From Photobacterium swingsii (GTDB taxonomy: Bacteria > Pseudomonadota > Gammaproteobacteria > Enterobacterales > Vibrionaceae): DNA of 64,000 nt. Of the stretch, positions 1-64,000 are shown piece after piece. Below the pieces are notes generated by a model. It had not been told where the DNA came from, made no database searches, and worked only from the letters and a program-made list of their open reading frames with translations. The translations under genes were made by a program, and so were the position numbers. The stretch's first letter is position 1. Every line of letters starts with the position of its first letter. Location of the stretch: NCBI RefSeq assembly GCF_024346715.1, contig NZ_AP024852.1, forward strand, positions 3,410,001-3,474,000, read 5' to 3'.

Positions 1-966
1 CACAACAGCATCGAAACGCTCACGAAATTTCACACTCTTTAATGTGTTTCCTCGGATCCCTGCCGAATGGCTAACAATCACCTCCATCATGGATTGACCA
101 TTAAGGTGATGCTGCCCAAACAACTGCAAGCCTTCTATCTCTTGTAAAGTCGTCACACTTTCCACATCACCGCAGAATAACAACCGATCGCCCGCCTGTA
201 ATTTGGTGTCAGGACAGACAGGTGCGATAGTTTGTCCATCACGGATCACCTCCGCCAAGAATAAACGTCGCAAAGCACGCAAACCATTCTCTGCAACCGA
301 CTTCCCCGCCAAAGGAGAAAGCGGTTCTATTTTAGCTTCAAGAAAGTAAGGTAAAGCATCTTGCTGATGATCATCATGGCTTGGCAAAAAGTAACTAAGA
401 GGTATAACAATCAGCATACCTGCGACCAATACTGCTAACCCAATTAAGGTTGGCGCAAAGAAATTGAGGCTTGGCAGCCCGGCATCTTCAACAAAGCTAT
501 TGATAATTAGATTGGTTGAAGTGCCAATTAAAGTCAGGGTTCCCCCTAATATCGCAGCATACGACAGCGGGATCAGTAATTTAGAAGGCGCATGGCGTTG
601 ATTACGTTTTATCGCACCAATCAAAGACACCACCACAGCCGTATTATTGGTAAAAGAAGAGAGAAACGCGGTTGATAGACCAAGTTTAGCAATGACACTC
701 GATTGACCACCTCGTGAAATTTGCTGGCCAACCCAGCTGATCAAGCGCGTTTTTTCTAAAGCGATGGAAACAAGGATCAGCAATACCAAAGTCAGTAATG
801 ACGAATTAGTAAAATTACCGGCTAAAGTTGCCAAATCAATCATATTGGTTTGGTATCCCATAAACGCAGCACCTGCAAACAGAAATGCAGGTTTGATCCG
901 CGTTGTGAGCAAACAAGTAATTATCACCATTAGCATGGCAAGCACGATGCCTTGTTCCCAGTTCAT
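1..966 (-). CDS. SLC13-family permease with TrkA-C domains (partial, C-terminus outside window)
   Basis: The reading frame stays open from an ATG at 966 to the window edge (322 codons). The N-terminal part is strongly hydrophobic with several membrane helices. It contains the motifs SSFTNNTAVV and GTSTNLIINSF, which are typical of SLC13/DASS-type anion permeases. A soluble region follows (about residues 205-300) with the feel of an RCK_C/TrkA-C regulatory domain, for example LQAGDRLLFCGD. It begins 3 bp after the cysN stop, so it is the next gene of the cysG-cysD-cysN operon. Family knowledge and position suggest sulfate or another oxyanion as substrate; this is inference. The C-terminal half of the protein is missing from the window. 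Confidence 0.85.
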   Translation of the reverse strand, partial: MNWEQGIVLAMLMVIITCLLTTRIKPAFLFAGAAFMGYQTNMIDLATLAGNFTNSSLLTLVLLILVSIALEKTRLISWVGQQISRGGQSSVIAKLGLSTAFLSSFTNNTAVVVSLIGAIKRNQRHAPSKLLIPLSYAAILGGTLTLIGTSTNLIINSFVEDAGLPSLNFFAPTLIGLAVLVAGMLIVIPLSYFLPSHDDHQQDALPYFLEAKIEPLSPLAGKSVAENGLRALRRLFLAEVIRDGQTIAPVCPDTKLQAGDRLLFCGDVESVTTLQEIEGLQLFGQHHLNGQSMMEVIVSHSAGIRGNTLKSVKFRERFDAVV

Positions 967-969
967 CGG

Positions 970-2400
970 CTACCCCAGTTTACTGATATCTTTCGCTTCC
1001 CAGTGTGGGAAATGCTTCCGTACCAGTGCATTAAATTCCAACTCAAACGCACTGATATTTGCGGCACCAATGCTTTCACTATCTTGAGCTAAAGCCTGTT
1101 GGATCATGCCTGCCCCAACTGTCACATTGGTTAAGCGATCAATAATGATAAAACCGCCAGTATCGGTACTGTGTTGATAGCCATCTACCGCTATCGCTTC
1201 AGTCAATGTCACTTCGCAAACACCAATACCATTGAGCGGTAATGTGTCAGTCGAAAACGTATCGAGGTTATTAATATCCACTTGATGACGAATAGCTTGT
1301 ACCGAGCCTACGGTTTTCTTTCCGGCTATTTTTACATCATACTGACGACCTACCTCTAAGGGCGCTTCTGCCATCCAAACAATATCGGCTAGCACACGAT
1401 CACTGAGGGGCACGTCATCATTTGCGGCAACTATGGTGTCACCACGACTGATATCAATCTCATCAGCCAATGTCAGGGTTACCGCCTGGCCGGGATAAGC
1501 TTTTGGTAAATCACCGTCAAAAGTGACAATACGCTCTACGACCGAGGCTTTACCCGATGGCAAGACTTTCACCGCATCACCAGCTTTGATCACTCCAGTT
1601 GCAACCGTCCCCGCAAAACCTCGAAAATCGAGATTAGGACGATTTACATATTGCACGGGGAAACGTAGAGCTTCGCTTTCTCGTTCTTGGCCAAAATCGA
1701 CATTTTCAAGCAAGGTAAGTAAAGAGTCCCCGTTGTACCATGGTGTTTTACTGCTAAGGCTCACCACGTTATCGCCTTCAAGCGCAGACAAAGGCACTAA
1801 CTGGATATCAATGTTACGATTGAGTTTCTTAGCAAAAGCCAGGTAATCCTCTTTAATCGACTCAAAGCGTGCTTGCTCGAACCCCACAAGGTCCATCTTA
1901 TTAATCGCGACCACAAAATGGCGAATACCCAGTAAGCTGGCGATATAAGAATGGCGACGCGTTTGATCCAAGACCCCTTTACGCGCATCAATCAGGATCA
2001 CAGCAACATCACAAGTCGATGCCCCTGTTGCCATATTACGGGTGTACTGTTCATGGCCTGGGGTATCAGCAATGATGAACTTACGCTTTTTGGTCGAGAA
2101 ATAACGGTAAGCCACATCGATGGTGATCCCTTGCTCACGCTCTGCCTGCAACCCATCCACCAGCAGTGCGAGGTCTGGTTTATCCCCTGTCGTCCCCACT
2201 TTTTGACTATCGGTATGAATTGCAGCCAATTGATCTTCATAAATCTGGTGAGAATCGTGGAGCAAACGCCCAATTAGGGTACTCTTTCCATCATCCACGG
2301 AGCCACAGGTTAAAAAGCGCAGTAGTGACTTGTTATGGTGCTGGTCAAGGTAGGCTTCAATGCCTAACTCAGCCACTTGTTGTTCAATAAGACTGTTCAT
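970..2400 (-). CDS. cysN: Sulfate adenylyltransferase subunit 1 (GTPase)
   Basis: Large, GTP-hydrolysing subunit of ATP sulfurylase. It couples GTP hydrolysis to formation of adenosine 5'-phosphosulfate by CysD in the cytoplasm. The G-domain shows [15 protein letters not shown] (P-loop), [12 protein letters not shown] and NKMDLV, followed by EF-Tu-like beta-barrel domains. Full length, about 476 residues. A GTG at 2403 directly precedes the ATG at 2400 in frame; I take the ATG. It lies 10 bp downstream of cysD and 3 bp upstream of the permease gene, so the set is one operon. No fused CysC (APS kinase) domain is present, so cysC probably lies beyond the left edge. Confidence 0.97.
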
Positions 2401-2410
2401 CACTCTTTCC

Positions 2411-3319
2411 TTAGAAGTAACCCTGACGCTTTTTCAATTCCATCGAGCCTGATTGGTCGTGATCAATCGCTCGCCCTTGGCGCTCACTGGATGTCGCGAC
2501 CAGCATCTCTTCAATGATCCCTGGCAGCGTGTCGGCCTGCGATTCAATCGCCCCAGTTAGCGGGTAGCAGCCTAACGTGCGGAAACGGACACTTTTTTGC
2601 TGAATACTTTCCCCCGGTTCGAGCTTCAACCGATCGTCATCAGCCATGATCAACATGCCATCTCGCTCTACCACAGGGCGAACATCAGACAAGTACAGAG
2701 GCACAATTTCGATACTCTCTAGGTAGATGTATTGCCAAATATCGAGCTCAGTCCAATTCGATAATGGGAATACTCGAATACTCTCGCCTTTGTTAATTTG
2801 ACCGTTATAAGTTTTCCATAATTCAGGGCGCTGATTCTTCGGATCCCAGGTGTGGTTTTTATCGCGGAATGAATAAACACGCTCTTTAGCACGCGACTTT
2901 TCCTCATCACGGCGTGCTCCACCAAATGCCGCATCAAAACCATACTTATCTAACGCCTGCTTTAATCCTTGAGTTTTCATAATATCGGTATGTTTTGATG
3001 ACCCATGCTCAAAAGGGCTGATCCCCATCGCTAACCCCTCTGGGTTTTTATGTACCAAGAGATCAAAACCGTATTTCTTTGCCGTGCGATCACGAAATTC
3101 AATCATTTCGCGAAATTTCCAGTTGGTATCAACATGCAGCAAAGGAAATGGAATCTTGCCTGGGTAAAACGCTTTACGCGCCAGATGCAACATCACCGAT
3201 GAATCTTTACCGATGGAATACATCATTACGGGGTTATCGAACTCAGCAGCGACTTCGCGAATAATATGTATACTCTCCGCTTCAAGCTGCTTGAGATGAG
3301 TTAATCGTTTCGGGTCCAT
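2411..3319 (-). CDS. cysD: Sulfate adenylyltransferase subunit 2
   Basis: Catalytic ATP sulfurylase subunit, 302 residues: sulfate + ATP to APS + PPi, as a complex with CysN. The N-type ATP pyrophosphatase signature is visible in [19 protein letters not shown], followed by [10 protein letters not shown] and [15 protein letters not shown]. The frame is open further upstream to 3382, but the ATG at 3319 follows a GGAGAG ribosome site and matches the family N-terminus ([17 protein letters not shown]). The longer version would run back into cysG. The gap to the cysG stop is 13 bp, consistent with cotranscription. Confidence 0.97.
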
Positions 3320-3332
3320 CACTCTCTCCATG

Positions 3333-4739
3333 CTATAGACTGACCACTGATCGTGGCTCTGATTGAATATCCTGATTGCCAAACCAACGTAGCTTTTCTG
3401 ATAGTGTCACGACCTCTCCCACCACGATTAATGATGGTGACGCCGCATTTTTTGCGAGCTCAGCCAGTTCACTTAACTGACCTTTAAAAATTTTCTGATT
3501 CTGTTGGGTACCGCGCTCAATAATGGCAATAGGAGTATCAGGCTGACGACCATATTGAAGTAGCTGTTGCTGAATATGGCTCGATTTCATCAAGCCCATA
3601 TAAATCACTAAGGTTTGCTTCCCACGTGCCAATACCGACCAATCGAGGGGATCATCATCAGATTTAGTGTGGCCAGTAATAAACATCGCGGTTTGCGCGT
3701 AATCACGGTGGGTTAATGGGATCCCGGCATACGCCGTCGCCCCTGCAGCAGCGGTAATGCCGGGAACCACTTGGAAAGGGATGCCAGCATCAAACAAGAC
3801 TTCAAGCTCTTCAGCCCCGCGACCAAACATAAAAGGGTCACCGCCTTTTAAACGCACCACCCGCTTACCTTGCTGGGCATATTTAACGATTAAGCGGTTG
3901 GTTTCTTGTTGCGGCACACTGTGAAAGCCCGCGCGTTTACCGACGCAAACCAAGTCTGCATCACGGCGGACTAAATCCATGATTTCATCTGAGACTAAAT
4001 AGTCGTACAACACCACATCTGCTTGTTGCATCAACTGCAATGCCCGTAATGTCAGCAATCCCGCGTCACCCGGACCTGCGCCAATAAGCGAGACCTCACC
4101 TTGTCGCTGCACAGTTTGCGATAAACGGATCAATTCCAATTCAGCAGCTTGCTCTTTTCCTGCAGCTACGAGTTGCGAGAAACGCCCGTCAAAGGCTTGC
4201 TCCCAAAACAAACGACGCGTAGCAAAGTCAGAAATAGTACGCTTAAGGCGATCACGAAAACGTCCAGCGATGTTCGCCATTGCGCCTAAGTGTTGCGGTA
4301 ATAGCGCTTCAATCTTTTCGCGGAGTAAACGCGCCAGTACAGGCGCTTTACCTGAAGAGGAAATCGCAACCACAATTGGAGAGCGATCGATAATAGAAGG
4401 AACGATAAAACTGCAGCGCTGGGTGTCATCGACGACATTGACTAATACTTGGCGTTGATTTGCAGATTGATACACTAATGCATTCAGTGCTTTTCGCTCG
4501 GTTGCAGCGATGGCAAGAAAAATGCCATCCAGTAGTTCAGGCGTGAATTCGGTGGCAATATGCGAGACTTGAAGATTAGCGACTGCAGAAAGGAAATCGG
4601 CATTGAGTTCAGGCGCAACCACACGAACATCCGCTCCTGCTTTGAGCAGCATCTGCGTTTTTCGCCATGCGACAGTATCACCCCCCACCACCACACACGG
4701 TCGGTGCTTTAAATCTGCAAAAATTGGCAAGTAGTCCAT
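3333..4739 (-). CDS. cysG: Siroheme synthase (trifunctional CysG)
   Basis: Makes siroheme for sulfite reductase. The N-terminal domain (about 1-200) is the NAD-dependent precorrin-2 dehydrogenase/ferrochelatase, with a Rossmann segment ([13 protein letters not shown]) and [18 protein letters not shown]. The C-terminal domain (about 215-460) is uroporphyrinogen-III C-methyltransferase, with [34 protein letters not shown] and [21 protein letters not shown]. At 468 residues it is full length. It is the first gene of the operon with cysD and cysN, so cofactor supply and sulfate activation are expressed together. The start at 4739 follows AGAGGG. The second glycine of the usual GGG nucleotide loop is present but the loop reads VVGGD, a mild variant. 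Confidence 0.96.
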
Positions 4740-5147
4740 GCCTGCGCCCTCTTTAATTCCTATTTAGAGCACTATAGACACAGCTTGATATTACCTGAAA
4801 TTCTAAAATTGTATTTTTTATTCCAAAAAGTTCGCATGAAACTTGGAAAGCAGAAATGAGAGAACACACACAATAAATTACCGCTAATTCGGGTAAAAAA
4901 GGCGACAAATGTGCCTAATTGGAATGATGTGGCTCTTTACCTAGTTCTTTTGGATGTAAGTTATGCTGTTTTTTTCTTAAATAGCACGGGCGTCATCTAG
5001 ACCGAAAATAAGAACTGCTGATGAGATAACATTTATCGCACTTAAAGTGAGAGTTACAGCACATTAAAGTAAGAATCAAACTTTCACTCGACATATTTTT
5101 TGTTACCTTAGCGCGGCTTTTCCTAACTCACTTTCTTGGAGTAAATC
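4740..5147. promoter_or_regulatory. Divergent intergenic region cysG / cpdB
   Basis: 408 bp between two divergent genes, AT-rich and without a credible gene. It must hold promoters for the cysG operon and for cpdB. On the minus strand TTTCAG and TATAGT spaced by 18 bp (about 4767-4796) are a possible but weak promoter for cysG. Regulation of the cys operon by CysB is expected from family knowledge, but CysB sites are too degenerate to call by eye. Upstream of cpdB the ribosome site is GGAG just before the ATG. I see no riboswitch-like structure. Confidence 0.4.
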
Positions 5148-7112
5148 ATGAAATTATCTGCCAAGCCTCTAACTATTGCGGTATTAGGTGGTTTATTGAC
5201 AATGGCTGGTCCTGCAACAGCAGAGACAATCAAGCTACGTATTCTTGAAACCACTGACATTCACATGAATGTGATGGACTTTGACTACTACAAAGATAAG
5301 CCAACGCTAAAAACAGGCTTAGTGCGTACCGCAACATTGGTAAAAGAAGCACGTGCAGAAGTGACCAATAGCCTATTGGTTGATAACGGTGACTTACTTC
5401 AGGGCAGCCCAATGGGCGACTACATGGCTGACAAAGGCATTAAAATGGGTGAAATCCACCCTGCTTATAAAGCCATGAACCAGCTAGACTACGAAGTGGG
5501 CAATATAGGTAACCACGAATTCAACTACGGTTTAGAGTTTTTGAAAAACTCGATTGCGGGCGCAAACTTCCCATACATTAATGCCAACGTTATTGATGTA
5601 AAAACAGGCAAAAATCTATTCACACCATACATCATCAAATCACATACGTTAAAAGATACCGATGGTATTGAGCACGAAGTGAAAGTGGGCTATATCGGTT
5701 TTGTTCCACCACAGATCATGATTTGGGATAAGAAGAATCTGGAAGGCCGTGTTGATGCGCTAGATATCAAACAAACGGCTGAAAAGTACGTACCACAAAT
5801 GAAAGCAGAGGGCGCAGATATCATTGTTGCGATTCCTCACTCAGGTATCTCTACTGATCCGTATAAAGTAAAAGCTGAAAACTCTACTTACTACCTCACC
5901 GATGTTAAAGATATTGATGTCATTGCATTTGGTCACTCACATGCTGTATTCCCAAGTAAGAGCTTTGCCAACGTACCTGGCGCTGATATAGAAAAAGGTA
6001 CCATCAATGGCGTAGCAGCTGTTATGCCGGGTCGCTGGGGTGATCACCTTGGTGTCGTTGACCTTGTACTTGAAAAAGAAGATGCAGGTTGGGAAGTCAG
6101 TGATGCGAAAACAGAAGCTCGCCCAATTTTTGATAAAGAAAAACGCGTAGCACTTGTTGAAGCAGACCAGAAAATGGTGAAAGCCGTTGAATCCGATCAC
6201 AAGGCAACACGTACTTTTGTCAATCAACCGATTGGTAAAGCTAGCGATGTCATGTACAGCTACCTAGCCTTGGTACAAGACGATCCAACAGTGCAAATCG
6301 TCAACCTTGCACAAAAAGATTATGTTGAGCGCTTTATTCAAGGTGATCCTGACCTAGATGGTATTCCTGTTCTTTCTGCTGCTGCACCATTTAAAGCAGG
6401 CGGCCGTGGTAACGATCCAACAAACTTTACTGAAGTAGAGTCAGGTCAGCTAACATTCCGAAATGCAGCCGATCTTTACCTCTACCCAAATACCCTTGTT
6501 GCAATGAAAGTGACAGGTAAAGAAGTCAAAGAATGGCTTGAATGTTCAGCGGCACAATTTAACCAAATTGATGTCAACAGCACAGCACAACAAGGCCTGA
6601 TCAATTGGGATGGTTTCCGCACTTACAACTTTGATGTGATTGATGGCGTTAACTATGCCATCGACATTTCTCAGCCAGCGCGTTACGACGGTGACTGTAA
6701 ACTGGTGAATGCTGATGCTGAACGTATTCAAACGTTGACCTTTAACGGCAAACCGGTAGATCCAAAACAGGACTTCATTATCGCTACCAATAACTACCGC
6801 GCATACAGTGGTAAGTTTGCGGGTACAGGTGAGAAGTTTGTCGCATTTGCATCACCAGATGAAAACCGTACTGTACTATCAGATTACATCAGCCGAGTGA
6901 GCAAAGAGAAAGGTCAAGTGATCCCTAGCGCGGATAACAACTGGCACTTTGCACCACTGAAAAGTGACAAAAAACTCAACGTCACTTTTGAAACATCACC
7001 AACAGACAAAGCGGCTGCGTTTATTAAAGAGAAAGGCGTCTACCCGATGACTAACGTCGGTTCAGACAAGGTAGGTTTTGCGGTTTACCGTATCGATCTA
7101 CAGGCAAAATAA
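5148..7112 (+). CDS. cpdB: 2',3'-cyclic-nucleotide 2'-phosphodiesterase / 3'-nucleotidase, periplasmic
   Basis: 654 residues with a clear Sec signal peptide ending near ATA-ETIK. The calcineurin-like metallophosphatase domain follows, with metal-binding motifs [20 protein letters not shown] and [15 protein letters not shown], then GHSH near residue 262. The C-terminal 5'-nucleotidase domain carries [21 protein letters not shown] and [13 protein letters not shown]. It hydrolyses 2',3'-cyclic nucleotides and 3'-nucleotides in the periplasm so that the nucleoside can be taken up. Length is normal for CpdB. The gene stands alone, with a GGAG ribosome site and a strong terminator after it. Confidence 0.95.
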
Positions 7113-7135
7113 AGTCATCTCCTTTCCCCCTTATA

Positions 7136-7167
7136 AAGACCGTCGCTTTTGCGGCGGTCTTTTTTTG
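7136..7167 (+). terminator. Rho-independent terminator of cpdB
   Basis: Stem AAGACCGTCGC, TTTT loop, GCGGCGGTCTT (one G-T pair), followed by a run of T. Confidence 0.9.
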
Positions 7168-7205
7168 TTATGCTATCTTTATTCTCACTTCTCAATGAGT
7201 TCAGC

Positions 7206-7787
7206 ATGAAAGCAGCACTGCACCATTTTTTACGGCAATTTGGGTTAAATGATGAAGAGGCTCAAGCCGTTACCGCACAAGCAACCCCTCTGGAATTACC
7301 GACTCGCCATATCTTGATCCACCAAGGTCAAACCGCGGAACACTTTTACTTTTTAGCTGAGGGAGTATGCCACGCCTGTTACTTAACAGAAGAAGGTCGT
7401 GCTTTTAGTAAAGAATTCTACTGGGAACAAGAAACCATTATCGGCTTCGAAGCGCTAACCACGCATGGTCATTCCCCCTTTTTGCTTGAAACGCTGACCA
7501 CCAGCCGTATCTTAGCCTTGCCAATTCGTTTACTCACACAATGGCGCACCCAACGCCACCCTGTTTATACCGCTTTGCTTGAACGACAGCTCACCTTTAA
7601 AGAAAACAAAGAGCGTTTTATGCTGATGTATAGTCCAGAGGAACGCTATCGATTATTTGCTAACAACTTTGCACAACTGGACGTTCAAATCACCGATAAA
7701 CAACTCGCCTCTTATCTGGGGATCACAGCCACTAGCCTCAGCCGCATAAAAGCGCGACAGGATGAAGAGAAAGGCTTGAAAAAATAA
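7206..7787 (+). CDS. Crp/Fnr-family transcriptional regulator
   Basis: 193 residues. The N-terminal half looks like a cyclic-nucleotide-binding-type sensory domain (HILIHQGQTAEHFYFLAEGVCHACYL) and the C-terminus has a short helix-turn-helix (DKQLASYLGITATSLSRIKAR). No cysteine cluster like that of FNR is present. The ligand is unknown and binding of cAMP is not implied, since residues needed for it are not evident. The frame is open upstream through the cpdB terminator, so I chose the ATG at 7206, where homology-like sequence begins. The upstream ribosome site is weak. Targets cannot be inferred from the neighbourhood. Confidence 0.8.
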   Translation: MKAALHHFLRQFGLNDEEAQAVTAQATPLELPTRHILIHQGQTAEHFYFLAEGVCHACYLTEEGRAFSKEFYWEQETIIGFEALTTHGHSPFLLETLTTSRILALPIRLLTQWRTQRHPVYTALLERQLTFKENKERFMLMYSPEERYRLFANNFAQLDVQITDKQLASYLGITATSLSRIKARQDEEKGLKK

Positions 7788-7896
7788 CGTAAAAAGAATG
7801 ACTATTTGAGTAAAGCGATGATAAATAAAGCATCGCCACTATTTCGTAATAATGACTGGCTTTGAAAAGCCGCTCTTGAAGAGATGAGAATACCGT

Positions 7897-8358
7897 ATGC
7901 AATGGCACTGTTTACCATTTGAACAACTGACAACTCACCAACTGTATGATCTGCTAAAAGCTCGTGTTGACGTCTTTGTGGTAGAGCAAAATTGCCCTTA
8001 CCACGAATTAGATGAACATGACCGTCACCCAGACACGCAACATTTACTGGCTTACGATAATGATCAGTTAGTGGCGTATTTGCGTCTTCTTCCTGCAGGT
8101 GCGACTTACGATAATGTCAGCATAGGCCGAGTATTAACAACAAGTCATGCACGCGGAAAAGGTCTTGGTCATCAGTTATTAACGAAGGCACTGGACGCAG
8201 CACAAACACAATGGCCAGATCAAACCATAGACATTGGCGCACAAGATCATTTGCAAGCATATTATAAAGAATATGGATTTACGGCAATTTCAGCGATGTA
8301 CTTAGAAGATGATATTCCGCACATTGATATGCGATTGGAAAAAACTATTACTCGTTAA
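7897..8358 (+). CDS. GNAT-family N-acetyltransferase, ElaA-like
   Basis: 153 residues with the ElaA pattern: LYDLLKARVDVFVVEQNCPYHELD near the N-terminus, then SIGRVLTTSHARGKGLGHQLL, the acetyl-CoA-binding loop (R-x-x-G-x-G/A type), and IDIGAQDHLQAYYKEYGF at the C-terminal end of the fold. The acetyl acceptor is not known for this family. It is a single gene with its own downstream terminator. Confidence 0.88.
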   Translation: MQWHCLPFEQLTTHQLYDLLKARVDVFVVEQNCPYHELDEHDRHPDTQHLLAYDNDQLVAYLRLLPAGATYDNVSIGRVLTTSHARGKGLGHQLLTKALDAAQTQWPDQTIDIGAQDHLQAYYKEYGFTAISAMYLEDDIPHIDMRLEKTITR

Positions 8359-8382
8359 TCGAGCTTCACTTCCTCATCAAGC

Positions 8383-8414
8383 AACAAAGCCGCATGATGC
8401 GGCTTTGTTATTTT
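8383..8414 (+). terminator. Terminator after the ElaA-like gene
   Basis: Perfect 12-bp stem AACAAAGCCGCA / TGCGGCTTTGTT with a 3-nt loop, followed by ATTTT. It lies between two converging genes and may serve both. Confidence 0.8.
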
Positions 8415-8457
8415 ATCGATAACCTCTGTCGTCCTATATCAGGAATACAAAACCTTT

Positions 8458-9144
8458 CTACTTACCTCGAGAAAAACTACCATCCGATAAACGGTAGTAC
8501 ATCACAGATTTACCACTGGTCGTTTCAATCTGAATCGCGTCAAGATCGCCAGACGCATTTTGCTTATAGCGGATCCATTGGCCCGACTTAATTTTACTCA
8601 AGGGTTTATCTTTACCTTCAATAGCTGCCACCGCGTACAAATCAGATAAAGGCAGTGATTTCTCACGAAAGATATTCGCCAATGTTTGCCCTTGCTGAAT
8701 TTGGTAACGCTGCCACTCAAGGTCAGGCGCTTTAGTACGCGTCGATACCACTTTTGTTGCCGCCGGCTCGTTTGATACAGTCACCGAAGGAGTAATTGGT
8801 TCTAAACGTTGAATACGCTGCGGGGACACCGGCTCAGCTCGCTCTCCAACAGGAGGCAAATCATTGTTGCCCAAATTTAATGACACCTCACGGCGGACAC
8901 TATCAGCCTCTGGTTCTATCGTTGCACCAGGATCACTCGGCAATAACCACAGCACGATAACCACAGGCACTAATACAGCAAGTGCACGACGGTGTAGTTT
9001 CGGCAATGCCAACCAACGCTCTCGCAGTGGGGTTAGCGCCTCTAAACACTTTTCTTTCATCGCAGAGAGAGCCGCGCGATCAAACTGCAACTTTGGCAGT
9101 GTCCATTCGCTCTTTTTCTTTGAACGGCGTCTAGCCTGTCCCAT
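8458..9144 (-). CDS. OapA/YtfB-family cell-envelope protein with LysM-like domain
   Basis: 228 residues. A basic cytoplasmic N-terminus is followed by one membrane helix (about residues 53-68, ALAVLVPVVIVLWLL), a Pro/Val-rich linker, and a C-terminal OapA/LysM-like domain starting near YQIQQGQTLANIFREKSLPLSDLYAVA. This is a type II membrane protein with its glycan-binding-like domain in the periplasm. The E. coli relative YtfB is linked to cell division. The gene is divergent from fklB exactly as ytfB is in E. coli, which supports the assignment. Start follows GGAG. Confidence 0.85.
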   Translation of the reverse strand: MGQARRRSKKKSEWTLPKLQFDRAALSAMKEKCLEALTPLRERWLALPKLHRRALAVLVPVVIVLWLLPSDPGATIEPEADSVRREVSLNLGNNDLPPVGERAEPVSPQRIQRLEPITPSVTVSNEPAATKVVSTRTKAPDLEWQRYQIQQGQTLANIFREKSLPLSDLYAVAAIEGKDKPLSKIKSGQWIRYKQNASGDLDAIQIETTSGKSVMYYRLSDGSFSRGK

Positions 9145-9280
9145 AACTATTTCTCCATCACGAATACAGCAGAATACATCTACGACGCAAAAAGGGTGAC
9201 AATTCTTAACAAGAGTTTACCCACAAGGGTTGAAACTGTTATCCTGCCTGCTTTATTGACTCTAATTAAGAGATGACAAA

Positions 9281-9901
9281 ATGTCTGACGTTAAACTAGA
9301 TACAGTTGAAACTAAAGCAAGCTACGGTATTGGTCTACAAATGGGCCAACAACTAGCACAAAGCGGTCTTGAAGGCCTTAACGTTGCAGCTATCGCTAAA
9401 GGTATCGCAACTTCTCTAACTGGCGACATGCCAGAAATCGAAGTTGACGACATCAACAACGCACTTCGCGATCTACACACTCGTGCAGAAGAAGCGCGTG
9501 CAGAGCAAGCTAAAGCAGCTGCTGCTGACGGCGAAGCTTTCCTAAAAGATAACGCACTACGCGAAGAAGTTACAGTAACTGAATCTGGTCTTCAGTTCGA
9601 AGTGCTTGTTGAAGGCAACGGTGAAATCCCAACTTCAGACAAACAAGTACGTGTTCACTACCACGGTCAACTAACTGACGGTACTGTATTCGATAGCTCT
9701 GTAACTCGCGGTCAGCCTGCTGAGTTCCCAGTAACTGGTGTTATCGCTGGTTGGGTTGAAGCTCTACAAATGATGCCTGTAGGCTCTAAGTGGAAACTAT
9801 ACATCCCACAAAACCTAGCATACGGTGAGCGCGGTGCGGGTGCAGCTATCCCTCCATACGCAGCACTAGTATTCGAAGTTGAGCTTCTAGATATCCTGTA
9901 A
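9281..9901 (+). CDS. fklB: FKBP-type peptidyl-prolyl cis-trans isomerase FklB
   Basis: 206 residues. The N-terminal helical dimerisation region (about 1-90) contains [16 protein letters not shown]. The C-terminal FKBP domain contains [42 protein letters not shown] and [16 protein letters not shown]. It has no signal peptide, so it is cytoplasmic, which separates it from FkpA. Codon use is strongly biased to preferred codons, suggesting high expression. Confidence 0.96.
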
Positions 9902-9924
9902 GTTACCCACTAACTTTCAGTTAC

Positions 9925-9950
9925 AAAACGGCGCGCTTGCGCCGTTTTTT
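9925..9950 (+). terminator. Terminator of fklB
   Basis: AAAACGGCG stem, CGCTTG loop, CGCCGTTTT followed by T residues. Confidence 0.9.
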
Positions 9951-10111
9951 ATATGTCCTGTAACCCTCTTATAGCTATAGCATTTTTTAGCCAATTTATT
10001 TGCTACGAATGCCACATTCTCCACTAGGCTTAATTACGTTACTGAGCATACGAGTATTTCCTCCAGTGAAATGCATCGACGCTCTAAGCCTTGGTTAAAT
10101 AGGAGAAAGCC

Positions 10112-10612
10112 ATGAAGTCATTTGCCTCAAAAAGCCACCTTTTCAGCACCATGTTGGCGCTACTTGCCTGCCTGAGTTTCAGTACCGCCGCTAATGCTTT
10201 CAGTTTTTCCGATCTGTTCGGTGGCAGTGACGAAAAAACTGAAACCGCCAGTGAAGCACTAAGCAATCCATTGACCGATATGCTAACCAGCCAGCTTGGG
10301 ATCAGTAACGAACAAGCCACAGGGGGCGCTGGTGCGCTATTAGCTCTTGCGAGCAAACAACTCACAGGCGATCAAGCCAGTGAACTCACCAATATGATCC
10401 CCGGTGCTGAAGGGTTAACAGGTGCCCTACCCGCAGGGCTTGGTAGCATGATCACCAATGCAGATAGCTTGAATAAAGTCTTTTCAACACTCGGTATGGA
10501 TCCAAGCATGGTCAGCCAATTCATTCCCATTGTCATGCAATTTATGGGGGATCAAGGTGCAAGCGCTGGCCTGATGGAAGCCGTGGGCAAAATCTGGAAC
10601 CCAGCCAGTTAA
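10112..10612 (+). CDS. DUF2780 exported protein of unknown function
   Basis: 166 residues with a clear signal peptide (hydrophobic core SHLFSTMLALLACLSF, cleavage near ANA-FS). The mature part is helical and rich in Gly, Ala, Leu and Ser, with the GGAGALLALASKQL and GAEGLTGAL pattern of the DUF2780 family. No catalytic motif is visible. Ribosome site AGGAGA. The function is unknown; export to periplasm or outside is the only supported property. Confidence 0.8.
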   Translation: MKSFASKSHLFSTMLALLACLSFSTAANAFSFSDLFGGSDEKTETASEALSNPLTDMLTSQLGISNEQATGGAGALLALASKQLTGDQASELTNMIPGAEGLTGALPAGLGSMITNADSLNKVFSTLGMDPSMVSQFIPIVMQFMGDQGASAGLMEAVGKIWNPAS

Positions 10613-10645
10613 CATCAGTACATTCATTTTTCGCGCGCATAGCAT

Positions 10646-10669
10646 ACAGGGTAGCCAAAGCTACCCTGT
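10646..10669. terminator. Stem-loop between converging genes
   Basis: ACAGGGTAGC, short loop, GCTACCCTGT. It has no T-tract on either side, so it is either a weak terminator or a 3'-end stabilising hairpin for the DUF2780 gene and the cysJIH mRNA. Confidence 0.45.
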
Positions 10670-10720
10670 CAGAGTTATGTAAGCATTGAAAATAAAAGAG
10701 TTAACGATTAATACCGAGAG

Positions 10721-11509
10721 TTAGATCCCCGAACCATCAGACTCAGCATCATCTTCATGTAAGCCACATTCACGCTTTAAACCAAAAAAGCGGGTCTCTT
10801 CTTCTTTCATTCCTGGCTCCCATTTCTGAGTAGTATGCACATCACCCACCGACATGTAACCTTGCTCGTATAATGGGTGGTAAGGAAGATCATGATCCGC
10901 TAAGTAAACCTCAACGTCCTCATTCGTCCAATCTATCAAAGGTAAAAATTTAAAGACCCCATTTTGGATCGCCAGCACAGGTAAAGACGCCCGTGTACTT
11001 GACTGTTCTCGACGTAACCCCGAAAACCAAGTTCCCACTTGCAGCTCATTGAGAGCACGACGCATAGGCTCTACTTTATTGAGTTTGTTGTAGAGCTTAA
11101 TGCCTTCAACCCCCTGCTCCCATAGTTTACCGTAACGCGCTTCCTGCCACGCAGGGGTCAGCGGTGAACGATAAACCTGAACATTCAATGATAAACGCGC
11201 TGTCAGCTCATCGATAAACAAGTAAGTTTCAGGAAACAAATACCCAGTATCTGTCACTATTACCGGAATATCGGCTTTTACCTTGGTCACCAAGTGCAAC
11301 ATCACTGCTGATTGCACCCCAAAACTAGAGGCTAAGGCAAAATCACCTTGAAGGTGATCCAATGCCCAACGAACACGATCTTGTGCTGATAACGCTTCAA
11401 GCTCTGCATTAATTTGTGCTAATTGAAGAATTTGATCGACCTTATTTAAAGCCAGTAAATCCTGCAATTGCCAACGTTTTGTCGGCGCAACTGTCGCTGA
11501 ATTAGGCAT
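10721..11509 (-). CDS. cysH: Phosphoadenylyl-sulfate (PAPS) reductase
   Basis: 262 residues. It reduces PAPS to sulfite with thioredoxin. The PAPS-binding loop region is [16 protein letters not shown], then [14 protein letters not shown] and [14 protein letters not shown]. The C-terminal catalytic-cysteine motif is KRECGLH. It lacks the extra cysteine pairs of APS reductases, so PAPS is the substrate. The ATG at 11509 has GAGGG upstream and overlaps the cysI stop (ATGCCTAA), which indicates translational coupling. It is the last gene of cysJIH. Confidence 0.97.
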
Positions 11510-13193
11510 AAAAATCCCTCTTAGAGACGAGCACTGGTGCAATAATGCCAGCGCGAACCGTAAAATCACCAAAGCCTTCGTTTTCTTCACGTTCGCGTGC
11601 CCAACGCCCGACTAACTCATCAATGTCCGCAAGTATTTGAGCAACAGTAATGTTTTCTTTGTACATTTTCGGTACTCGGGTACCGTTACGGTTACCGCCA
11701 AGGTGTAAGTTGTAACGCCCAGGCGCTTTTCCGACTAAACCAATTTCAGCCAGCATGGCGCGTCCACAACCATTTGGGCAGCCTGTCACGCGAGTAATGA
11801 TGTTTTCCTCTTCCCCAAGCTGATGTTTAGCTAAAATGCCTTCAATATCAGTCACAAAATCAGGTAAAAAACGCTCAGCTTCTGCCATGGCTAATGGACA
11901 GGTCGGCAGCGACACACATGCCATCGAATTTTTACGCTGCTCGGTGACACCATCATCAATCAAACCATGATCACGAGCGATCTTTTCGATCCTTTCTTTT
12001 TCAGCAACAGGCACACCTGCAACAATAATATTTTGGTTTGCTGTCATACGAAAATCGCCTTTATGGACTTTCGCTATCTCTGACATACCCGTTTTAAGCG
12101 GTTTATTAGGAAAATCCAGCAAGCGCCCATTTTCAATAAACAAGGCTAAATGGTATTTACCATCAATGCCTTCGACCCAACCAATACGATCACCGCGATC
12201 GGTAAATTCATACGGGCGACTCGCGGTAAATGCCACTCCAGCCCGCTTTTCCACTTCGGCTTTAAAGACATCAGATCCGACTCGGTCTAAGGTATACTTG
12301 GTTTTGGCATTTTTACGATTCGAGCGGTTCCCCCAATCTCGTTGAGTTGTCACCACCGCCTCTGCCACGGCGAGGGTATTTTCCAAGGAGATAAAACCAA
12401 AATCATCAGCACGACGTGGGTAAGTCGATTTATCACCGTGTGTCATTGCAAGGCCACCACCCACCAGCACATTGAAACCAACCAATTTCCCTTCATCGGC
12501 AATCGCGACAAAGTTTAGATCGTTGGCATGCACATCCACATCATTTTGCGGCGGGATCACGACCGTCGTTTTAAATTTACGCGGCAGATAGGTACTCCCT
12601 AAAATCGGCTCTTCATCGGTCGTTTCAAGCTTTTCTCCATCAAGCCAAATTTCCGCATACGCACGTGTCTTGGGGAGTAAATGTTCACTGATTTTCTTTG
12701 CCCATTCATAGGCTTCCTGATGTAACTCCGACTCAATAGGGTTTGTTGTACACAGCACATTACGGTTCACATCACCCGCAGTTGCAATAGAGTCGATACC
12801 AATTTTATTCAGTGTTTGGTGCATTAATTTAATGTTTGGTTTTAGTACCCCATGAAACTGAAACGTCTGACGCGTCGTTAAACGGATACTGCCGTACAAG
12901 CTATGCTCTGCTGCAAACTTATCAATCGCTAACCATTGGCTTGGCGTAATCACACCGCCAGGCATGCGCGCACGCAACATCACGTTTTGCAAGGGTTCGA
13001 GTTTCTGCTTGGCACGTTCGGCTCGAATATCACGATCATCTTGTTGATACATGCCATGAAAACGGATCAATTGAAAATTGTCGCCTTGAAATGCCCCAGT
13101 GACAGGGTTTGCCAAATCTTCCACTATGGTGCCACGTAAGAAGTTACTTTCACGTTTAAGGCGTTCGTTATCTGCTAATTTTTGCTCACTCAT
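11502..13193 (-). CDS. cysI: Sulfite reductase (NADPH) hemoprotein beta-component
   Basis: 563 residues. It carries siroheme and a [4Fe-4S] cluster and reduces sulfite to sulfide with six electrons from CysJ. The cluster/siroheme cysteines sit in [14 protein letters not shown] and [28 protein letters not shown] and the Arg/Lys substrate-binding surroundings are conserved. Start and stop are fused to the neighbours: TAATG with cysJ, and 8 bp of overlap with cysH. It depends on siroheme made by CysG, encoded 7 kb to the left. Confidence 0.97.
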
Positions 13194-15010
13194 TAGTACA
13201 CATCCTTTTGATAACGCTTACTCTTACGTAACTCAGTTAAATAATCTTCGGCTTGCTCTCGGCTTTGCTGGCCATGCTGTTCAATAATAGTGAGTAGCGC
13301 TTGATGGACATCTTTTGCCATCTGGTTCGCATCACCACACACATAAAAGTGCGCACCCGCTTGGAGCCATTGCCACACCTTCGCCCCTTGCTCGAGCAAT
13401 CGATGCTGCACATAAACTTTCTCAGCTTGATCACGACTAAAAGCCACATCGATTTGATCCATCACACCCGCCTTCAAATACTTCTGCCACTCGACTTGAT
13501 ACAAAAAGTCTTCCGTGAAAGTGCGATCACCAAAGAACAGCCAATTCTTTCCACTCGCGTCACGGTTTTCACGCTCTTGAATAAAGGCACGGAAAGGGGC
13601 AATTCCTGTACCTGGGCCAACCATAATGACTGGCGTGTCATCATTTTCGGGAAGTTTAAAATGCTTATTCTCTTCCACAAAAACGCGAACACTTCCCCCC
13701 TCTTCAAGACGGTGCGATAGAAAGCTAGAGGCGCCTCCCTGTCGAGTTTCTTCACCTTGTTGATACTCAACAACACCTACTGTTAAGTGGACTTCTTCAC
13801 CCACTTCTTCTTGGCTCGAAGCGATAGAATAGAGACGAGGGGTCAAGCGACGTAGTAATCCTTGTAACTGCTCGGCTGTGAGCTTGGTTTTCTTTTCTGC
13901 CAATACGTCTAATATTTGCGTCTTGCCCGCATAAGTACGTAGCTTGTCTTTATCTGCCACCAGCTTTTCTAGTTTTTTACTGCCTGACAAGGTGGCGTAT
14001 TGAGTGACGAACTGCGGGTTCGCATTGGTAATTTCATAATGCTTAATCAACGCCTGTAGTAACGGGAGTGATTCACCGTCGACCTCTATCTGTGCATCGT
14101 CAACCAATCCAACTTGCGCAATGATTTTAGCGGCAAGGTTAGAGTCATTGTCGTACCATACTCCCAGTGCATCGCCCGGCTGATAGCTTAACCCTGAACC
14201 TTCAAGGTCAATTTCGATATGACGTACATCTTTGCCCGAATTACGCCCAGTGATCTTCTGGCTGGTTAATAACGAGGCCTCAAACGGGTGCTGCTTAGTG
14301 TATGCCGACACAGCCGCTTGGCTTTGACTAACAGGCAGTTGCACTACCTCGGCTTCACCTGTTGATAAGGTTAGCTTCACTTTTTCTAATGCCGATGTGC
14401 GCCATTGTGCGGCTTCAGCTTCATAATCGACATCACAATCTAAACGATCCAGTATCGACTCTGCGCCCAACTTCGCGAGATAACCATCAAAGTCTTTGGC
14501 TGTTTGACAAAAGAATTCATAACTAGAATCCCCTAACCCAATCACTGCATATTTTAAATGTGATAAGTTTGGTGCTTTCTTCGACTGTAAAAATTCATGT
14601 AATTCAATCGCATCATCGGGTGCTTCACCTTCGCCATGCGTCGAAGCAACAATAATGAGGTGGGTGGCTTTCGTTAAGTGTTTACCTTTGTAATCACCCG
14701 CAGAAAAGATCTCAGCACGCATGCCTGCAGCATCCGCTTCTGCATGTAAGGCTTCAGCAAGCCCTTTCGCATTGCCAGTCTGCGAAGCATAGATAATCGT
14801 TAACTTACCAGCAGGTTGTGTTGCCACTGCAGCAATAGACTGACTTGCAGTTTGTGTTTGAGCTGTGGGTTGCGTTTGGCTTAACCCCCAAAAGTAACCA
14901 CTGATCCATGCCATCTGCTGAGGTGACAGTTCTGATGTAGCCTGTTGAAGTTGATCTATTTGTTGATCATTGAGTGGGCTGGCTAAGGCCGAGAGTTCCT
15001 TGAGTACCAT
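13193..15010 (-). CDS. cysJ: Sulfite reductase (NADPH) flavoprotein alpha-component
   Basis: 605 residues. The flavodoxin-like FMN domain (about 75-215) shows [18 protein letters not shown] and [21 protein letters not shown]. The FAD domain includes RLYSIASS and the linker domain. The NADP-binding module includes [19 protein letters not shown] and [13 protein letters not shown], with the [17 protein letters not shown]-terminus. It passes electrons from NADPH to CysI. The ATG at 15010 is preferred over an upstream in-frame codon because the family begins near here and AGGGAA precedes it. Confidence 0.97.
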
Positions 15011-15155
15011 GACACGACGTTCCCTATACATTGCGTAAGGTTAGATTAGCCACTCAATGAAATAACAAGAAAGAATAGATAAGAATGTTTTATAACTTTT
15101 AGTAAGGATAAGGTGCGCAAGAATTTTCCGACTCACATCAGAGAAAGGTTACGAT

Positions 15156-15389
15156 TTAGAAGCTATCGGCAATTCGAACTTGGTGAAATCCGACTTCAAA
15201 CGCCCGCTCACTTGCAGTATCAACATCTTGGTAGCATTGCTCACTTCCCGCACCGTCCGTCAAAGGGACAAAGCCACCTCGACGATGGCGAAACTCGACA
15301 ATCCAGCCATCTTCTTGGATTGATGGCTCTACCACGGCTTCGACTAAATCGCTGCGTGCATACAACCCTTGCAGTTCCGTTAATGTCAT
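15156..15389 (-). CDS. Small conserved-looking hypothetical protein
   Basis: 77 residues from the ATG at 15389, which has an AGGAAG ribosome site; a longer version from 15416 lacks one. The protein is soluble and acidic and reads as one compact alpha/beta domain (LTELQGLYARSDLVEAVVEP, then VEFRHRRGGFVPLTD, then ERAFEVGFHQVRI). I do not recognise a catalytic motif. It lies directly upstream of cysJ on the same strand (145 bp gap), so cotranscription is possible. Function unknown. Confidence 0.65.
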   Translation of the reverse strand: MTLTELQGLYARSDLVEAVVEPSIQEDGWIVEFRHRRGGFVPLTDGAGSEQCYQDVDTASERAFEVGFHQVRIADSF

Positions 15390-15452
15390 TAGCCCACTTC
15401 CTGATAACTCAGTCATCTATTAAAAATGGTACAAAACTGAGTAAACAGGCAA

Positions 15453-15479
15453 CAAAAAAGCCACGATAATCGTGGCTTT
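15453..15479 (-). terminator. Terminator of the outer-membrane protein gene
   Basis: Perfect 11-bp stem AAAGCCACGAT / ATCGTGGCTTT with a T-tract on the minus strand. Confidence 0.88.
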
Positions 15480-15538
15480 CAATTCATGGGGAGCTGCCCC
15501 TAAGGCTTTTTGCACATCTTACAAAGTAAGTGTCACGA

Positions 15539-16186
15539 TTAGATGTCGACTTCTACACCTAGGAACCAACCGTCATTCTTCACTTTTACAGAGTTGTAGC
15601 CGTTAATGAATGCAAAATCATGATCCATCACGCGGTAACCTGCACGAAGGTTTAGATCAACCACTAGAGGGATAGTCCACTTAACACCAATTTGTGCATC
15701 AACCGTTTTCGTATCGTCGTACGTACCGTAAGTCAGATCACCAAACGCAGATACTGGTGTCATTGGGATGCCGATTTCACCTGCACCGTAAACCGCTGGT
15801 TGCCATTCACTGAATGATTTCCCTGCAAATTCACCAGCATTGAACTTAGACATCACCACACCTAGATCCAGCGCAACAGCGTCGTTATCTAGAATTTCGT
15901 AGTAAGCAGTGTAATCAATCTGGTTAAACGAAATAGTGCCGTTATCAACATCGCTGTAACGGATACGTGCGTTTGGTACTAGTGGGATAAAGTGTTCAAA
16001 CGCAATGTGGAATGTGCCCATTGTTTTGTCTTCTGCGTCTACAGAGTTTGAAGCGACTTCTGTTTTACCGCCAGTAAACCATGCATCAGCACCTACTTTT
16101 ACACCAAGAAGGGTAGCTGCTTGTGCTGGCATTGCTGCTGCAAATGCGACAGCAGCGGCCGCTGCTGTAAGAGTAAATTTATTCAT
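15539..16186 (-). CDS. Outer-membrane beta-barrel protein (TIGR04219-like)
   Basis: 215 residues with an Ala-rich signal peptide ending at AQA-ATLLGV. The mature chain is a series of alternating hydrophobic/polar strands with aromatic ends. It starts VKVGADAWFTGG and ends GWFLGVEVDI, the pattern of the small TIGR04219 outer-membrane barrels of marine gammaproteobacteria. GGAGA lies upstream of the ATG. Substrate and role are unknown. It is monocistronic with its own terminator. Confidence 0.82.
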   Translation of the reverse strand: MNKFTLTAAAAAVAFAAAMPAQAATLLGVKVGADAWFTGGKTEVASNSVDAEDKTMGTFHIAFEHFIPLVPNARIRYSDVDNGTISFNQIDYTAYYEILDNDAVALDLGVVMSKFNAGEFAGKSFSEWQPAVYGAGEIGIPMTPVSAFGDLTYGTYDDTKTVDAQIGVKWTIPLVVDLNLRAGYRVMDHDFAFINGYNSVKVKNDGWFLGVEVDI

Positions 16187-16343
16187 GCAGAGTCTCCGCT
16201 CTTAATTTGTATAAAATTCGGGCGAGACTATACCAGATGCTATACAAAATGACCCCATCTGATTTGTTAAACAATGTCTTTTATACAAAAAATAACACTC
16301 TCCTGACGTAAGTTTCAGATTGAGTAAAAACTCAATCTTAACC

Positions 16344-16574
16344 TCAGTAATTCATACGATTACGGTGTGCTTTATCCGCTTTGTGCTCACGATAAAACCA
16401 GACACCTAGGGCTATAACAATAAGCCAAGGTAACAACTTAAACATTACGCCTAACATACCAATGACAGCCATCACAGCAAAGCCAGCCGCCACCGCTAAG
16501 AACATCCCTAACATACTGATACCAGTAAAGATAAGCACCATCGCAAATGTGAATAGGAATAAAATCTCGACCAT
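16344..16574 (-). CDS. pspG: Envelope stress response protein PspG
   Basis: 76 residues with two hydrophobic helices (VEILFLFTFAMVLIFTGISM and the segment LLPWLIVIALGVWFY) and a basic tail HKADKAHRNRMNY. This matches PspG, an inner-membrane effector of the phage-shock response. The ATG at 16574 follows AGAGGGGG. It neighbours dusA, as in other Vibrionaceae and enterics. PspF/sigma-54 control is the family norm, but I could not find a convincing -24/-12 element upstream. Confidence 0.85.
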   Translation of the reverse strand: MVEILFLFTFAMVLIFTGISMLGMFLAVAAGFAVMAVIGMLGVMFKLLPWLIVIALGVWFYREHKADKAHRNRMNY

Positions 16575-16742
16575 ACATCCCCCTCTGAATTCTGGCTTAG
16601 CAGACAATCTACAACCGCTTTTCTGTGCAACGCCTGCTTAATCACAACGTGATTCATTTAGAACCTAATATATAGACCGCACAAACTGCGCCACTTTCTA
16701 GCCAATTAAATAAAACACGTATAATCAGAAAGTTAAACTCAA

Positions 16743-16782
16743 AAACAAAAAAAGAGCGATGGCTTTTCGCCTATCGCTCTTT
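16743..16782 (-). terminator. Terminator of dusA
   Basis: AAAGAGCGAT / ATCGCTCTTT stem extended by GGC/GCC, with a T-rich tract on the minus strand. Confidence 0.88.
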
Positions 16783-16822
16783 ATCCACGTGGTCAATTTC
16801 ACCAACAAATTGGTTAAATCAA

Positions 16823-17851
16823 CTACACGTCTAATTCCGCTGGAATTTTTGCTACCGCTTGTTGCAGTACTTCAATGCCTGCACCCGGCTTATGGGCATT
16901 TTCACTGATATGACGACGCCACTGACGCGCACCCGGTAAACCTTGGAATAAGCCCAACATATGGCGAGAGATATGACCAAGGTATGAACCGTTGGCAAGT
17001 TGGCGCTCTATATATGGGAACATAGCTTCAACCAGCTCACGCTGCTTGATAATAGGTTTCGTGCTACCAAAGAGACGCTGATCCACTTGCGCCATCATGT
17101 AAGGGTTTTGGTAAGCCTCGCGGCCCACCATGACGCCATCCAGATGTTTCAAGTGTTCGTCCATCTCTTCAAACGTCTTAATACCACCATTAATGGCCAT
17201 CTTTAGATGCGGGAAATCACGTTTTAATTGGTAAACACGCGGGTAATCTAGTGGTGGGATTTCACGGTTTTCTTTCGGGCTTAATCCCTTCAGCCATGCT
17301 TTGCGAGCATGAATAGTGAAATCATCACAGCCGCTTTTCTCAGACACTGTCGAAATAAATTGAGTCAAAAACTCATAAGAGTCTTGCTCATCAATACCGA
17401 TGCGCGTTTTCACCGTAACCGGGATATCAACCACTTCACGCATTGCAGAGACACACTGCGCAACCAAATCGGCTTCACCCATTAAACAGGCACCAAACAT
17501 ACCGTTTTGCACACGATCTGAAGGGCAACCTACGTTCAGGTTAATTTCATCATAGCCACGCTCTTGTGCTAGCTGGGCACAACGCGCCAAATCCGCAGGG
17601 TTTGACCCACCCAGTTGTAACGCTAATGGGTGCTCTTCTTCGTTGTACGCAAGAAAGTCGCCTTTACCATGAATAATAGCGCCCGTTGTCACCATCTCGG
17701 TATAAAGCAACGCATGCTCACTCATCAAGCGGTGAAAGTAACGACAGTGGCGGTCAGTCCAATCGAGCATAGGCGCGACAGAGAAACGGCAAGAGGGGTA
17801 ATCACCAGCAACGCCGCTAATTTCCTGATGTTTATCAACATTTAATGTCAT
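16823..17851 (-). CDS. dusA: tRNA-dihydrouridine(20/20a) synthase DusA (chimeric 5' end from integrated element)
   Basis: 342 residues. FMN-dependent reduction of U20/U20a in tRNA. N-terminal FMN-barrel motif [13 protein letters not shown], catalytic-cysteine region [19 protein letters not shown], then [30 protein letters not shown] and [13 protein letters not shown]. All active-site segments are intact. The 36-bp direct repeat (17753-17788) covers codons 22-33 exactly, so residues 1-21 and the start signal are contributed by the inserted element. The displaced native start is the remnant at 30404-30520. The promoter must lie in the 83 bp shared with the divergent integrase gene, so expression of this tRNA-modification gene is now driven by element DNA. 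Confidence 0.95.
17753..17788. repeat. attL-side copy of 36-bp direct repeat
   Basis: Identical over 36 bp to 30410-30445. It encodes the conserved DusA segment [12 protein letters not shown]. Similarity continues imperfectly outwards (CAAGA shared just beyond 17789). Confidence 0.95.
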
Positions 17852-17898
17852 TTCGAATTACCTGTAATATCGTTGAAATTGCTTGAATTTCGTTCTAC

Positions 17899-17918
17899 AG
17901 TACCCCTCATAGTACCCC
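17899..17918. repeat. Paired AGTACCCC motifs near left end (candidate integrase arm sites)
   Basis: AGTACCCC occurs at 17899-17906 and 17911-17918, spaced 12 bp apart, between the dusA start and the integrase start. The same octamer recurs at 30370-30377 near the right end, and its complement GGGGTACT lies at 18139-18146 inside the integrase gene. The spacing and placement suit arm-type recombinase sites or a regulator site for the divergent promoters. Confidence 0.45.
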
Positions 17919-17934
17919 CGACAGAGTAGGACAA

Positions 17935-19014
17935 ATGGCATCTTTCACGGTAGAAAAACGACAACTCAAAAGCGGCGAACTGCGGTACAAAGCAACTGTT
18001 TTCGTAAAAAAGAACTCGCGGATTATACATCGAGAATCGAAAACTTTCAGAAAAAAGGATTTAGCTCGCACTTTTGGGCGAAATCGAGTTCTGGAATTAG
18101 AATCTAAAGGGGTACAAATTAATAACTCAGTCCCCCTAGGGGTACTGCTTGACCGTTTCATGAATGATGCTGATTTATGGAATAAAACTGGACGAACCAA
18201 GCGCTATGTCATTCAAATGCTAAGAGATTGCGATATAGCGAACATTGACAGCAACCAATTAAGAACAAGCGATCTTATAGAACACTGTCGAAACAGAAGA
18301 TCAGCAGGAGCAAAACCTGCCACGGTTTACCATGACATAGCTTACCTACGCTCGGTAATGAAAAAAGCTACACCTGTTTTTAATATCAATGCGAACTATC
18401 CAATTTTCGATGAAGCAGTCCCTGTACTGATAGATATGGGACTCGTAGGTAAAAGTCAAAAACGCACCCGACGCCCTACAGAGACAGAGCTAGACAGGCT
18501 CAAAGAAGGGCTGAAAGCACGTCAGGACTTTCGCTCCAACGGCAAAACACGAATACCTTTCTTAGATATTCTGGATTTCAGCATTTTGACCTGTATGCGA
18601 ATTGGGGAAGTATGCAAACTCCGTTGGGAAGATCTAAACGAAGAACACAAAACCATTGTTGTCCGTGACCGTAAAGACCCTCGCAAAAAAGAGGGAAACC
18701 ACATGATTGTTCCATTGCTAGCTGAATCGTTCGACATTGCTATGAACCAGCCCAAAACAAACGAACTGATTTTCCCTTACAACCCGCGCAGTGTCACAGC
18801 AGGCTTTCAAAGAGTAAGAAACAGTTTAGGCATTGAAGACTTGCGCTATCACGACATGAGGCGAGAAGGAGCTAGTAGGCTGTTTGAAAAAGGGTATTCG
18901 ATAGAGGAAGTAGCGCAGGTAACTGGGCATAGAAACATCAATATTTTATGGCAAGTCTACACTCAATTATTACCACATAAACTACACAACAAACAAAAAA
19001 ATAAAGCTCGCTAA
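17935..19014 (+). CDS. int: Tyrosine recombinase (DusA-type phage integrase)
   Basis: 359 residues. The N-terminal arm-binding region is followed by a SAM-like core-binding domain (about 65-160) and a catalytic domain. Catalytic residues are visible: R222 in TCMRIGEVCKLRW, K247 in DRKDPR, H306 and R309 in HDMRREG, H332 in TGHRN, W339, and nucleophile Y342 in LWQVYTQL. It directs site-specific integration at the dusA 5' end, which is the known target of one integrase group. It is adjacent to the left att repeat and divergent from dusA, sharing an 83-bp promoter region with AGTACCCC repeats. A short ribosome site (AGGA) precedes the ATG. Confidence 0.96.
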   Translation: MASFTVEKRQLKSGELRYKATVFVKKNSRIIHRESKTFRKKDLARTFGRNRVLELESKGVQINNSVPLGVLLDRFMNDADLWNKTGRTKRYVIQMLRDCDIANIDSNQLRTSDLIEHCRNRRSAGAKPATVYHDIAYLRSVMKKATPVFNINANYPIFDEAVPVLIDMGLVGKSQKRTRRPTETELDRLKEGLKARQDFRSNGKTRIPFLDILDFSILTCMRIGEVCKLRWEDLNEEHKTIVVRDRKDPRKKEGNHMIVPLLAESFDIAMNQPKTNELIFPYNPRSVTAGFQRVRNSLGIEDLRYHDMRREGASRLFEKGYSIEEVAQVTGHRNINILWQVYTQLLPHKLHNKQKNKAR

Positions 19015-19024
19015 AAGCGAGCTT
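19004..19024. terminator. Stem-loop between integrase and the Cas2-like gene
   Basis: Perfect 9-bp stem AAGCTCGCT / AGCGAGCTT with a 3-nt loop. It overlaps the integrase stop codon and has no T-tract, so termination is uncertain. Confidence 0.5.
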
Positions 19025-19031
19025 ATACATT

Positions 19032-19283
19032 TCATTTCAACTGGTTAGGGTTACCATCCGTATTTATCGATGCCCAATTAGTAACCTCTGACACCATAAT
19101 CGCATCATCACCATCAATAATGCTTTTAAAATGATCTCGCAACCGTGATGGTGATGTATTATCACGCTTAAAACACCAAGTAGACTCTAAAATTCGAACT
19201 GCATTATATTCCTTCAGCTCTGTATACAACTTTTGATAATCTCGTGATTTCCTTAAGTCATAAGTAATAAAATATAAAGCCAT
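19032..19283 (-). CDS. Cas2/SinR-like small ferredoxin-fold protein
   Basis: 83 residues. It begins MALYFITYDLRKSRDYQKLY, a Cas2-type first beta strand ending in Y-D, followed by an amphipathic helix, VRILESTWCFKR and a terminal strand IMVSEVTNWAS. This is the layout of orphan SinR/Cas2-like proteins as I remember them. No Cas1 or repeat array is nearby, so it is not a CRISPR adaptation gene. It is the last gene on the minus strand before the integrase, the typical site for phage accessory genes. A good ribosome site (AGAGGTAAG) supports expression. A nuclease, toxin or antiviral role is possible but unproven. Confidence 0.7.
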   Translation of the reverse strand: MALYFITYDLRKSRDYQKLYTELKEYNAVRILESTWCFKRDNTSPSRLRDHFKSIIDGDDAIMVSEVTNWASINTDGNPNQLK

Positions 19284-19385
19284 GCTTACCTCTAATTAAT
19301 AGCTATAAAACAGGCAATCATATTAAACCCACAAAGTTGCACAGTTATGAGATGCATATCATGAAACAACATAATATTGAAAATC

Positions 19386-19523
19386 TTATCCTAACACCTT
19401 TGTTTCCAGTCGAATGAGACGATTATTATGCCTCCAAAAGATAGCGATAATAACCAGCATTGAGGGCGGTAAGCCCATTGAAGTAAAGTATTGCAACACC
19501 TCAACCATATCACTTGAACTCAT
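19386..19523 (-). CDS. Tiny membrane protein (45 aa)
   Basis: Starts at ATG 19523, overlapping the end of the preceding gene (AAATGAG context, stop TGA at 19510-19512). After a short polar N-terminus there is one hydrophobic helix around PPSMLVIIAIFWRHNNRLIR, then a basic/amphipathic tail. The arrangement resembles small virion membrane proteins or class-III-like holins; I cannot tell which. It is the last of a chain of overlapping small genes, which is the main argument that it is real. Confidence 0.6.
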   Translation of the reverse strand: MSSSDMVEVLQYFTSMGLPPSMLVIIAIFWRHNNRLIRLETKVLG

Positions 19524-19731
19524 TTCTCAAGGTTTCCCATACACCAAGCACAACAGGAACAGCTGTACCAATTAAACCACCATAGCTCACACCCGCATCA
19601 GTGACGGTTGCCGTTAGTAACTCAGGGTGACCAACAGCAAGCGCCACACCAGCACCAAGTAACGCGATACCTTTTTTAGTCGATGGTTGGTCTACATCAA
19701 TGTTCAAAATATCCTTTAGAAAATCTTTCAT
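19510..19731 (-). CDS. Small hydrophobic phage protein (73 aa)
   Basis: A polar N-terminus (MKDFLKDILNIDVDQPSTKK) is followed by two hydrophobic segments, GIALLGAGVALAVG and GVSYGGLIGTAVPVVLGVW. It is Gly/Ala-rich, as expected for a protein of an internal virion membrane or a holin. Start ATG 19731 overlaps the stop of the upstream gene (ATGA), and its own stop overlaps the next start. No family recognised. Confidence 0.7.
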   Translation of the reverse strand: MKDFLKDILNIDVDQPSTKKGIALLGAGVALAVGHPELLTATVTDAGVSYGGLIGTAVPVVLGVWETLRNEFK

Positions 19732-19904
19732 AGTAACTTACTCTTTTTCAGATATTTGATGGTGTAAGCAGCCGCTACACCACCAATGACTGTAACTGTA
19801 ATTTTTGCAGCTACTCCAGCCCAAAGATTGGGTTCAGGGGCTTTTACTTTCTTCACTTTTTTAGGTTCTTTGCTTAAAGCCTGCACGGCCTGATGTTCAA
19901 ACAT
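19728..19904 (-). CDS. Small single-span membrane protein (58 aa)
   Basis: ATG at 19904, stop TGA overlapping the next ATG. Lys-rich N-terminus (SKEPKKVKKVKAPEP), then one membrane helix around LWAGVAAKITVTVIGGVAAA, and a basic end YLKKSKLL. It fits the small membrane-associated virion proteins of PM2-like phages in size and layout only. It lies 13 bp after the hydrolase-like gene. Confidence 0.65.
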   Translation of the reverse strand: MFEHQAVQALSKEPKKVKKVKAPEPNLWAGVAAKITVTVIGGVAAAYTIKYLKKSKLL

Positions 19905-19917
19905 CACAGCCCCTTAC

Positions 19918-20415
19918 TCACGCTAATGCGATACCAGCCATCACATCACTAAGTGGAAATTCAATACCAACTTCCATACGAGCCATTGCACGCAATACCG
20001 AGGCCATTTCACGGTCATTATTTGTGTCTACTACATGGCTTGGAGGTAAACCAGCCCACTGACAAACAAGGCTGACATAGCGTTCCGAATCATTTTCATT
20101 TGGTGGCGCAAATGTATTAACAATATCTGTAATGGTGCGAACCTTACGATTTCGGTAACTTTTCAGCACCCGAGCACCAGCACGAAAGCCCCACTTATTA
20201 TGGCTAAAAGTACAAAAACGCCCGTTACGCCCTGTTTGACCTTTCCAGTTATTACGCTCGTTATACTCAATATTAAGCGGGTTCTTATTACGAATCCCCA
20301 CCGCACCACCTTGCCCTGATTTAGTCATACTGACCGCGTCCTTTTTCAATTTAAACGTGAGAAAACAACCAATAATTGCGCAGCTAATAAGGGCGGTTCG
20401 GTAATTCATCTTCAT
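19918..20415 (-). CDS. Membrane-anchored peptidoglycan-hydrolase-like virion protein
   Basis: 165 residues. One N-terminal membrane helix (ALISCAIIGCFLTF) precedes a domain with GIRNKNPLNIEYNERNNWKGQ, then FCTFSHNKWGFRAGARVLKS, then TITDIVNTFAPPNENDSERY. This pattern is common in phage structural proteins thought to act as muralytic/transglycosylase-like enzymes at entry. The catalytic residue is not certain; the Glu in NIEYNE is a candidate. The gene overlaps its upstream neighbour by 32 bp. Two in-frame ATGs (20415, 20409) are both usable. Confidence 0.75.
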   Translation of the reverse strand: MKMNYRTALISCAIIGCFLTFKLKKDAVSMTKSGQGGAVGIRNKNPLNIEYNERNNWKGQTGRNGRFCTFSHNKWGFRAGARVLKSYRNRKVRTITDIVNTFAPPNENDSERYVSLVCQWAGLPPSHVVDTNNDREMASVLRAMARMEVGIEFPLSDVMAGIALA

Positions 20416-21091
20416 TCCAACTCATATGTCGACCACCATCATTCTCGCCCCCCGCATAACGCACATAATCAATAACAAGATTACCGCGTAGCGTTACATC
20501 GGCTGACTGAAAGTCTTTAGGGGCAGGCTGAAAGCCATGTTCATCTTGATAAAAACCAAACACCAAATTAGGCAGAATGTCTGATTCAAAGGGAAAGCTA
20601 CCAATTGCAGACACACTGAAATTAGTATCTGCAAACTTTGAGGTATGAATAGGAATGATATAATCACCCATTGGGTCGTTTATGCAGAATGCTGGCGTAC
20701 CTTCGACCTTATTTGATTCATTCATCGAATCGTAATCAACGTTTAACCCGAAAATATCAAAGCGCCCACAAACACGGCGAACATTTGATGGCATTTTATC
20801 GAACGTTAATTCACCGAATTCACTTTCAAAAAAATCACCATAAAACAGCATTTCTTGACGACCACGATTCATATAAAGCTTAATCTTGCCATTCTCTAAA
20901 TTACTGGCGCACTGAAGAGGAAGACGAAGCGATAAGATTTCCAACTTTTCAGCCTTAAAAACCTCACCACCATGACCATTGTCACCATCGCTATCACCAC
21001 CATTTTCAGCGATGTATTCATCCATAGCCTTAGCTAAATGTTCAATTTTGTTCCGAGAGCTACCAGCAGGTAATGACTGTAAAATACTCAC
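20384..21091 (-). CDS. Putative virion protein of unknown function (235 aa)
   Basis: Starts with GTG at 21091, fused to the stop of the previous gene (TAGTG). A helical N-terminus is followed by an acidic, Asp/Gly-rich loop (GDSDGDNGHGG) that could bind calcium, then a beta-rich remainder. It has no membrane helix or signal peptide. Its place between the repeat-containing stalk-like protein and the hydrolase-like protein suggests a vertex, spike or minor capsid role. That is inference from order only. I do not recognise the family. Confidence 0.7.
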   Translation of the reverse strand: MSILQSLPAGSSRNKIEHLAKAMDEYIAENGGDSDGDNGHGGEVFKAEKLEILSLRLPLQCASNLENGKIKLYMNRGRQEMLFYGDFFESEFGELTFDKMPSNVRRVCGRFDIFGLNVDYDSMNESNKVEGTPAFCINDPMGDYIIPIHTSKFADTNFSVSAIGSFPFESDILPNLVFGFYQDEHGFQPAPKDFQSADVTLRGNLVIDYVRYAGGENDGGRHMSWNEDELPNRPY

Positions 21092-21795
21092 TATTTCACC
21101 ATTTCAATTAATTGAATTTTGTCACCATCAACGCCTGTAAAACTTAACGCCGCTGTCGTTGGTAACGTGATTTTTTCAGACGCTTCAAGCTCATAAGAAC
21201 CAAGTAAAACAATACCTTTATTCTCTTTTGCCGCTTTCACCATCACTTGAGAGCGTGCAGAGCGTGATGCTTGTGTGGCCTTTCCATCAACAAGGGTTAA
21301 CACATTGCTAATCAGCCGCTCAGCCGTCACCGTGGTTACAGGGATAACTTGCCCTACTTTCACTTCCACTGCTGGCAAATGCGAAACTTGAACCGCAGGC
21401 ATCTGTGACACTTCAATTGCGGGTATCTGCGATACCTGAACAGCAGGCATTTGTGACACCTCAATTGCAGGCACCTGCGACACCTGAACGGCAGGCATCT
21501 GTGATACCTCAACCGCGGGCATCTGCGACACTCTAACTGCGCGCCCTTCAGTGGGAGGGGAATACGAGCCAGAGCCGCTAACAATCTCAACCGCTCCCGC
21601 CTTATCACTTAAATTCGTCACGGTAACTTTCCCGCTCAGATTTTCTGCGCGAACCTGCGCACCTTGTTTTAAGCGATATTGCCCCCGCATCGTTTCAATC
21701 AGAACCACATCAGGACAAGCTTCGACATGAAGAAACTCACCAATCAAATGAAACTCAACACGCTGAGATGGTTGCAAATATTGGTTCAAACTCAC
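21091..21795 (-). CDS. Putative spike/stalk protein with octapeptide repeats
   Basis: 234 residues with three parts. Residues 1-88 form a beta-rich N-terminal domain. Residues 89-144 hold seven consecutive 8-residue repeats of V-S-Q-[MVI]-P-A-[VI]-[EQ]. Residues 145-234 form a C-terminal domain ending in KIQLIEMVK. Repeats of this kind (V-S-x-x-P-A) occur in phage fibre and stalk proteins, so I propose a receptor-binding or vertex stalk. Start is GTG at 21795, overlapping the upstream stop (GTGA). The repeat number is likely to vary between relatives. Confidence 0.72.
   Translation of the reverse strand: MSLNQYLQPSQRVEFHLIGEFLHVEACPDVVLIETMRGQYRLKQGAQVRAENLSGKVTVTNLSDKAGAVEIVSGSGSYSPPTEGRAVRVSQMPAVEVSQMPAVQVSQVPAIEVSQMPAVQVSQIPAIEVSQMPAVQVSHLPAVEVKVGQVIPVTTVTAERLISNVLTLVDGKATQASRSARSQVMVKAAKENKGIVLLGSYELEASEKITLPTTAALSFTGVDGDKIQLIEMVK
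21364..21531 (-). repeat. Seven tandem 24-bp coding repeats
   Basis: Seven in-frame 24-bp units encode the octapeptides of the stalk-like protein. Units alternate between versions ending in E and in Q, so the higher-order period is 48 bp. Confidence 0.9.
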
Positions 21796-22283
21796 GTTCC
21801 TTTACCCCCTAAATACACGACCGCGACCGCAGCCAGAGCCACTGCAAAAACAACTTTGACCATTTGACTGGATGTTTGCACCTGACCGCCATCAGACTTG
21901 GCCTGTGCTAACTCCCGCAGCGCTTCAAGATTGGCTGAATTTTGTTTAGCCTGTTGACCGCTCATCCCTGCCAATACCTGTAAGTTTTCATGATTACTAT
22001 CACTCACACTCTTGATAGCGTTCTTACTTACTTCTGCTGTCTTATCGAGAGCACTTTTTGAAACCTCCGCGTTGGAGGTTAATGCCAGTTCAGCAAGTTC
22101 CCCCGCTTTGGTTACCGCACCGTGGTCAGTCAGAGAAACATTGACAGAGGAGTTAGATACACCAGATAAAACAACCCCAGTGTTATCACCTGAAACACCT
22201 GCTGTACCTGACGTGTTATGTGTCGTGGTGGTTGTATTAGTTACGTTCTTTGTTTTATTACTACTGCGACTACTACCGCCCAT
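21792..22283 (-). CDS. Phage protein with low-complexity N-terminus and C-terminal membrane anchor (163 aa)
   Basis: The N-terminus is Gly/Ser/Thr/Asn-rich (GGSSRSSNKTKNVTNTTTTT). A heptad-like helical middle (about 60-125) follows, and the C-terminus has one membrane helix (VVFAVALAAVAVVYLGG). It could be a membrane-anchored fibre or a virion-membrane protein beneath the capsid. It overlaps both neighbours by a few bases. The MGGSSRS start is similar in style to small phage structural proteins, but no family is recognised. Confidence 0.7.
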   Translation of the reverse strand: MGGSSRSSNKTKNVTNTTTTTHNTSGTAGVSGDNTGVVLSGVSNSSVNVSLTDHGAVTKAGELAELALTSNAEVSKSALDKTAEVSKNAIKSVSDSNHENLQVLAGMSGQQAKQNSANLEALRELAQAKSDGGQVQTSSQMVKVVFAVALAAVAVVYLGGKGT

Positions 22284-22653
22284 AAATAGCCCTTATGACT
22301 AAACGGTCGTCTTCGTCCTTACCATCTAAGAAGAAAGGCATCCCCATGCGATTTAAAACCCATTGCAAGCCTGTTCTATAGGTATGCATTCGCACAGAAT
22401 GACAATTGCGACTCCGTCCGTACTCAAACAGTGCATCAGTGCAACTGACATTCCCCGCAAAGCCGACTACGACCATTTCTATTTCATTCGTATCGGTAAA
22501 CTGTTCAAAACGAATGCAAGCAAAAGAATCTGTGCCTACGCGGAAAACCGCCTCCCGTCCTGCTGCTACTTCTGCCTTTGCTTCATCAAAGTATCCAGCC
22601 AGCGCAAGGTGTAACTTTTCCTGCGCCTCATCCCACGTACACACCGAAATCAT
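22273..22653 (-). CDS. Small soluble phage protein, weakly acetyltransferase-like (126 aa)
   Basis: No membrane segment. The order of elements (MISVCTWDEAQEKLHLALAG, then IEMVVVGFAGN, then CHSVRMHTYRTGLQWVLNRM with a following GMPFF) resembles the C-terminal half of GNAT-fold proteins, but the acetyl-CoA loop is not clear. It overlaps the next gene by 11 bp and lies among virion genes. Function unknown. Confidence 0.65.
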   Translation of the reverse strand: MISVCTWDEAQEKLHLALAGYFDEAKAEVAAGREAVFRVGTDSFACIRFEQFTDTNEIEMVVVGFAGNVSCTDALFEYGRSRNCHSVRMHTYRTGLQWVLNRMGMPFFLDGKDEDDRLVIRAIYGR

Positions 22654-22656
22654 GTT

Positions 22657-22881
22657 TTACTTACCTTTGTTACTCAAAATCCAAAGAACAGCCACACCAC
22701 CAAGTAATAACGCCCATGTAGGGATACCGTTCTTACTGCCCATGTTTAACTCACCACCTTTAAAACCACTTTCATTCGTAGTCTTAGTGCTATGGGTTAC
22801 CGTACTCGTCGCAGTAGCGGGGCCCGATGAGCCGCCTTTCAAGCCACCACCACCCGTTAGGCTAGTTAGCGAACCAAGCAT
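22657..22881 (-). CDS. Small membrane protein with Gly/Thr-rich N-terminus (74 aa)
   Basis: ATG at 22881 overlaps the preceding stop (TGATG). The first 50 residues are Gly/Ser/Thr-rich (TGGGGLKGGSSGPATATST). One membrane helix (GIPTWALLLGGVAVLWIL) precedes the C-terminal NKGK. Layout and size suggest a virion-membrane protein. No family recognised. Confidence 0.65.
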   Translation of the reverse strand: MLGSLTSLTGGGGLKGGSSGPATATSTVTHSTKTTNESGFKGGELNMGSKNGIPTWALLLGGVAVLWILSNKGK

Positions 22882-23033
22882 CAATGCTTACCCCCGTAAT
22901 TCGAATAGAGGTACATGGCAAGCGCCAACATAAAAATCACTTTCGTCATTTTGCTTACACCACCGCCAGCCCAGAAACCCGCAGCAAAAAGACCGCTACC
23001 ACCTAACACCATGAAAAGAGGAATCAACGGCAT
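22881..23033 (-). CDS. Tiny two-helix membrane protein (50 aa)
   Basis: ATG at 23033 preceded by AAGGGGG, and stop TGA overlapping the next start. Two hydrophobic stretches, IPLFMVLGGSGLFAAGFW and KVIFMLALAMYLY, are separated by GGGVSKMT. It is gap-free with the genes on both sides, which supports it despite its length. Candidate integral protein of the virion membrane. Confidence 0.65.
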   Translation of the reverse strand: MPLIPLFMVLGGSGLFAAGFWAGGGVSKMTKVIFMLALAMYLYSNYGGKH

Positions 23034-23034
23034 A

Positions 23035-23310
23035 TCAATCCCCCTTAAGCAAAACAATCAGAACTATTGCACCCATCAAACCACCCGCCATCATGAAATG
23101 ACGCCCATTAATCACAAATTGCCCTGGCTGTGTTGTTGGTAGTGGTTGCCCATTCGATTGCACCGCTTGATTCGTTTTTCGGTTCAGCTCTGGCGCAGCT
23201 GACGCCGTCTTGTTTGCTTCCGCCTTGCCTTGCAACTCAAGAACGTCACCAACGCCACTAACAACCGAATCCCAAGCACCTCCCAGCGCCTCACCTAAAT
23301 CATCAAACAT
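23035..23310 (-). CDS. Small C-terminally anchored phage protein (91 aa)
   Basis: The N-terminal amphipathic helix (FDDLGEALGGAWDSVVSGVG) is followed by a Gln/Asn/Pro-rich linker and a C-terminal membrane helix (MMAGGLMGAIVLIVLLKG). It follows the capsid gene by 8 bp. The layout suits a protein linking the lipid membrane to the capsid shell, by analogy with PM2-type virions. This is inference. Confidence 0.68.
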   Translation of the reverse strand: MFDDLGEALGGAWDSVVSGVGDVLELQGKAEANKTASAAPELNRKTNQAVQSNGQPLPTTQPGQFVINGRHFMMAGGLMGAIVLIVLLKGD

Positions 23311-23318
23311 AAGTCCCC

Positions 23319-24146
23319 TTATTCACCTGATGGGAGTAGTTTGACCTGCTCAATAGATTCGATAATGACTGGAACAGATCCCGTTTCCGTTTTATCTAGT
23401 TCAAATTGAAGTTGTCGAGTGGCAGAGGTAGGTAACATGCCATCAGCACCAAAACCTGTGCGGCAAAAGTCCAAGCTAAACCACTTTGGATTTTGCTCTT
23501 GGCCACTTGATGCCAAATCAAACGCGTTATCTTCTTTGCGCACGTTTATTTCTTCGAGGTCATCTCGAAGCAAGCGCACACGCTGCACTGAGTCATCTTT
23601 GAAGTGAACACGCTTCAAAAAGATAAACGGTGATTTCTCTGCAAAATCAAACGGCGTGCGACCAGCTGCCGCAGCAAACCAACTCAGTTCATACATACGA
23701 GGTAAGTAATAACGTTCACTTTGTGCAGGTAACACATGAGCGCGAGCGCGAATAGACGGGGTCGTTGCTGACTTCGATTTTAGCGAGATATAGATGAACC
23801 AAATCTCATTCGGCAGGGTGACAAGGTCGCTTTGTCGAACACCAATTTTGGTACGTAAAGAGTCATCACCAAAAGGAATGACATAGCGCCCATCTACAGC
23901 ATATGACTTGCGGTGCTTGTTCACTTTAATCAGTGTTTCAGCTGAAATGTTGTAAATAGGCGAGCCATTGAAAACAACTTCAATACGCTCAATATCTTTT
24001 GGGTCAGTAATATCAGTTACCAACTCAATCGAATGATAAGTAGGACCCGCTGGCAAACGTAACGAGCAACGGTTTCCCCAACCAACACCCTCAATAGGGT
24101 CAAGCTCTTTCGCTTTAGGGGCGAACTTAGAAGATACTAATTCCAT
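23319..24146 (-). CDS. Major capsid protein, PM2-P2-like (double jelly-roll predicted)
   Basis: 275 residues, beta-rich, with no membrane helix or signal. The N-terminal pattern G24-N-R-C-S-L-R-L-P-A-G-P-T-Y37, followed by an I-x-L strand, agrees with my memory of corticovirus PM2 capsid protein P2 (G-N-x-C-S-I-K-L-P-x-G-x-T-Y). The downstream RHKR-like/NKHRKSYAVDGRY segment also matches in position. The length suits a two-barrel protein without large towers. Strong ribosome site (AAGGGCGG). It sits immediately after a 37-residue membrane protein and downstream of a terminator-like hairpin. A structure prediction showing two jelly rolls would be decisive. Confidence 0.78.
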   Translation of the reverse strand: MELVSSKFAPKAKELDPIEGVGWGNRCSLRLPAGPTYHSIELVTDITDPKDIERIEVVFNGSPIYNISAETLIKVNKHRKSYAVDGRYVIPFGDDSLRTKIGVRQSDLVTLPNEIWFIYISLKSKSATTPSIRARAHVLPAQSERYYLPRMYELSWFAAAAGRTPFDFAEKSPFIFLKRVHFKDDSVQRVRLLRDDLEEINVRKEDNAFDLASSGQEQNPKWFSLDFCRTGFGADGMLPTSATRQLQFELDKTETGSVPVIIESIEQVKLLPSGE

Positions 24147-24156
24147 ATATCCGCCC

Positions 24157-24270
24157 TTAATCTAAAACGTTTTCAACGGCGTCAACGTTATTTGATGACC
24201 AAACAACGCCAGCAGCAACGAGCGCTGAAACACATGCGATAACAAATAATTGTTTTGGTTTAAAACCCAT
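24157..24270 (-). CDS. Tiny membrane protein upstream of the capsid gene (37 aa)
   Basis: ATG at 24270 with GGAG eight bases upstream. It has a short basic N-terminus MGFKPKQ, one membrane helix (LFVIACVSALVAAGVVW) and an acidic tail ending AVENVLD. It ends 10 bp before the capsid start. It is comparable in size to the smallest membrane proteins of PM2-like virions. No family match is claimed. Confidence 0.68.
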   Translation of the reverse strand: MGFKPKQLFVIACVSALVAAGVVWSSNNVDAVENVLD

Positions 24271-24284
24271 TTAAATAACTCCAA

Positions 24285-24313
24285 TAAAAAAGGCACTCGC
24301 CTTAGGAGTGCCT
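24285..24313 (-). terminator. Rho-independent terminator/attenuator ahead of the capsid operon
   Basis: On the minus strand: AGGCACTC, 7-nt loop, GAGTGCCT, then TTTTTT. It ends only 14 bp before the ATG of the 37-aa gene, so no promoter fits between. Capsid transcripts must start upstream of, or read through, this hairpin. Confidence 0.85.
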
Positions 24314-24391
24314 ATTTAATGAAATTTATTTGGTTTCTAACCTAATACTTATTCGGTTTAGGTTTGGTTTAAATTTGACTCAAGTCACAAA

Positions 24392-25051
24392 TCACCATCG
24401 AATCACTCCCTTTTTAAACGCCTTCCCATCTTGTAGCAGGTACTCAAGCGGATTGAGTTTATCTATATCGCTAGCAGGGATTCCGGTCATTTTTTCCAAA
24501 TACATTGCGCTTGCTTTGGTCTTTTGCATCATCACACAAGCACGTTGGCAGTTATCTATAATGGTTTTCGATACCTCCTGACCACGCTGAAACAGGTTGA
24601 TAGTATGCAAATTAAACTTACGTCCTAAGCGCAATATTTTCCCGTGATAGCCTACAGCCTTACCCGCGTTTTCACTGTGCTCTGCCACTTCTTCACAAAT
24701 AATCATTAATGGTTTGGTATGTTTTCCATTTCCCATTGCCCAAACAACCTGACAAAATTTATCAAAGTCTTTAGATGTGGTTTCATGAGTTGGCTGATAA
24801 GCAATCTTAAAACCTTGCTTTGTTTTGCGCCCCGCAATCAATGCCGCGGCGAACTCTTTGATATTGGAATAACCGCGCACCACTCGCCCTGCAAGCTTGC
24901 CAGTGTAATCCCCCATTGGGTCAAACATTGCCACTTGGTCGGTAGATTTGATGAATAGTTTTTTAGCGGCAGAGGTTTTACCACTGCCACTCATACCAAC
25001 CGCAAATACGTGACCATTCTTAAGGGCATTATTTGGGTTAATTGGCTGCAT
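24392..25051 (-). CDS. Genome-packaging ATPase (P9/A32-like, FtsK-HerA superfamily)
   Basis: 219 residues without membrane helices. Walker A is GMSGSGKT (residues 19-26), Walker B is PLMIICEE (114-121), followed by a sensor-like segment INLFQRGQEVSKTIIDN. This is the layout of packaging ATPases of membrane-containing tailless phages (PRD1, PM2) and their relatives. The lack of a membrane segment argues against the Zot-type proteins of filamentous phages. It overlaps its upstream neighbour by 14 bp. A terminator separates it from the capsid gene cluster. Confidence 0.88.
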   Translation of the reverse strand: MQPINPNNALKNGHVFAVGMSGSGKTSAAKKLFIKSTDQVAMFDPMGDYTGKLAGRVVRGYSNIKEFAAALIAGRKTKQGFKIAYQPTHETTSKDFDKFCQVVWAMGNGKHTKPLMIICEEVAEHSENAGKAVGYHGKILRLGRKFNLHTINLFQRGQEVSKTIIDNCQRACVMMQKTKASAMYLEKMTGIPASDIDKLNPLEYLLQDGKAFKKGVIRW

Positions 25052-25262
25052 TTAATTCCCCCTTCAAAGGCACAACAGAATCAACGCCACATTGAAACGG
25101 AACAGCCTCACTAATTAGCTGCAATGCCTCCGCCTCTGTTAACTTTGTTGCGATAATGTCGTTTAACTCATTTTGCTTCAACAACATAACTAATCGCCCA
25201 TCACAATGCGCAGGGCGTCCATCCAACAAATAGAAATCAGCATTATTCGTTCGTAACAGCAT
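25038..25262 (-). CDS. Small soluble phage protein (74 aa)
   Basis: I take ATG 25262, which has GAGG about nine bases upstream; an in-frame ATG at 25271 is also possible. It contains NNADFYLLDGRPAHCDGRL, then an acidic helix with KLTEAEALQLISEAVPF. It has no membrane helix. It overlaps the genes on both sides. No family recognised. Confidence 0.65.
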   Translation of the reverse strand: MLLRTNNADFYLLDGRPAHCDGRLVMLLKQNELNDIIATKLTEAEALQLISEAVPFQCGVDSVVPLKGELNAAN

Positions 25263-25710
25263 CAGATTCATCCTCACTAGGAGTCACATCCTTAGCGGCA
25301 TCAGAAACTTTTAACATTCTAATTTGCTGGAACGATGAGAAACCCAAAGCCCCCGCCGCAACAACGAAAGAGAATTCCTCTTTGTACTGCGCTAACCACG
25401 GCGGCAGTTCGCCACCATATTTCACAAACAAGGGCGCGGTTGTACTTGCTACGTTTTCGGCCTGCGATGAATCAAACGCAAAATCTTTATGGCCGAACTG
25501 TTTAAGCAATTGCTCAGACACACCAAGCACAGCCATGACAGAAGCCGCACCTTGCGCTAATGCGAGCGAGTTGTCCGCAGCTTTAATATCTGCCGTGCTT
25601 GGGTCAAAATCTTGTTCATCACCGAGTTGCTGAAGAAGTGCCGCCTCTTCTTCCGTTGTATGTGCATCTTCATTTACTTCGATTTCATTTACTTCAAGTT
25701 CATTTTCCAT
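25243..25710 (-). CDS. Acidic phage protein, possibly membrane-associated (155 aa)
   Basis: Very acidic N-terminus (ENELEVNEIEVNEDAHTTEEE), an Ala-rich helix (SLALAQGAASVMAVLGVSEQLL), PPWLAQYKEEF, and a moderately hydrophobic segment (FSFVVAAGALGFSSF) near the C-terminus. Starts one base after the upstream stop. Its place before the packaging ATPase suggests a structural or assembly role, but I do not recognise it. Confidence 0.68.
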   Translation of the reverse strand: MENELEVNEIEVNEDAHTTEEEAALLQQLGDEQDFDPSTADIKAADNSLALAQGAASVMAVLGVSEQLLKQFGHKDFAFDSSQAENVASTTAPLFVKYGGELPPWLAQYKEEFSFVVAAGALGFSSFQQIRMLKVSDAAKDVTPSEDESDAVTNE

Positions 25711-26082
25711 TTAAGCCACCATTTTTAATGTTTTCACTAAACCGCCAAACACAAGCCCCATAACCGCACCTATACCCACACAGGCAACGGTTCCCATTTG
25801 CTTTGATTCGGTATCCTGATTTGGCTTAGATACCACTTCGTTTACAACCTGATTGACTTCCGATTTCGGCGTTTTCAGCACTTCAATTTCGGATTGCACT
25901 TCTTCAAGTGGTTTAAATGCTTTCATTTCCACTTGCGCTGCTTTGCCTGTACGGGTATCAGGGCCACATTCACAACGACCATGAACAAAAGCAGCTCGTT
26001 TCCCTTTGCCTTGCTTAATAGATTTAGGGTTTAAGCAAGTACGGCACACCACATACCCTAAGATTTCGGTTTCATTGTCCAT
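25711..26082 (-). CDS. Zinc-ribbon protein with C-terminal membrane helix (123 aa)
   Basis: N-terminal C-x2-C (VCRTC) and C-x-C (GRCEC) motifs suggest a small zinc ribbon. A charged linker follows, and the C-terminus has one helix (GTVACVGIGAVMGLVFGGLV). The ATG at 26082 is preferred over 26088, which lies too close to the AAGGGA ribosome site. It overlaps the 72-aa gene. Function unknown; it might bind DNA at the virion membrane. Confidence 0.68.
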   Translation of the reverse strand: MDNETEILGYVVCRTCLNPKSIKQGKGKRAAFVHGRCECGPDTRTGKAAQVEMKAFKPLEEVQSEIEVLKTPKSEVNQVVNEVVSKPNQDTESKQMGTVACVGIGAVMGLVFGGLVKTLKMVA

Positions 26083-26290
26083 TCGCATTCCCTTCTAGTT
26101 TGGTTAGTCGCTGATTAGTGATTTTGATATATCGAAGCAATGCACTAACCAACGGTTTGAACGATTTACCCATCAATGAATTAGTAAATGACTCGCCCGC
26201 CTCACTGATAGTTTTTGTAATTTCTGCTGATGCTTTCTGTAACGATTCTGCTGACACTGTTTTCACCCTATGTGCTAAATAACTCGACAT
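26072..26290 (-). CDS. Small helical phage protein (72 aa)
   Basis: Amphipathic, mostly helical (KTVSAESLQKASAEITKTIS), with a basic helix LLRYIKITNQRLTKLEGN at the end. No membrane span. It overlaps the end of rep by 23 bp and the zinc-ribbon gene by 11 bp, so it is probably translated with them. No family recognised. Confidence 0.62.
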   Translation of the reverse strand: MSSYLAHRVKTVSAESLQKASAEITKTISEAGESFTNSLMGKSFKPLVSALLRYIKITNQRLTKLEGNANGQ

Positions 26291-28172
26291 GGCCTCTGTC
26301 TAACTCCAAGTGAAGAAAGAATTTTGAGACTATTCGCTCTTGTTTCGTTAGTGGTTTGCCTTGCGTACAGTTATTGACACAAGTCCAAGGACGGGGATGC
26401 CCATCCCCTAAAAGAGCAAGAGCACCCGCATCTGACTGCGGTGCATCCAGCTTGACCATCTTCCACTCATGCTCATGAGTAAAAACGGTGATACCAACAC
26501 CAGTAACACCAGTGACTTTCTCTGTCGGTTCACCGTAGCGGTTTTCGGTTGGTTCTTTGTATAACGTGATAGGACGCTCACGCTGACTTACTCTGTGCCC
26601 GCCCATATAATCGAAATACGCAGAGAAAAAACCAAAGTCAGCCGCTCTTCGGGCTCTCTCAAACAGGGAGTATTCCTGTTCGCCTTCAATTCGACGTAGC
26701 TCTCGCCACACGGTGACGCTTGGTGTTTTCTGGAATTGGAATTGACGAAAGTTGAAACAGCGCGCCCACGCTGTCACGTTGTTAACAACTTCAAGTAATT
26801 TGGTCTTTTTAGAGTCCAAATCTGACAGGCCATCTAGGCCGTAGCCATCAATATTCTTTGAGATATATTTCGCGATATAGGCCACGGCATCACCTTGGCT
26901 ACGGTCAATAACATCAACTTTGACACGAGCTTGCATTGCCTTAGCTTTTGGCTTGCCATCATCAAAAAACAGTTCGTCACGGTCACGTTGGAACTGGTAA
27001 AACTGAATCAGGGCAGTGAACTGTGACACTTGCTCAAACGGCATAAAAAAGACAGCGTGCCAGTGCGGAGTACCATCAATATGAGGCTCAACAACACGCA
27101 TCCCGTAATAGGTGAGGCGCTCTCGGGTCTTCGTTGTTCTATCGGAAGCACCACGAAATCGCTGCCAAGACAGAGACAGCCAATCATGCGCCGCTTGTGT
27201 GCCCTGACCGTTCCAGTTGGGGTTTTCAACCCAATACTTGCCGCGCTTTTTCAAACGATGGTATTTACCTGCTGCTGTCATAGTCACAAAGACTGCAACA
27301 TGATCTTGCTCGTCTGCATATTCCTGACACCCAGCGATACGGGTCATTAACTCGTTACGGCGGTTTTCTGGGTTTGCTACTGACGCATCATGAATATCAG
27401 TCATGCTAAATTGCTCACCGTCTTCATTTTCAATCGCCATCATTTCAAGCCATTCACGCTGTTTTTCTTGGCGTCCCTTCAACCACTGACAAGCAGAATA
27501 TGAGGCATAAGGACTTGTGTTATCCGAGACCATCCCCGCCGCTCGACGGGCATTTTCAAATGCAGCAACCACTTGCTTTTGAATACTCCGTTTCCATACT
27601 GAATCATCAATAGCTCTGACAATAATGCTGAAATAAACCTCTTCGTCGCACCCTTCGCTCGGCTCAAACTGAGGCATCCACAGGGCTAGCCCCGTGAACT
27701 CATTAATTTCACGCAACGTATCAAGCGGGCTTAACCCCTTTTTAACTGCGAGATCCAAGTGCATACGTGCGCGCCCTGCTAACTCATCAGCAAGACGCGC
27801 ACATTTATACTCGGTATTCACACACCAAAACGGTTCAGGTAAAACCGCCAAGGCCGCATGTGCAGCCTTAGCGCGAGACTCAATAAACGAAATTGCACGT
27901 TTAAAACCGTATTTACGAAAGCGGGCAGCAGAAGCTTTATCAAGATAGGTTTTAATATCCGCAGGTAATTTGAATTGCGCCCTAACTTGGTTAGCAAAAT
28001 CAAACACCTGCTCTCGTGGCGTTAGTAACCCATAATCAGCTCGTTGCTCAGTGACCACGCATAACTCTGGATTTGTACGTTGGTTTTTAACCACGTATTG
28101 CGCTAGCTCAACACGGAGAGATGGCGGCAAAGCTTTGAGAGAGTTTTTTGTGTTTTGGTTATATGTTTTCAC
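26268..28172 (-). CDS. Rolling-circle replication initiator (HUH superfamily, two-tyrosine, gpA type)
   Basis: 634 residues. The metal-binding HUH motif is PHWHAV (H370, H372) and the nicking motif is Y432-x3-Y436-x2-K439 in AYIAKYISKN. Two tyrosines place it in superfamily I with phage P2 and phiX174 gpA and PM2 P12. It nicks the origin and starts rolling-circle replication of the circular phage genome. GTG start fused to the upstream stop (TAGTG). The origin itself is often inside or near rep, but I could not identify it by eye. Confidence 0.92.
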   Translation of the reverse strand: MKTYNQNTKNSLKALPPSLRVELAQYVVKNQRTNPELCVVTEQRADYGLLTPREQVFDFANQVRAQFKLPADIKTYLDKASAARFRKYGFKRAISFIESRAKAAHAALAVLPEPFWCVNTEYKCARLADELAGRARMHLDLAVKKGLSPLDTLREINEFTGLALWMPQFEPSEGCDEEVYFSIIVRAIDDSVWKRSIQKQVVAAFENARRAAGMVSDNTSPYASYSACQWLKGRQEKQREWLEMMAIENEDGEQFSMTDIHDASVANPENRRNELMTRIAGCQEYADEQDHVAVFVTMTAAGKYHRLKKRGKYWVENPNWNGQGTQAAHDWLSLSWQRFRGASDRTTKTRERLTYYGMRVVEPHIDGTPHWHAVFFMPFEQVSQFTALIQFYQFQRDRDELFFDDGKPKAKAMQARVKVDVIDRSQGDAVAYIAKYISKNIDGYGLDGLSDLDSKKTKLLEVVNNVTAWARCFNFRQFQFQKTPSVTVWRELRRIEGEQEYSLFERARRAADFGFFSAYFDYMGGHRVSQRERPITLYKEPTENRYGEPTEKVTGVTGVGITVFTHEHEWKMVKLDAPQSDAGALALLGDGHPRPWTCVNNCTQGKPLTKQERIVSKFFLHLELDRGHVELFST

Positions 28173-28351
28173 TACTGGACAACCCTTGCTTGCAGTTGAT
28201 TTGCTCTAATTCGAATACGGTCTAATGTGTGGATTTTCTTGCGGTCTCTCTTAGCTTTGATTCGCTTCATTTCGCCGCGAATCTTGCTGATATTCTTCAA
28301 ACCGATTAAGCACTGCTTTTCATTTGGGAATTCATAGTCTTTGGCTGGCAT
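28172..28351 (-). CDS. Tiny basic protein upstream of rep (59 aa)
   Basis: ATG at 28351, stop TAG sharing one base with the rep GTG. Rich in Lys and Arg (KIRGEMKRIKAKRDRKK and TLDRIRIRANQ), helical, no membrane span. It probably binds nucleic acid or modulates rep translation. Two bases separate it from the preceding gene. Function is inference. Confidence 0.65.
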   Translation of the reverse strand: MPAKDYEFPNEKQCLIGLKNISKIRGEMKRIKAKRDRKKIHTLDRIRIRANQLQARVVQ

Positions 28352-28353
28352 GG

Positions 28354-28596
28354 CTACACCCTCGCGTGCTTAGGAACCAACTCACCAGTACACTTGAAAT
28401 GAGCAAGCCTATCCTGCAGACGCTGTTGAAAGCATGGGTCAGTGGCTTCTCTTGCAGCGCACGCGAGTTCAACAGCAAACACACGACCAAAATCCTCACT
28501 CGCATCTAACGATGCACGTGCAATCGATGAAGGAATACGGTTTAGCCGAACCGCCTTATACATAGTTTTGAAATGTTCTTTAGCTGTCTTTTTCAT
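28354..28596 (-). CDS. Small early phage protein (80 aa)
   Basis: ATG at 28596 with AGGGG about seven bases upstream. Helical, with AKEHFKTMYKAVRLNRIPSS and FAVELACAAREATDPCFQQR. It has no membrane helix. It lies in the early/replication operon between the PrtN-like gene and rep. Function unknown. Confidence 0.65.
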   Translation of the reverse strand: MKKTAKEHFKTMYKAVRLNRIPSSIARASLDASEDFGRVFAVELACAAREATDPCFQQRLQDRLAHFKCTGELVPKHARV

Positions 28597-28606
28597 AATT
28601 AACCCC

Positions 28607-28861
28607 TTACGCATTCACTGATTGCCATTCGGCTTTAGCTTGCTCATATCGCTGGTCGATATAAGCCGCCAAATCTTCGATTTTGATTAGGGAGGGACTG
28701 CGCTCTGAGTCGCGCAATTTGAAGGTAGGAACGGGGAAATCACACGCCTTTGCTTTTTGTTCAGCAGTCTTAGGTGTAATGCCAAAAAATTCCTTACAGA
28801 CCTCTTTCAGCTCAATAGTGGGAGTTCCGTAACGCGCAAGCAGTGCAAATTGTGTATTCAT
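28607..28861 (-). CDS. PrtN-family (pyocin activator) regulator
   Basis: 84 residues. It starts MNTQFALLARYGTPTIELKE and continues with CKEFFGITPKTAEQKAKACDFPVPTFKL and the end DLAAYIDQRYEQ, which is the PrtN-family layout: a small winged/HTH-like DNA-binding protein. In Pseudomonas PrtN activates pyocin genes when the repressor PrtR is cleaved after DNA damage. Here it is divergent from a cleavable CI-type repressor, the same logic. Strong ribosome site GGAGGA. It heads the minus-strand replication/virion transcription unit. Confidence 0.8.
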   Translation of the reverse strand: MNTQFALLARYGTPTIELKEVCKEFFGITPKTAEQKAKACDFPVPTFKLRDSERSPSLIKIEDLAAYIDQRYEQAKAEWQSVNA

Positions 28862-28995
28862 AAATCCTCCATGTAGTACACTTAAGGACATTTAGAGCAA
28901 CTCAAACAACCCTAAATAGTCCTCAAAATCGACACGGGGAATTATTAGGGAAGTTTAAAGGTAAAGCAACCCCAAATATACACGGAGAATGACTC
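28862..28995. promoter_or_regulatory. Divergent control region between repressor and PrtN-like genes
   Basis: Repeated half-sites: AGGACATTTAG (28885-28895) and CTAAATAGTCCT (28912-28923) form an imperfect inverted repeat, and TTAGGG recurs at 28945-28950. These are good candidates for repressor operators controlling both promoters of the lysogeny switch. Confidence 0.6.
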
Positions 28996-29604
28996 ATGGG
29001 AAGTTTTGAGGAACAACTAAGAGAGTTAAAGCAACTTACAAATACAGCTAAGAACGTAGACCTAGCAAGGGTTCTTGGTAAATCCCCAAAGACGATCTCA
29101 AACTGGAAACACCGCGATCATATCCCTGAAGACATTTTCATTAAAGCGCGACAGATATCACAAAATAGCAGTATGGCAACACCTAACGGCTACGTTGAAT
29201 TACCATTTTATGAAGTAGAAGTCAGTGCTGGTCATGGCGTTCTCGTTGAAAGAGAAGATCTGTCATCTGCGATAATTTTCAGTGAAGGCTATCTACGTAA
29301 AGAAATTGGCGTAACCCCAAATAGTGTACTTTTAATGCCTATTAAAGGTGACAGTATGCACCCTACGTTGAAACATGGCGGTGTTATGATGGTACACAAA
29401 GTCGAAGAATTTACTGATGATGGAATCTATGTATTTCGATTTGATAGTCGTTTAATGGTAAAACGCCTTCAATACTCCAAAGCTGGATTAAAAGTCGTTA
29501 GCGATAATGGTACTTACGAACCGTGGGAGCTTAGTAAAAAAGATGTTCAAGCTGAAGATTTTGAAGTAATAGGGAAAGTTGTTTGGACAGGGCAACGGAT
29601 GTGA
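28996..29604 (+). CDS. CI-type phage repressor with S24/LexA-like autocleavage domain
   Basis: 202 residues. N-terminal helix-turn-helix (about 15-50: NVDLARVLGKSPKTISNWKHR) of the CI repressor type. The C-terminal S24 peptidase-like domain has cleavage site A78-G79 in EVSAGHG, nucleophile S120 in KGDSMHPTL and general base K156 in LMVKRLQ, with LexA-like spacing. RecA-stimulated self-cleavage after DNA damage is therefore expected, releasing the divergent PrtN-like activator. It keeps the prophage silent. Ribosome site GGAG; strong bidirectional terminator after the gene. Confidence 0.92.
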   Translation: MGSFEEQLRELKQLTNTAKNVDLARVLGKSPKTISNWKHRDHIPEDIFIKARQISQNSSMATPNGYVELPFYEVEVSAGHGVLVEREDLSSAIIFSEGYLRKEIGVTPNSVLLMPIKGDSMHPTLKHGGVMMVHKVEEFTDDGIYVFRFDSRLMVKRLQYSKAGLKVVSDNGTYEPWELSKKDVQAEDFEVIGKVVWTGQRM

Positions 29605-29629
29605 TAGCTAAATTATACCTTTTTGACAC

Positions 29630-29660
29630 AAAAAAGGACTCAAGTATGAGTCCTTTTTTT
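29630..29660. terminator. Bidirectional terminator after the repressor gene
   Basis: AAAAAAGGACTC, 6-nt loop, GAGTCCTTTTTT: perfect 12-bp stem with T-tracts in both directions. It separates the repressor gene from the convergent accessory genes. Confidence 0.92.
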
Positions 29661-29661
29661 G

Positions 29662-29790
29662 TTATGCGGCTTTTTTTGCATCTTCTGCTAGTCGATTATC
29701 TACAGAAGAAAGTAGAGATTCCATCTTATCCAAGTAAGAGTGTGCTTCTTTCATAAGCCTTCTAATTAAAAGCTCATTACAATTTTTCAT
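29662..29790 (-). CDS. Tiny accessory protein (42 aa)
   Basis: ATG at 29790, AAGGG eight bases upstream. Short amphipathic helical protein (CNELLIRRLMKEAHSYLDKM, C-terminal AEDAKKAA). No membrane span. It ends at the bidirectional terminator and follows the 106-aa gene by 38 bp, so the two may form an operon. Function unknown. Confidence 0.55.
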   Translation of the reverse strand: MKNCNELLIRRLMKEAHSYLDKMESLLSSVDNRLAEDAKKAA

Positions 29791-29828
29791 ATTAATACCC
29801 TTTTTTTGATGCGCAACGATAGATGACG

Positions 29829-30149
29829 TTAAACAAAACTCATTTTTTCAAGATCATGCTCTGCAGCTTTTAGACCATCTTGGTCATGATTAGCAATGCA
29901 TAAAGCCATTTTTTCCATCAGTAGCGCGGCTTGACGAGCATTAAGAGAAATTCGCTCTTCATCCCAACCGCCAGCTTCAGCAATCGCCCCGATGGTGGAA
30001 GCCATAAGGTTCGCATATTCAGCAAACTGTTCGTAAGTTGGTTCGTTATGCTGACTAAGCTCTTGTACAGTAAATAGTTTTGATTGATCTAAGAAATGCT
30101 TAGCAACTTTAAATACACGCTGGTACAGGAAATTTAATTCATCTTCCAT
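29829..30149 (-). CDS. Helical accessory protein near the right end (106 aa)
   Basis: Fully helical, acidic, soluble. It contains FLYQRVFKVAKHFLDQS, then YANLMASTIGAIAEAGGWDE and ARQAALLMEKMALCIANHDQ. It is the outermost element gene before the right att site, a typical position for lysogenic-conversion or immunity genes. It is on the strand opposite to the repressor and has its own weak GGTGAAG ribosome site. I do not recognise the family and give no function. Confidence 0.65.
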   Translation of the reverse strand: MEDELNFLYQRVFKVAKHFLDQSKLFTVQELSQHNEPTYEQFAEYANLMASTIGAIAEAGGWDEERISLNARQAALLMEKMALCIANHDQDGLKAAEHDLEKMSFV

Positions 30150-30369
30150 TTTTTCACTTCACCAAAAAGCCTAAAAATTTGGGCAGTGATTGTACCGTTC
30201 CGAACAAGTATTGTACAAGTTTTATATCTAGAATAGCCTAGAATTTCGCTGAATTGAATTTAATTCATACTAAATCACAAACAATTAACAGGAGCAACTG
30301 TTTTTATACTTAAATGGGGAGGGAGTCAAATCAAATATTTTATCTAAAATACTATAGCCGTCCCCCTAT

Positions 30370-30377
30370 AGTACCCC
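30370..30377. repeat. AGTACCCC motif near right end (candidate arm site)
   Basis: Third copy of the octamer found twice near the left end, 33 bp inside the right 36-bp repeat. It is partly enclosed by the inverted pair ACTATAG (30351-30357) and CTATAGT (30366-30372). The stretch 30150-30403 around it contains no gene I can support. Confidence 0.4.
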
Positions 30378-30403
30378 TTAATCACTGAGAAGCTAGAGAT
30401 AAT

Positions 30404-30520
30404 CTAAAAGTCAGTCCAATCGAGCATAGGCGCGACAGAGAAACGACAAGAAGGAAACTCCTCCTGGCGTGTAAGTTCTGTTTGTAAATCGTCGCAACTC
30501 GCAACAGCACTGTTTGGCAT
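30404..30520 (-). pseudogene. dusA: Displaced native 5' end of dusA (38 codons)
   Basis: From ATG 30520 the frame reads a DusA-like N-terminus that becomes identical to the current protein from [15 protein letters not shown]. It then leaves homology right after the 36-bp repeat and stops at TAG 30404-30406. This is the original start of dusA, cut off by the insertion. Its first 20 or so residues differ from those of the element-supplied N-terminus. It still has its own upstream region and might be transcribed. Precise excision between the repeats would rejoin it to the rest of dusA. Confidence 0.93.
30410..30445. repeat. attR-side copy of 36-bp direct repeat
   Basis: Perfect copy of 17753-17788, in the same orientation, marking the right boundary of the element. 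Confidence 0.95.
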
Positions 30521-30550
30521 TAGATTACCTCGTTAATCACCATTATTACG

Positions 30551-30582
30551 TTTTCACTCTATATAGAGACTAAGAGTGAAAA
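30551..30582. promoter_or_regulatory. Perfect inverted repeat in the former dusA promoter region
   Basis: TTTTCACTCT (30551-30560) and AGAGTGAAAA (30573-30582) are perfect complements with a 12-bp spacer. CTCTATATAGAG (30557-30568) is itself a 12-bp palindrome. The block lies 31-62 bp upstream of the remnant dusA start, so an operator for the native dusA promoter is plausible. Confidence 0.5.
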
Positions 30583-30673
30583 ATGACCACGAATTCTACC
30601 TTATTCATTGGTGTTTCCCAATTGGATTTATTTGCACCTTATCAGGGCCTATCTAATAGCACTCACAGCAAAC

Positions 30674-30767
30674 TCAAAAAATCAAAAAATCAAAAAATCA
30701 AAAAATCAAAAAATCAAAAAATCAAAAAATCAAAAAATCAAAAAATCAAAAAATCAAAAAATCAAAA
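30674..30767. repeat. 8-bp tandem repeat, TCAAAAAA x 11 plus a partial copy
   Basis: Eleven perfect TCAAAAAA units followed by TCAAAA. Because 8 is not a multiple of 3 and the unit has no stop in any frame, it creates an artificial Lys-rich open frame. It is a typical slippage-prone microsatellite. Confidence 0.97.
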
Positions 30768-30853
30768 GCAACATGGCAAGCCAATCAAAATAACTCATAA
30801 CTCACTGTTAAGAAACAAATAAAATAAAGTAAAAACAAAACATCACCTAGTCA

Positions 30854-30901
30854 TGTACAGCAAAATTAGCTTTTGGAACATAATAGCCCAAAAGCTGCAC
30901 A
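30854..30901. repeat. Palindromic repeat element, copy 1
   Basis: TGTACAGC at the left and GCTGCACA at the right are complements with one mismatch. Inside, AGCTTTTGG and CCAAAAGCT form a perfect 9-bp stem. The downstream flank to about 30957 also resembles the flank of copy 2. Confidence 0.65.
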
Positions 30902-31144
30902 GGACTTATAAGCAATAAAAATCAACAAGTTAAGAAAAGCAGCAAGAGGAAGCGCACAACAAGATCAGCTTAAAGCGAAACATTAGCCATTTTACTGTAC
31001 AACGAAACAATAGCTTTCCACACTCAGGTTGCAAAGCTTGATCATCAAACCTTATTTATCAGATCTATTTAGCTAAGATAAAAGAACATGGTGTTATTTT
31101 TAATTCTTATCTAGTCAATTGAAATTAAACAATAAAAAATATCA

Positions 31145-31192
31145 CGTACAGCTTTTACAGCTCTTTAAGCATAATACCCCAAAAGCTGCACA
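31145..31192. repeat. Palindromic repeat element, copy 2
   Basis: GTACAGCTTTT and AAAAGCTGCAC form an 11-bp stem with one mismatch; the loop contains CATAATA, also present in copy 1. The following about 50 bp (CTTATAAATCAACAACTTAA) are similar to those after copy 1. Confidence 0.65.
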
Positions 31193-31532
31193 GCCGACCA
31201 AACACTTATAAATCAACAACTTAAAGAAAACCATTTAAGCGCACTCACTGAGCGTTCATAAAAAAGCGTACTTATTCAATAAAAGCTGTACATCTTCTTA
31301 TCTCTCATAATTGCTCATAGACAGAGCATCTACTCGATGATTTCAGTGAAATCGACTATGAGGGGTAAAGAAAACTCGAAAGGGGGACGCTATATACATG
31401 TAACTCGCGATAATAATTTGTGACCAGAAGCACAAAAAAGCGTCATCTTCCAATCAGGAACTTTTCGTTCAGAGATACCTTTATTGTTAGCTGTGGTAAA
31501 CTAGAGGTCCTACCGCTGTTATTTGAGGTTAT

Positions 31533-31982
31533 ATGGCAAACCAAGCACAACTGTTGCTTCAAGCACAACAACTTTGCGAGCAACGAGGTGTACGCTTAAC
31601 GCCTCAACGTTTAAAAGTTCTCGTTCTTATTGTTGAGCATCGTCGCTCGATCAGTGCCTATGAGTTGCTAGATTTACTCAAAGTAACAGAACCACAAGCG
31701 AAGCCACCGACAGTTTATCGAGCTTTAGACTTTCTGATGGCTCAAGGCTTCATTCATAAAGTAGAGTCGACCAATAGCTATATTGCCTGTTGTTTGCTTG
31801 GCCATGCCGAGCATTGTTCGCAGCTATTGATCTGTGATGAATGTGGTTCAGTAGATGAATGCCATGATGAAGAGCTGGCAAAATTATTACGTATTAAAGC
31901 TGATTCTCATGGGTTTAAAATCGCTCACCATGTGGTAGAAAGCCACGGTATTTGCAAAGACTGTCAGAGCGATCAGCAATAA
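31533..31982 (+). CDS. zur: Zinc uptake regulator Zur (Fur family)
   Basis: 149 residues. Winged-helix DNA-binding domain (about 1-85, RLTPQRLKVLVLIVEHRRS and PPTVYRALDFLMAQGFIHKVES), then a zinc-binding dimerisation domain with CDECGSVDEC and the C-terminal CKDC pair for the structural zinc. It represses zinc-import genes when zinc is sufficient. It was divergent from dusA before the phage insertion. GAGGT precedes the ATG. The gene downstream is cheX, 28 bp away. Confidence 0.93.
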   Translation: MANQAQLLLQAQQLCEQRGVRLTPQRLKVLVLIVEHRRSISAYELLDLLKVTEPQAKPPTVYRALDFLMAQGFIHKVESTNSYIACCLLGHAEHCSQLLICDECGSVDECHDEELAKLLRIKADSHGFKIAHHVVESHGICKDCQSDQQ

Positions 31983-32010
31983 CTTTTAATTAAAGAATAA
32001 TAACGTCATT

Positions 32011-32472
32011 ATGCGCGCAGAATTCGTAAACCCTTTCTTAGCATCATTGCTAAATGTATTAAAAACAATGGCATCTATGGAACTTGCTCCGCAGAAGCCG
32101 CGTTTAAAAAAAGATGAAGTCGCTAGAGGTGATGTCTCTGGCTTGATTGGTATGGTTGGACCAACAACAAAAGGGTCGATGTCGATTACTTTTGATGAAG
32201 GACTAGCACTTGAAATCATGCAGCGAATGCTGGGTGAACGTCCGAACGGTATCAATGAAGAAGTGACTGATATGGTGGGTGAAATTACCAATATGGTAAC
32301 AGGTGGTGCTAAACGCATCTTATCTGATAAGGGCTATGAGTTTGACATGGCAACCCCAGCAGTTGTTTCAGGCCGTGGTCACACCATTACTCACAAATGC
32401 GATGGCGCTATCATCATCATGCCATTTGATTCTGAACACGGTAAAGCATTCATCGAGATCTGCTTCGATTAA
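32011..32472 (+). CDS. cheX: CheX-family chemotaxis phosphatase
   Basis: 153 residues. It has the CheC/CheX/FliY-type motif E-x-x-N in MVGEITNMVTGGAKRIL, preceded by LALEIMQRMLGE, and ends AFIEICFD. CheX dephosphorylates CheY-P. It is a single-domain cytoplasmic protein of normal length. It is probably cotranscribed with zur (28-bp gap), a pairing common in Vibrionaceae. The ribosome site is weak. Confidence 0.88.
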   Translation: MRAEFVNPFLASLLNVLKTMASMELAPQKPRLKKDEVARGDVSGLIGMVGPTTKGSMSITFDEGLALEIMQRMLGERPNGINEEVTDMVGEITNMVTGGAKRILSDKGYEFDMATPAVVSGRGHTITHKCDGAIIIMPFDSEHGKAFIEICFD

Positions 32473-32503
32473 TCTGACACCTACCGCTGCGACGATATTA
32501 TAA

Positions 32504-32529
32504 CACCAGTCAGGTTTTCCCTGACTGGT
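32504..32529. terminator. Stem-loop after cheX
   Basis: CACCAGTCAGG, TTTT loop, CCTGACTGGTG: perfect 11-bp stem without a clear T-tract, between converging genes. Confidence 0.5.
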
Positions 32530-32648
32530 GGTTAATAATGCCTAATATCTACCGATCATCTTATCCCAGCTTATAGTAAACACTTACCCTATACCTTTCG
32601 CCGATATATTGGATTTACACCACTCGATATTAAGCAAAGAACATGTCA

Positions 32649-34064
32649 CTAGTTTTGCTTCTCTTCCGTCAGTTTTTGCGTTTTATCCAACATGCCTAAT
32701 GCGCCAAAGCCTGTGATCACATCTAAATTAGTGGTTAACTTACTGCCATTACCGCCGCCAAAATAATTCTTTGGCATCTCAACCTGATAGTTTTTCAAGT
32801 TATTGTATAGTGCAGTAGAAACATCACGGTTTAGCTCAGCCAAGTAAACATCACGGTTTGCACCGTAGGCATCATACTTCGCTTTGAGTACCACAGCTTC
32901 AGCTCGCCCTTTGGCCAAGATGGCTTTCGCTTCATATTCTGCCGACAAAGCATTGGCTTTTTGGATCGCAAGGTTTGCTTCTGCGATAGCAAGCTCTTTC
33001 TCTTTATCAACTTCAGCTAGACGCTTTTTCTTTTCAACTTCAACAATCTCACGCTCTGCAATCTGGCGGGCTATTTCAACCTCTTTTTGTTGTGAAATAA
33101 TCGCTAATTCTTTATTACGCTGTGCATCTTGTACTTCACGGGTGCGTTGAATTTCTTTCCGTAACTGCTCGGTTTCCGCTTGGGCTTTTGATGTTTCTTG
33201 CTCTTGGATAGCACGAATACGATCGGCAACTAACCGCTTCTTATCCATCAACAATTTATTTAACTGTTCTTCTGGCGATGGATCGCCAATCGTCACTTGT
33301 GTCACTGCAATGCCGTATTGCTGCAAAGGATTATCTTGGCGTTTTAAATTACCTTCAGCATCAAATACAGGCACCGTTTTCCAGACTAGCTGCTGGGTAC
33401 GTTGCAGCTTATTCGAATTCGCTTGGTTTACGCCCACAGGTGCCAAGTCGATTTGCTCAACTTCGACCTGCTTACGCTCTGTCATGTAAATGCCGTCACG
33501 TAGCTGATCGCCAAGTTGCGTCTTGAACTGGTTCAATCCCCCTTGGAAAAATTCTTCACCCGTGTATTGCGTGGCCGTAATAACCGTGACATTTCGTGCG
33601 TTCTTTACCAATAGCGCATCAATCAGATTGCTGTTATTACGAAACTCACGGTGCATTTTTATTACCGCATCAGGGTTTAACGACAGCTTAAAGCGGAAGG
33701 TGACAGGTATATTCCCAATATAAGTATCGGCAAAGCGGGCTTGAATTGCCGGTAAGCGTTGATAAAAATCCTCACCCGTTGTGTTGCCGTACGATACCGT
33801 AATGACTTGATCATATTTAGTAATTTTCGATAAGAACGGCATACGAAAATGAATGCCAGGTTCGTTAAACACATCGAGTTCACCTGTCAGGTTATTCTGG
33901 TGTACATAGGTATAGCCTGCATCTGTCATCAATACTGAATTATTCAATAACCCCAGAACAGCTGCCGTTCCTAATATGCCAGCGACTACAGGTACTGAAA
34001 CTTTCTTTTTCAGGTTACCTGCAACCTGCGTTTTCATATCCATCGTATCGTCCTTTATATCCAT
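32649..34064 (-). CDS. SPFH/Band-7 domain membrane protein
   Basis: 471 residues. One N-terminal membrane helix (VSVPVVAGILGTAAVLGLL) is followed by an SPFH/prohibitin-like domain (about 70-265). A long charged coiled coil (about 270-400, rich in Glu, Lys, Ala, Arg) and a Gly-rich tail follow. It resembles HflK/HflC and flotillins in architecture but is a separate family. Likely forms large membrane rings or microdomains. A second in-frame ATG at 34043 has a better ribosome site (AAAGGACG). Substrate or partner unknown. Confidence 0.82.
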   Translation of the reverse strand: MDIKDDTMDMKTQVAGNLKKKVSVPVVAGILGTAAVLGLLNNSVLMTDAGYTYVHQNNLTGELDVFNEPGIHFRMPFLSKITKYDQVITVSYGNTTGEDFYQRLPAIQARFADTYIGNIPVTFRFKLSLNPDAVIKMHREFRNNSNLIDALLVKNARNVTVITATQYTGEEFFQGGLNQFKTQLGDQLRDGIYMTERKQVEVEQIDLAPVGVNQANSNKLQRTQQLVWKTVPVFDAEGNLKRQDNPLQQYGIAVTQVTIGDPSPEEQLNKLLMDKKRLVADRIRAIQEQETSKAQAETEQLRKEIQRTREVQDAQRNKELAIISQQKEVEIARQIAEREIVEVEKKKRLAEVDKEKELAIAEANLAIQKANALSAEYEAKAILAKGRAEAVVLKAKYDAYGANRDVYLAELNRDVSTALYNNLKNYQVEMPKNYFGGGNGSKLTTNLDVITGFGALGMLDKTQKLTEEKQN

Positions 34065-34282
34065 GATTACCTACAAGTTTACGATGTACGATTACCAAGC
34101 CGACAATGGCGAGTCAAAGATTGGAACTCAATCTAAAAACCATTAATCACCAAGGATTTAGCGTACATTCCATTTCTTATTGTGTTTGTGAGTCGCGATT
34201 ATAAGCAATTTTAAGCTCGTACAACACAACAAATAAAATGACGTTCAATTGATAGTTAACACAGTAAAGAAAAATAACAGGT

Positions 34283-34311
34283 ATAAAAAACGCGGCCATG
34301 GTGGCCGCGTT
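34283..34311 (-). terminator. Terminator of pgi
   Basis: AACGCGGCCA / TGGCCGCGTT 10-bp GC-rich stem, 3-nt loop, T-tract on the minus strand. Confidence 0.92.
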
Positions 34312-34343
34312 CTCGTTACTGATTCGAGTTTAAGTCAGACTAT

Positions 34344-35996
34344 TTATTTAGCCCATGACTTAAATTGGTTAATCAAACCATTGGTTGAGCTATCGTGGCT
34401 TGCAACTGCATCATCACTGGTTAGCTCAGGTAGGATTTGGTTTGCCAGCTGCTTACCAAGTTCAACACCCCACTGATCGAAGCTAAAGATATTCCAGATA
34501 ACGCCTTGTGCGAAGATTTTGTGCTCGTACATTGCAATCAATGAGCCCAATACGCGTGGCGTTACTTGCTTAACAAGAATTGAGTTTGTTGGACGGTTAC
34601 CTTCAAACACCTTGAATGACACAAGATCTTTCACATCATCTAATGATTTACCTGCAGCAACAAATTCAGCTTCCACTTGCTCTTTGCTCTTACCAAATGC
34701 AAGTGCTTCGGTTTGCGCGAAGAAGTTTGCCATTAGTTTCGGATGGTGATCGCTGATCGGGTTGTGGCTAATAGCGGGCGCAATAAAGTCGCAAGGAATA
34801 AGCTTAGTGCCTTGGTGAATCAACTGGTAGAAAGCATGTTGACCGTTCGTTCCCGGCTCACCCCAAATGATAGGGCCAGTTTGGTAGTCAACAGGGTTAC
34901 CGCCACGATCGACACACTTACCATTCGATTCCATGTTACCTTGTTGGAAGTACGCTGCGAAACGGTGCATGTACTGATCGTAAGGTAGGATGGCTTCTGA
35001 CTCTGCGCCGTGGAAGTTGTTGTACCAAATACCAATTAACGCCAAGATCACTGGGATATTTTGCTCTGCAGGTGTTTCTGCAAAGTGCTTATCCATAGCA
35101 TGAGCACCTTCAAGTAGCTCAACAAAGTTATCAAAGCCAACCGCTAGCGAAATAGATAAACCAATCGCTGAACATAGCGAGTAACGACCACCAACCCAAT
35201 CCCAGAATTCAAACATGTTGTCGGTATCAATACCGAACTCAGCTACCGAGGTAGCATTTGTTGAAAGCGCAGCAAAGTGCTTAGCAACGTGTGCTGAGTC
35301 TTGTGCTGTCGCAAGGAACCAATCACGCGCTGAGTGTGCATTAGTCATGGTTTCTTGCGTAGTGAATGTTTTAGACGCAATCAGAAATAGTGTCGTTTCA
35401 GGGTTTAGGCCTTTTAAGGTTTCAGCAATGTGTGTGCCATCAACGTTCGATACAAAATGCATGTTCAAGCGTGTTTTGTACGGCGCAAGGGCTTCTGCCA
35501 CCATATATGGACCTAAGTCTGAACCACCGATACCAATGTTCACCACGTCGGTAATTTCTTTACCCGTGTAACCTTTCCACTCGCCATCCACGATACGTAC
35601 TGTAAAAGCCTGCATCTTGTCCAGAACGGCATTTACACCTGGCATTACATCTTTGCCATCAACCATGATCGGCGTATTGCTACGGTTACGTAGTGCTGCA
35701 TGCAGTACCGCACGATCTTCCGTTTGGTTGATCTTTTCACCACTGAATAGCTCTGCAATCGCAGCTTTTAGTTCAGTTTGTTCAGCAAGATCGAACAGCT
35801 TAGCTAGCGTTTCTTCTGTGATTAAGTTCTTTGAATAGTCCAACAGAATATCTGAGCCAAATTCTGCAGAAAACTTAGTAAAACGCTCGCTATCATTGGC
35901 GAACAGTTCACTGAGTTGTAAGTCTTGCGCTTGTTCAAAGTGCGCCGTCAGTGCTTGCCACGCAGGCGTTTGAGTTGGGTTGATGTTTTTCAACAT
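34344..35996 (-). CDS. pgi: Glucose-6-phosphate isomerase
   Basis: 550 residues, the usual length. Interconverts glucose-6-phosphate and fructose-6-phosphate. Signatures: [65 protein letters not shown] and GANGQHAF-like [16 protein letters not shown] with the catalytic Glu/His/Lys segments intact. C-terminal [15 protein letters not shown] is the family signature. Monocistronic, with a strong terminator. Confidence 0.98.
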
Positions 35997-36271
35997 GGTG
36001 AAAATTCCTGATTTTTTTATGTTTAATCCATTAGTTAATCGGTATTGCTCACTAATGGACCCCCGATAAGTAGAATGTTATAAATCTGTAGTCTTGTTCA
36101 TGACTATCTTGATGTAATATTACAACGTTTCGTCAATTATGACGCTAAGGTATAGCGAGCTGCATTGCGTCAGGTCACGAAATTTAAGACTTATCAATGC
36201 TATTAAATGAAACAAGTTGACCATTAACCTAGCGCTGATTGCACCAGAGCTTAACAAGGAAGGCAAGTATT

Positions 36272-36691
36272 ATGTGGTTCCAAAAAGTCATCCAACTGCC
36301 CGCTCAGTCACGCGGCTTTCATTTAGTCACCGCTGAAATTGAGCAACAACTTACAGAATTATCATCGATGACCGTTGGTTTGGCACATATTTTTATTCAA
36401 CACACCTCAGCCAGTCTAACCATTAATGAAAATGCCGATCCGACGGTTCGCATGGATATGGAAGCCCACTTTGATCGCTTCGTCCCTGAACGTGCACCGT
36501 ATTATCAACATACCTACGAAGGTGATGATGATATGCCAGCGCATATTAAAGCTTCTTTACTGGGAAATAGTATTACTTTGCCTATCCGTCAGGGACGTTT
36601 CGCACTAGGCACGTGGCAAGGTATTTACTTAGGCGAGCATCGTGACCATGGTGGCCAACGTACTTTGATTATCACAATCCAAGGGCAATAA
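36272..36691 (+). CDS. yjbQ: YjbQ-family (UPF0047) protein
   Basis: 139 residues from ATG 36272, which has a GGAAGG ribosome site; the longer upstream frame has none. Family motif [20 protein letters not shown] followed by [18 protein letters not shown] and the C-terminal [20 protein letters not shown]. coli YjbQ can complement thiamine-phosphate synthase defects weakly; the true role is unsettled. It is followed by a bidirectional terminator. Confidence 0.9.
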
Positions 36692-36718
36692 AAAAAGCGA
36701 GCTCTATGGCTCGCTTTT
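36691..36718. terminator. Bidirectional terminator between yjbQ and the Omp85-type gene
   Basis: AAAAGCGAGC, 6-nt loop, GCTCGCTTTT with A/T tracts on both sides. Confidence 0.88.
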
Positions 36719-36755
36719 ACTGTTATTCTCACCGCTGACAATCAGCAGAGATGGG

Positions 36756-38006
36756 CTAGAAGGGCTGGTTTACCATCACGCGGAATATACTTTCTTCGCT
36801 CCCCCACGCCATTTCAGTGCGAACCACAATCCCTTCGACTTGGAAGCGCACAGCACCGCCCGCACTCCACTTCATGTCTTTATGCAGCTCAACTAAATTA
36901 TATTCGTCTGCGACACGCCCCACATCGGCAAACGCAACCCATTGCCACCACGGCACGTCATACCAATTGAAAATAGGCCAATCGCCAAGAGGCTGCCAAT
37001 CCGGTAGCACACGGTACTCCATGCTATAACTCATTGCTGAACGGCCAACATAACGATTACTTTGGAAGCTACGCAGGCGATATAACCCCCCTAAGCTATT
37101 TGCGGCAAATTCTGGCGGGCGATTATAGGTTTCTTGACCGTTAATGGTTTCCGTTTGATTCCAAGTTGGGGTATCAGCCGTATAGATATTAAAAGCAAAC
37201 ACTTGCTGGTCAAGAAGCTCTCCTAAAGAACCGATATCCCAGAACCAGCTCTGGCTTGCTTCCCACGTTGCCCAACTGGCACGATCTGAGCTACCAGGAT
37301 CAACGGTTAACGTGAACTGGCTACGGCTGCCTTCAGTAGGATTACGGCTGTTATCTCGATTATCCCAATCAAGACGCGTCTCTAAACCATACACTTCATC
37401 GCTATTATTGGCCTTCGGCTGTTTGGGGAAGAGTGAGGCGTTGGCAAAGCGTCGACTCTTGTAGAATGGACGAAACTCGATCGATGTAACCCCGCTTTCC
37501 CAAGGCACAGACCCCGTCACAGGGCGATTAGGGCGTAATGCAGCCATTAAGCCATTCGATTTAGCAGCACCGATAGGCAGGATGTAACGCGCCTTTAGCC
37601 GATGTTCGTCTTCGCGTGCATCAGCAATAATCGCATCATCAAACGAGGAGTCATTCGAGGTCCCCTCACCAACAAAGTATTCAAACTGCTTATAAGATGC
37701 TGAAAATAGCTCTAAGCCAAAAAGCCAACGGCTCTCCGCTGATAACGCATAGTTACTGGCACCAAAGTAGGATATCCAAGTGCCTTTATCACTCATCAAG
37801 CCAGCACCAATGACTGCAGCCTGAGGTTGACCCGCACCTTTAATCAAGCCAGCGACACCAACGGATACCCCCATGGAGTCCGTCGAAAAAGCAAAAGGGA
37901 CAACATTCGTGTCAGGTTCGTATTCAGGCCATGTTTGCTCGGTCGCCATTGCCGAGTTCAAACTTGCAGCTAACAAAATACTGAAAGAGGTAGCTAACTT
38001 TTTCAA
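36756..38006 (-). CDS. Omp85/BamA-TamA-family outer-membrane barrel without POTRA domains
   Basis: 416 residues with a signal peptide (KKLATSFSILLAASLNSAMA). The barrel shows the Omp85 patterns YGLETRLDWDNRDNSRNPTEG and, near the C-terminus, GGAVRFQVEGIVVRTEMAWG with a terminal Phe after MVNQP. The region before the barrel is too short for POTRA repeats. The start codon is TTG at 38006: the signal peptide begins here and the nearby upstream ATG is out of frame. Cargo or role unknown. It ends 38 bp from the terminator shared with yjbQ. Confidence 0.8.
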   Translation of the reverse strand: MKKLATSFSILLAASLNSAMATEQTWPEYEPDTNVVPFAFSTDSMGVSVGVAGLIKGAGQPQAAVIGAGLMSDKGTWISYFGASNYALSAESRWLFGLELFSASYKQFEYFVGEGTSNDSSFDDAIIADAREDEHRLKARYILPIGAAKSNGLMAALRPNRPVTGSVPWESGVTSIEFRPFYKSRRFANASLFPKQPKANNSDEVYGLETRLDWDNRDNSRNPTEGSRSQFTLTVDPGSSDRASWATWEASQSWFWDIGSLGELLDQQVFAFNIYTADTPTWNQTETINGQETYNRPPEFAANSLGGLYRLRSFQSNRYVGRSAMSYSMEYRVLPDWQPLGDWPIFNWYDVPWWQWVAFADVGRVADEYNLVELHKDMKWSAGGAVRFQVEGIVVRTEMAWGSEESIFRVMVNQPF

Positions 38007-38037
38007 AAATCATCCATTCTATTGTCGATCTAACAAA

Positions 38038-39117
38038 CTAGGTATAGGCCATAGCCACACGCGGGGTTAACTTGGTAACGAGCTCGTACGCAATCGTTTC
38101 GACATATTCCGCGACGATTTCAGCAGGTAATCCTTGCCCCCACAAAATCGCTTCATCACCTACTTTATCATTACATTCAGGGCCAAGATCAACCGTTAGC
38201 ATGTCCATTGATACTCGCCCAGCCATAGGCACAATACGGCCGTTGACTAATACTGGGGTACCGTTTGGCGCTGAACGGGGATAACCATCACCATAGCCGA
38301 TAGCAATAACACCTACTTTAGTGTCTCGCTGGCTTACCCAAGTGCCACCATAACCAACCGCTTCCCCTTTTTTCACCTCTCGTACCGCAATCAGCGATGA
38401 GGTGAGGGTCATAACGGGCTTCATGGAAAAGGCATCTGCATTACGTTCAGGTTCAGTAAATGGCGAGACACCGTACATAATGATCCCAGGACGAATCCAC
38501 TCAAGCTGACTATCAGGCCAAGCTAATATCCCCGCAGAAGCAGCAAGTGAACGCTCACCCGCACAACCTGCCGTTAGGCTTAAAAAGGTATCTAATTGCT
38601 CGGCTGTCACTGGGCTAGTAGAGTCATCGGCACAGCCAAAGTGACTCATATAGCGCAACGGTTTAGCAACGTTCTTGCAGGCATGTAAACGCGTCACAAA
38701 ATCGGTAAATTGCTCGGGGCGTACACCAAGGCGGTGCATGCCGCTATCAATTTTTAGCCATACCACTACAGGGGTTTCAAGCTCAGCCTCTTCAAGTGCC
38801 GTCAGTTGCTCAACACTATGCACCACGGTGTGGATATTATTGGTCACTAATACCGGTAAATCCGCGGCACTGTAAAACCCTTCCAGCAATAAAATAGGCT
38901 TAACAACACCACCGGCTCGCAATGTGAGCGCTTCTTCAATCCGCGCAACACCAAACCCATCAACATCAGCCAAGTGTTGTGCGACAGGTAAAAGACCGTG
39001 GCCATAAGCGTTTGCTTTGACCACCGCCAACATCTTACTGTTCGGGGCTTTTTGGCGCAGTTGCGCAATATTGTGCTGCAGCGCGTCGGTACTGATATAG
39101 GCGGTAGCCGCTTTCAT
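38038..39117 (-). CDS. alr: Alanine racemase
   Basis: 359 residues. PLP-dependent conversion of L- to D-alanine for peptidoglycan. The PLP lysine K34 is in [41 protein letters not shown] and [13 protein letters not shown] are conserved, including the region of the second catalytic tyrosine. AGGAA precedes the ATG. It follows dnaB by 24 bp, as in many gammaproteobacteria, so both are probably on one mRNA. Confidence 0.97.
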
Positions 39118-39141
39118 CGCGAGTTCCTAGTGATGTGGTTA

Positions 39142-40539
39142 TTATTCTTCGTCAAACGCAGGGCCTGCGTAATTATCAAAACGTGAAAACTGCCCTTGGA
39201 AAGTTAAACGTACCGAGCCGATAGGACCATTACGTTGCTTACCAATAATGATTTCCGCAATGCCTTTTAGTGCACTTTCTTCGTGATACACCTCATCACG
39301 GTAGATAAACATAATTAAGTCGGCATCCTGCTCGATCGCTCCAGATTCACGTAAGTCCGAGTTAATCGGGCGTTTATCTGCTCGTTGCTCCAAGGAACGG
39401 TTTAGCTGAGACAAGGCAACAACAGGAACGTTCAGTTCTTTTGCCAAGGCTTTCAATGAGCGTGAAATCTCTGAAATCTCTAAGGTACGGTTATCTTGCA
39501 AGCCCGGCACACGCATTAACTGTAAGTAGTCGACCATGATCATACTCAGACCACCATGGTCACGGGCAATACGACGTGCACGAGAGCGTACTTCTGTCGG
39601 TGTCAGACCCGAGCTGTCATCGATATACATGTTTTTCTTCTCCATGAGGATACCCATGGTTGAAGAAATTCGGGCCCAATCTTCATCATCAAGCTGACCG
39701 GTACGGATCTTGGTTTGGTCCACCCGAGAAAGTGAGGCCAGCATACGCATCATGATTTGTTCAGCGGGCATCTCTAACGAGAAAATCAGGACGGGCTTTT
39801 CTTGATCCATCGCGGCGTTTTCACACAAGTTCATCGCAAAGGTGGTTTTACCCATAGATGGACGGGCTGCGACAATAATCAAATCTGACCCTTGTAAGCC
39901 TGCGGTTTTCTTATTGAGATCGGTAAAGCCAGTCGTTACACCTGTCACACCATCTTGTGGGGTTTGGTATAAAAGCTCGATACGTTCTAGCGTTTTTTCT
40001 AGTATCGTATCAACATTCTGAGGGCCTTCATTTTCCGAGGTGCGTTGTTCTGCGATCGCGAAAACTTTACTTTCAGCCATATCCAGCAGATCTTCACTGG
40101 TTCGGCCTTGTGGATCATAACCTGCATCCGCGATTTCGTTTGCTACACCGATCATACCGCGGATCATCGCACGCTCACGTACGATGTCGGTATAAGCAGC
40201 AATATTGGCTGCCGACGGTGTATTCTTTGCCAATTCGGCTAAGTACGCAAAACCGCCAACATCTTCAAGCTGATCGGCTTGTTCAAGCTGCTCAGAAAGG
40301 GTGATCAAATCCAGCGGCTTACCACCTTCCAGCAAAGCCGTGACCGACTCGAAAATAATACGATGGGGACGACTGTAGAAGTCACTCGCCAAGATTTTTT
40401 CGGCAACTGAGTCCCATTTTTCATTATCAAGCAATAAGCCACCTAAAACTGACTGCTCTGCTTCCAATGAGTGTGGAGGCATTTTAATGGCATCCACTTG
40501 GGTATCTCGTTGATTATTCGGTTTACTTTTCTCTGCCAT
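39142..40539 (-). CDS. dnaB: Replicative DNA helicase DnaB
   Basis: 465 residues. N-terminal DnaB domain (PPHSLEAEQSVLGGLLLDNE), then a RecA-like helicase domain with Walker A ARPSMGKTTFAMN, Walker B MIMVDYLQLM and VPVVALSQLNRSLEQR. Unwinds DNA at the chromosomal fork as a hexamer. No intein is present. The phage Rep in this window may recruit host helicase, but no direct evidence is seen here. Confidence 0.98.
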   Translation of the reverse strand: MAEKSKPNNQRDTQVDAIKMPPHSLEAEQSVLGGLLLDNEKWDSVAEKILASDFYSRPHRIIFESVTALLEGGKPLDLITLSEQLEQADQLEDVGGFAYLAELAKNTPSAANIAAYTDIVRERAMIRGMIGVANEIADAGYDPQGRTSEDLLDMAESKVFAIAEQRTSENEGPQNVDTILEKTLERIELLYQTPQDGVTGVTTGFTDLNKKTAGLQGSDLIIVAARPSMGKTTFAMNLCENAAMDQEKPVLIFSLEMPAEQIMMRMLASLSRVDQTKIRTGQLDDEDWARISSTMGILMEKKNMYIDDSSGLTPTEVRSRARRIARDHGGLSMIMVDYLQLMRVPGLQDNRTLEISEISRSLKALAKELNVPVVALSQLNRSLEQRADKRPINSDLRESGAIEQDADLIMFIYRDEVYHEESALKGIAEIIIGKQRNGPIGSVRLTFQGQFSRFDNYAGPAFDEE

Positions 40540-40747
40540 AGGGATCGCGTACTTACTAAAAACGTAGCCTGATAGTATACCTCATTCATGGTTTAGTAGT
40601 GAAAAACTCATTAGAACTCGGTAGTCATTCTCTATTATGCGCTTTTTAATTCTAATCGATATTCACCACAGAATTCCTGACCAAAAGTTGACATTATTGC
40701 GGTACACTGACCGCTTTCTTTCCATTTAGACACCTGTAGGAGGATGC

Positions 40748-41497
40748 TTGGCTAAATACCTGTTCGCTGCACTACTGCTTGCCACCAGCACCGCCTATGC
40801 TGAGGAAGAAGAGACTCAAGCGCCCCCTTCACCACTAAAAACCGAAATAGAGCTGGGTTATCAATCACTGTCAGGTAACTCGGATTCTCAATCATTGAAT
40901 AGCCGCATCGGGCTAACCTACGTAAAAAATCAATTTCGTAATACGGCAGAGGCCAAGTATTTACTGGCGACCAAAAACGAAAAAGAAGATAAACGTAAAG
41001 GTCAGCTCGAGCTGCAAAGCGATATGAAGATCAATGAGCGTGCCTATATCTTGGGTAATGCCAACTACACCAACGATCGTTATGGCCCATATTTTAATGA
41101 TTTCACGCTAGCGACGGGTCTGGGTTACCAGTTAATCCGTCGAGAAACATTCCAAATGGAAATCGAAGCTGGCCCCGGCTACCGTTTTCAAGATCCTAAC
41201 TTTGATGAAATCGATGACGATGACATCGTGGTGCCGGAAACGGTACAAGAAATCATTATTCGTGGTAGCACCAAGTTTACATGGAAGCCGACAAAAACGG
41301 TGGAGATCAATACGCGTATTACGGGGATTGGGGGTAACAGCAACAGTACCCTAGAAGGTGAGGTTAACCTAACAAGTTCGATCACCGAACATATTGCGAT
41401 TAAAGTCAGTAATACACAGAAATACAATACATGGGTCCCTGATGGACTGAAAAAGCGTGACTCTACCCTGACCATGACATTGCTGTTCAAAATTTAA
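40748..41497 (+). CDS. DUF481 (YdiY-like) outer-membrane protein
   Basis: 249 residues with a signal peptide (LFAALLLATSTAYA) and a beta-rich mature region of the DUF481 salt-stress-induced outer-membrane family (ELGYQSLSGNSDSQSLNSRI, then IEAGPGYRFQD; ends TLTMTLLFKI). The start is TTG at 40748, five bases after AGGAGG. An ATG four bases upstream is out of frame and stops after three codons (ATG CTT GGC TAA). Function unknown. Confidence 0.82.
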   Translation: MAKYLFAALLLATSTAYAEEEETQAPPSPLKTEIELGYQSLSGNSDSQSLNSRIGLTYVKNQFRNTAEAKYLLATKNEKEDKRKGQLELQSDMKINERAYILGNANYTNDRYGPYFNDFTLATGLGYQLIRRETFQMEIEAGPGYRFQDPNFDEIDDDDIVVPETVQEIIIRGSTKFTWKPTKTVEINTRITGIGGNSNSTLEGEVNLTSSITEHIAIKVSNTQKYNTWVPDGLKKRDSTLTMTLLFKI

Positions 41498-41548
41498 AAC
41501 AATACGCCTCATTAAGCATTTGAATCTAAGCACTCAAATCGCAGGCAT

Positions 41549-41577
41549 AAAAAAACCAGCCCTAAGGCTGGTTTTTT
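41549..41577. terminator. Bidirectional terminator DUF481 gene / rplI
   Basis: AAAAAACCAGCC, 4-nt loop, GGCTGGTTTTTT; T-tracts in both directions, serving both converging operons. Confidence 0.92.
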
Positions 41578-41595
41578 AATTAACACAAAACGTTA

Positions 41596-42048
41596 TTAAG
41601 CTTCAGCTACAACGTTTAGGTTAATTGTAGCGAATACTTCAGAGTGTAGCTGGATGCTAACTTCGAATTCACCAGTAGTACGTAGCGCGCCTTCAGGTAG
41701 ACGAACTTCGCTCTTCGCTACTGCAACACCTGCCGCTGTGATAGCGTCAGCGATGTCACGAGTACCGATAGAACCGAATAGTTTACCTTCGTCACCAGCT
41801 TTAGAAGCGATAACAACTGCTTCTAGAGCGCTTAGTTTGTCTGCACGTGTTTGAGACGCAGCTAGTTGCTCAGCAACTTTAGCTTCTAGCTCAGCACGGC
41901 GAGTTTCAAACATTTCAACGTTAGCTTTAGTTGCCATAACTGCTTTACCCTGTGGGATAAGGAAGTTACGAGCGTAGCCAGATTTAACGTTAACTTGGTC
42001 GCCAAGGCCACCTAGGTTACCGATTTTATCAAGTAGAATAACTTGCAT
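41596..42048 (-). CDS. rplI: 50S ribosomal protein L9
   Basis: 150 residues. Begins [20 protein letters not shown] with [20 protein letters not shown], the L9 N-domain that binds 23S rRNA. The long helix and C-domain follow. Last gene of the rpsF-priB-rpsR-rplI operon, ending at a bidirectional terminator. Codon use is strongly optimised. Confidence 0.99.
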
Positions 42049-42086
42049 TATCTATGTCCTCTTAAACTTAATTTAACCGCTACCGA

Positions 42087-42314
42087 TTACAGATGCTTGT
42101 CTGTGTATGGTAGAAGTGCTAGGTAACGAGAACGCTTGATAGCGCGAGCTAGCTGACGTTGGTATTTAGCGCGAGTACCAGTGATACGGCTAGGTACAAT
42201 TTTACCAGCTTCAGTAATGTAGTTTTTTAGAGTAACTACGTCTTTGTAGTCGATCTCTTGTACGTCTTCTGCAGTGAAACGGCAGAATTTACGACGACGG
42301 AAGAAACGTGCCAT
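42087..42314 (-). CDS. rpsR: 30S ribosomal protein S18
   Basis: 75 residues with [18 protein letters not shown] and [20 protein letters not shown], the rRNA-binding core. Forms a heterodimer with S6 in the 30S platform; that heterodimer is also thought to bind the operon leader. Third gene of the operon, 3 bp after priB. Confidence 0.99.
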
Positions 42315-42317
42315 GGG

Positions 42318-42632
42318 CTAATCTCCTGAACAATTTATTTCAATGTGGTCAGCATGTAATACTAATTTACCGATGCCATTACGGCCGGTTTGGTACGAGA
42401 TGAATCCCGATGCCTTAATAGAACTGCCAACAGCTAAATCTTGAGTGAGTGCTTGTAAACCTTTGCCGCTAACTACCACGTTAATGTAACAATACACTTG
42501 GCGAGGTAAATCAGCTTCCCGTTGGTAGGAACGATGCTCAAGCACAAAGTGACAATGAGGAACACCTGCCGGGGATTGGCTTCGTTTGGGCTCTTTGGCG
42601 ATAACGCCAGACAACACCAGACGATTGGTCAT
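42318..42632 (-). CDS. priB: Primosomal replication protein N (PriB)
   Basis: 104 residues, a single OB fold related to SSB: NRLVLSGVIAKEPKRSQSPA, HCHFVLEHRSYQREADLPRQ. It stabilises PriA-DNA complexes in replication restart. Placed between rpsF and rpsR as in enterobacteria and vibrios, with gaps of 3 and 7 bp. Confidence 0.96.
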   Translation of the reverse strand: MTNRLVLSGVIAKEPKRSQSPAGVPHCHFVLEHRSYQREADLPRQVYCYINVVVSGKGLQALTQDLAVGSSIKASGFISYQTGRNGIGKLVLHADHIEINCSGD

Positions 42633-42639
42633 TTACAAA

Positions 42640-43053
42640 TTACTCAGCTGCTGCTTCACCTTCAGCTTTCGCTGGAGCTTCTGCTGGAGCTTCTGAACGC
42701 TCGTCACGCTTAGAGAAACGCTCTGTACGCTCTTCTTTAGCCTTCATCATTGGAGATGGCTCAGTAACAGCGTTTTTCGCACGCATGATCATGTTACGGA
42801 TCACTGCATCGTTGAAACGGAAGCTAGACTCAAGCTCGTCAATTACAGACTGCTCAGCTTCAACGTTCATAAGAACGTAGTGTGCTTTGTGCAGTTTGTT
42901 GATTGGGTAAGCCATTTGACGACGACCCCAATCTTCTAGACGGTGAATTTGACCACCAGAATCTTTGATTGAACCAGTGTAACGCTCGATCATGCCAGCA
43001 ACCTGTTCGCTTTGATCAGGGTGCACCATGAATACGATTTCGTAATGACGCAT
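42640..43053 (-). CDS. rpsF: 30S ribosomal protein S6
   Basis: 137 residues. [20 protein letters not shown] start, [20 protein letters not shown] core and a long charged Glu/Ala/Lys C-terminal tail. Binds S18. First gene of the operon with an AAGGAG ribosome site, preceded by a structured leader. The tail is extended relative to the minimal S6 fold, as in other gammaproteobacteria. Confidence 0.99.
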
Positions 43054-43077
43054 TGGTTGCTCCTTACGGATTAATCA

Positions 43078-43111
43078 GCTTCCTGAATTGGCTCGGTTAT
43101 CCAGAGGAAGC
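43078..43111 (-). promoter_or_regulatory. Candidate S6:S18-binding leader of rpsF
   Basis: In the rpsF 5' leader GCTTCCT and AGGAAGC form a 7-bp stem enclosing TGG...ACCGAG...CCA. An ACCGAG element in a bulged stem is a feature of the known rpsF autoregulatory motif. The same AACCGAG can pair with an upstream CTCGGTT (43128-43134 region), offering an alternative fold. Position is about 25-60 nt before the start codon. Confidence 0.5.
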
Positions 43112-43212
43112 AAGGAACTAAAAAAGAACCGAGAATTTGGAGGCAGAATAGTATAGAGAATGGACAATTTTCGCAAGGCTTTTTACATCCATTCCCGTAA
43201 ATACCAGCAAAT

Positions 43213-43240
43213 AAAAAGGGTTGCTGTAATAGCAACCCTT
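43213..43240 (-). terminator. Terminator of rlmB
   Basis: AAGGGTTGCT / AGCAACCCTT stem with a T-rich tract on the minus strand, ending the nsrR-rnr-rlmB direction of transcription. Confidence 0.9.
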
Positions 43241-43294
43241 CCATGAGCATTTTTGCTGCGAGTTATAGCGGATAACCGCGCTAACGACACATGA

Positions 43295-44032
43295 TTAGCC
43301 TTGGCGTTGACGCACAGCTTCAAACAAACAAATGCCAGTCGCAACCGAAACATTCAAGCTTGAAACCGTTCCAGCCATAGGGATCTTAATTAAATCATCA
43401 CAGGTCTCACGCGTTAGGCGGCGCATACCATCGCCTTCAGCCCCCATAACAATCGCCAATGGTCCTGTTAGCTTACTTTGGTACACGTCATGTGTGGCTT
43501 CACCTGCGGTGCCTACCACCCATACACCAAGCTCTTGAAGCGCACGTAACGTACGGGCAAGGTTAGTGACACGCACTAATGGCACAACTTCAGCGGCACC
43601 ACACGCCACTTTAGAAGCGGTACCATTTAGCTGCGCTGAACGATCTTTCGGTACGATAACCGCTACCGCACCAGCCGCATCAGCATTACGCAGACATGCA
43701 CCAAGATTGTGAGGATCTGTCACACCATCAAGTACCAACAACAATGGGTTTTCTTTACCCGCTAGAATCGCATCTAGGTCATTTTCGTTGTATTGCTTGC
43801 CCGCTTTAACACGTGCAATCACACCCTGATGAGACGCACCCTTTGCTTTGTCATCCAATGCTTTACGGCCCGCTTGCTGAACGGTGATCCCTAGCATATT
43901 GAGTTCATCTAATACTGGTTGTAGGCGGTCGTCTTCACGGCCTTTCAGTACGAAAACTTCAATAAACCGTGCAGGATCAGACGCTAATACAGCTTTGACG
44001 GCATGAATGCCGAAAATCATTTCATTACTCAT
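43295..44032 (-). CDS. rlmB: 23S rRNA (guanosine-2'-O-)-methyltransferase RlmB
   Basis: 245 residues. N-terminal substrate-binding domain ([20 protein letters not shown]) and a SPOUT methyltransferase domain with the trefoil-knot motifs [33 protein letters not shown] and [18 protein letters not shown]. Methylates Gm2251 in the 23S peptidyl-transferase loop. It starts 3 bp after the rnr stop, so the two are cotranscribed. Confidence 0.96.
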
Positions 44033-44035
44033 TAC

Positions 44036-46618
44036 TTAGTTCTTCTTTGCGGCGCGTTCAGCTTTGCCCGCGCGTTGCTTTTTCTTTTTACGAGCAGCAG
44101 TCGATGGTTTCTTTCTGCTTTTCGTTTTCGGTTTAGTATCGTCGCTTTTGCGTCCCTTCGGCTTTTTATCGCCATCTTCTTTAGGGATCGCACCCGCTTT
44201 TAGCTTTTGACGTACTGACGAACGATCTTTTTTCGATTTAGCACGGTGTTCTTGCTCAGCTGTCGCCTGCGCTTCACCACCTTCCACGCGATAAGACTTC
44301 AGGTTCTGACGCTGAAGGCCTTGTGCTTTACGCATACGCTGTTGCTTTTCTCGGGTTTTCGCCGTTTTACCCGCACCACGTGCTTTACGTGACGAGCCTA
44401 CAATATCAAAATCAATCTGACGATCATTTAGATTAATTGCCGCGACTTTCACTTTCACGCTATCGCCTAAACGATATATTTGCCCAGAACTATCACCCAC
44501 TAAACGCTGGCCGATAGGATCAAACTGGTAGTAATCATTCGCGAGATTTGAAATATGCACCAGGCCGTCGATGTTCAATTCTGTCAGACGAACAAAGAAA
44601 CCAAAGCCTGTAACATTAGCAATCACACCGTCAAACTCATCACCCAGATGATCTTGCATGTACTCACATTTAAGCCAGTCAGCCACATCACGGGTTGCAT
44701 CATCGGCACGGCGTTCGGTGGTCGAACATTGCTCGCCCAGTACATCGATGTCATCGAATGAATAATGGTAACCGCCTGTCGGCGTCCAGCGATCGGTATT
44801 AGTACCGTTCTGCTTGGCAATCAGATACTTGATGCCACGGTGCAGGGTTAAATCTGGGTAGCGACGGATTGGCGAAGTAAAGTGCGCGTATTGCTTCAGC
44901 GCCAAGCCAAAGTGACCAATATTATCCCCCTGATAAACCGCCTGCTTCATTGAACGTAGCAGCATGGTTTGGATCAGTTCTTTATCAGGACGATCTTGGA
45001 TCATTGCTGCTAATGCCGCGTAATCGCTCGGTGACGGCGCAAGGCCACCTGATAAATTTAAGCTCAACTCACCCAAGAAGTCACGGAAACCCGTTAGGCG
45101 CTCTTCACCTGGGCTATCATGCACACGGTACAGCGCTGGCTCTTTGGCTTTTTCAACAAAACGTGCCGACGCAACGTTCGCCATGATCATACATTCTTCG
45201 ATGATCTTGTGCGCTTCATTACGCTCTGCTGGCACAATACGGTCGATCTTGCGATCAGCATTGAAGATAAACTGGGTTTCGATAGTTTCAAATTCGATCG
45301 CACCACGTTCTTCACGTGACTTTTTGATCGTTTTGTACATCGCAAACAGCTCTTCAAGATGAGGGACTAGCGGCTGATAACGTTCACGTAGCACTTCATC
45401 CCCATCCAGCATCTTACTCACTTTGGTGTAAGTCAGGCGCGCATGTGAATTCATTACCGCTTCGTAATGTTTGTAACCCGATAGCTTACCTGTATCTGAG
45501 ATAGTCATCTCACACACCATACATAAGCGATCAACTTGCGGGTTAAGCGAACACAGGCCATTCGATAACACTTCAGGCAGCATAGGGATCACTTGCGATG
45601 GGAAGTACACCGAGTTGCCACGGTTAATCGCTTCTTTATCCAGCGCAGAACCCTGACGAACATAGTGACTCACATCCGCAATCGCGACCCATAATCGCCA
45701 GCCACCAGACTTTTTACGCTCACAGAAAACCGCATCATCGAAGTCACGCGCGTCTTCGCCATCAATGGTTACTAACGGTAAGTCGCGTAAATCAACACGG
45801 CCTTGTTTGGCTTCTTCTGGCACATGCTCGCCCAAGCCTTCGATCTGCTTCTCGACCTCTTGTGGCCATTCATGGGGAATGTCATGCGTACGCAAAGCAA
45901 TTTCAATCTCCATACCCGGTGCCATATTCTCACCAAGTACTTCAACGACTTTACCCACAGCATTGTATTGGCGTGTGGCACGTTGACTGATTTCAACCAC
46001 AACCACATTACCCATACGGGCGCCCATGCGATTGTCTTGTGGGATCACAATATCTTGCGCAATACGCGAGTCATCAGGAACCACATACCCCATACCATCT
46101 TCAACAAAGAAGCGGCCCACAATTTGGCCTGTGCGTTCTTGTAATACACGAACTACACGGCCTTCACGACGACCACGCTTATCAACGCCGTCAGCCTGAG
46201 CCAAAATGTAGTCACCGTGCAACACACCACGCATTTGGTGGTTAGGCAGCAGTAAGTCGTCATCTTTACCAACACTGCCTTCAGGGCGGATAAACCCGAA
46301 GCCATCACGGTGGCCGATAACATAGCCTTTGATCAAATCAAGACGCTCAGGCAAGGCATAGCACTGGCGGCGAGTAAATATAAGTTGACCATCTCGCTCC
46401 ATCGCACGTAAACGGCGACGAAGACCTTCATAGTGGTCATCCCCTTCCAATTTCAACTCAGTAAATAGTTGGTCGCGGCTCACAGGCGTACTAAACCCAC
46501 GAATCACTTCCAGCAACATTTCACGGCTTGGAATCGGGTTTTCGTAGTTTAACGCTTCGCGATCGCGGAAAGGATCGACCGGTAAATCGGTAGTACCTTT
46601 AGGCATAAATAGATCCAT
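44036..46618 (-). CDS. rnr: Ribonuclease R
   Basis: 860 residues. Order: HTH-like N-terminus ([15 protein letters not shown]), two cold-shock domains, the RNB catalytic domain with [16 protein letters not shown] carrying the catalytic Asp residues, an S1 domain ([20 protein letters not shown]) and a very basic C-terminal tail (about 740-860, many Lys/Arg). A 3'-5' exoribonuclease that degrades structured RNA and helps ribosome quality control. Conserved neighbour of nsrR and rlmB. Confidence 0.97.
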
Positions 46619-46766
46619 ATTGGCGAGGACATAACATTAGTATATCCAGACCATAGGTGAACAGATGGGAGCCAAGTACAAATTTAAGGCCATAGCCTAA
46701 GTACTTCACTCCACAGAATTTGAGGATGGCACTGAAGCGTGCCCTTTAAGAGAGATTGTACAGCGA

Positions 46767-47207
46767 TTAGTTCAGCGGCTCAGCTGGCACATCTAACAAC
46801 ACACGCAGTGGTGGATTGTCATCAATTAAGCTTTCCAGCGTATGCTGATCCAACTCATTCAAAAACGCTTCACGTGCTGTCGCTAAAATACCTTTCAAAC
46901 GACAAGCCGGAGTGATATGACAAAAATCTTCACTGCAATTGACGATCTGAAGCGGTTCAATTGCGCGGACAACATCTCCAACCACAATATCTTTTGCGGG
47001 CATGCCTAATCGGATACCACCATTTTTACCGCGTACAGTTTCAACGTAACCCAATTGACCAAGTTTATTTATAATCTTGACCATATGGTTACGCGACACG
47101 CTGTAAACGTCTGTCACTTTTGTAATGCTGGCTAATTCGCCTTCAGGCAAAGTGGCAAGATAGATCAACGCCCTTAAGCCAAAATCGGTAAAACTGGTTA
47201 ACTGCAC
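46767..47207 (-). CDS. nsrR: Nitric-oxide-sensing repressor NsrR
   Basis: 146 residues, Rrf2 family. Winged helix at the N-terminus ([20 protein letters not shown], then [20 protein letters not shown]). Three cysteines for a [2Fe-2S]/[4Fe-4S] cluster lie in [18 protein letters not shown] damages the cluster and relieves repression. The start codon is GTG at 47207 after AGGAGGAG. It is divergent from hmp, its expected main target, with an operator-like site between them, and precedes rnr by 148 bp. Confidence 0.96.
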
Positions 47208-47242
47208 AATAGCTCCTCCTGGTAAGTATTCTAATCTTGTTA

Positions 47243-47273
47243 TTGACTAAAAGATACAGATCGGATACAACTT
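47243..47273 (+). promoter_or_regulatory. hmp promoter with overlapping NsrR operator
   Basis: -35 TTGACT (47243-47248), 17-bp spacer, -10 TACAAC (47266-47271). The 23-bp stretch 47251-47273 has the size and symmetry of the NsrR consensus (AAGATGCATTT-N-AAATGCATCTT) and matches about 15 of its 22 specified positions by my count. Binding here would block the polymerase directly. Confidence 0.65.
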
Positions 47274-47313
47274 ATAACATACATTATAAATACAACTTCA
47301 AGAGAAAGTCGTA

Positions 47314-48498
47314 ATGATTAGCCAACAAACCATTGATACTGTCAAAGCAACAGCGCCTGTTATCGCTCAAACAGGCCCTGCATTGACTGCTCACTTCTAC
47401 CAGCGCATGTTCAGCCACAACCCTGAACTAAAAGACATTTTTAACATGAGTAACCAGCGTAACGGTGATCAACGTGAAGCGCTGTTTAATGCTATTTGTG
47501 CATACGCAAATAACATTGATAACCTCGCAGCACTATTACCTGCCGTTGAAAAGATTGCGCATAAGCACACCAGTTTTATGATCACAGCAGAACAGTACTC
47601 TATTGTTGGCGGCCACTTATTAGCGACAATTGATGAACTGCTATCACCAGGCCAAGCTGTACTTGATGCATGGGGCGAAGCCTATGGCGTATTAGCCAAT
47701 GTCTTTATTCAACGTGAAGAAGCCATTTACCAAGAAAACGAAGCCAAAGACGGTGGTTGGCGCGGTACGCGTGAATTTGAAGTGATTGCTAAACAGCAAG
47801 AGTCTGAGGTGATCACCAGCTTTACTTTTAAGCCAACTGATGGCAAACCTGTATCAAGCTTTAAGCCGGGCCAGTACTTAGGAATTTACCTAACATCTGA
47901 CGCATTTGAAAACCAAGAGATCCGTCAGTACAGCTTATCATCGGCTCCACAAGCCGATACCTACCGAATCTCTGTCAAACGCGAAGAAGGTGGCAAGGTA
48001 TCTAGCTACCTACACAGTCAATTACAAGTCGGTGACAAGGTGCAACTGGCTGCCCCTGCGGGTGATTTCTTCTTAGAAGCGGCACCAACAACACCTGTTA
48101 CGTTGATTTCTGCTGGTGTGGGATTAACCCCAACATTATCAATGCTAGAAACCTTAACAGCACACCAAGCACCGGTTAACTGGTTACACGCAGCAGAAAA
48201 TGGAAGCCATCATGCCTTTAAAGATCACGTCAATGGTTTGGTATCGCAGCATGACCACTTCACAGCCAAAACTTGGTACCGTGAACCGTTAGCGGCCGAT
48301 CGCCCAGCGGAAGATTTTGACTTCACTGGCTTAATCGATCTTAACCAAGTCGATAATCAGATCAATCATCCAGCAATGGAATACTACTTCTGTGGCCCTG
48401 TAGGCTTCATGCAACATGTCGCCAAACAGCTTATCGATTTAGGTGTAAGCGAAGATCGAATTCACTACGAATGCTTTGGTCCGCATAAAGTACTCTAG
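47314..48498 (+). CDS. hmp: Flavohemoprotein / nitric oxide dioxygenase
   Basis: 394 residues. Globin domain (1-140) with proximal-His segment [11 protein letters not shown] and [19 protein letters not shown]. The FAD-binding reductase domain has [10 protein letters not shown] and [13 protein letters not shown]. The NAD domain has [17 protein letters not shown] and [17 protein letters not shown]. Converts NO and O2 to nitrate using NAD(P)H. Controlled by the divergent NsrR. Confidence 0.98.
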
Positions 48499-48524
48499 TA
48501 TTCAATTCGAGTAACCCTATACTC

Positions 48525-48551
48525 AAAAAGAGCGCATCGGCGCTCTTTTTT
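48525..48551. terminator. Terminator of hmp
   Basis: AAAAAGAGCGC, 4-nt loop, GCGCTCTTTTT followed by T; between converging genes. Confidence 0.9.
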
Positions 48552-48616
48552 GTGTCTGCTATTCTTGCTCGTTGCCAATGGCAAGCCGCATTAGCGTAAC
48601 TGGCTAAAGGCTTAAC

Positions 48617-49243
48617 TTACCAAAAGGTATCGCGGCGCTTGGCCCGAGCAATCACATTCGCGGGCATATGTGTTTCAAGGCTATGTCTTAGGGTGGTGAT
48701 TTTGCGGTGGGTCGACTTATTAGCGACAACGGTGTTGTACAGCCAACGGTAAGCATCTTCGAAGTCGAGCGGACTACCATAGTTATTGAGCAACAATTCT
48801 GCCAATTGAATACGGGCAGCGACATTGCCCATTGAAGCAGCTTCACGTAGGTAGGGAATGGCACGTTCTCTGTCTTGCTGCACCAAGATACCACGAGCAA
48901 AATAACGACCGAGTTGCTCAAGTGCTGCTGGCGATCCTTGGTGAGCAGCCGATTGCATGTAATCTATTCCCAGCTCAACATCACGCTCAACACACACACC
49001 CCAAGCCAGCATATCACCGTACAAGAACTCGTAGGCCGGTGACTCCACTCGCTGGGCGCGCGCTTCGATATCTTGAACAAGCTGGCAATCATCAGCCTTA
49101 ACACGCTCAAGGTGGCTATTGGAATCAAACAAACGAAATAGCTCAGATTCTGTGTACACCTCTACTGCTTCACCCACGCTTTCAATCGCATGTACTGGCG
49201 TTGCAAACAACACTGTTGAAAGAAGTAAGGTACGCAGTTTCAT
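48617..49243 (-). CDS. motX: Sodium-type flagellar motor protein MotX (Sel1 repeats)
   Basis: 208 residues from ATG 49243, which begins a signal peptide (MKLRTLLLSTVLFATPVHA). The frame is open 44 codons further upstream, but that part lacks a signal. The mature protein has Sel1/TPR-like repeats (YMQSAAHQGSPAALEQLGRY, YLREAASMGNVAARIQLAEL). In Vibrio MotX forms the T-ring of the Na+-driven polar flagellar motor with MotY and is needed for stator assembly. Its position beside purA matches V. cholerae as I recall it. Confidence 0.88.
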   Translation of the reverse strand: MKLRTLLLSTVLFATPVHAIESVGEAVEVYTESELFRLFDSNSHLERVKADDCQLVQDIEARAQRVESPAYEFLYGDMLAWGVCVERDVELGIDYMQSAAHQGSPAALEQLGRYFARGILVQQDRERAIPYLREAASMGNVAARIQLAELLLNNYGSPLDFEDAYRWLYNTVVANKSTHRKITTLRHSLETHMPANVIARAKRRDTFW

Positions 49244-49466
49244 CACACTAAGCTCGTATTCCCTAAATAGTAACGCCACCAAGACGCTGCACGGTTTACC
49301 AGACGAATGGCTGGCAGTACAAAGCGTATCGGCGAAGGCGGCAAACTCTTTAATAAGTTTTCGCAAAAACGGCATTTTTTTGCCGCAATATCACAAAAAC
49401 AATTCACCTTTTTGACACCAAGAAAAAGACCAAGCTGATATTTAGGCAAAAGGTAAATTACAGGTA

Positions 49467-49495
49467 TAAAAAAGCCAACCCTTAGGTTGGCTTTT
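49467..49495 (-). terminator. Terminator of purA
   Basis: AAAAGCCAACC / GGTTGGCTTTT 11-bp stem with a T-tract on the minus strand. Confidence 0.92.
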
Positions 49496-49511
49496 GGCAA
49501 AACATCAACAA

Positions 49512-50861
<1,350 letters not shown>

Positions 50862-50950
50862 CTAGCACCTTAGCGTGCGGGTTGCAGTCATTTTTTGACC
50901 ATAGCAATTATTTTTGCAAGAAGATTGTCACAAGCAACTGCTAGCATAAT

Positions 50951-51145
50951 TTACAGGTTGCGATACATCATGTAGGCAATCGTACAGCCAGCAACCACCA
51001 AGCATCCACCAATACGACGCAATGTGTTGTCATCTTGCTGAGCCAATTGCCCTACCATCTCGCGCCAACCTTTCGGCACTAAGAGTGGCCCTAACCCTTC
51101 AAACACTAAGACAAGCCCGAGCGCTAACCAAATTGCATTATTCAC
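50951..51145 (-). CDS. DUF2065 small membrane protein (YjeT-like)
   Basis: 64 residues. GTG start at 51145 preceded by GGGAGGAA; the in-frame TTG further upstream falls inside this ribosome site and is unlikely. Two hydrophobic segments (AIWLALGLVLVFEGLGPLLV and RIGGCLVVAGCTIAYMMY) flank PKGWREMVGQL, the DUF2065 pattern. It lies between hflC and purA, the same place as yjeT in E. coli. Function unknown. Confidence 0.85.
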   Translation of the reverse strand: MNNAIWLALGLVLVFEGLGPLLVPKGWREMVGQLAQQDDNTLRRIGGCLVVAGCTIAYMMYRNL

Positions 51146-51158
51146 TTTTATTCCTCCC

Positions 51159-51187
51159 AAAAAAAAGACAAGGCCTAAGCCTTGTCT
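51159..51187 (-). terminator. Terminator after hflKC
   Basis: AGACAAGGC / GCCTTGTCT 9-bp stem, 4-nt loop, T-tract on the minus strand. Confidence 0.92.
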
Positions 51188-51210
51188 CTATTATCACTCG
51201 CATCGCTAAC

Positions 51211-52203
51211 TTAGTTAATACCGTCAGACTGCTTCATGTAACGGAAGAAATCTGAATTCGGGTCAACCACTAGCATGTCGTTTTTCGAATTAAAGCTGTT
51301 TTCGTATGCCTTAAGGGAACGAACAAAGTTATAGAACTCTGCGTGGCCTTTAAACGCATCAGCATAAATTTTCGCAGATTCCGCATCTGCCGAACCGCGA
51401 ACAACACGCGCTTCACGATCAGCTTCTGCAAGGATCTTCGCGACTTCTAGCTCAGATTGAGCACGAATAACTTCAGCTTTCTCACGACCTTGTGAACGGT
51501 GCTTACGTGCAACCGATTCACGCTCTGCACGCATACGACGGTAGATAGACTCACTGATCTCATCTGGTAGGTTGATTTTCTTCATACGGAAATCAACCAC
51601 TTCAATGCCTAGGTCTTTTGCACTTTCTTGCGCTTCAACCAATACATCAGCCATGATTTTATCACGTTGGCCTTCAACTTCTTTACGCGGCACAACTTCG
51701 TCTACGATAGTCGTTGCTGGCGCAGTGTCATCAGCGATAACGGCACCTGGATCAACTTTCTCGCCACGGTCAGGACCTGAAACGATTTGCTTGATCTCTT
51801 TCGCACCAATTTCAGCACGTAGGCTATCAACCACTTTACGTTTCAATAGCGCTTCAGCTGTCGACTTGTCACCACCACCCGTTGTTAGGTAGTAAGCACC
51901 AAAGTCTTTGATGCGCCACTTAACGTAAGTATCAATGATAACGTCTTTTTTCTCAGCTGTTACGAAACGATCAGCTTGATCATCCATCGTTTGGATACGT
52001 GCATCTAACGTACGAACACGGTCAAATACAGGCACCTTAAAGTGCAAACCTGGCTCATAAATACGTGCCACTTCAGTATTATTGTCTTTAATAATACGAC
52101 CGAAACGTACCACGATACCGCGATCACCTTCTTTAACCACAAAGATCGACATCAGTAGTAAAGCAATGAAAATCACTACTACTGGGATAATTAACTTACG
52201 CAT
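51211..52203 (-). CDS. hflC: FtsH protease modulator HflC
   Basis: 330 residues. An N-terminal membrane helix (LIIPVVVIFIALLLMSIFVV) precedes the SPFH domain (GIVVRFGRI, PGLHFKVPVFDRVRTLDARI) and a charged helix ending DPNSDFFRYMKQ. With HflK it forms a large periplasm-facing ring around FtsH and modulates its proteolysis. It follows hflK by 2 bp. It is somewhat shorter in the C-terminal tail than eukaryotic prohibitins but normal for HflC. Confidence 0.96.
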   Translation of the reverse strand: MRKLIIPVVVIFIALLLMSIFVVKEGDRGIVVRFGRIIKDNNTEVARIYEPGLHFKVPVFDRVRTLDARIQTMDDQADRFVTAEKKDVIIDTYVKWRIKDFGAYYLTTGGGDKSTAEALLKRKVVDSLRAEIGAKEIKQIVSGPDRGEKVDPGAVIADDTAPATTIVDEVVPRKEVEGQRDKIMADVLVEAQESAKDLGIEVVDFRMKKINLPDEISESIYRRMRAERESVARKHRSQGREKAEVIRAQSELEVAKILAEADREARVVRGSADAESAKIYADAFKGHAEFYNFVRSLKAYENSFNSKNDMLVVDPNSDFFRYMKQSDGIN

Positions 52204-52205
52204 TA

Positions 52206-53366
52206 TTAATATCTCCCCTGACGACCAGTGTCATTACGCGGTGTTGTCACTGGAGTCGGTGTTGCCACTTTCTCTAGTTCGATACCGTAAGAGCTGCTTG
52301 ATGATTTCTTCGGCTTAGCTTGAGTTTCGCCTTGGTTCATCAGCTTATCTAGCGGTAAATACAGCAAGTTACCGCTCGATTCAGAATCGATCATCACCTT
52401 ACTTGTACTTGAGTAAACACGCTCCATCGTATCAAGGTACAAACGGTTACGCGTTACTTCAGGTGCTGCTAAGTATTCAGGCAGTAGTTTTTCGAATTGA
52501 GCAACTTCACCCAATGCACCGTTAACCACTTTCTCAGAATAACCTTCAGCTTCTTTTTTCAGACGTTCTGCACGACCTGTCGCTTTTGGCAAAATATCAT
52601 TGCTGTAAGCTTCAGCTTCACGAACAAAACGCTCTTCATCTTCTCGCGCTGCGATTGCATCATCAAATGCATCTTTCACCGCTTCTGGTGGACGCGCTGA
52701 TTGGAAGTTCACATCTACAACCAAAATACCCATGTCGTACTTCGCAATGATCTTATCAATTGCTTCTTGGGTATTGGCACGAATCGTTTGACGACCCGTT
52801 GTCAGTGCTTCATCCATTTTTGAATCACCGATCACAGCACGTAATGCTGAATCAGTTGCTTGGCGTAAGCTATCGTCAGCGTTCGTCACGCTAAACAGAT
52901 ATTTCTGTGCATCAGATACACGGTACTGAACATCCATTTCTACTTTCAATACGTTTTCATCTTTGGTCAGCATAAGACCAGAGCTACGTAGTGAACGAAT
53001 CGCTTGAATGTTGACAGCTTCCACTTCGTCAATGAACGTTGGTTTCCAGTTCAGACCTGGATCAACCATTTCATAAAACTTACCGAAACGAAGAACCACA
53101 CCGCGCTCTGCTTCACCGATAGTGTAGAAACCCGAGAAGCCCCACACGGCAACAGCCAGCACCGCAATAGCTCCTAAACCAGCAGCACCACCGCCACCCG
53201 TTGAAGAACCACCTTTCTTATTCCCAAAAATACCGCCAACCTTACGACTCAGTTTTGAAAAAACTTCATCTAGATCGGGCGGGCCTTGTTCACGTCCACC
53301 GCGATTATTATTACCCCAAGGGTCTTTATCACGGCCGCCGTTGTTTCCAGGCTCATTCCACGCCAT
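52206..53366 (-). CDS. hflK: FtsH protease modulator HflK
   Basis: 386 residues. A Gly/Asn-rich cytoplasmic N-terminus (WNEPGNNGGRDKDPWGNNNR) precedes one membrane helix (GLGAIAVLAVAVWGFSGFY) and the SPFH domain (ERGVVLRFGKFYEMVDPGLN), with a Pro/Thr-rich C-terminal tail. Partner of HflC. Located in the order hflX-hflK-hflC as in E. coli. Confidence 0.96.
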   Translation of the reverse strand: MAWNEPGNNGGRDKDPWGNNNRGGREQGPPDLDEVFSKLSRKVGGIFGNKKGGSSTGGGGAAGLGAIAVLAVAVWGFSGFYTIGEAERGVVLRFGKFYEMVDPGLNWKPTFIDEVEAVNIQAIRSLRSSGLMLTKDENVLKVEMDVQYRVSDAQKYLFSVTNADDSLRQATDSALRAVIGDSKMDEALTTGRQTIRANTQEAIDKIIAKYDMGILVVDVNFQSARPPEAVKDAFDDAIAAREDEERFVREAEAYSNDILPKATGRAERLKKEAEGYSEKVVNGALGEVAQFEKLLPEYLAAPEVTRNRLYLDTMERVYSSTSKVMIDSESSGNLLYLPLDKLMNQGETQAKPKKSSSSSYGIELEKVATPTPVTTPRNDTGRQGRY

Positions 53367-53417
53367 TATAGAACTCCATCAATGTGATATGACGACAGTT
53401 TTTTTAACAACACATCC

Positions 53418-54707
53418 TCAACTGACAACAAAGTCATCCAGTGATGCACTGTCTCTTTTTTCTAACCGCGACCAATCAGCCTGCGGTAAGCGAATGTCAA
53501 TCGTCAGGCTGCCATCCGGTTCATATTCTTCACGCAAGATACAGTCCAACTGGCAAAACTTACTACGAATACGACCAATATGTTGCGGTGGTAACCGCAA
53601 GGTATGGCAGATCATAGTGCCAGCTAAACGCTCTGTTAGCGCTTGGAATAGTAAATCGATACCGATCCCTTCCATCGCTGATACCCACACGCGGCGAGGA
53701 ACCCCCTCGTCATCACGTTCAATACGTGGTTCAGCCCCTTCCAGGTTATCGATTTTATTCATCACTATCAGCATCGGCACCTCACCGGCATCGATCTCTT
53801 CAAGCACATCATCAACCGCTTCAATATTTTCACGGAAGCGATCATCACTGGCGTCCACCACATGAAGCAACAAGCTCGCTTCTTGGGTTTCTTTCAGTGT
53901 GGCTTTGAATGCTGCCACCAAGTCGTGGGGCAAGTGACGAATAAAGCCAACGGTATCCGCTAGAATCGAAGTGCCAACATCAGCGACTTCAATTTTGCGA
54001 AGCGTTGGGTCGAGGGTCGCAAACAGCTGATCAGCTGCATAAACCCCAGCATCTGTAATACGGTTAAACAGTGTTGATTTACCCGCATTGGTATAACCAA
54101 CAAGTGAGATTGTTGGGATTTCAGCACGGTTTCGCGCTCGACGACCTTGATCACGCTGTTTAGATACTTTCTCTAAACGACGTAAAATCGCCTTAATACG
54201 ATCACGTAATAAGCGACGGTCAGTTTCCAACTGAGTTTCACCAGGGCCACGTAAACCTATCCCGCCTTTTTGGCGCTCAAGGTGCGTCCAACCTCGGATC
54301 AAACGTGTAGAAATATGACGCAATTGCGCCAACTCAACTTGCAGCTTACCTTCGTGAGTACGCGCACGTTGGGCAAAAATATCCAATATCAGGCCAGTAC
54401 GGTCTAATACGCGACATTTGCAAAGGTATTCCAAATTGCGCTCTTGCGCGGGAGAGAGGGCATGATTGAAGATGACTATTTCAGCCCCTTCCATTCGTAC
54501 CGCATCAGCAATTTCTTGCGCCTTACCTTCTCCGACGTAATATTTAGGGTGGGGAGTCTTACGGCTGCCTGTAACTACACGCAGTGTATTGACTCCCGCA
54601 GAGGAGACCAGCATTTCACATTCGCTTAGATCTTCCCATTCCCCTTCTTGCGTGAAGTTGATATGAACAAGAATTGCCTGCTCACCGGCTTCATAACGGT
54701 CAAACAA
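53418..54707 (-). CDS. hflX: Ribosome-splitting GTPase HflX
   Basis: 429 residues. N-terminal HflX domain (KYYVGEGKAQEIADAV, FNHALSPAQERNLEYL) and glycine-rich linker GGIGLRGPGETQLETDRRLL. The G domain has VGYTNAGKSTLFNRIT, DTVGFIRHLPHDL and MNKIDN. Splits stalled 70S ribosomes under heat or antibiotic stress. The start codon is TTG at 54707, eight bases after AAGGAG; the protein from here matches E. coli HflX residue for residue at its start (FDRY). Confidence 0.96.
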   Translation of the reverse strand: MFDRYEAGEQAILVHINFTQEGEWEDLSECEMLVSSAGVNTLRVVTGSRKTPHPKYYVGEGKAQEIADAVRMEGAEIVIFNHALSPAQERNLEYLCKCRVLDRTGLILDIFAQRARTHEGKLQVELAQLRHISTRLIRGWTHLERQKGGIGLRGPGETQLETDRRLLRDRIKAILRRLEKVSKQRDQGRRARNRAEIPTISLVGYTNAGKSTLFNRITDAGVYAADQLFATLDPTLRKIEVADVGTSILADTVGFIRHLPHDLVAAFKATLKETQEASLLLHVVDASDDRFRENIEAVDDVLEEIDAGEVPMLIVMNKIDNLEGAEPRIERDDEGVPRRVWVSAMEGIGIDLLFQALTERLAGTMICHTLRLPPQHIGRIRSKFCQLDCILREEYEPDGSLTIDIRLPQADWSRLEKRDSASLDDFVVS

Positions 54708-54733
54708 GCAACCAACTCCTTAACAAAGAATGA

Positions 54734-55012
<279 letters not shown>

Positions 55013-55086
55013 TTATTAGTTTGTAGTTGTATTAGCAACGAACAAAAATTAAAAATACGCAAAACAGTAATGAGTATACACGTTTA

Positions 55087-56022
55087 TCAAACATCACATC
55101 TAACTGAGTTTGTGACTGTTTGTAACGCTATATCTACGTTACTGCTATCCAACCAGGTCAAATTTTCCCAGCCTCTCAGCCAAGTAATTTGACGCTTCGC
55201 CAATTGACGGGTAGCACAGACTCCGCGAAAAATTGCTTCATCCTTATCACACTGCCCGTCCAAATAGTCCCACATCTGACGGTAACCAACACAACGAATA
55301 GAGGGTAAATCCGGCGTCAGGTCTTCACGCTCATAAAGCGCACGAACTTCTTGTTCAAAACCTGCTTCCATCATTTTGCCAAAACGTTGTTCGATCCGTT
55401 GATGCAGTACAGCCCTATCCATGGGAGCTATTGCAAATTGATGAACCTTATAGGGTAGAGGTTCACCTTGAGTTTGTGTTAACTCTGTTAAAGTTTTACC
55501 CGAAATACGGAAAACTTCCAATGCGCGAGAAAGACGCTGTGGATCGTTTGGGTGAATTCGAGCACCTGCAACAGGGTCAATACGCACTAATTCATCATGG
55601 AGAGCTTGCCAACCCTGTTCAGCTGCATCACGTTCGATCTGCGCTCGCACATCGTAGTCTGCTGCTGGCAATGGCGATAGCCCTTCCAGTAATGCTTTAA
55701 AATACAACATGGTGCCACCCACAAGAAGTGGTATGCGCCCTGCTGCAACTATATCAGCCATTTCTTTTAACGCATCGGCTCTGAAGTCTGCAGCCGAATA
55801 ACTTTGCGCTGGATCACGAATATCAATCAGTCGGTGAGGCGCTAAGGCGAGTTCTCGCTCATCTGGCTTAGCCGTACCAATGTCCATATCTTTATAGATA
55901 AGGGCAGAGTCGACACTAATCAACTCTACAGGTAGCTGTTCTCGTAAACGAATTGCTAAATCAGTTTTACCTGATGCGGTCGGGCCCATTAAAAAAATGG
56001 CCTGTGGTAATGGCTTACTCAT
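55087..56022 (-). CDS. miaA: tRNA dimethylallyltransferase MiaA
   Basis: 311 residues. P-loop [14 protein letters not shown], then [41 protein letters not shown], and [14 protein letters not shown] near the end. Adds the isopentenyl group to A37 of tRNAs reading U-initial codons. The ATG overlaps the end of mutL by 8 bp, implying translational coupling. An 86-bp gap separates it from hfq. Confidence 0.97.
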
Positions 56023-58156
56023 GATTAAATGCTTCTATTGCTTCGTCGATATTCACCGGGCGCAGCAAATTCTGATAATAAAGTTCAAGATCATTGGCCC
56101 ATAAATGCTCAAGCTCAGTCACTAACTGAATCGCTTGGGACAGACTAAAAGCGTCTGTTGGCATCACACATTGCGCTGCCAGCCAATCTAATAATTTATC
56201 CCAACCTTGGGCTTGTTGATCCTCAGCAACGGATAATAAATACGTTAATAGATTTGGGATCAGTTGCTGTAAATTTTGCTGTCGAAGTGGCATGCACACC
56301 GACAAAATAATTAGGCCATTATTGTTTTTCTTCTTCAGCTGAATACCCAGCTGTTTTAACAGCAACGCATGTTGCTCTGCACATGCGATCAATTCAGGCT
56401 CAACGGGCACTGAATGCGGGATCAATAATGGTTGCGCTTTCAAGCCTTCGCTTTGTGCTAGTTTTAGCTGGCCTTTATGACGCAAACGTTGCGCCACATC
56501 TAAAGACAGCAAATAAACGCCATCTTCACGGCTTAATAATAAAAAGCGCTGGGCAACAAGTGATAATGCCTTGCCAAGCCCAACATGACTACTGCCACCA
56601 ATCGGAGGGTTTACCGATCGAGCGATTGGCGTAGTCGGTGCACTCGGTTGCCATTCACGCTGCGATAATGCTGACGGTGTGACCTCTTGGCTGCTCTGCT
56701 GCGATGCTGACGATGGCTGATTCAGTGAAGCAGACACAGAATGGCTTGGCACATTCAAATTAACGGTTGGCGTACGGCTGCTATCAGCAGTTTGCATTAA
56801 CCGTTGATACGCAGCAACCTCTTGTTTTGAAGGCGCATCACTACCAAATTGTCGCCCCTTGCCTGAATAAGCCGATGGCGATGTAGTTCCAGCATTCGGT
56901 ACTTTCACACCCGTACTTTCTCTGGGAGCTTGTTGCCCATGATGCTGGGTTGATGCGCGTTCAACGAGCATGCGCTCATCGGTATGTAACCAATCACTCG
57001 CATTGGCTTTATTGGGATAATCAGGCGTATTGGCTATTGCTGCAGATGAGGGGGCAGCTTCAGCAATCTGATGCGTTGGCTGGTCGCTAGGTTCTGCGTA
57101 ATGCTGAGCCGAGGCACTGGCACGTTGAGGCGTTTGATACATCGCCTCACCTTCCGCCATGCTCTGCTGCAATGCACTTTGCACGGCCTGATAAATAAAA
57201 TCATGTACCCAGCGTCCTTGATGAAAACGCACTTCATGCTTTGCAGGATGCACATTCACATCGACCTGATGCGGGTCCACTTCAATAAACAAGACATAGG
57301 CAGCATACTGATCGGACGGTAAACTGCTTTCATAAGCCTGACGAATCGCGTGGTTGATGAGTTTATCTTTCATCATCCGGCCATTCACATAGCAGTATTG
57401 AATATCGTTTTGTGCCCTAGCACCATGCGGATTACAAATCCAACCAGACAGTTTTAAATCACCATGCTCAAGTTCAACCGCAAGCGCGTGTTTCAGAAAA
57501 GGCCCACCACACACCGCAGCTAAACGACGCTCTTTCTGCACCTGTGTTTCTGAGGCGCGGTACTGGCGAATAAGCTTACCGTTATGACGAAGATTAATCG
57601 CTACATCAAAACGACTCAAAGCAATACGCTTGAGCAATTCATCAATATGGTTGAATTCGGTTTTCTCAGTACGTAAGAACTTACGACGCGCAGGCGTATT
57701 GAAAAACAGATCCAACACTTCCAGTGTCGTTCCCACAGGGTGCGCAGCAGGTTTAAGCTGCACATCCATATCACGCCCCTCGGCATACGCCGACCAAGCT
57801 TCCTCTTGGTCTTGGGTACGCGAAGTAATGGTTAGCCGCGACACCGAGCTAATACTAGCCAGTGCTTCACCACGAAAACCTAAACTTACAATGGCTTCTA
57901 GATCGTCTAGCGAAGAAATCTTCGAGGTGGCATGACGACTTAGCGCCAAACCCAACTCATCTTTCACGACCCCTTTGCCATTATCCCGAATTCGGATTGT
58001 CCGACTCCCCCCTTTATCGATATCAATATCGATTCGGGTTGCGCCAGCATCGAGGCTATTTTCGACCAACTCCTTAACCACTGAAGCGGGACGTTCCACT
58101 ACCTCACCTGCTGCAATCTGGTTTGCCAGTCTGGCAGGTAATATCTGAATGGGCAT
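56015..58156 (-). CDS. mutL: DNA mismatch repair protein MutL
   Basis: 713 residues. GHKL ATPase domain at the N-terminus: [26 protein letters not shown] and [12 protein letters not shown] are intact. A low-complexity linker of about 200 residues (about 340-540, rich in Ser, Gln, Ala, Pro, Thr) leads to the dimerisation domain. The metal-binding endonuclease motif of non-enteric MutL is not evident, as expected for a MutH-type system. It follows amiB by 2 bp. Confidence 0.97.
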
Positions 58157-58158
58157 AA

Positions 58159-59865
58159 TTAACTTCTAGGTATGACTAATTTCTGACCGACGGCCAAGTT
58201 ATCAGAGCTTAGCTTATTCGCACTTCGAATACTATCGACACTGACACCATATTGGCTGGCTATTTTACCTAAAAACTCACCGCGTTTAACGGTGTGATTC
58301 AATGCTTTACGATTACTTAAGTTAATTTTCAACTTTTGGCCAACGGCCAATGAATCAGAACGTAACTTGTTCTCGCTTCTGATACTCGCCACAGTCACGC
58401 TGTACTTCTCAGCAATCTTGCCAAGAAACTCACCGCGCTGCACTGTGTGCGTCACGATTTTCGCCTTTGCTGGCGCAGGTTTATTCACGGCAACTGTCGT
58501 TGATGACGGCGCTTTACCACCTGGGATCGACAGAACCTGCCCAATCCTAACCGTGTTGGATGTTAAGTTATTGGCTTGCTTAATCGCACTAACCGAAGTG
58601 TTATAGCGCTTAGCAATGATACTCAACGATTGTCCTGAGGTTACCTTGTGTTTAATACCGTGCTTACGCGACGCAAACAGGGTGCCTTCGGGTGGCTTTT
58701 CATTGAAGTACTGCAACACACCTTTATAAACCGCATTAGCGATTTTATTCTGATGCGCTGACGAATTCAGTAAACGCTCTTCTTTAGGGTTAGTAATAAA
58801 ACCCGTTTCAACCAACAAAGAGGGAATATCAGGCGATTTTAAAACCGCTAAACTTGCATGTTCAGGGCGGCTTTTATGTAGTGTAGTGACACGCCCCAAT
58901 TCTTTCAGCACCCGAGAGGCAACGTCGTAACCTTCTTTTTGCGAATGACTAAATTGCAAATCAAGAACAGCCATACTTAAATATTGATCATCGTTGTCAC
59001 CCGACAACACATCACCACCACCAAGCAGTTGCGATTGTTTTTCGGTTTGTTCAATCCAGCGACCAATTTCAGAGTTAGCTCTACGGGTATTTAACACCCA
59101 TACCGATGCGCCTCGTGGCTGTGGTTTATGAAAACCATCGGCATGAATCGATACCAGTAAGTGGGCTTTGTTTTTACGCGCAATTTCAGAACGTTTATTC
59201 AAATTAACGAAGTAATCACCACGGCGAGTTAATACAGCCTTCATACCTGGCGTCGCATTAATTTTAGCGGCAACACGCTTCGAAACATCAAGCGTGACAT
59301 TCTTTTCATATTTACGCGTAGGTCCAATAGAACCAGGGTCTTCACCACCGTGTCCTGGGTCAATCGCAATAATGATGTCGTCGTTACCCGAAGGAAGCTG
59401 CGCAGCATGATTTTCAACCGCAGGTTTTGGCTTCGTCGGTTTGACGACTACTGCTTTTTTGCCATGGGGTAAATCCAGCACTAAACGATGGCCATAGTGT
59501 CCATCAGGGGTTGGAGCTAGGGTAAATAATTTTGGGGTCATGCCCGTTTTTATTTCAAACACCAAACGGAATGAACGCTTGTCTGGTGCTCCGCTGCTGC
59601 GAATTTTTTTCAAAACCTCACTATCTTTCACCACGACTGGCAGCTTGGTTTTTAAAGTCGTCTTCTTTAAATCCACCACCAAACGGTTAGGTTTAGTTAG
59701 GGTAAAGTAGGAATATACCGCCTCGCTTTGCATGTCGAGAACAACGCGGGTTTCGTCAGGCGCAGGCCATACACGAATACTCTTTAGCTCATTGGCCCAT
59801 GCCGCCATAGTGCTAAATAACCCAGCCCCTAAAATTACAATCTGAAAAAAAGTCCGCACAGACAT
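58159..59865 (-). CDS. amiB: N-acetylmuramoyl-L-alanine amidase AmiB with three LysM domains
   Basis: 568 residues. Signal peptide, then an AMIN domain (about 27-130), then a zinc amidase domain (Amidase_3) with [26 protein letters not shown] and [17 protein letters not shown]. Three C-terminal LysM repeats follow (starting near [34 protein letters not shown] and [17 protein letters not shown]). Splits septal peptidoglycan during cell separation, activated by an EnvC-type factor. The triple LysM tail is longer than in E. coli AmiB. One base separates it from tsaE. Confidence 0.95.
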
Positions 59866-59866
59866 C

Positions 59867-60334
59867 CTATCGACACAACTCCAAATGTTTAACTAACGCC
59901 ATACCGTACTCATTGTTAGCCGTTAATGTGGCTTTACGTTGTTCGCCATGGTAGCGCATATCTAATTCTAGGTCGGGTTGAGGCAATAAGCCGTGTCCTT
60001 TTTCAGGCCACTCCACCAAACAAATTGCATCAGCAGAGAAGTAATCACGGATCCCCATGAATTCTAACTCTTCAGGATCGGCAAGGCGGTAAAGGTCAAA
60101 ATGATACACTTGCCAAGGTGGCAGTTCGTAAGGTTCTACTAAGGTGTAAGTTGGGCTCTTCACATTTCCCTGATGGCCTAATGCACGAATAAAACCACGA
60201 CTGAAGGTTGTTTTACCGGCACCTAAATCACCATGAAGGTAAATCGTTGTTTGACGTTCACAGGCTTGCGCTAATTGCAGGCCTAATTCTACCGTCGCTT
60301 GCTCATCAGCAAGTTGAATTTCAATTGTTTGCAT
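59867..60334 (-). CDS. tsaE: tRNA threonylcarbamoyladenosine biosynthesis ATPase TsaE
   Basis: 155 residues from ATG 60334; upstream in-frame codons would run into nnr. Walker [18 protein letters not shown], then [16 protein letters not shown], and LVEWPEKG. Works with TsaB, TsaD and TsaC to make t6A37 in tRNA. Placed between nnr (7-bp gap) and amiB as in E. coli. Confidence 0.95.
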
Positions 60335-60341
60335 TATCTTA

Positions 60342-61829
60342 TTATCTTGAATTGACCAATTGTCGAATATACGGGAATAAATCACTGGCTATCATCCCAC
60401 GCTCTCCCTCTAGAGCGCAAAGATCAGCGGCTTTACTGTGAATAAACACGCCCAGCATCGCGGCATCTGATAATGATAAATTTTGCCCCAATAGGCTACC
60501 AATAATACCAGATAACACATCACCCATACCGCCAGTCGCCATACCTGGGTTGCCGGCTCTGCATACCGTTAAGCACACCCCATCAAAAACTAAGGTGCCA
60601 GCTCCTTTTAATACAGCAACTCCGCCGTATTTTTGTTGTAGCCGTTGCACGGCTAAAAAGCGGTCGGCTTCAATTTCAGCAATGTTACACGCAAGTAATC
60701 GCGCAGCTTCACCTGGGTGAGGGGTAATTATACGATTATTTTTATAGTCAGGGGAAAGGGCTAATAAGTTCAATCCATCTGCATCGACGACCATTTTTTT
60801 TTCACAGTCCGCTAAATGGAAATAAAGTGCTTTGCCCCAATCATTGGTTCCTAAGCCTGGCCCAAGAACAATAACATCACTCCAATCACGTTGCTGCCTG
60901 ATTTCATGAGCTTTTTCTTGCCAACCTTGCACCATTATCTCAGGGCGTGCTGCGACAATTGACATAACATTGTCAGGTTGCGTGACAACAGCGGTTAAAC
61001 CAGAGCCTGTACGTAAACAAGCTTCAGCAGCTAAGCGAATCGCTCCTGCCATACCGAGGTTGCCACCAAAGCATGTTACTCGACCATGATCGCCTTTATG
61101 GGCAGTCCGCTTTCGCTGCGATAATAACGCAGGAATAATCTCGTCAGTCAGTGAGGTTGCACTTGCTTGTTGTTGGTCATCAAAAATCTCACCAACACCC
61201 AGCCCAGCAAAAAAAAGCTTACCCACCACATTGGGGGCTTGCCCAGTCACAAGACCTTGCTTAACACCAATAAAGGTTACCGTGCTATCTGCTTGAATTG
61301 CACAACCCAGTATTCGTCCAGTATCAGCGCATAAACCGGAAGGCACATCCACCGCAATTACAGACTTATGAGCTTGATTAATTGTATTGATTAACTCACT
61401 GGCGTCATCGCGTACCATACCCGACAACCCCGTACCTAAAAGCGCATCAATAACCACATCGACACCAGCAGGCAACTCTGTTTGTGGAGTGCCAATCAGC
61501 CCCTTAGCTGCCAACCAAGTATCACGCGCGCGCGCTGCATCGCCAGTTAGTTGATTGGCGTCACCAAGATGCCACACTTCAACATCAATCCCTGCAGCTA
61601 CTGCCAAACACGCAACAATATAACCATCGCCACCATTATTACCGCCACCACAACAAATAAGTATTGAGTTTACTGAACACGGCATCTTTTTAAGACATTC
61701 AAAAACAGCAGCGCCAGCTCGTTCCATCAAGGTATACATCGAAACCTGTACACTTTTCGCGGCTGCTCGTTCGCCCACCCTGACCGTGTTAGCTTGATAA
61801 AGCGTAAGAGGTAATACTGAAGTCACCAT
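60342..61829 (-). CDS. nnr: Bifunctional NAD(P)HX epimerase/dehydratase
   Basis: 495 residues. N-terminal YjeF_N epimerase domain (about 1-215) with [28 protein letters not shown] and DVPSGL. C-terminal ADP/ATP-dependent dehydratase domain with [37 protein letters not shown] and [21 protein letters not shown]. Repairs hydrated NAD(P)H. The ATG at 61829 (a GTG directly precedes it in frame) follows AAGGAT. In E. coli queG sits next to it; here a PEP-CTERM gene lies between. Confidence 0.96.
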
Positions 61830-62047
61830 CACGTTATCCTTTTTCTGATGATGGAATAAGTGCCTACTCTCGACACGAACATGTACGGAGCAAAATAAGC
61901 ATCACTATATAAATAAAATACCGCGCTGTAATCCACCGAAACGACAAACTAAAGAACAACAAACAAAGTGTCAGCTTTATTTACAGTCGTGGCACGCTAC
62001 TCACCATTTGATTTTCTAACCCTATAAAAAGAAAGGTCTTAATTAAT

Positions 62048-62063
62048 TGGCACCCCCTTTGCT
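62048..62063 (+). promoter_or_regulatory. Sigma-54 (-24/-12) promoter for the PEP-CTERM gene
   Basis: TGGCAC-CCCCT-TTGCT: perfect match to the RpoN consensus with GG-N10-GC spacing, 66 bp before the ATG. The transcript would start near 62074. In other exosortase bacteria PEP-CTERM genes are driven by RpoN with the PrsK/PrsR two-component pair. The rest of the 61830-62128 intergenic region shows no gene. Confidence 0.88.
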
Positions 62064-62128
62064 TTGTTAGCTATACAACAAAGCGCTAGCACATTGACTA
62101 ACGCCATCGGAAGTCCAGGGAGATACAA

Positions 62129-62881
62129 ATGAAAAAGTTAGTATTAGCTTCAGCATTACTTGGTTTCACCCTTAACGCCCAAGCAACCACCGTTATTTTT
62201 GATGACTTTGATATAGGTCACGGCCCCCTTAATATTGGTGCAGGCGGTGCGCAAAGCCAAGATGCTCGATTAACCAACCCCGCTGTTATTTTAGGTGGTG
62301 AGCGCGACATTCGCTTAACCGTCACCACAGCAACTGGCGCATCAACAGATGCCTTGGCTGAAGCTGGCATTAACCCGATGGGCTCTCAGCTTAGTTGGAG
62401 TAATTCGAGTGGCGCTGTCTCTTGGGTCGAGATGGTCTACGATGGCACAACGAATGCACATAACGCCGCAGGCCCTTACACGACAACTCAGGGTAATAAT
62501 ATTGATACCGATGGGCTGGGTGGTATCGACTTATCAACCTTCACAGACTTCTTCTTTAATGTCACGGCCAATGATGATGCGAATGACTTTGACTACTACT
62601 TTAGCGTCTACGATACCTCTGGTGCATCAGCCACATTCAACGGCACAAATATGGGGAATACAGGCCAAGTATTGTTAGATCTCTCTAATTTTGCCGCTGT
62701 AAATCTAACTCAAGTTGGTGCCATTTCTTGGGGCTTCAAAGGTGATGGTGATTCCATCGATATTAAAATTGACTCTTGGGGTGTCGTACCAGAGCCTTCA
62801 ATTATGGCTATCTTCGGTACAGGTTTATTAATGTTTGGAGCTATGGGCTATCGCCGTAAGGAAAAAGGTGAATCCGCATAA
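62129..62881 (+). CDS. PEP-CTERM exported protein
   Basis: 250 residues. Signal peptide (KKLVLASALLGFTLNAQA), a Gly/Asn/Asp/Thr-rich beta-type middle resembling secreted matrix proteins, and a C-terminal PEP-CTERM sorting tail: VPEPS, hydrophobic helix IMAIFGTGLLMFGAMGY and basic end RRKEK. The tail is the substrate signal for an exosortase (EpsH/XrtA type), which must be encoded elsewhere. Such proteins are usually tied to exopolysaccharide or biofilm matrix. A strong GGGAG ribosome site and a perfect sigma-54 promoter precede it. It is monocistronic and looks like an insertion in the conserved nnr-queG neighbourhood. Confidence 0.9.
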   Translation: MKKLVLASALLGFTLNAQATTVIFDDFDIGHGPLNIGAGGAQSQDARLTNPAVILGGERDIRLTVTTATGASTDALAEAGINPMGSQLSWSNSSGAVSWVEMVYDGTTNAHNAAGPYTTTQGNNIDTDGLGGIDLSTFTDFFFNVTANDDANDFDYYFSVYDTSGASATFNGTNMGNTGQVLLDLSNFAAVNLTQVGAISWGFKGDGDSIDIKIDSWGVVPEPSIMAIFGTGLLMFGAMGYRRKEKGESA

Positions 62882-62956
62882 AGGGCATTTATCGCCTTAC
62901 CGATCTCTTATGTTCCACATTTACGAGAAGCACAAGAGTAAGTGACAAGATCAAAA

Positions 62957-62986
62957 GGAAGAAGCCTAACCCCTTCTTCTTTTTTA
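62957..62986 (+). terminator. Terminator of the PEP-CTERM gene
   Basis: GAAGAAG / CTTCTTC stem with an 8-nt loop followed by TTTTTT. Confidence 0.78.
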
Positions 62987-63115
62987 TCTTTCTCTACTCC
63001 ACGCCTAACGCCCGCAAAAAAGCAGTATCTCCAACGCTTAACCATCAAGACTTTCACGAAATAACAGCACTATTCTATGCTACACTTCGCCCCCCGAAAT
63101 TGAGCGAGCAACACC

Positions 63116-64000
63116 ATGAGCATCGACTATCACGCCCTAGCCCAACAAATTAAGCTGTGGGGACAAGAATTAGGTTTCCAACATGTTGGGATCTGCGATG
63201 TCGATCTAAGCCAACATGAGGCCCAACTTCAGCGTTGGCTAGATGCGGGATATCATGGTGAAATGGATTGGATGGCGCGCCACGGTATGATGCGTGCTCG
63301 TCCACATGAACTGCTACCAGGTACAGTGCGTGTCATTAGCGTACGCATGAATTATTTACCACCAAATGCAGAGTTCGCTCAAACATTAAAAAACCCAGCC
63401 AAAGCCTACATTAGCCGCTACTCTCTCGGGCGCGACTACCACAAGCTAATTCGTAATCGCCTGAAAAAATTAGGGCAAAATATCGAACAAGTCGTTGGCC
63501 AATTTGGTCATCGCCCCTTCGTCGATTCAGCGCCTATTTTAGAACGACCATTAGCAGAAAAATCAGGACTTGGATGGACAGGCAAGCACTCTCTAATCTT
63601 GAGCCAAGAAGCTGGCTCGTGGTTTTTCTTAGGGGAATTACTGATAGATTTACCGCTTCCTGTCGATACGCCAGAAAGTAACCAATGCGGCAAGTGCGTT
63701 GCTTGCATGACGAGTTGCCCAACAGGTGCAATTATTGAAGAAGGTGTGGTTGATGCAAGACGCTGTATTTCTTATCTGACAATTGAGTTTGATGGCATAA
63801 TCCCTGAAGAGTTTCGCGAAAAAATAGGGAACCGCATCTATGGCTGTGATGACTGCCAATTAGTTTGCCCATTTAATCGCTTTTCTGATATTACAGAAGA
63901 AGAAGACTACCACTGCCGTAACAGCTTATATCAGCAAGACACTCTTGCGCTGTTTGCATGGGACGAAGCAACCTTTCTAAAAAATACTGAAGGCTCCGCT
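63116..64000 (+). CDS. queG: Epoxyqueuosine reductase QueG (partial, runs off window)
   Basis: 295 codons visible from ATG 63116, open to the right edge. Contains GFQHVGICDVDLSQHEAQLQ, GEMDWMARHG, the cobalamin-binding region with RPFVDSAPILERPLAEKSGL, and two ferredoxin-like clusters: C-x2-C-x2-C-x3-C-P in QCGKCVACMTSCPTGAI and a later C-x2-C-x3-C-P in CDDCQLVCPF. Cobalamin-dependent reduction of epoxyqueuosine to queuosine in tRNA. Upstream ribosome site is weak. The C-terminus (HEAT-like part in longer versions) is not visible. Confidence 0.95.
   Translation, partial: MSIDYHALAQQIKLWGQELGFQHVGICDVDLSQHEAQLQRWLDAGYHGEMDWMARHGMMRARPHELLPGTVRVISVRMNYLPPNAEFAQTLKNPAKAYISRYSLGRDYHKLIRNRLKKLGQNIEQVVGQFGHRPFVDSAPILERPLAEKSGLGWTGKHSLILSQEAGSWFFLGELLIDLPLPVDTPESNQCGKCVACMTSCPTGAIIEEGVVDARRCISYLTIEFDGIIPEEFREKIGNRIYGCDDCQLVCPFNRFSDITEEEDYHCRNSLYQQDTLALFAWDEATFLKNTEGSA

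Follow-up and report, generated by a model that had tools for sequence, protein, structure and literature searches.

We found that positions 17753 to 30445 of a 64-kb window, the whole stretch of Photobacterium DNA analyzed here, hold a 12.7-kb tailless prophage bounded by perfect 36-bp repeats. We interpret this element, with a probability of roughly 0.88, as an apparently intact temperate membrane-containing bacteriophage of the order Vinavirales that lies dormant in dusA and is a mosaic of three parts. Its capsid gene and its packaging ATPase seem to derive from separate virus lineages. Prophages of this tailless Vinavirales kind have been known from dusA since 2024; the mosaic makeup goes beyond that description. 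The features are listed below by window coordinates and strand; L numbers denote related prophages, fractions give the number of the 103 relatives that share a gene, and capsid (M) and ATPase (A) types are identity clusters.

16823..17851, reverse: dusA, tRNA dihydrouridine synthase (NCBIfam DusA 2.9e-167); 5' end and start codon from the prophage
17753..17788: attL, 36-bp repeat within dusA
17935..19014, forward: tyrosine integrase (Pfam 2.4e-20; 93% to L105)
19032..19283, reverse: Cas2-like protein, alone, in the accessory-gene slot (PF09827 4e-7; 0/103)
19386..19523, reverse: 45-aa protein beside small membrane proteins (89% to L105; 20/103)
19510..19731, reverse: 73-aa protein, borderline membrane segment (phrog_8494 8e-30)
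19728..19907, reverse: 59-aa membrane protein (hydropathy)
19918..20415, reverse: P5-like peptidoglycan hydrolase (phrog_873 2e-42; PM2 P5 1e-16)
20384..21091, reverse: 235-aa protein, probable variable outer spike (7/103; 24 to 40 residues matched in the best four)
21091..21795, reverse: 234-aa protein carrying 12-residue repeats, in the P1 position and probably the spike base (phrog_12829 2e-30; 45/103)
21792..22283, reverse: 163-aa membrane protein, PM2 gp j-like (gp j 0.001; phrog_12546 1e-30)
22273..22653, reverse: 126-aa protein (phrog_10333 0.002)
22657..22884, reverse: P8-like membrane protein (PM2 P8 5e-6)
22881..23057, reverse: 58-aa membrane protein at the P4 position (position and hydropathy)
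23035..23310, reverse: 91-aa membrane protein at the P3 position (phrog_12673 3e-6; position)
23319..24146, reverse: predicted major capsid protein, PM2 P2 type, capsid type M0 (Pfam P2_N 1e-42 and P2_C 2e-34; phrog_8536 3.5e-94; PDB 2vvf 7e-6)
24157..24270, reverse: P7-like membrane protein (37 aa) at the capsid/ATPase seam
24392..25051, reverse: packaging ATPase, PM2 P9 type, ATPase type A1 (phrog_2666 1e-44; PM2 P9 3e-17; 97% to L053)
25038..25277, reverse: 79-aa protein (open frame; 1/103)
25243..25710, reverse: 155-aa protein at the gp h position (phrog_12153 3e-9; 88% to L053)
25711..26088, reverse: 125-aa protein in the P14 position, containing Cys pairs (87% to L053; position)
26072..26290, reverse: 72-aa protein at the P13 position (position)
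26268..28172, reverse: HUH replication initiator, PM2 P12 type (Phage_GPA 1.7e-73; PM2 P12 4e-65; 88% to L105)
28172..28351, reverse: 59-aa protein (69% to L105; 1/103)
28354..28614, reverse: 86-aa protein (60% to L047; 2/103)
28607..28891, reverse: excisionase (phrog_1300 5e-31)
28996..29604, forward: CI-like repressor with LexA-type S24 peptidase (Pfam S24 5e-20, Phage_CI_repr 3e-5)
29662..29790, reverse: 42-aa accessory protein (0/103)
29829..30149, reverse: 106-aa accessory protein (0/103)
30410..30445: attR, 36-bp repeat; next to it lies the displaced 5' end of the host dusA

Both the perfect repeats and the integration into dusA proposed in the initial annotation were confirmed. The host flanks were joined without the element to give a 600-nt query with the junction at position 400. 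This query matched unbroken over 590 to 592 of 600 nt in three other genomes of the genus (G037, 88%; G038, 87%; G019, 83%), and six more genomes matched unbroken up to position 475, beyond the junction; the match was split in two in the dusA lysogens G008, G050, and G033. Because the joined flanks match in one piece elsewhere, the repeats are real att sites. Comparison of N-termini revealed that the new start from the prophage replaces the host's own MPNSAVASCDDLQTELTRQEEFPSCRFS..., so the sequence shows that dusA stays whole. Insertion at the dusA 5' end, a restored gene, and a separate integrase are also the features of the tailless prophages that Steensen et al. described in 2024 at hotspot H1 (PMC11630473). 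The integrase, which had been correctly recognized, recombines the 36-bp core at the dusA 5' end, and the host receives a replacement start.

PM2 has an icosahedral virion with an internal membrane and circular dsDNA. Profile searches matched both domains of PM2 P2 to the capsid candidate. The adjoining FtsK/HerA-type ATPase is a homologue of PM2 P9, an arrangement expected of Vinavirales; the Rep and the hydrolase matched PM2 P12 and P5, upholding the PM2-like identity put forward previously. With its double jelly roll judged by sequence, the 275-aa protein is a P2-type capsid protein, as had been claimed. Further inspection of the ATPase revealed a P-loop (GMSGSGKT) and no hydrophobic stretch (maximum Kyte-Doolittle value, 0.49), and the Rep carries HWH at residue 370 and YIAKY at residue 432, in agreement with the HUH two-tyrosine assignment. 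The hydrolase had been called membrane anchored; it is a homologue of PM2 P5, and the anchor is borderline (N-terminal hydrophobic stretch, 1.41). The earlier count of membrane proteins shorter than 100 residues was eight or more, whereas with a 19-residue hydropathy cutoff of 1.6 only five pass (59, 75, 58, and 91 aa and the 37-aa P7, the last unnamed at that time). The 73-aa (1.59) and 45-aa (1.49) proteins are borderline, and clear segments also occur in the 163- and 125-aa proteins, both longer than 100 residues. The 235-aa protein is probably a variable outer spike, since just its N-terminus is common to relatives. No portal family, named beforehand as evidence against this identity, was found among the profile matches of the prophage proteins.

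Several matches carry other labels and leave the reading of the element unchanged. Matches to the hydrolase include PHROGs that bear tape measure or injection transglycosylase annotations, the best PHROG of the ATPase (phrog_2666) is labeled "terminase large subunit," the Rep has a subthreshold match (3.6e-6) to the ORF2/G2P Rep family, and the 73-aa protein has a chance-level match (0.13) to a "major coat protein" PHROG.

These data safely place the prophage in the order Vinavirales but not in the family Corticoviridae. The ICTV 2025 text gives the order nine shared signature genes. Homologues of P12, P9, P2, P5, and P8 were found by sequence at E values of 5e-6 or better and gp j weakly (0.001), and the counterparts of P7, P3, P4, gp h, P13, and P14 were assigned by position only. 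PM2 (Corticoviridae, Merivirus PM2) shares the gene order Rep-ATPase-P7-capsid-P3/P4/P8-gp j-spike-P5 and a Rep of equal length (634 aa), in addition to homologues of P9, P2, P5, and P8. Unlike the dusA prophage, which has an integrase, an excisionase, and CI, PM2 is called lytic in the title of PMC1950889, and no integrase appears in the PM2 record. Its capsid protein is a weak match by BLAST (29% over 69 aa) and a strong one by profile. The label "corticovirus-like" held as far as PM2 likeness and failed at the family level, with capsid identities of 21 to 30% to five phages from three of the five ratified families (the other two being Mestraviridae and Parnassusviridae, with Jorvik, YY, and MfV), compared mostly over partial length. 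Corticoviridae was rejected because the ATPase is 28% identical to that of PM2, whose capsid protein has more in common with its NO16 and PG21 counterparts (34 to 36%). Asemoviridae (NO16, PG21) was rejected as well: capsid identity is 21 to 27% over partial length, and the dusA prophage has its own integrase and dusA site. NO16 is likewise temperate and tailless, but XerCD/dif integration has been proposed for it; the PG21 ATPase is 59% identical to that of the dusA prophage.

The view that an intact temperate relative of PM2 is notable in itself is outdated. PM2-like prophages, Photobacterium included, have been on record since 2007 (PMC1950889). An induced PM2-like phage followed in 2018 (PMC5968719) and NO16, a temperate tailless Vibrio phage, in 2023 (PMC9966536), ahead of the 2024 dusA study. 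Within the genus, 21 genomes out of 52, this one among them, carry capsid genes of the PM2-like family.

A CI-type repressor with an S24 domain would keep lysogeny. Induction would lead to excision and to replication of the circle from a nick that the HUH Rep introduces, as suggested by PM2. The proposed SOS switch was borne out as regards the repressor's peptidase domain but not its sites: LexA-box-like sequences with no more than one mismatch numbered 15 in the 64-kb window versus 22.9 expected, with none immediately 5' of the repressor gene. The Cas2-like protein lacks the Cas1 partner expected of a CRISPR Cas2: its own genome gave no Cas1 match, and the control search was positive in 9 of 14 genomes. 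We considered whether the element is decayed or domesticated, making no particles and persisting through dusA repair and its accessory genes. Among V. cyclitrophicus prophages, all types taken together, 41% seemed to be inactive following mitomycin C treatment (Steensen et al. 2024, PMC11630473). Against this, the core genes are open and in PM2 order, the att repeats are perfect, and near full-length matches to both capsid and ATPase lie in open frames in L053, L047, and L105 as well, all of which makes decay improbable.

Gene-by-gene comparison with the 103 relatives revealed the mosaic. The integrase, CI, and Rep are 85 to 93% identical to those of L105 (85 to 95% with the excisionase counted in), and the block comprising the ATPase and the genes of the 125- and 155-aa proteins is 87 to 97% identical to that of L053, both prophages of the genus. 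The capsid protein is only 23 to 25% identical to those of the same two elements. DNA alignment followed this division, mapping 16809-18993 (82%), 26361-28366 (80%), and 28603-29630 (78%) to L105, and 24154-25059 (86.6%) and 25285-26160 (82.5%) to L053. L053 (in G050) and L105 (in G033) are likewise in dusA but have capsid type M1, and L105 also differs in ATPase type. The capsid-to-spike block would come from a third, not closely sampled lineage, the nearest capsid protein to this M0 protein being about 70% identical, and the capsid/ATPase seam would be the P7 gene. Among 3,081 pairs, the dusA prophage and L053 were the most extreme, with the highest ATPase identity (97%) across different capsid types. 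The full ATPase tree pairs the two with good support (99/80), and the A1-only tree contained no well-supported set that includes the dusA prophage. An assembly error at the junction is unlikely, since this element and L047 lie in genomes of two and three contigs.

Published work treats the capsid protein and the packaging ATPase as an inherited viral "self," describes their trees as "congruent," and concatenates the pair. Sequence clusters and trees indicate that this pair is repeatedly uncoupled in Vibrionaceae tailless prophages. The 104 elements in which both genes are near full length comprised 27 M0A0, 17 M0A1, 11 M1A0, 29 M1A1, and 20 other combinations. Mapped onto an ATPase tree built from 79 representatives, the M0/M1 label (64 rows) requires 10 changes, of which well-supported branches force at least 8; the A0/A1 label on the capsid tree needs 7, at least 5 forced. 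Within A1 (33 rows), grouping the M0 rows was rejected (log-likelihood 104 worse; AU P = 4e-137). The deeper A0 part of the ATPase tree has long branches. Identities in the two genes are still correlated over pairs (Spearman 0.34), and both labels cluster far more than shuffled labels, so uncoupling is frequent, not free. Bearing on function, PG21, whose complete genome was deposited as that of a phage, has a capsid protein 52% identical to that of NO16, but its ATPase is 59% identical to that of the dusA prophage and 26% (over 151 residues) to the NO16 enzyme.

Capsid proteins can diverge fast. In principle, the mismatch could reflect unequal rates, with rapid capsid change under receptor or defense pressure, instead of recombination. 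This is very improbable: M0A1 elements of the same genus, L047 aside, are comparably far from the dusA prophage in both genes (capsid, 63 to 70%; ATPase, 53 to 79%), the converse case exists (L094/L097; capsid, 90%; ATPase, 32%), and for L047 a single clean breakpoint refutes it. A far more serious contender, though one we put slightly short of even odds, is that this is an ordinary dusA-type tailless prophage as in Vibrio and that its mosaic is usual phage shuffling in which capsid and ATPase hold no special place. That reading agrees with ours on identity and disputes the weight of uncoupling. V. cyclitrophicus PE001 (PQ189346, 10N.286.54.E11_PE001), compared at the gene level, has a similar gene order, extra genes by the integrase, and a related integrase (78%), excisionase (83%), repressor (59%), and capsid protein (62%), and Steensen et al. 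2024 (PMC11630473), who place tailless prophages in dusA, suggest single-protein gene conversion. PE001 differs in its ATPase (34%), its Rep (30%), and its accessory genes. The forced switches, at least 8, run against the published view of co-inheritance.

Further evidence on the seam comes from L047, a related chimera. Between -397 and -59 all but 10 of its informative sites agree with L053, and beginning at -50 all but 4 agree with L048, indicating a parent switch inside the P7 gene; L048 is barely alignable to L047 upstream of P7, so informative sites there show L053 kinship more than a two-parent contest. Same-residue codons differ in 0.42 of cases in P7 versus 0.55 in the ATPase, and conservation of P7 may reflect protein constraint rather than a recombination hotspot. 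Such exchange has recurred in the tailless prophages of Vibrionaceae, probably between elements co-resident in one cell. By analogy with PM2, the P9-type ATPase would pump DNA into a double jelly-roll shell over an inner membrane, and if the chimeras are functional, it would serve capsid proteins that share only about 23% identity. We lean somewhat toward a broader proposal, that the ATPase is capsid agnostic (able to serve any Vinavirales shell), that P7 is a standing recombination joint at which co-resident prophages swap whole capsid-membrane-spike blocks, and that capsid and ATPase are no unit of inheritance in the order, so that concatenated trees and families mix histories.

This work adds a well-delimited, apparently intact dusA tailless prophage from Photobacterium, and in the examined set it is the sharpest case of an ATPase and a capsid protein with different histories. 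If the pair is often uncoupled, trees built on concatenated capsid and ATPase need separate-gene checks. Natural chimeras of this kind allow one to ask whether the ATPase targets the capsid protein, P7, another vertex protein, or DNA alone, and the mosaic cuts against the idea that capsid and packaging motor are inherited together.

An exact pair of 36-bp repeats (17753-17788 and 30410-30445) bounds the prophage, and dusA (NCBIfam DusA, 2.9e-167) contains the attachment repeat. When the host flanks were joined without the element, three congeneric genomes (G037, G038, and G019) gave a single-piece match (83-88% identity over 590-592 of 600 nt), and in six more genomes the match ran to position 475, beyond the junction at position 400. 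In the dusA lysogens G008, G050, and G033, the joined-flank match was split into two pieces. The flank match ended near the junction in most other genomes, where the host sequence diverges, and these are uninformative. The prophage supplies the dusA start, substituting the first residues as far as the shared segment, and the displaced host start persists beyond attR. A tRNA was rejected as the integration target, since none lies within the window. The capsid gene was matched once in the organism's own genome (2 contigs). Outside attR, an 8-bp unit (AAAAAATC) is repeated in tandem at positions 30662-30789.

Inspection of the element identified an integrase, a CI/S24 repressor, and an excisionase. 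LexA-box control of the repressor was rejected, as the sites were unenriched and none was well placed. The HUH Rep is 634 aa, the same length as PM2 P12, to which it is 34% identical over 428 aa (E value of 4e-65). The ATPase is of the P9 type (28% identity to PM2 P9; 3e-17), both domains of PM2 P2 were found in the capsid protein by profile, and the hydrolase is of the PM2 P5 type (1e-16). A P8 homologue (5e-6) and a gp j-like protein (0.001) also were detected. The PM2 gene order is kept (Rep, P13/P14 positions, gp h position, ATPase, P7, capsid, P3/P4/P8, gp j, spike region, and P5), differing by a few small extra genes. The initial annotation of a tailless PM2-like prophage in dusA described a real element and identified it correctly. 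Comparison with PM2 and with phages of other families did not place it in the Corticoviridae. Features referred to below are as follows.

19032-19283, minus strand: lone Cas2-like protein, encoded in the accessory slot that separates the integrase gene from the small membrane genes
20384-21795, minus strand: probable two-gene spike, comprising a 234-aa protein with repeats and a 235-aa protein
24157-24270, minus strand: P7-like gene of 37 aa, under the usual ORF cutoffs
29662-30149, minus strand: two small genes between the repressor and attR, unmatched in 103 relatives

The 234-aa protein carries 24-nt/12-aa repeats, and the N-terminal stretch alone of the 235-aa protein is common to relatives (7 of 103 match). 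Both features fit the expectation that the former is probably the spike base and the latter its variable tip. The Cas2-like protein had no match among the 103 relatives. A working CRISPR role for it was rejected because its own genome has no Cas1; comparable lone Cas2-like genes are present in Staphylococcus, Enterococcus, and Klebsiella phages. The gene pair at 29662-30149 possibly marks a second accessory slot. Several relatives have different open frames between the repressor and attR.

The element belongs to an already known kind, the dusA tailless prophages. Steensen et al. (2024; PMC11630473) described such prophages at the 5' end of dusA, with the gene restored, and reported their own integrases, mitomycin C response, and accessory slot. 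Photobacterium is among the hosts of PM2-like prophages listed by Krupovic and Bamford (2007; PMC1950889), and NO16, with particles measuring about 80 nm, was described by Kalatzis et al. (2023; PMC9966536); further related papers deal with Jorvik (PMC10589892) and Cr39582 (PMC5968719). The Vinavirales now comprise five families (ICTV 2025; PMC12451628). The capsid protein matched 51 phage records, the best seven being Vibrio cyclitrophicus prophages (60-62% identity). Capsid profile matches were found in 94 of 329 genomes of the family and capsid protein matches in 21 of 52 genomes of the genus. ATPase matches (E value up to 0.001) were found in 105 of the 329, perhaps with other ATPases among the weakest.

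Gene by gene, the nearest relatives of the element fall into three groups. L105, an element of the same genus (in G033), is nearest for the integrase (93%), excisionase (95%), CI (85%), Rep (88%), and a 59-aa gene (69%). L053, a congeneric element with another capsid type (in G050), is nearest for the genes of the 125-aa and 155-aa proteins upstream of the ATPase (87% and 88%) and for the ATPase itself (97%). The capsid protein is nearest to M0A1 elements of the genus (about 70%), M and A denoting identity clusters of capsid protein and ATPase, as are the 91-, 75-, 126-, 163-, and 234-aa proteins and the hydrolase (41-58%). A 58-aa protein has its best match in an M1A1 element (39%). DNA maps agree with these gene-wise relatives: L053-like sequence is weaker (42-55%) between the ATPase and P7 genes and stops at 24154, the capsid start codon following eight bases further on, and L105-like DNA begins at 26361, within Rep. 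By its sequence, the element is a clear three-part chimera; the integration site, dusA repair, gene content, and mosaic joins can all be read at this level.

In order to compare capsid and ATPase histories, 110 loci were assembled along with the window, and of these 111 sources 104 have both genes near full length. The seven left out of the type table are L036, L037, L039, L078, and L126 (ATPase match broken or partial), L135 (partial capsid protein), and L125 (no ATPase found). The capsid frame is full length in L036, L037, and L039, all of the same genus, and these appear to be decaying or satellite-like copies. The 108 stretches fetched do not include every capsid gene place; those omitted include G015:C4, G083/G084 (internal stop), G234:C59, G005:C67, a second G291 copy, and short fragments. 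The type counts, which still hold near-identical copies, were M0A0, 27; M0A1 (the type of the window element), 17; M0A5, 1; M1A0, 11; M1A1, 29; M1A2, 3; M2A0, 4; M2A3, 3; M3A0, 5; M4A4, 2; M5A6, 1; and M6A7, 1.

Trees were built from 79 representatives, no pair of which is ≥97% identical in both proteins. On the ATPase tree, the M0/M1 label requires 10 changes (9-10 over bootstraps), with at least 8 forced by well-supported branches and 15 rows of other capsid types uncounted; on the capsid tree, the A0/A1 label requires 7, with at least 5 forced and 10 rows uncounted. Within an A1-only tree (33 rows), M0 rows require 6 changes, at least 3 of them forced. A single M0 group was rejected there (AU test, P = 4e-137), the test having been run on the A1 subset once the full ATPase tree was known, with capsid types defined from capsid sequences alone. 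The full tree pairs the window element with L053 (99/80). Among 165 pairs whose ATPases share 80% identity or more, 41 have capsid proteins <40% identical, and the window element with L053 is the extreme (ATPase, 97%; capsid, 23%). The converse mismatch is seen in L094 and L097 (capsid, 90%; ATPase, 32%). NO16 (L144) and PG21 (L146), which are placed in one ratified family, Asemoviridae (ICTV 2025; PMC12451628), have capsid proteins 52% identical and ATPases 26% identical, the PG21 ATPase being of the window's kind. Full freedom of exchange is argued against by the correlation that persists between capsid and ATPase pairwise identities (Spearman coefficient of 0.34), by labels that cluster far beyond shuffled ones on both trees, and by the A1-only tree, where the window element falls in no well-supported set.

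The P7 gene lies at the seam. Two main forms of P7 occur: "...WASNNVDAVED.IG" was found in 46 of 46 A1 elements and 4 of 47 A0 elements, and "...INNV.AL...GWF" was found in 37 of 47 A0 elements (P7 of L076 and L077 was entered as "other," the wrong frame having been picked). The former precedes M0 (19) and M1 (32) capsids alike. L047, a related chimera, is L053-like up to -59 relative to its own capsid start and resembles another relative, L048, from -50, which puts its crossover inside P7. PG21 represents the other option, with a P7-like peptide resembling that of NO16 and an ATPase of the A1 kind. Because the excess of synonymous conservation in P7 is only modest, a recombination hotspot was rejected as a proven fact, and P7 may be considered a candidate for one. 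Both G033 and G123 carry M0 and M1 elements; therefore, possible exchange partners do share cells.

Among the papers listed in full-text searches of the open literature, main texts only, none described capsid protein and ATPase becoming repeatedly uncoupled in the Vinavirales. Woo et al. (2021; PMC8328091) found capsid and ATPase trees noticeably congruent, with the PM2 group paraphyletic in the ATPase tree, and mentioned lateral transfer as possible. Steensen et al. (PMC11630473) suggested gene conversion of single proteins and questioned capsid-based classification, and a study of gut Vinavirales (PMC9502842) noted frequent replacement of replication genes. According to Yutin et al. (2018; PMC5894146), only the capsid protein and ATPase are conserved across all PM2-like genomes.

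By analogy with PM2 and related families, CI would hold repression until released by RecA-stimulated self-cleavage, the HUH Rep would drive rolling-circle replication, a membrane-lined double jelly-roll shell would be filled in an ATP-driven manner, and the hydrolase would assist entry or lysis. We infer from the natural chimeras that the ATPase needs no matching capsid sequence. In this chimera, what has been taken for the inherited core of these viruses separates at P7.
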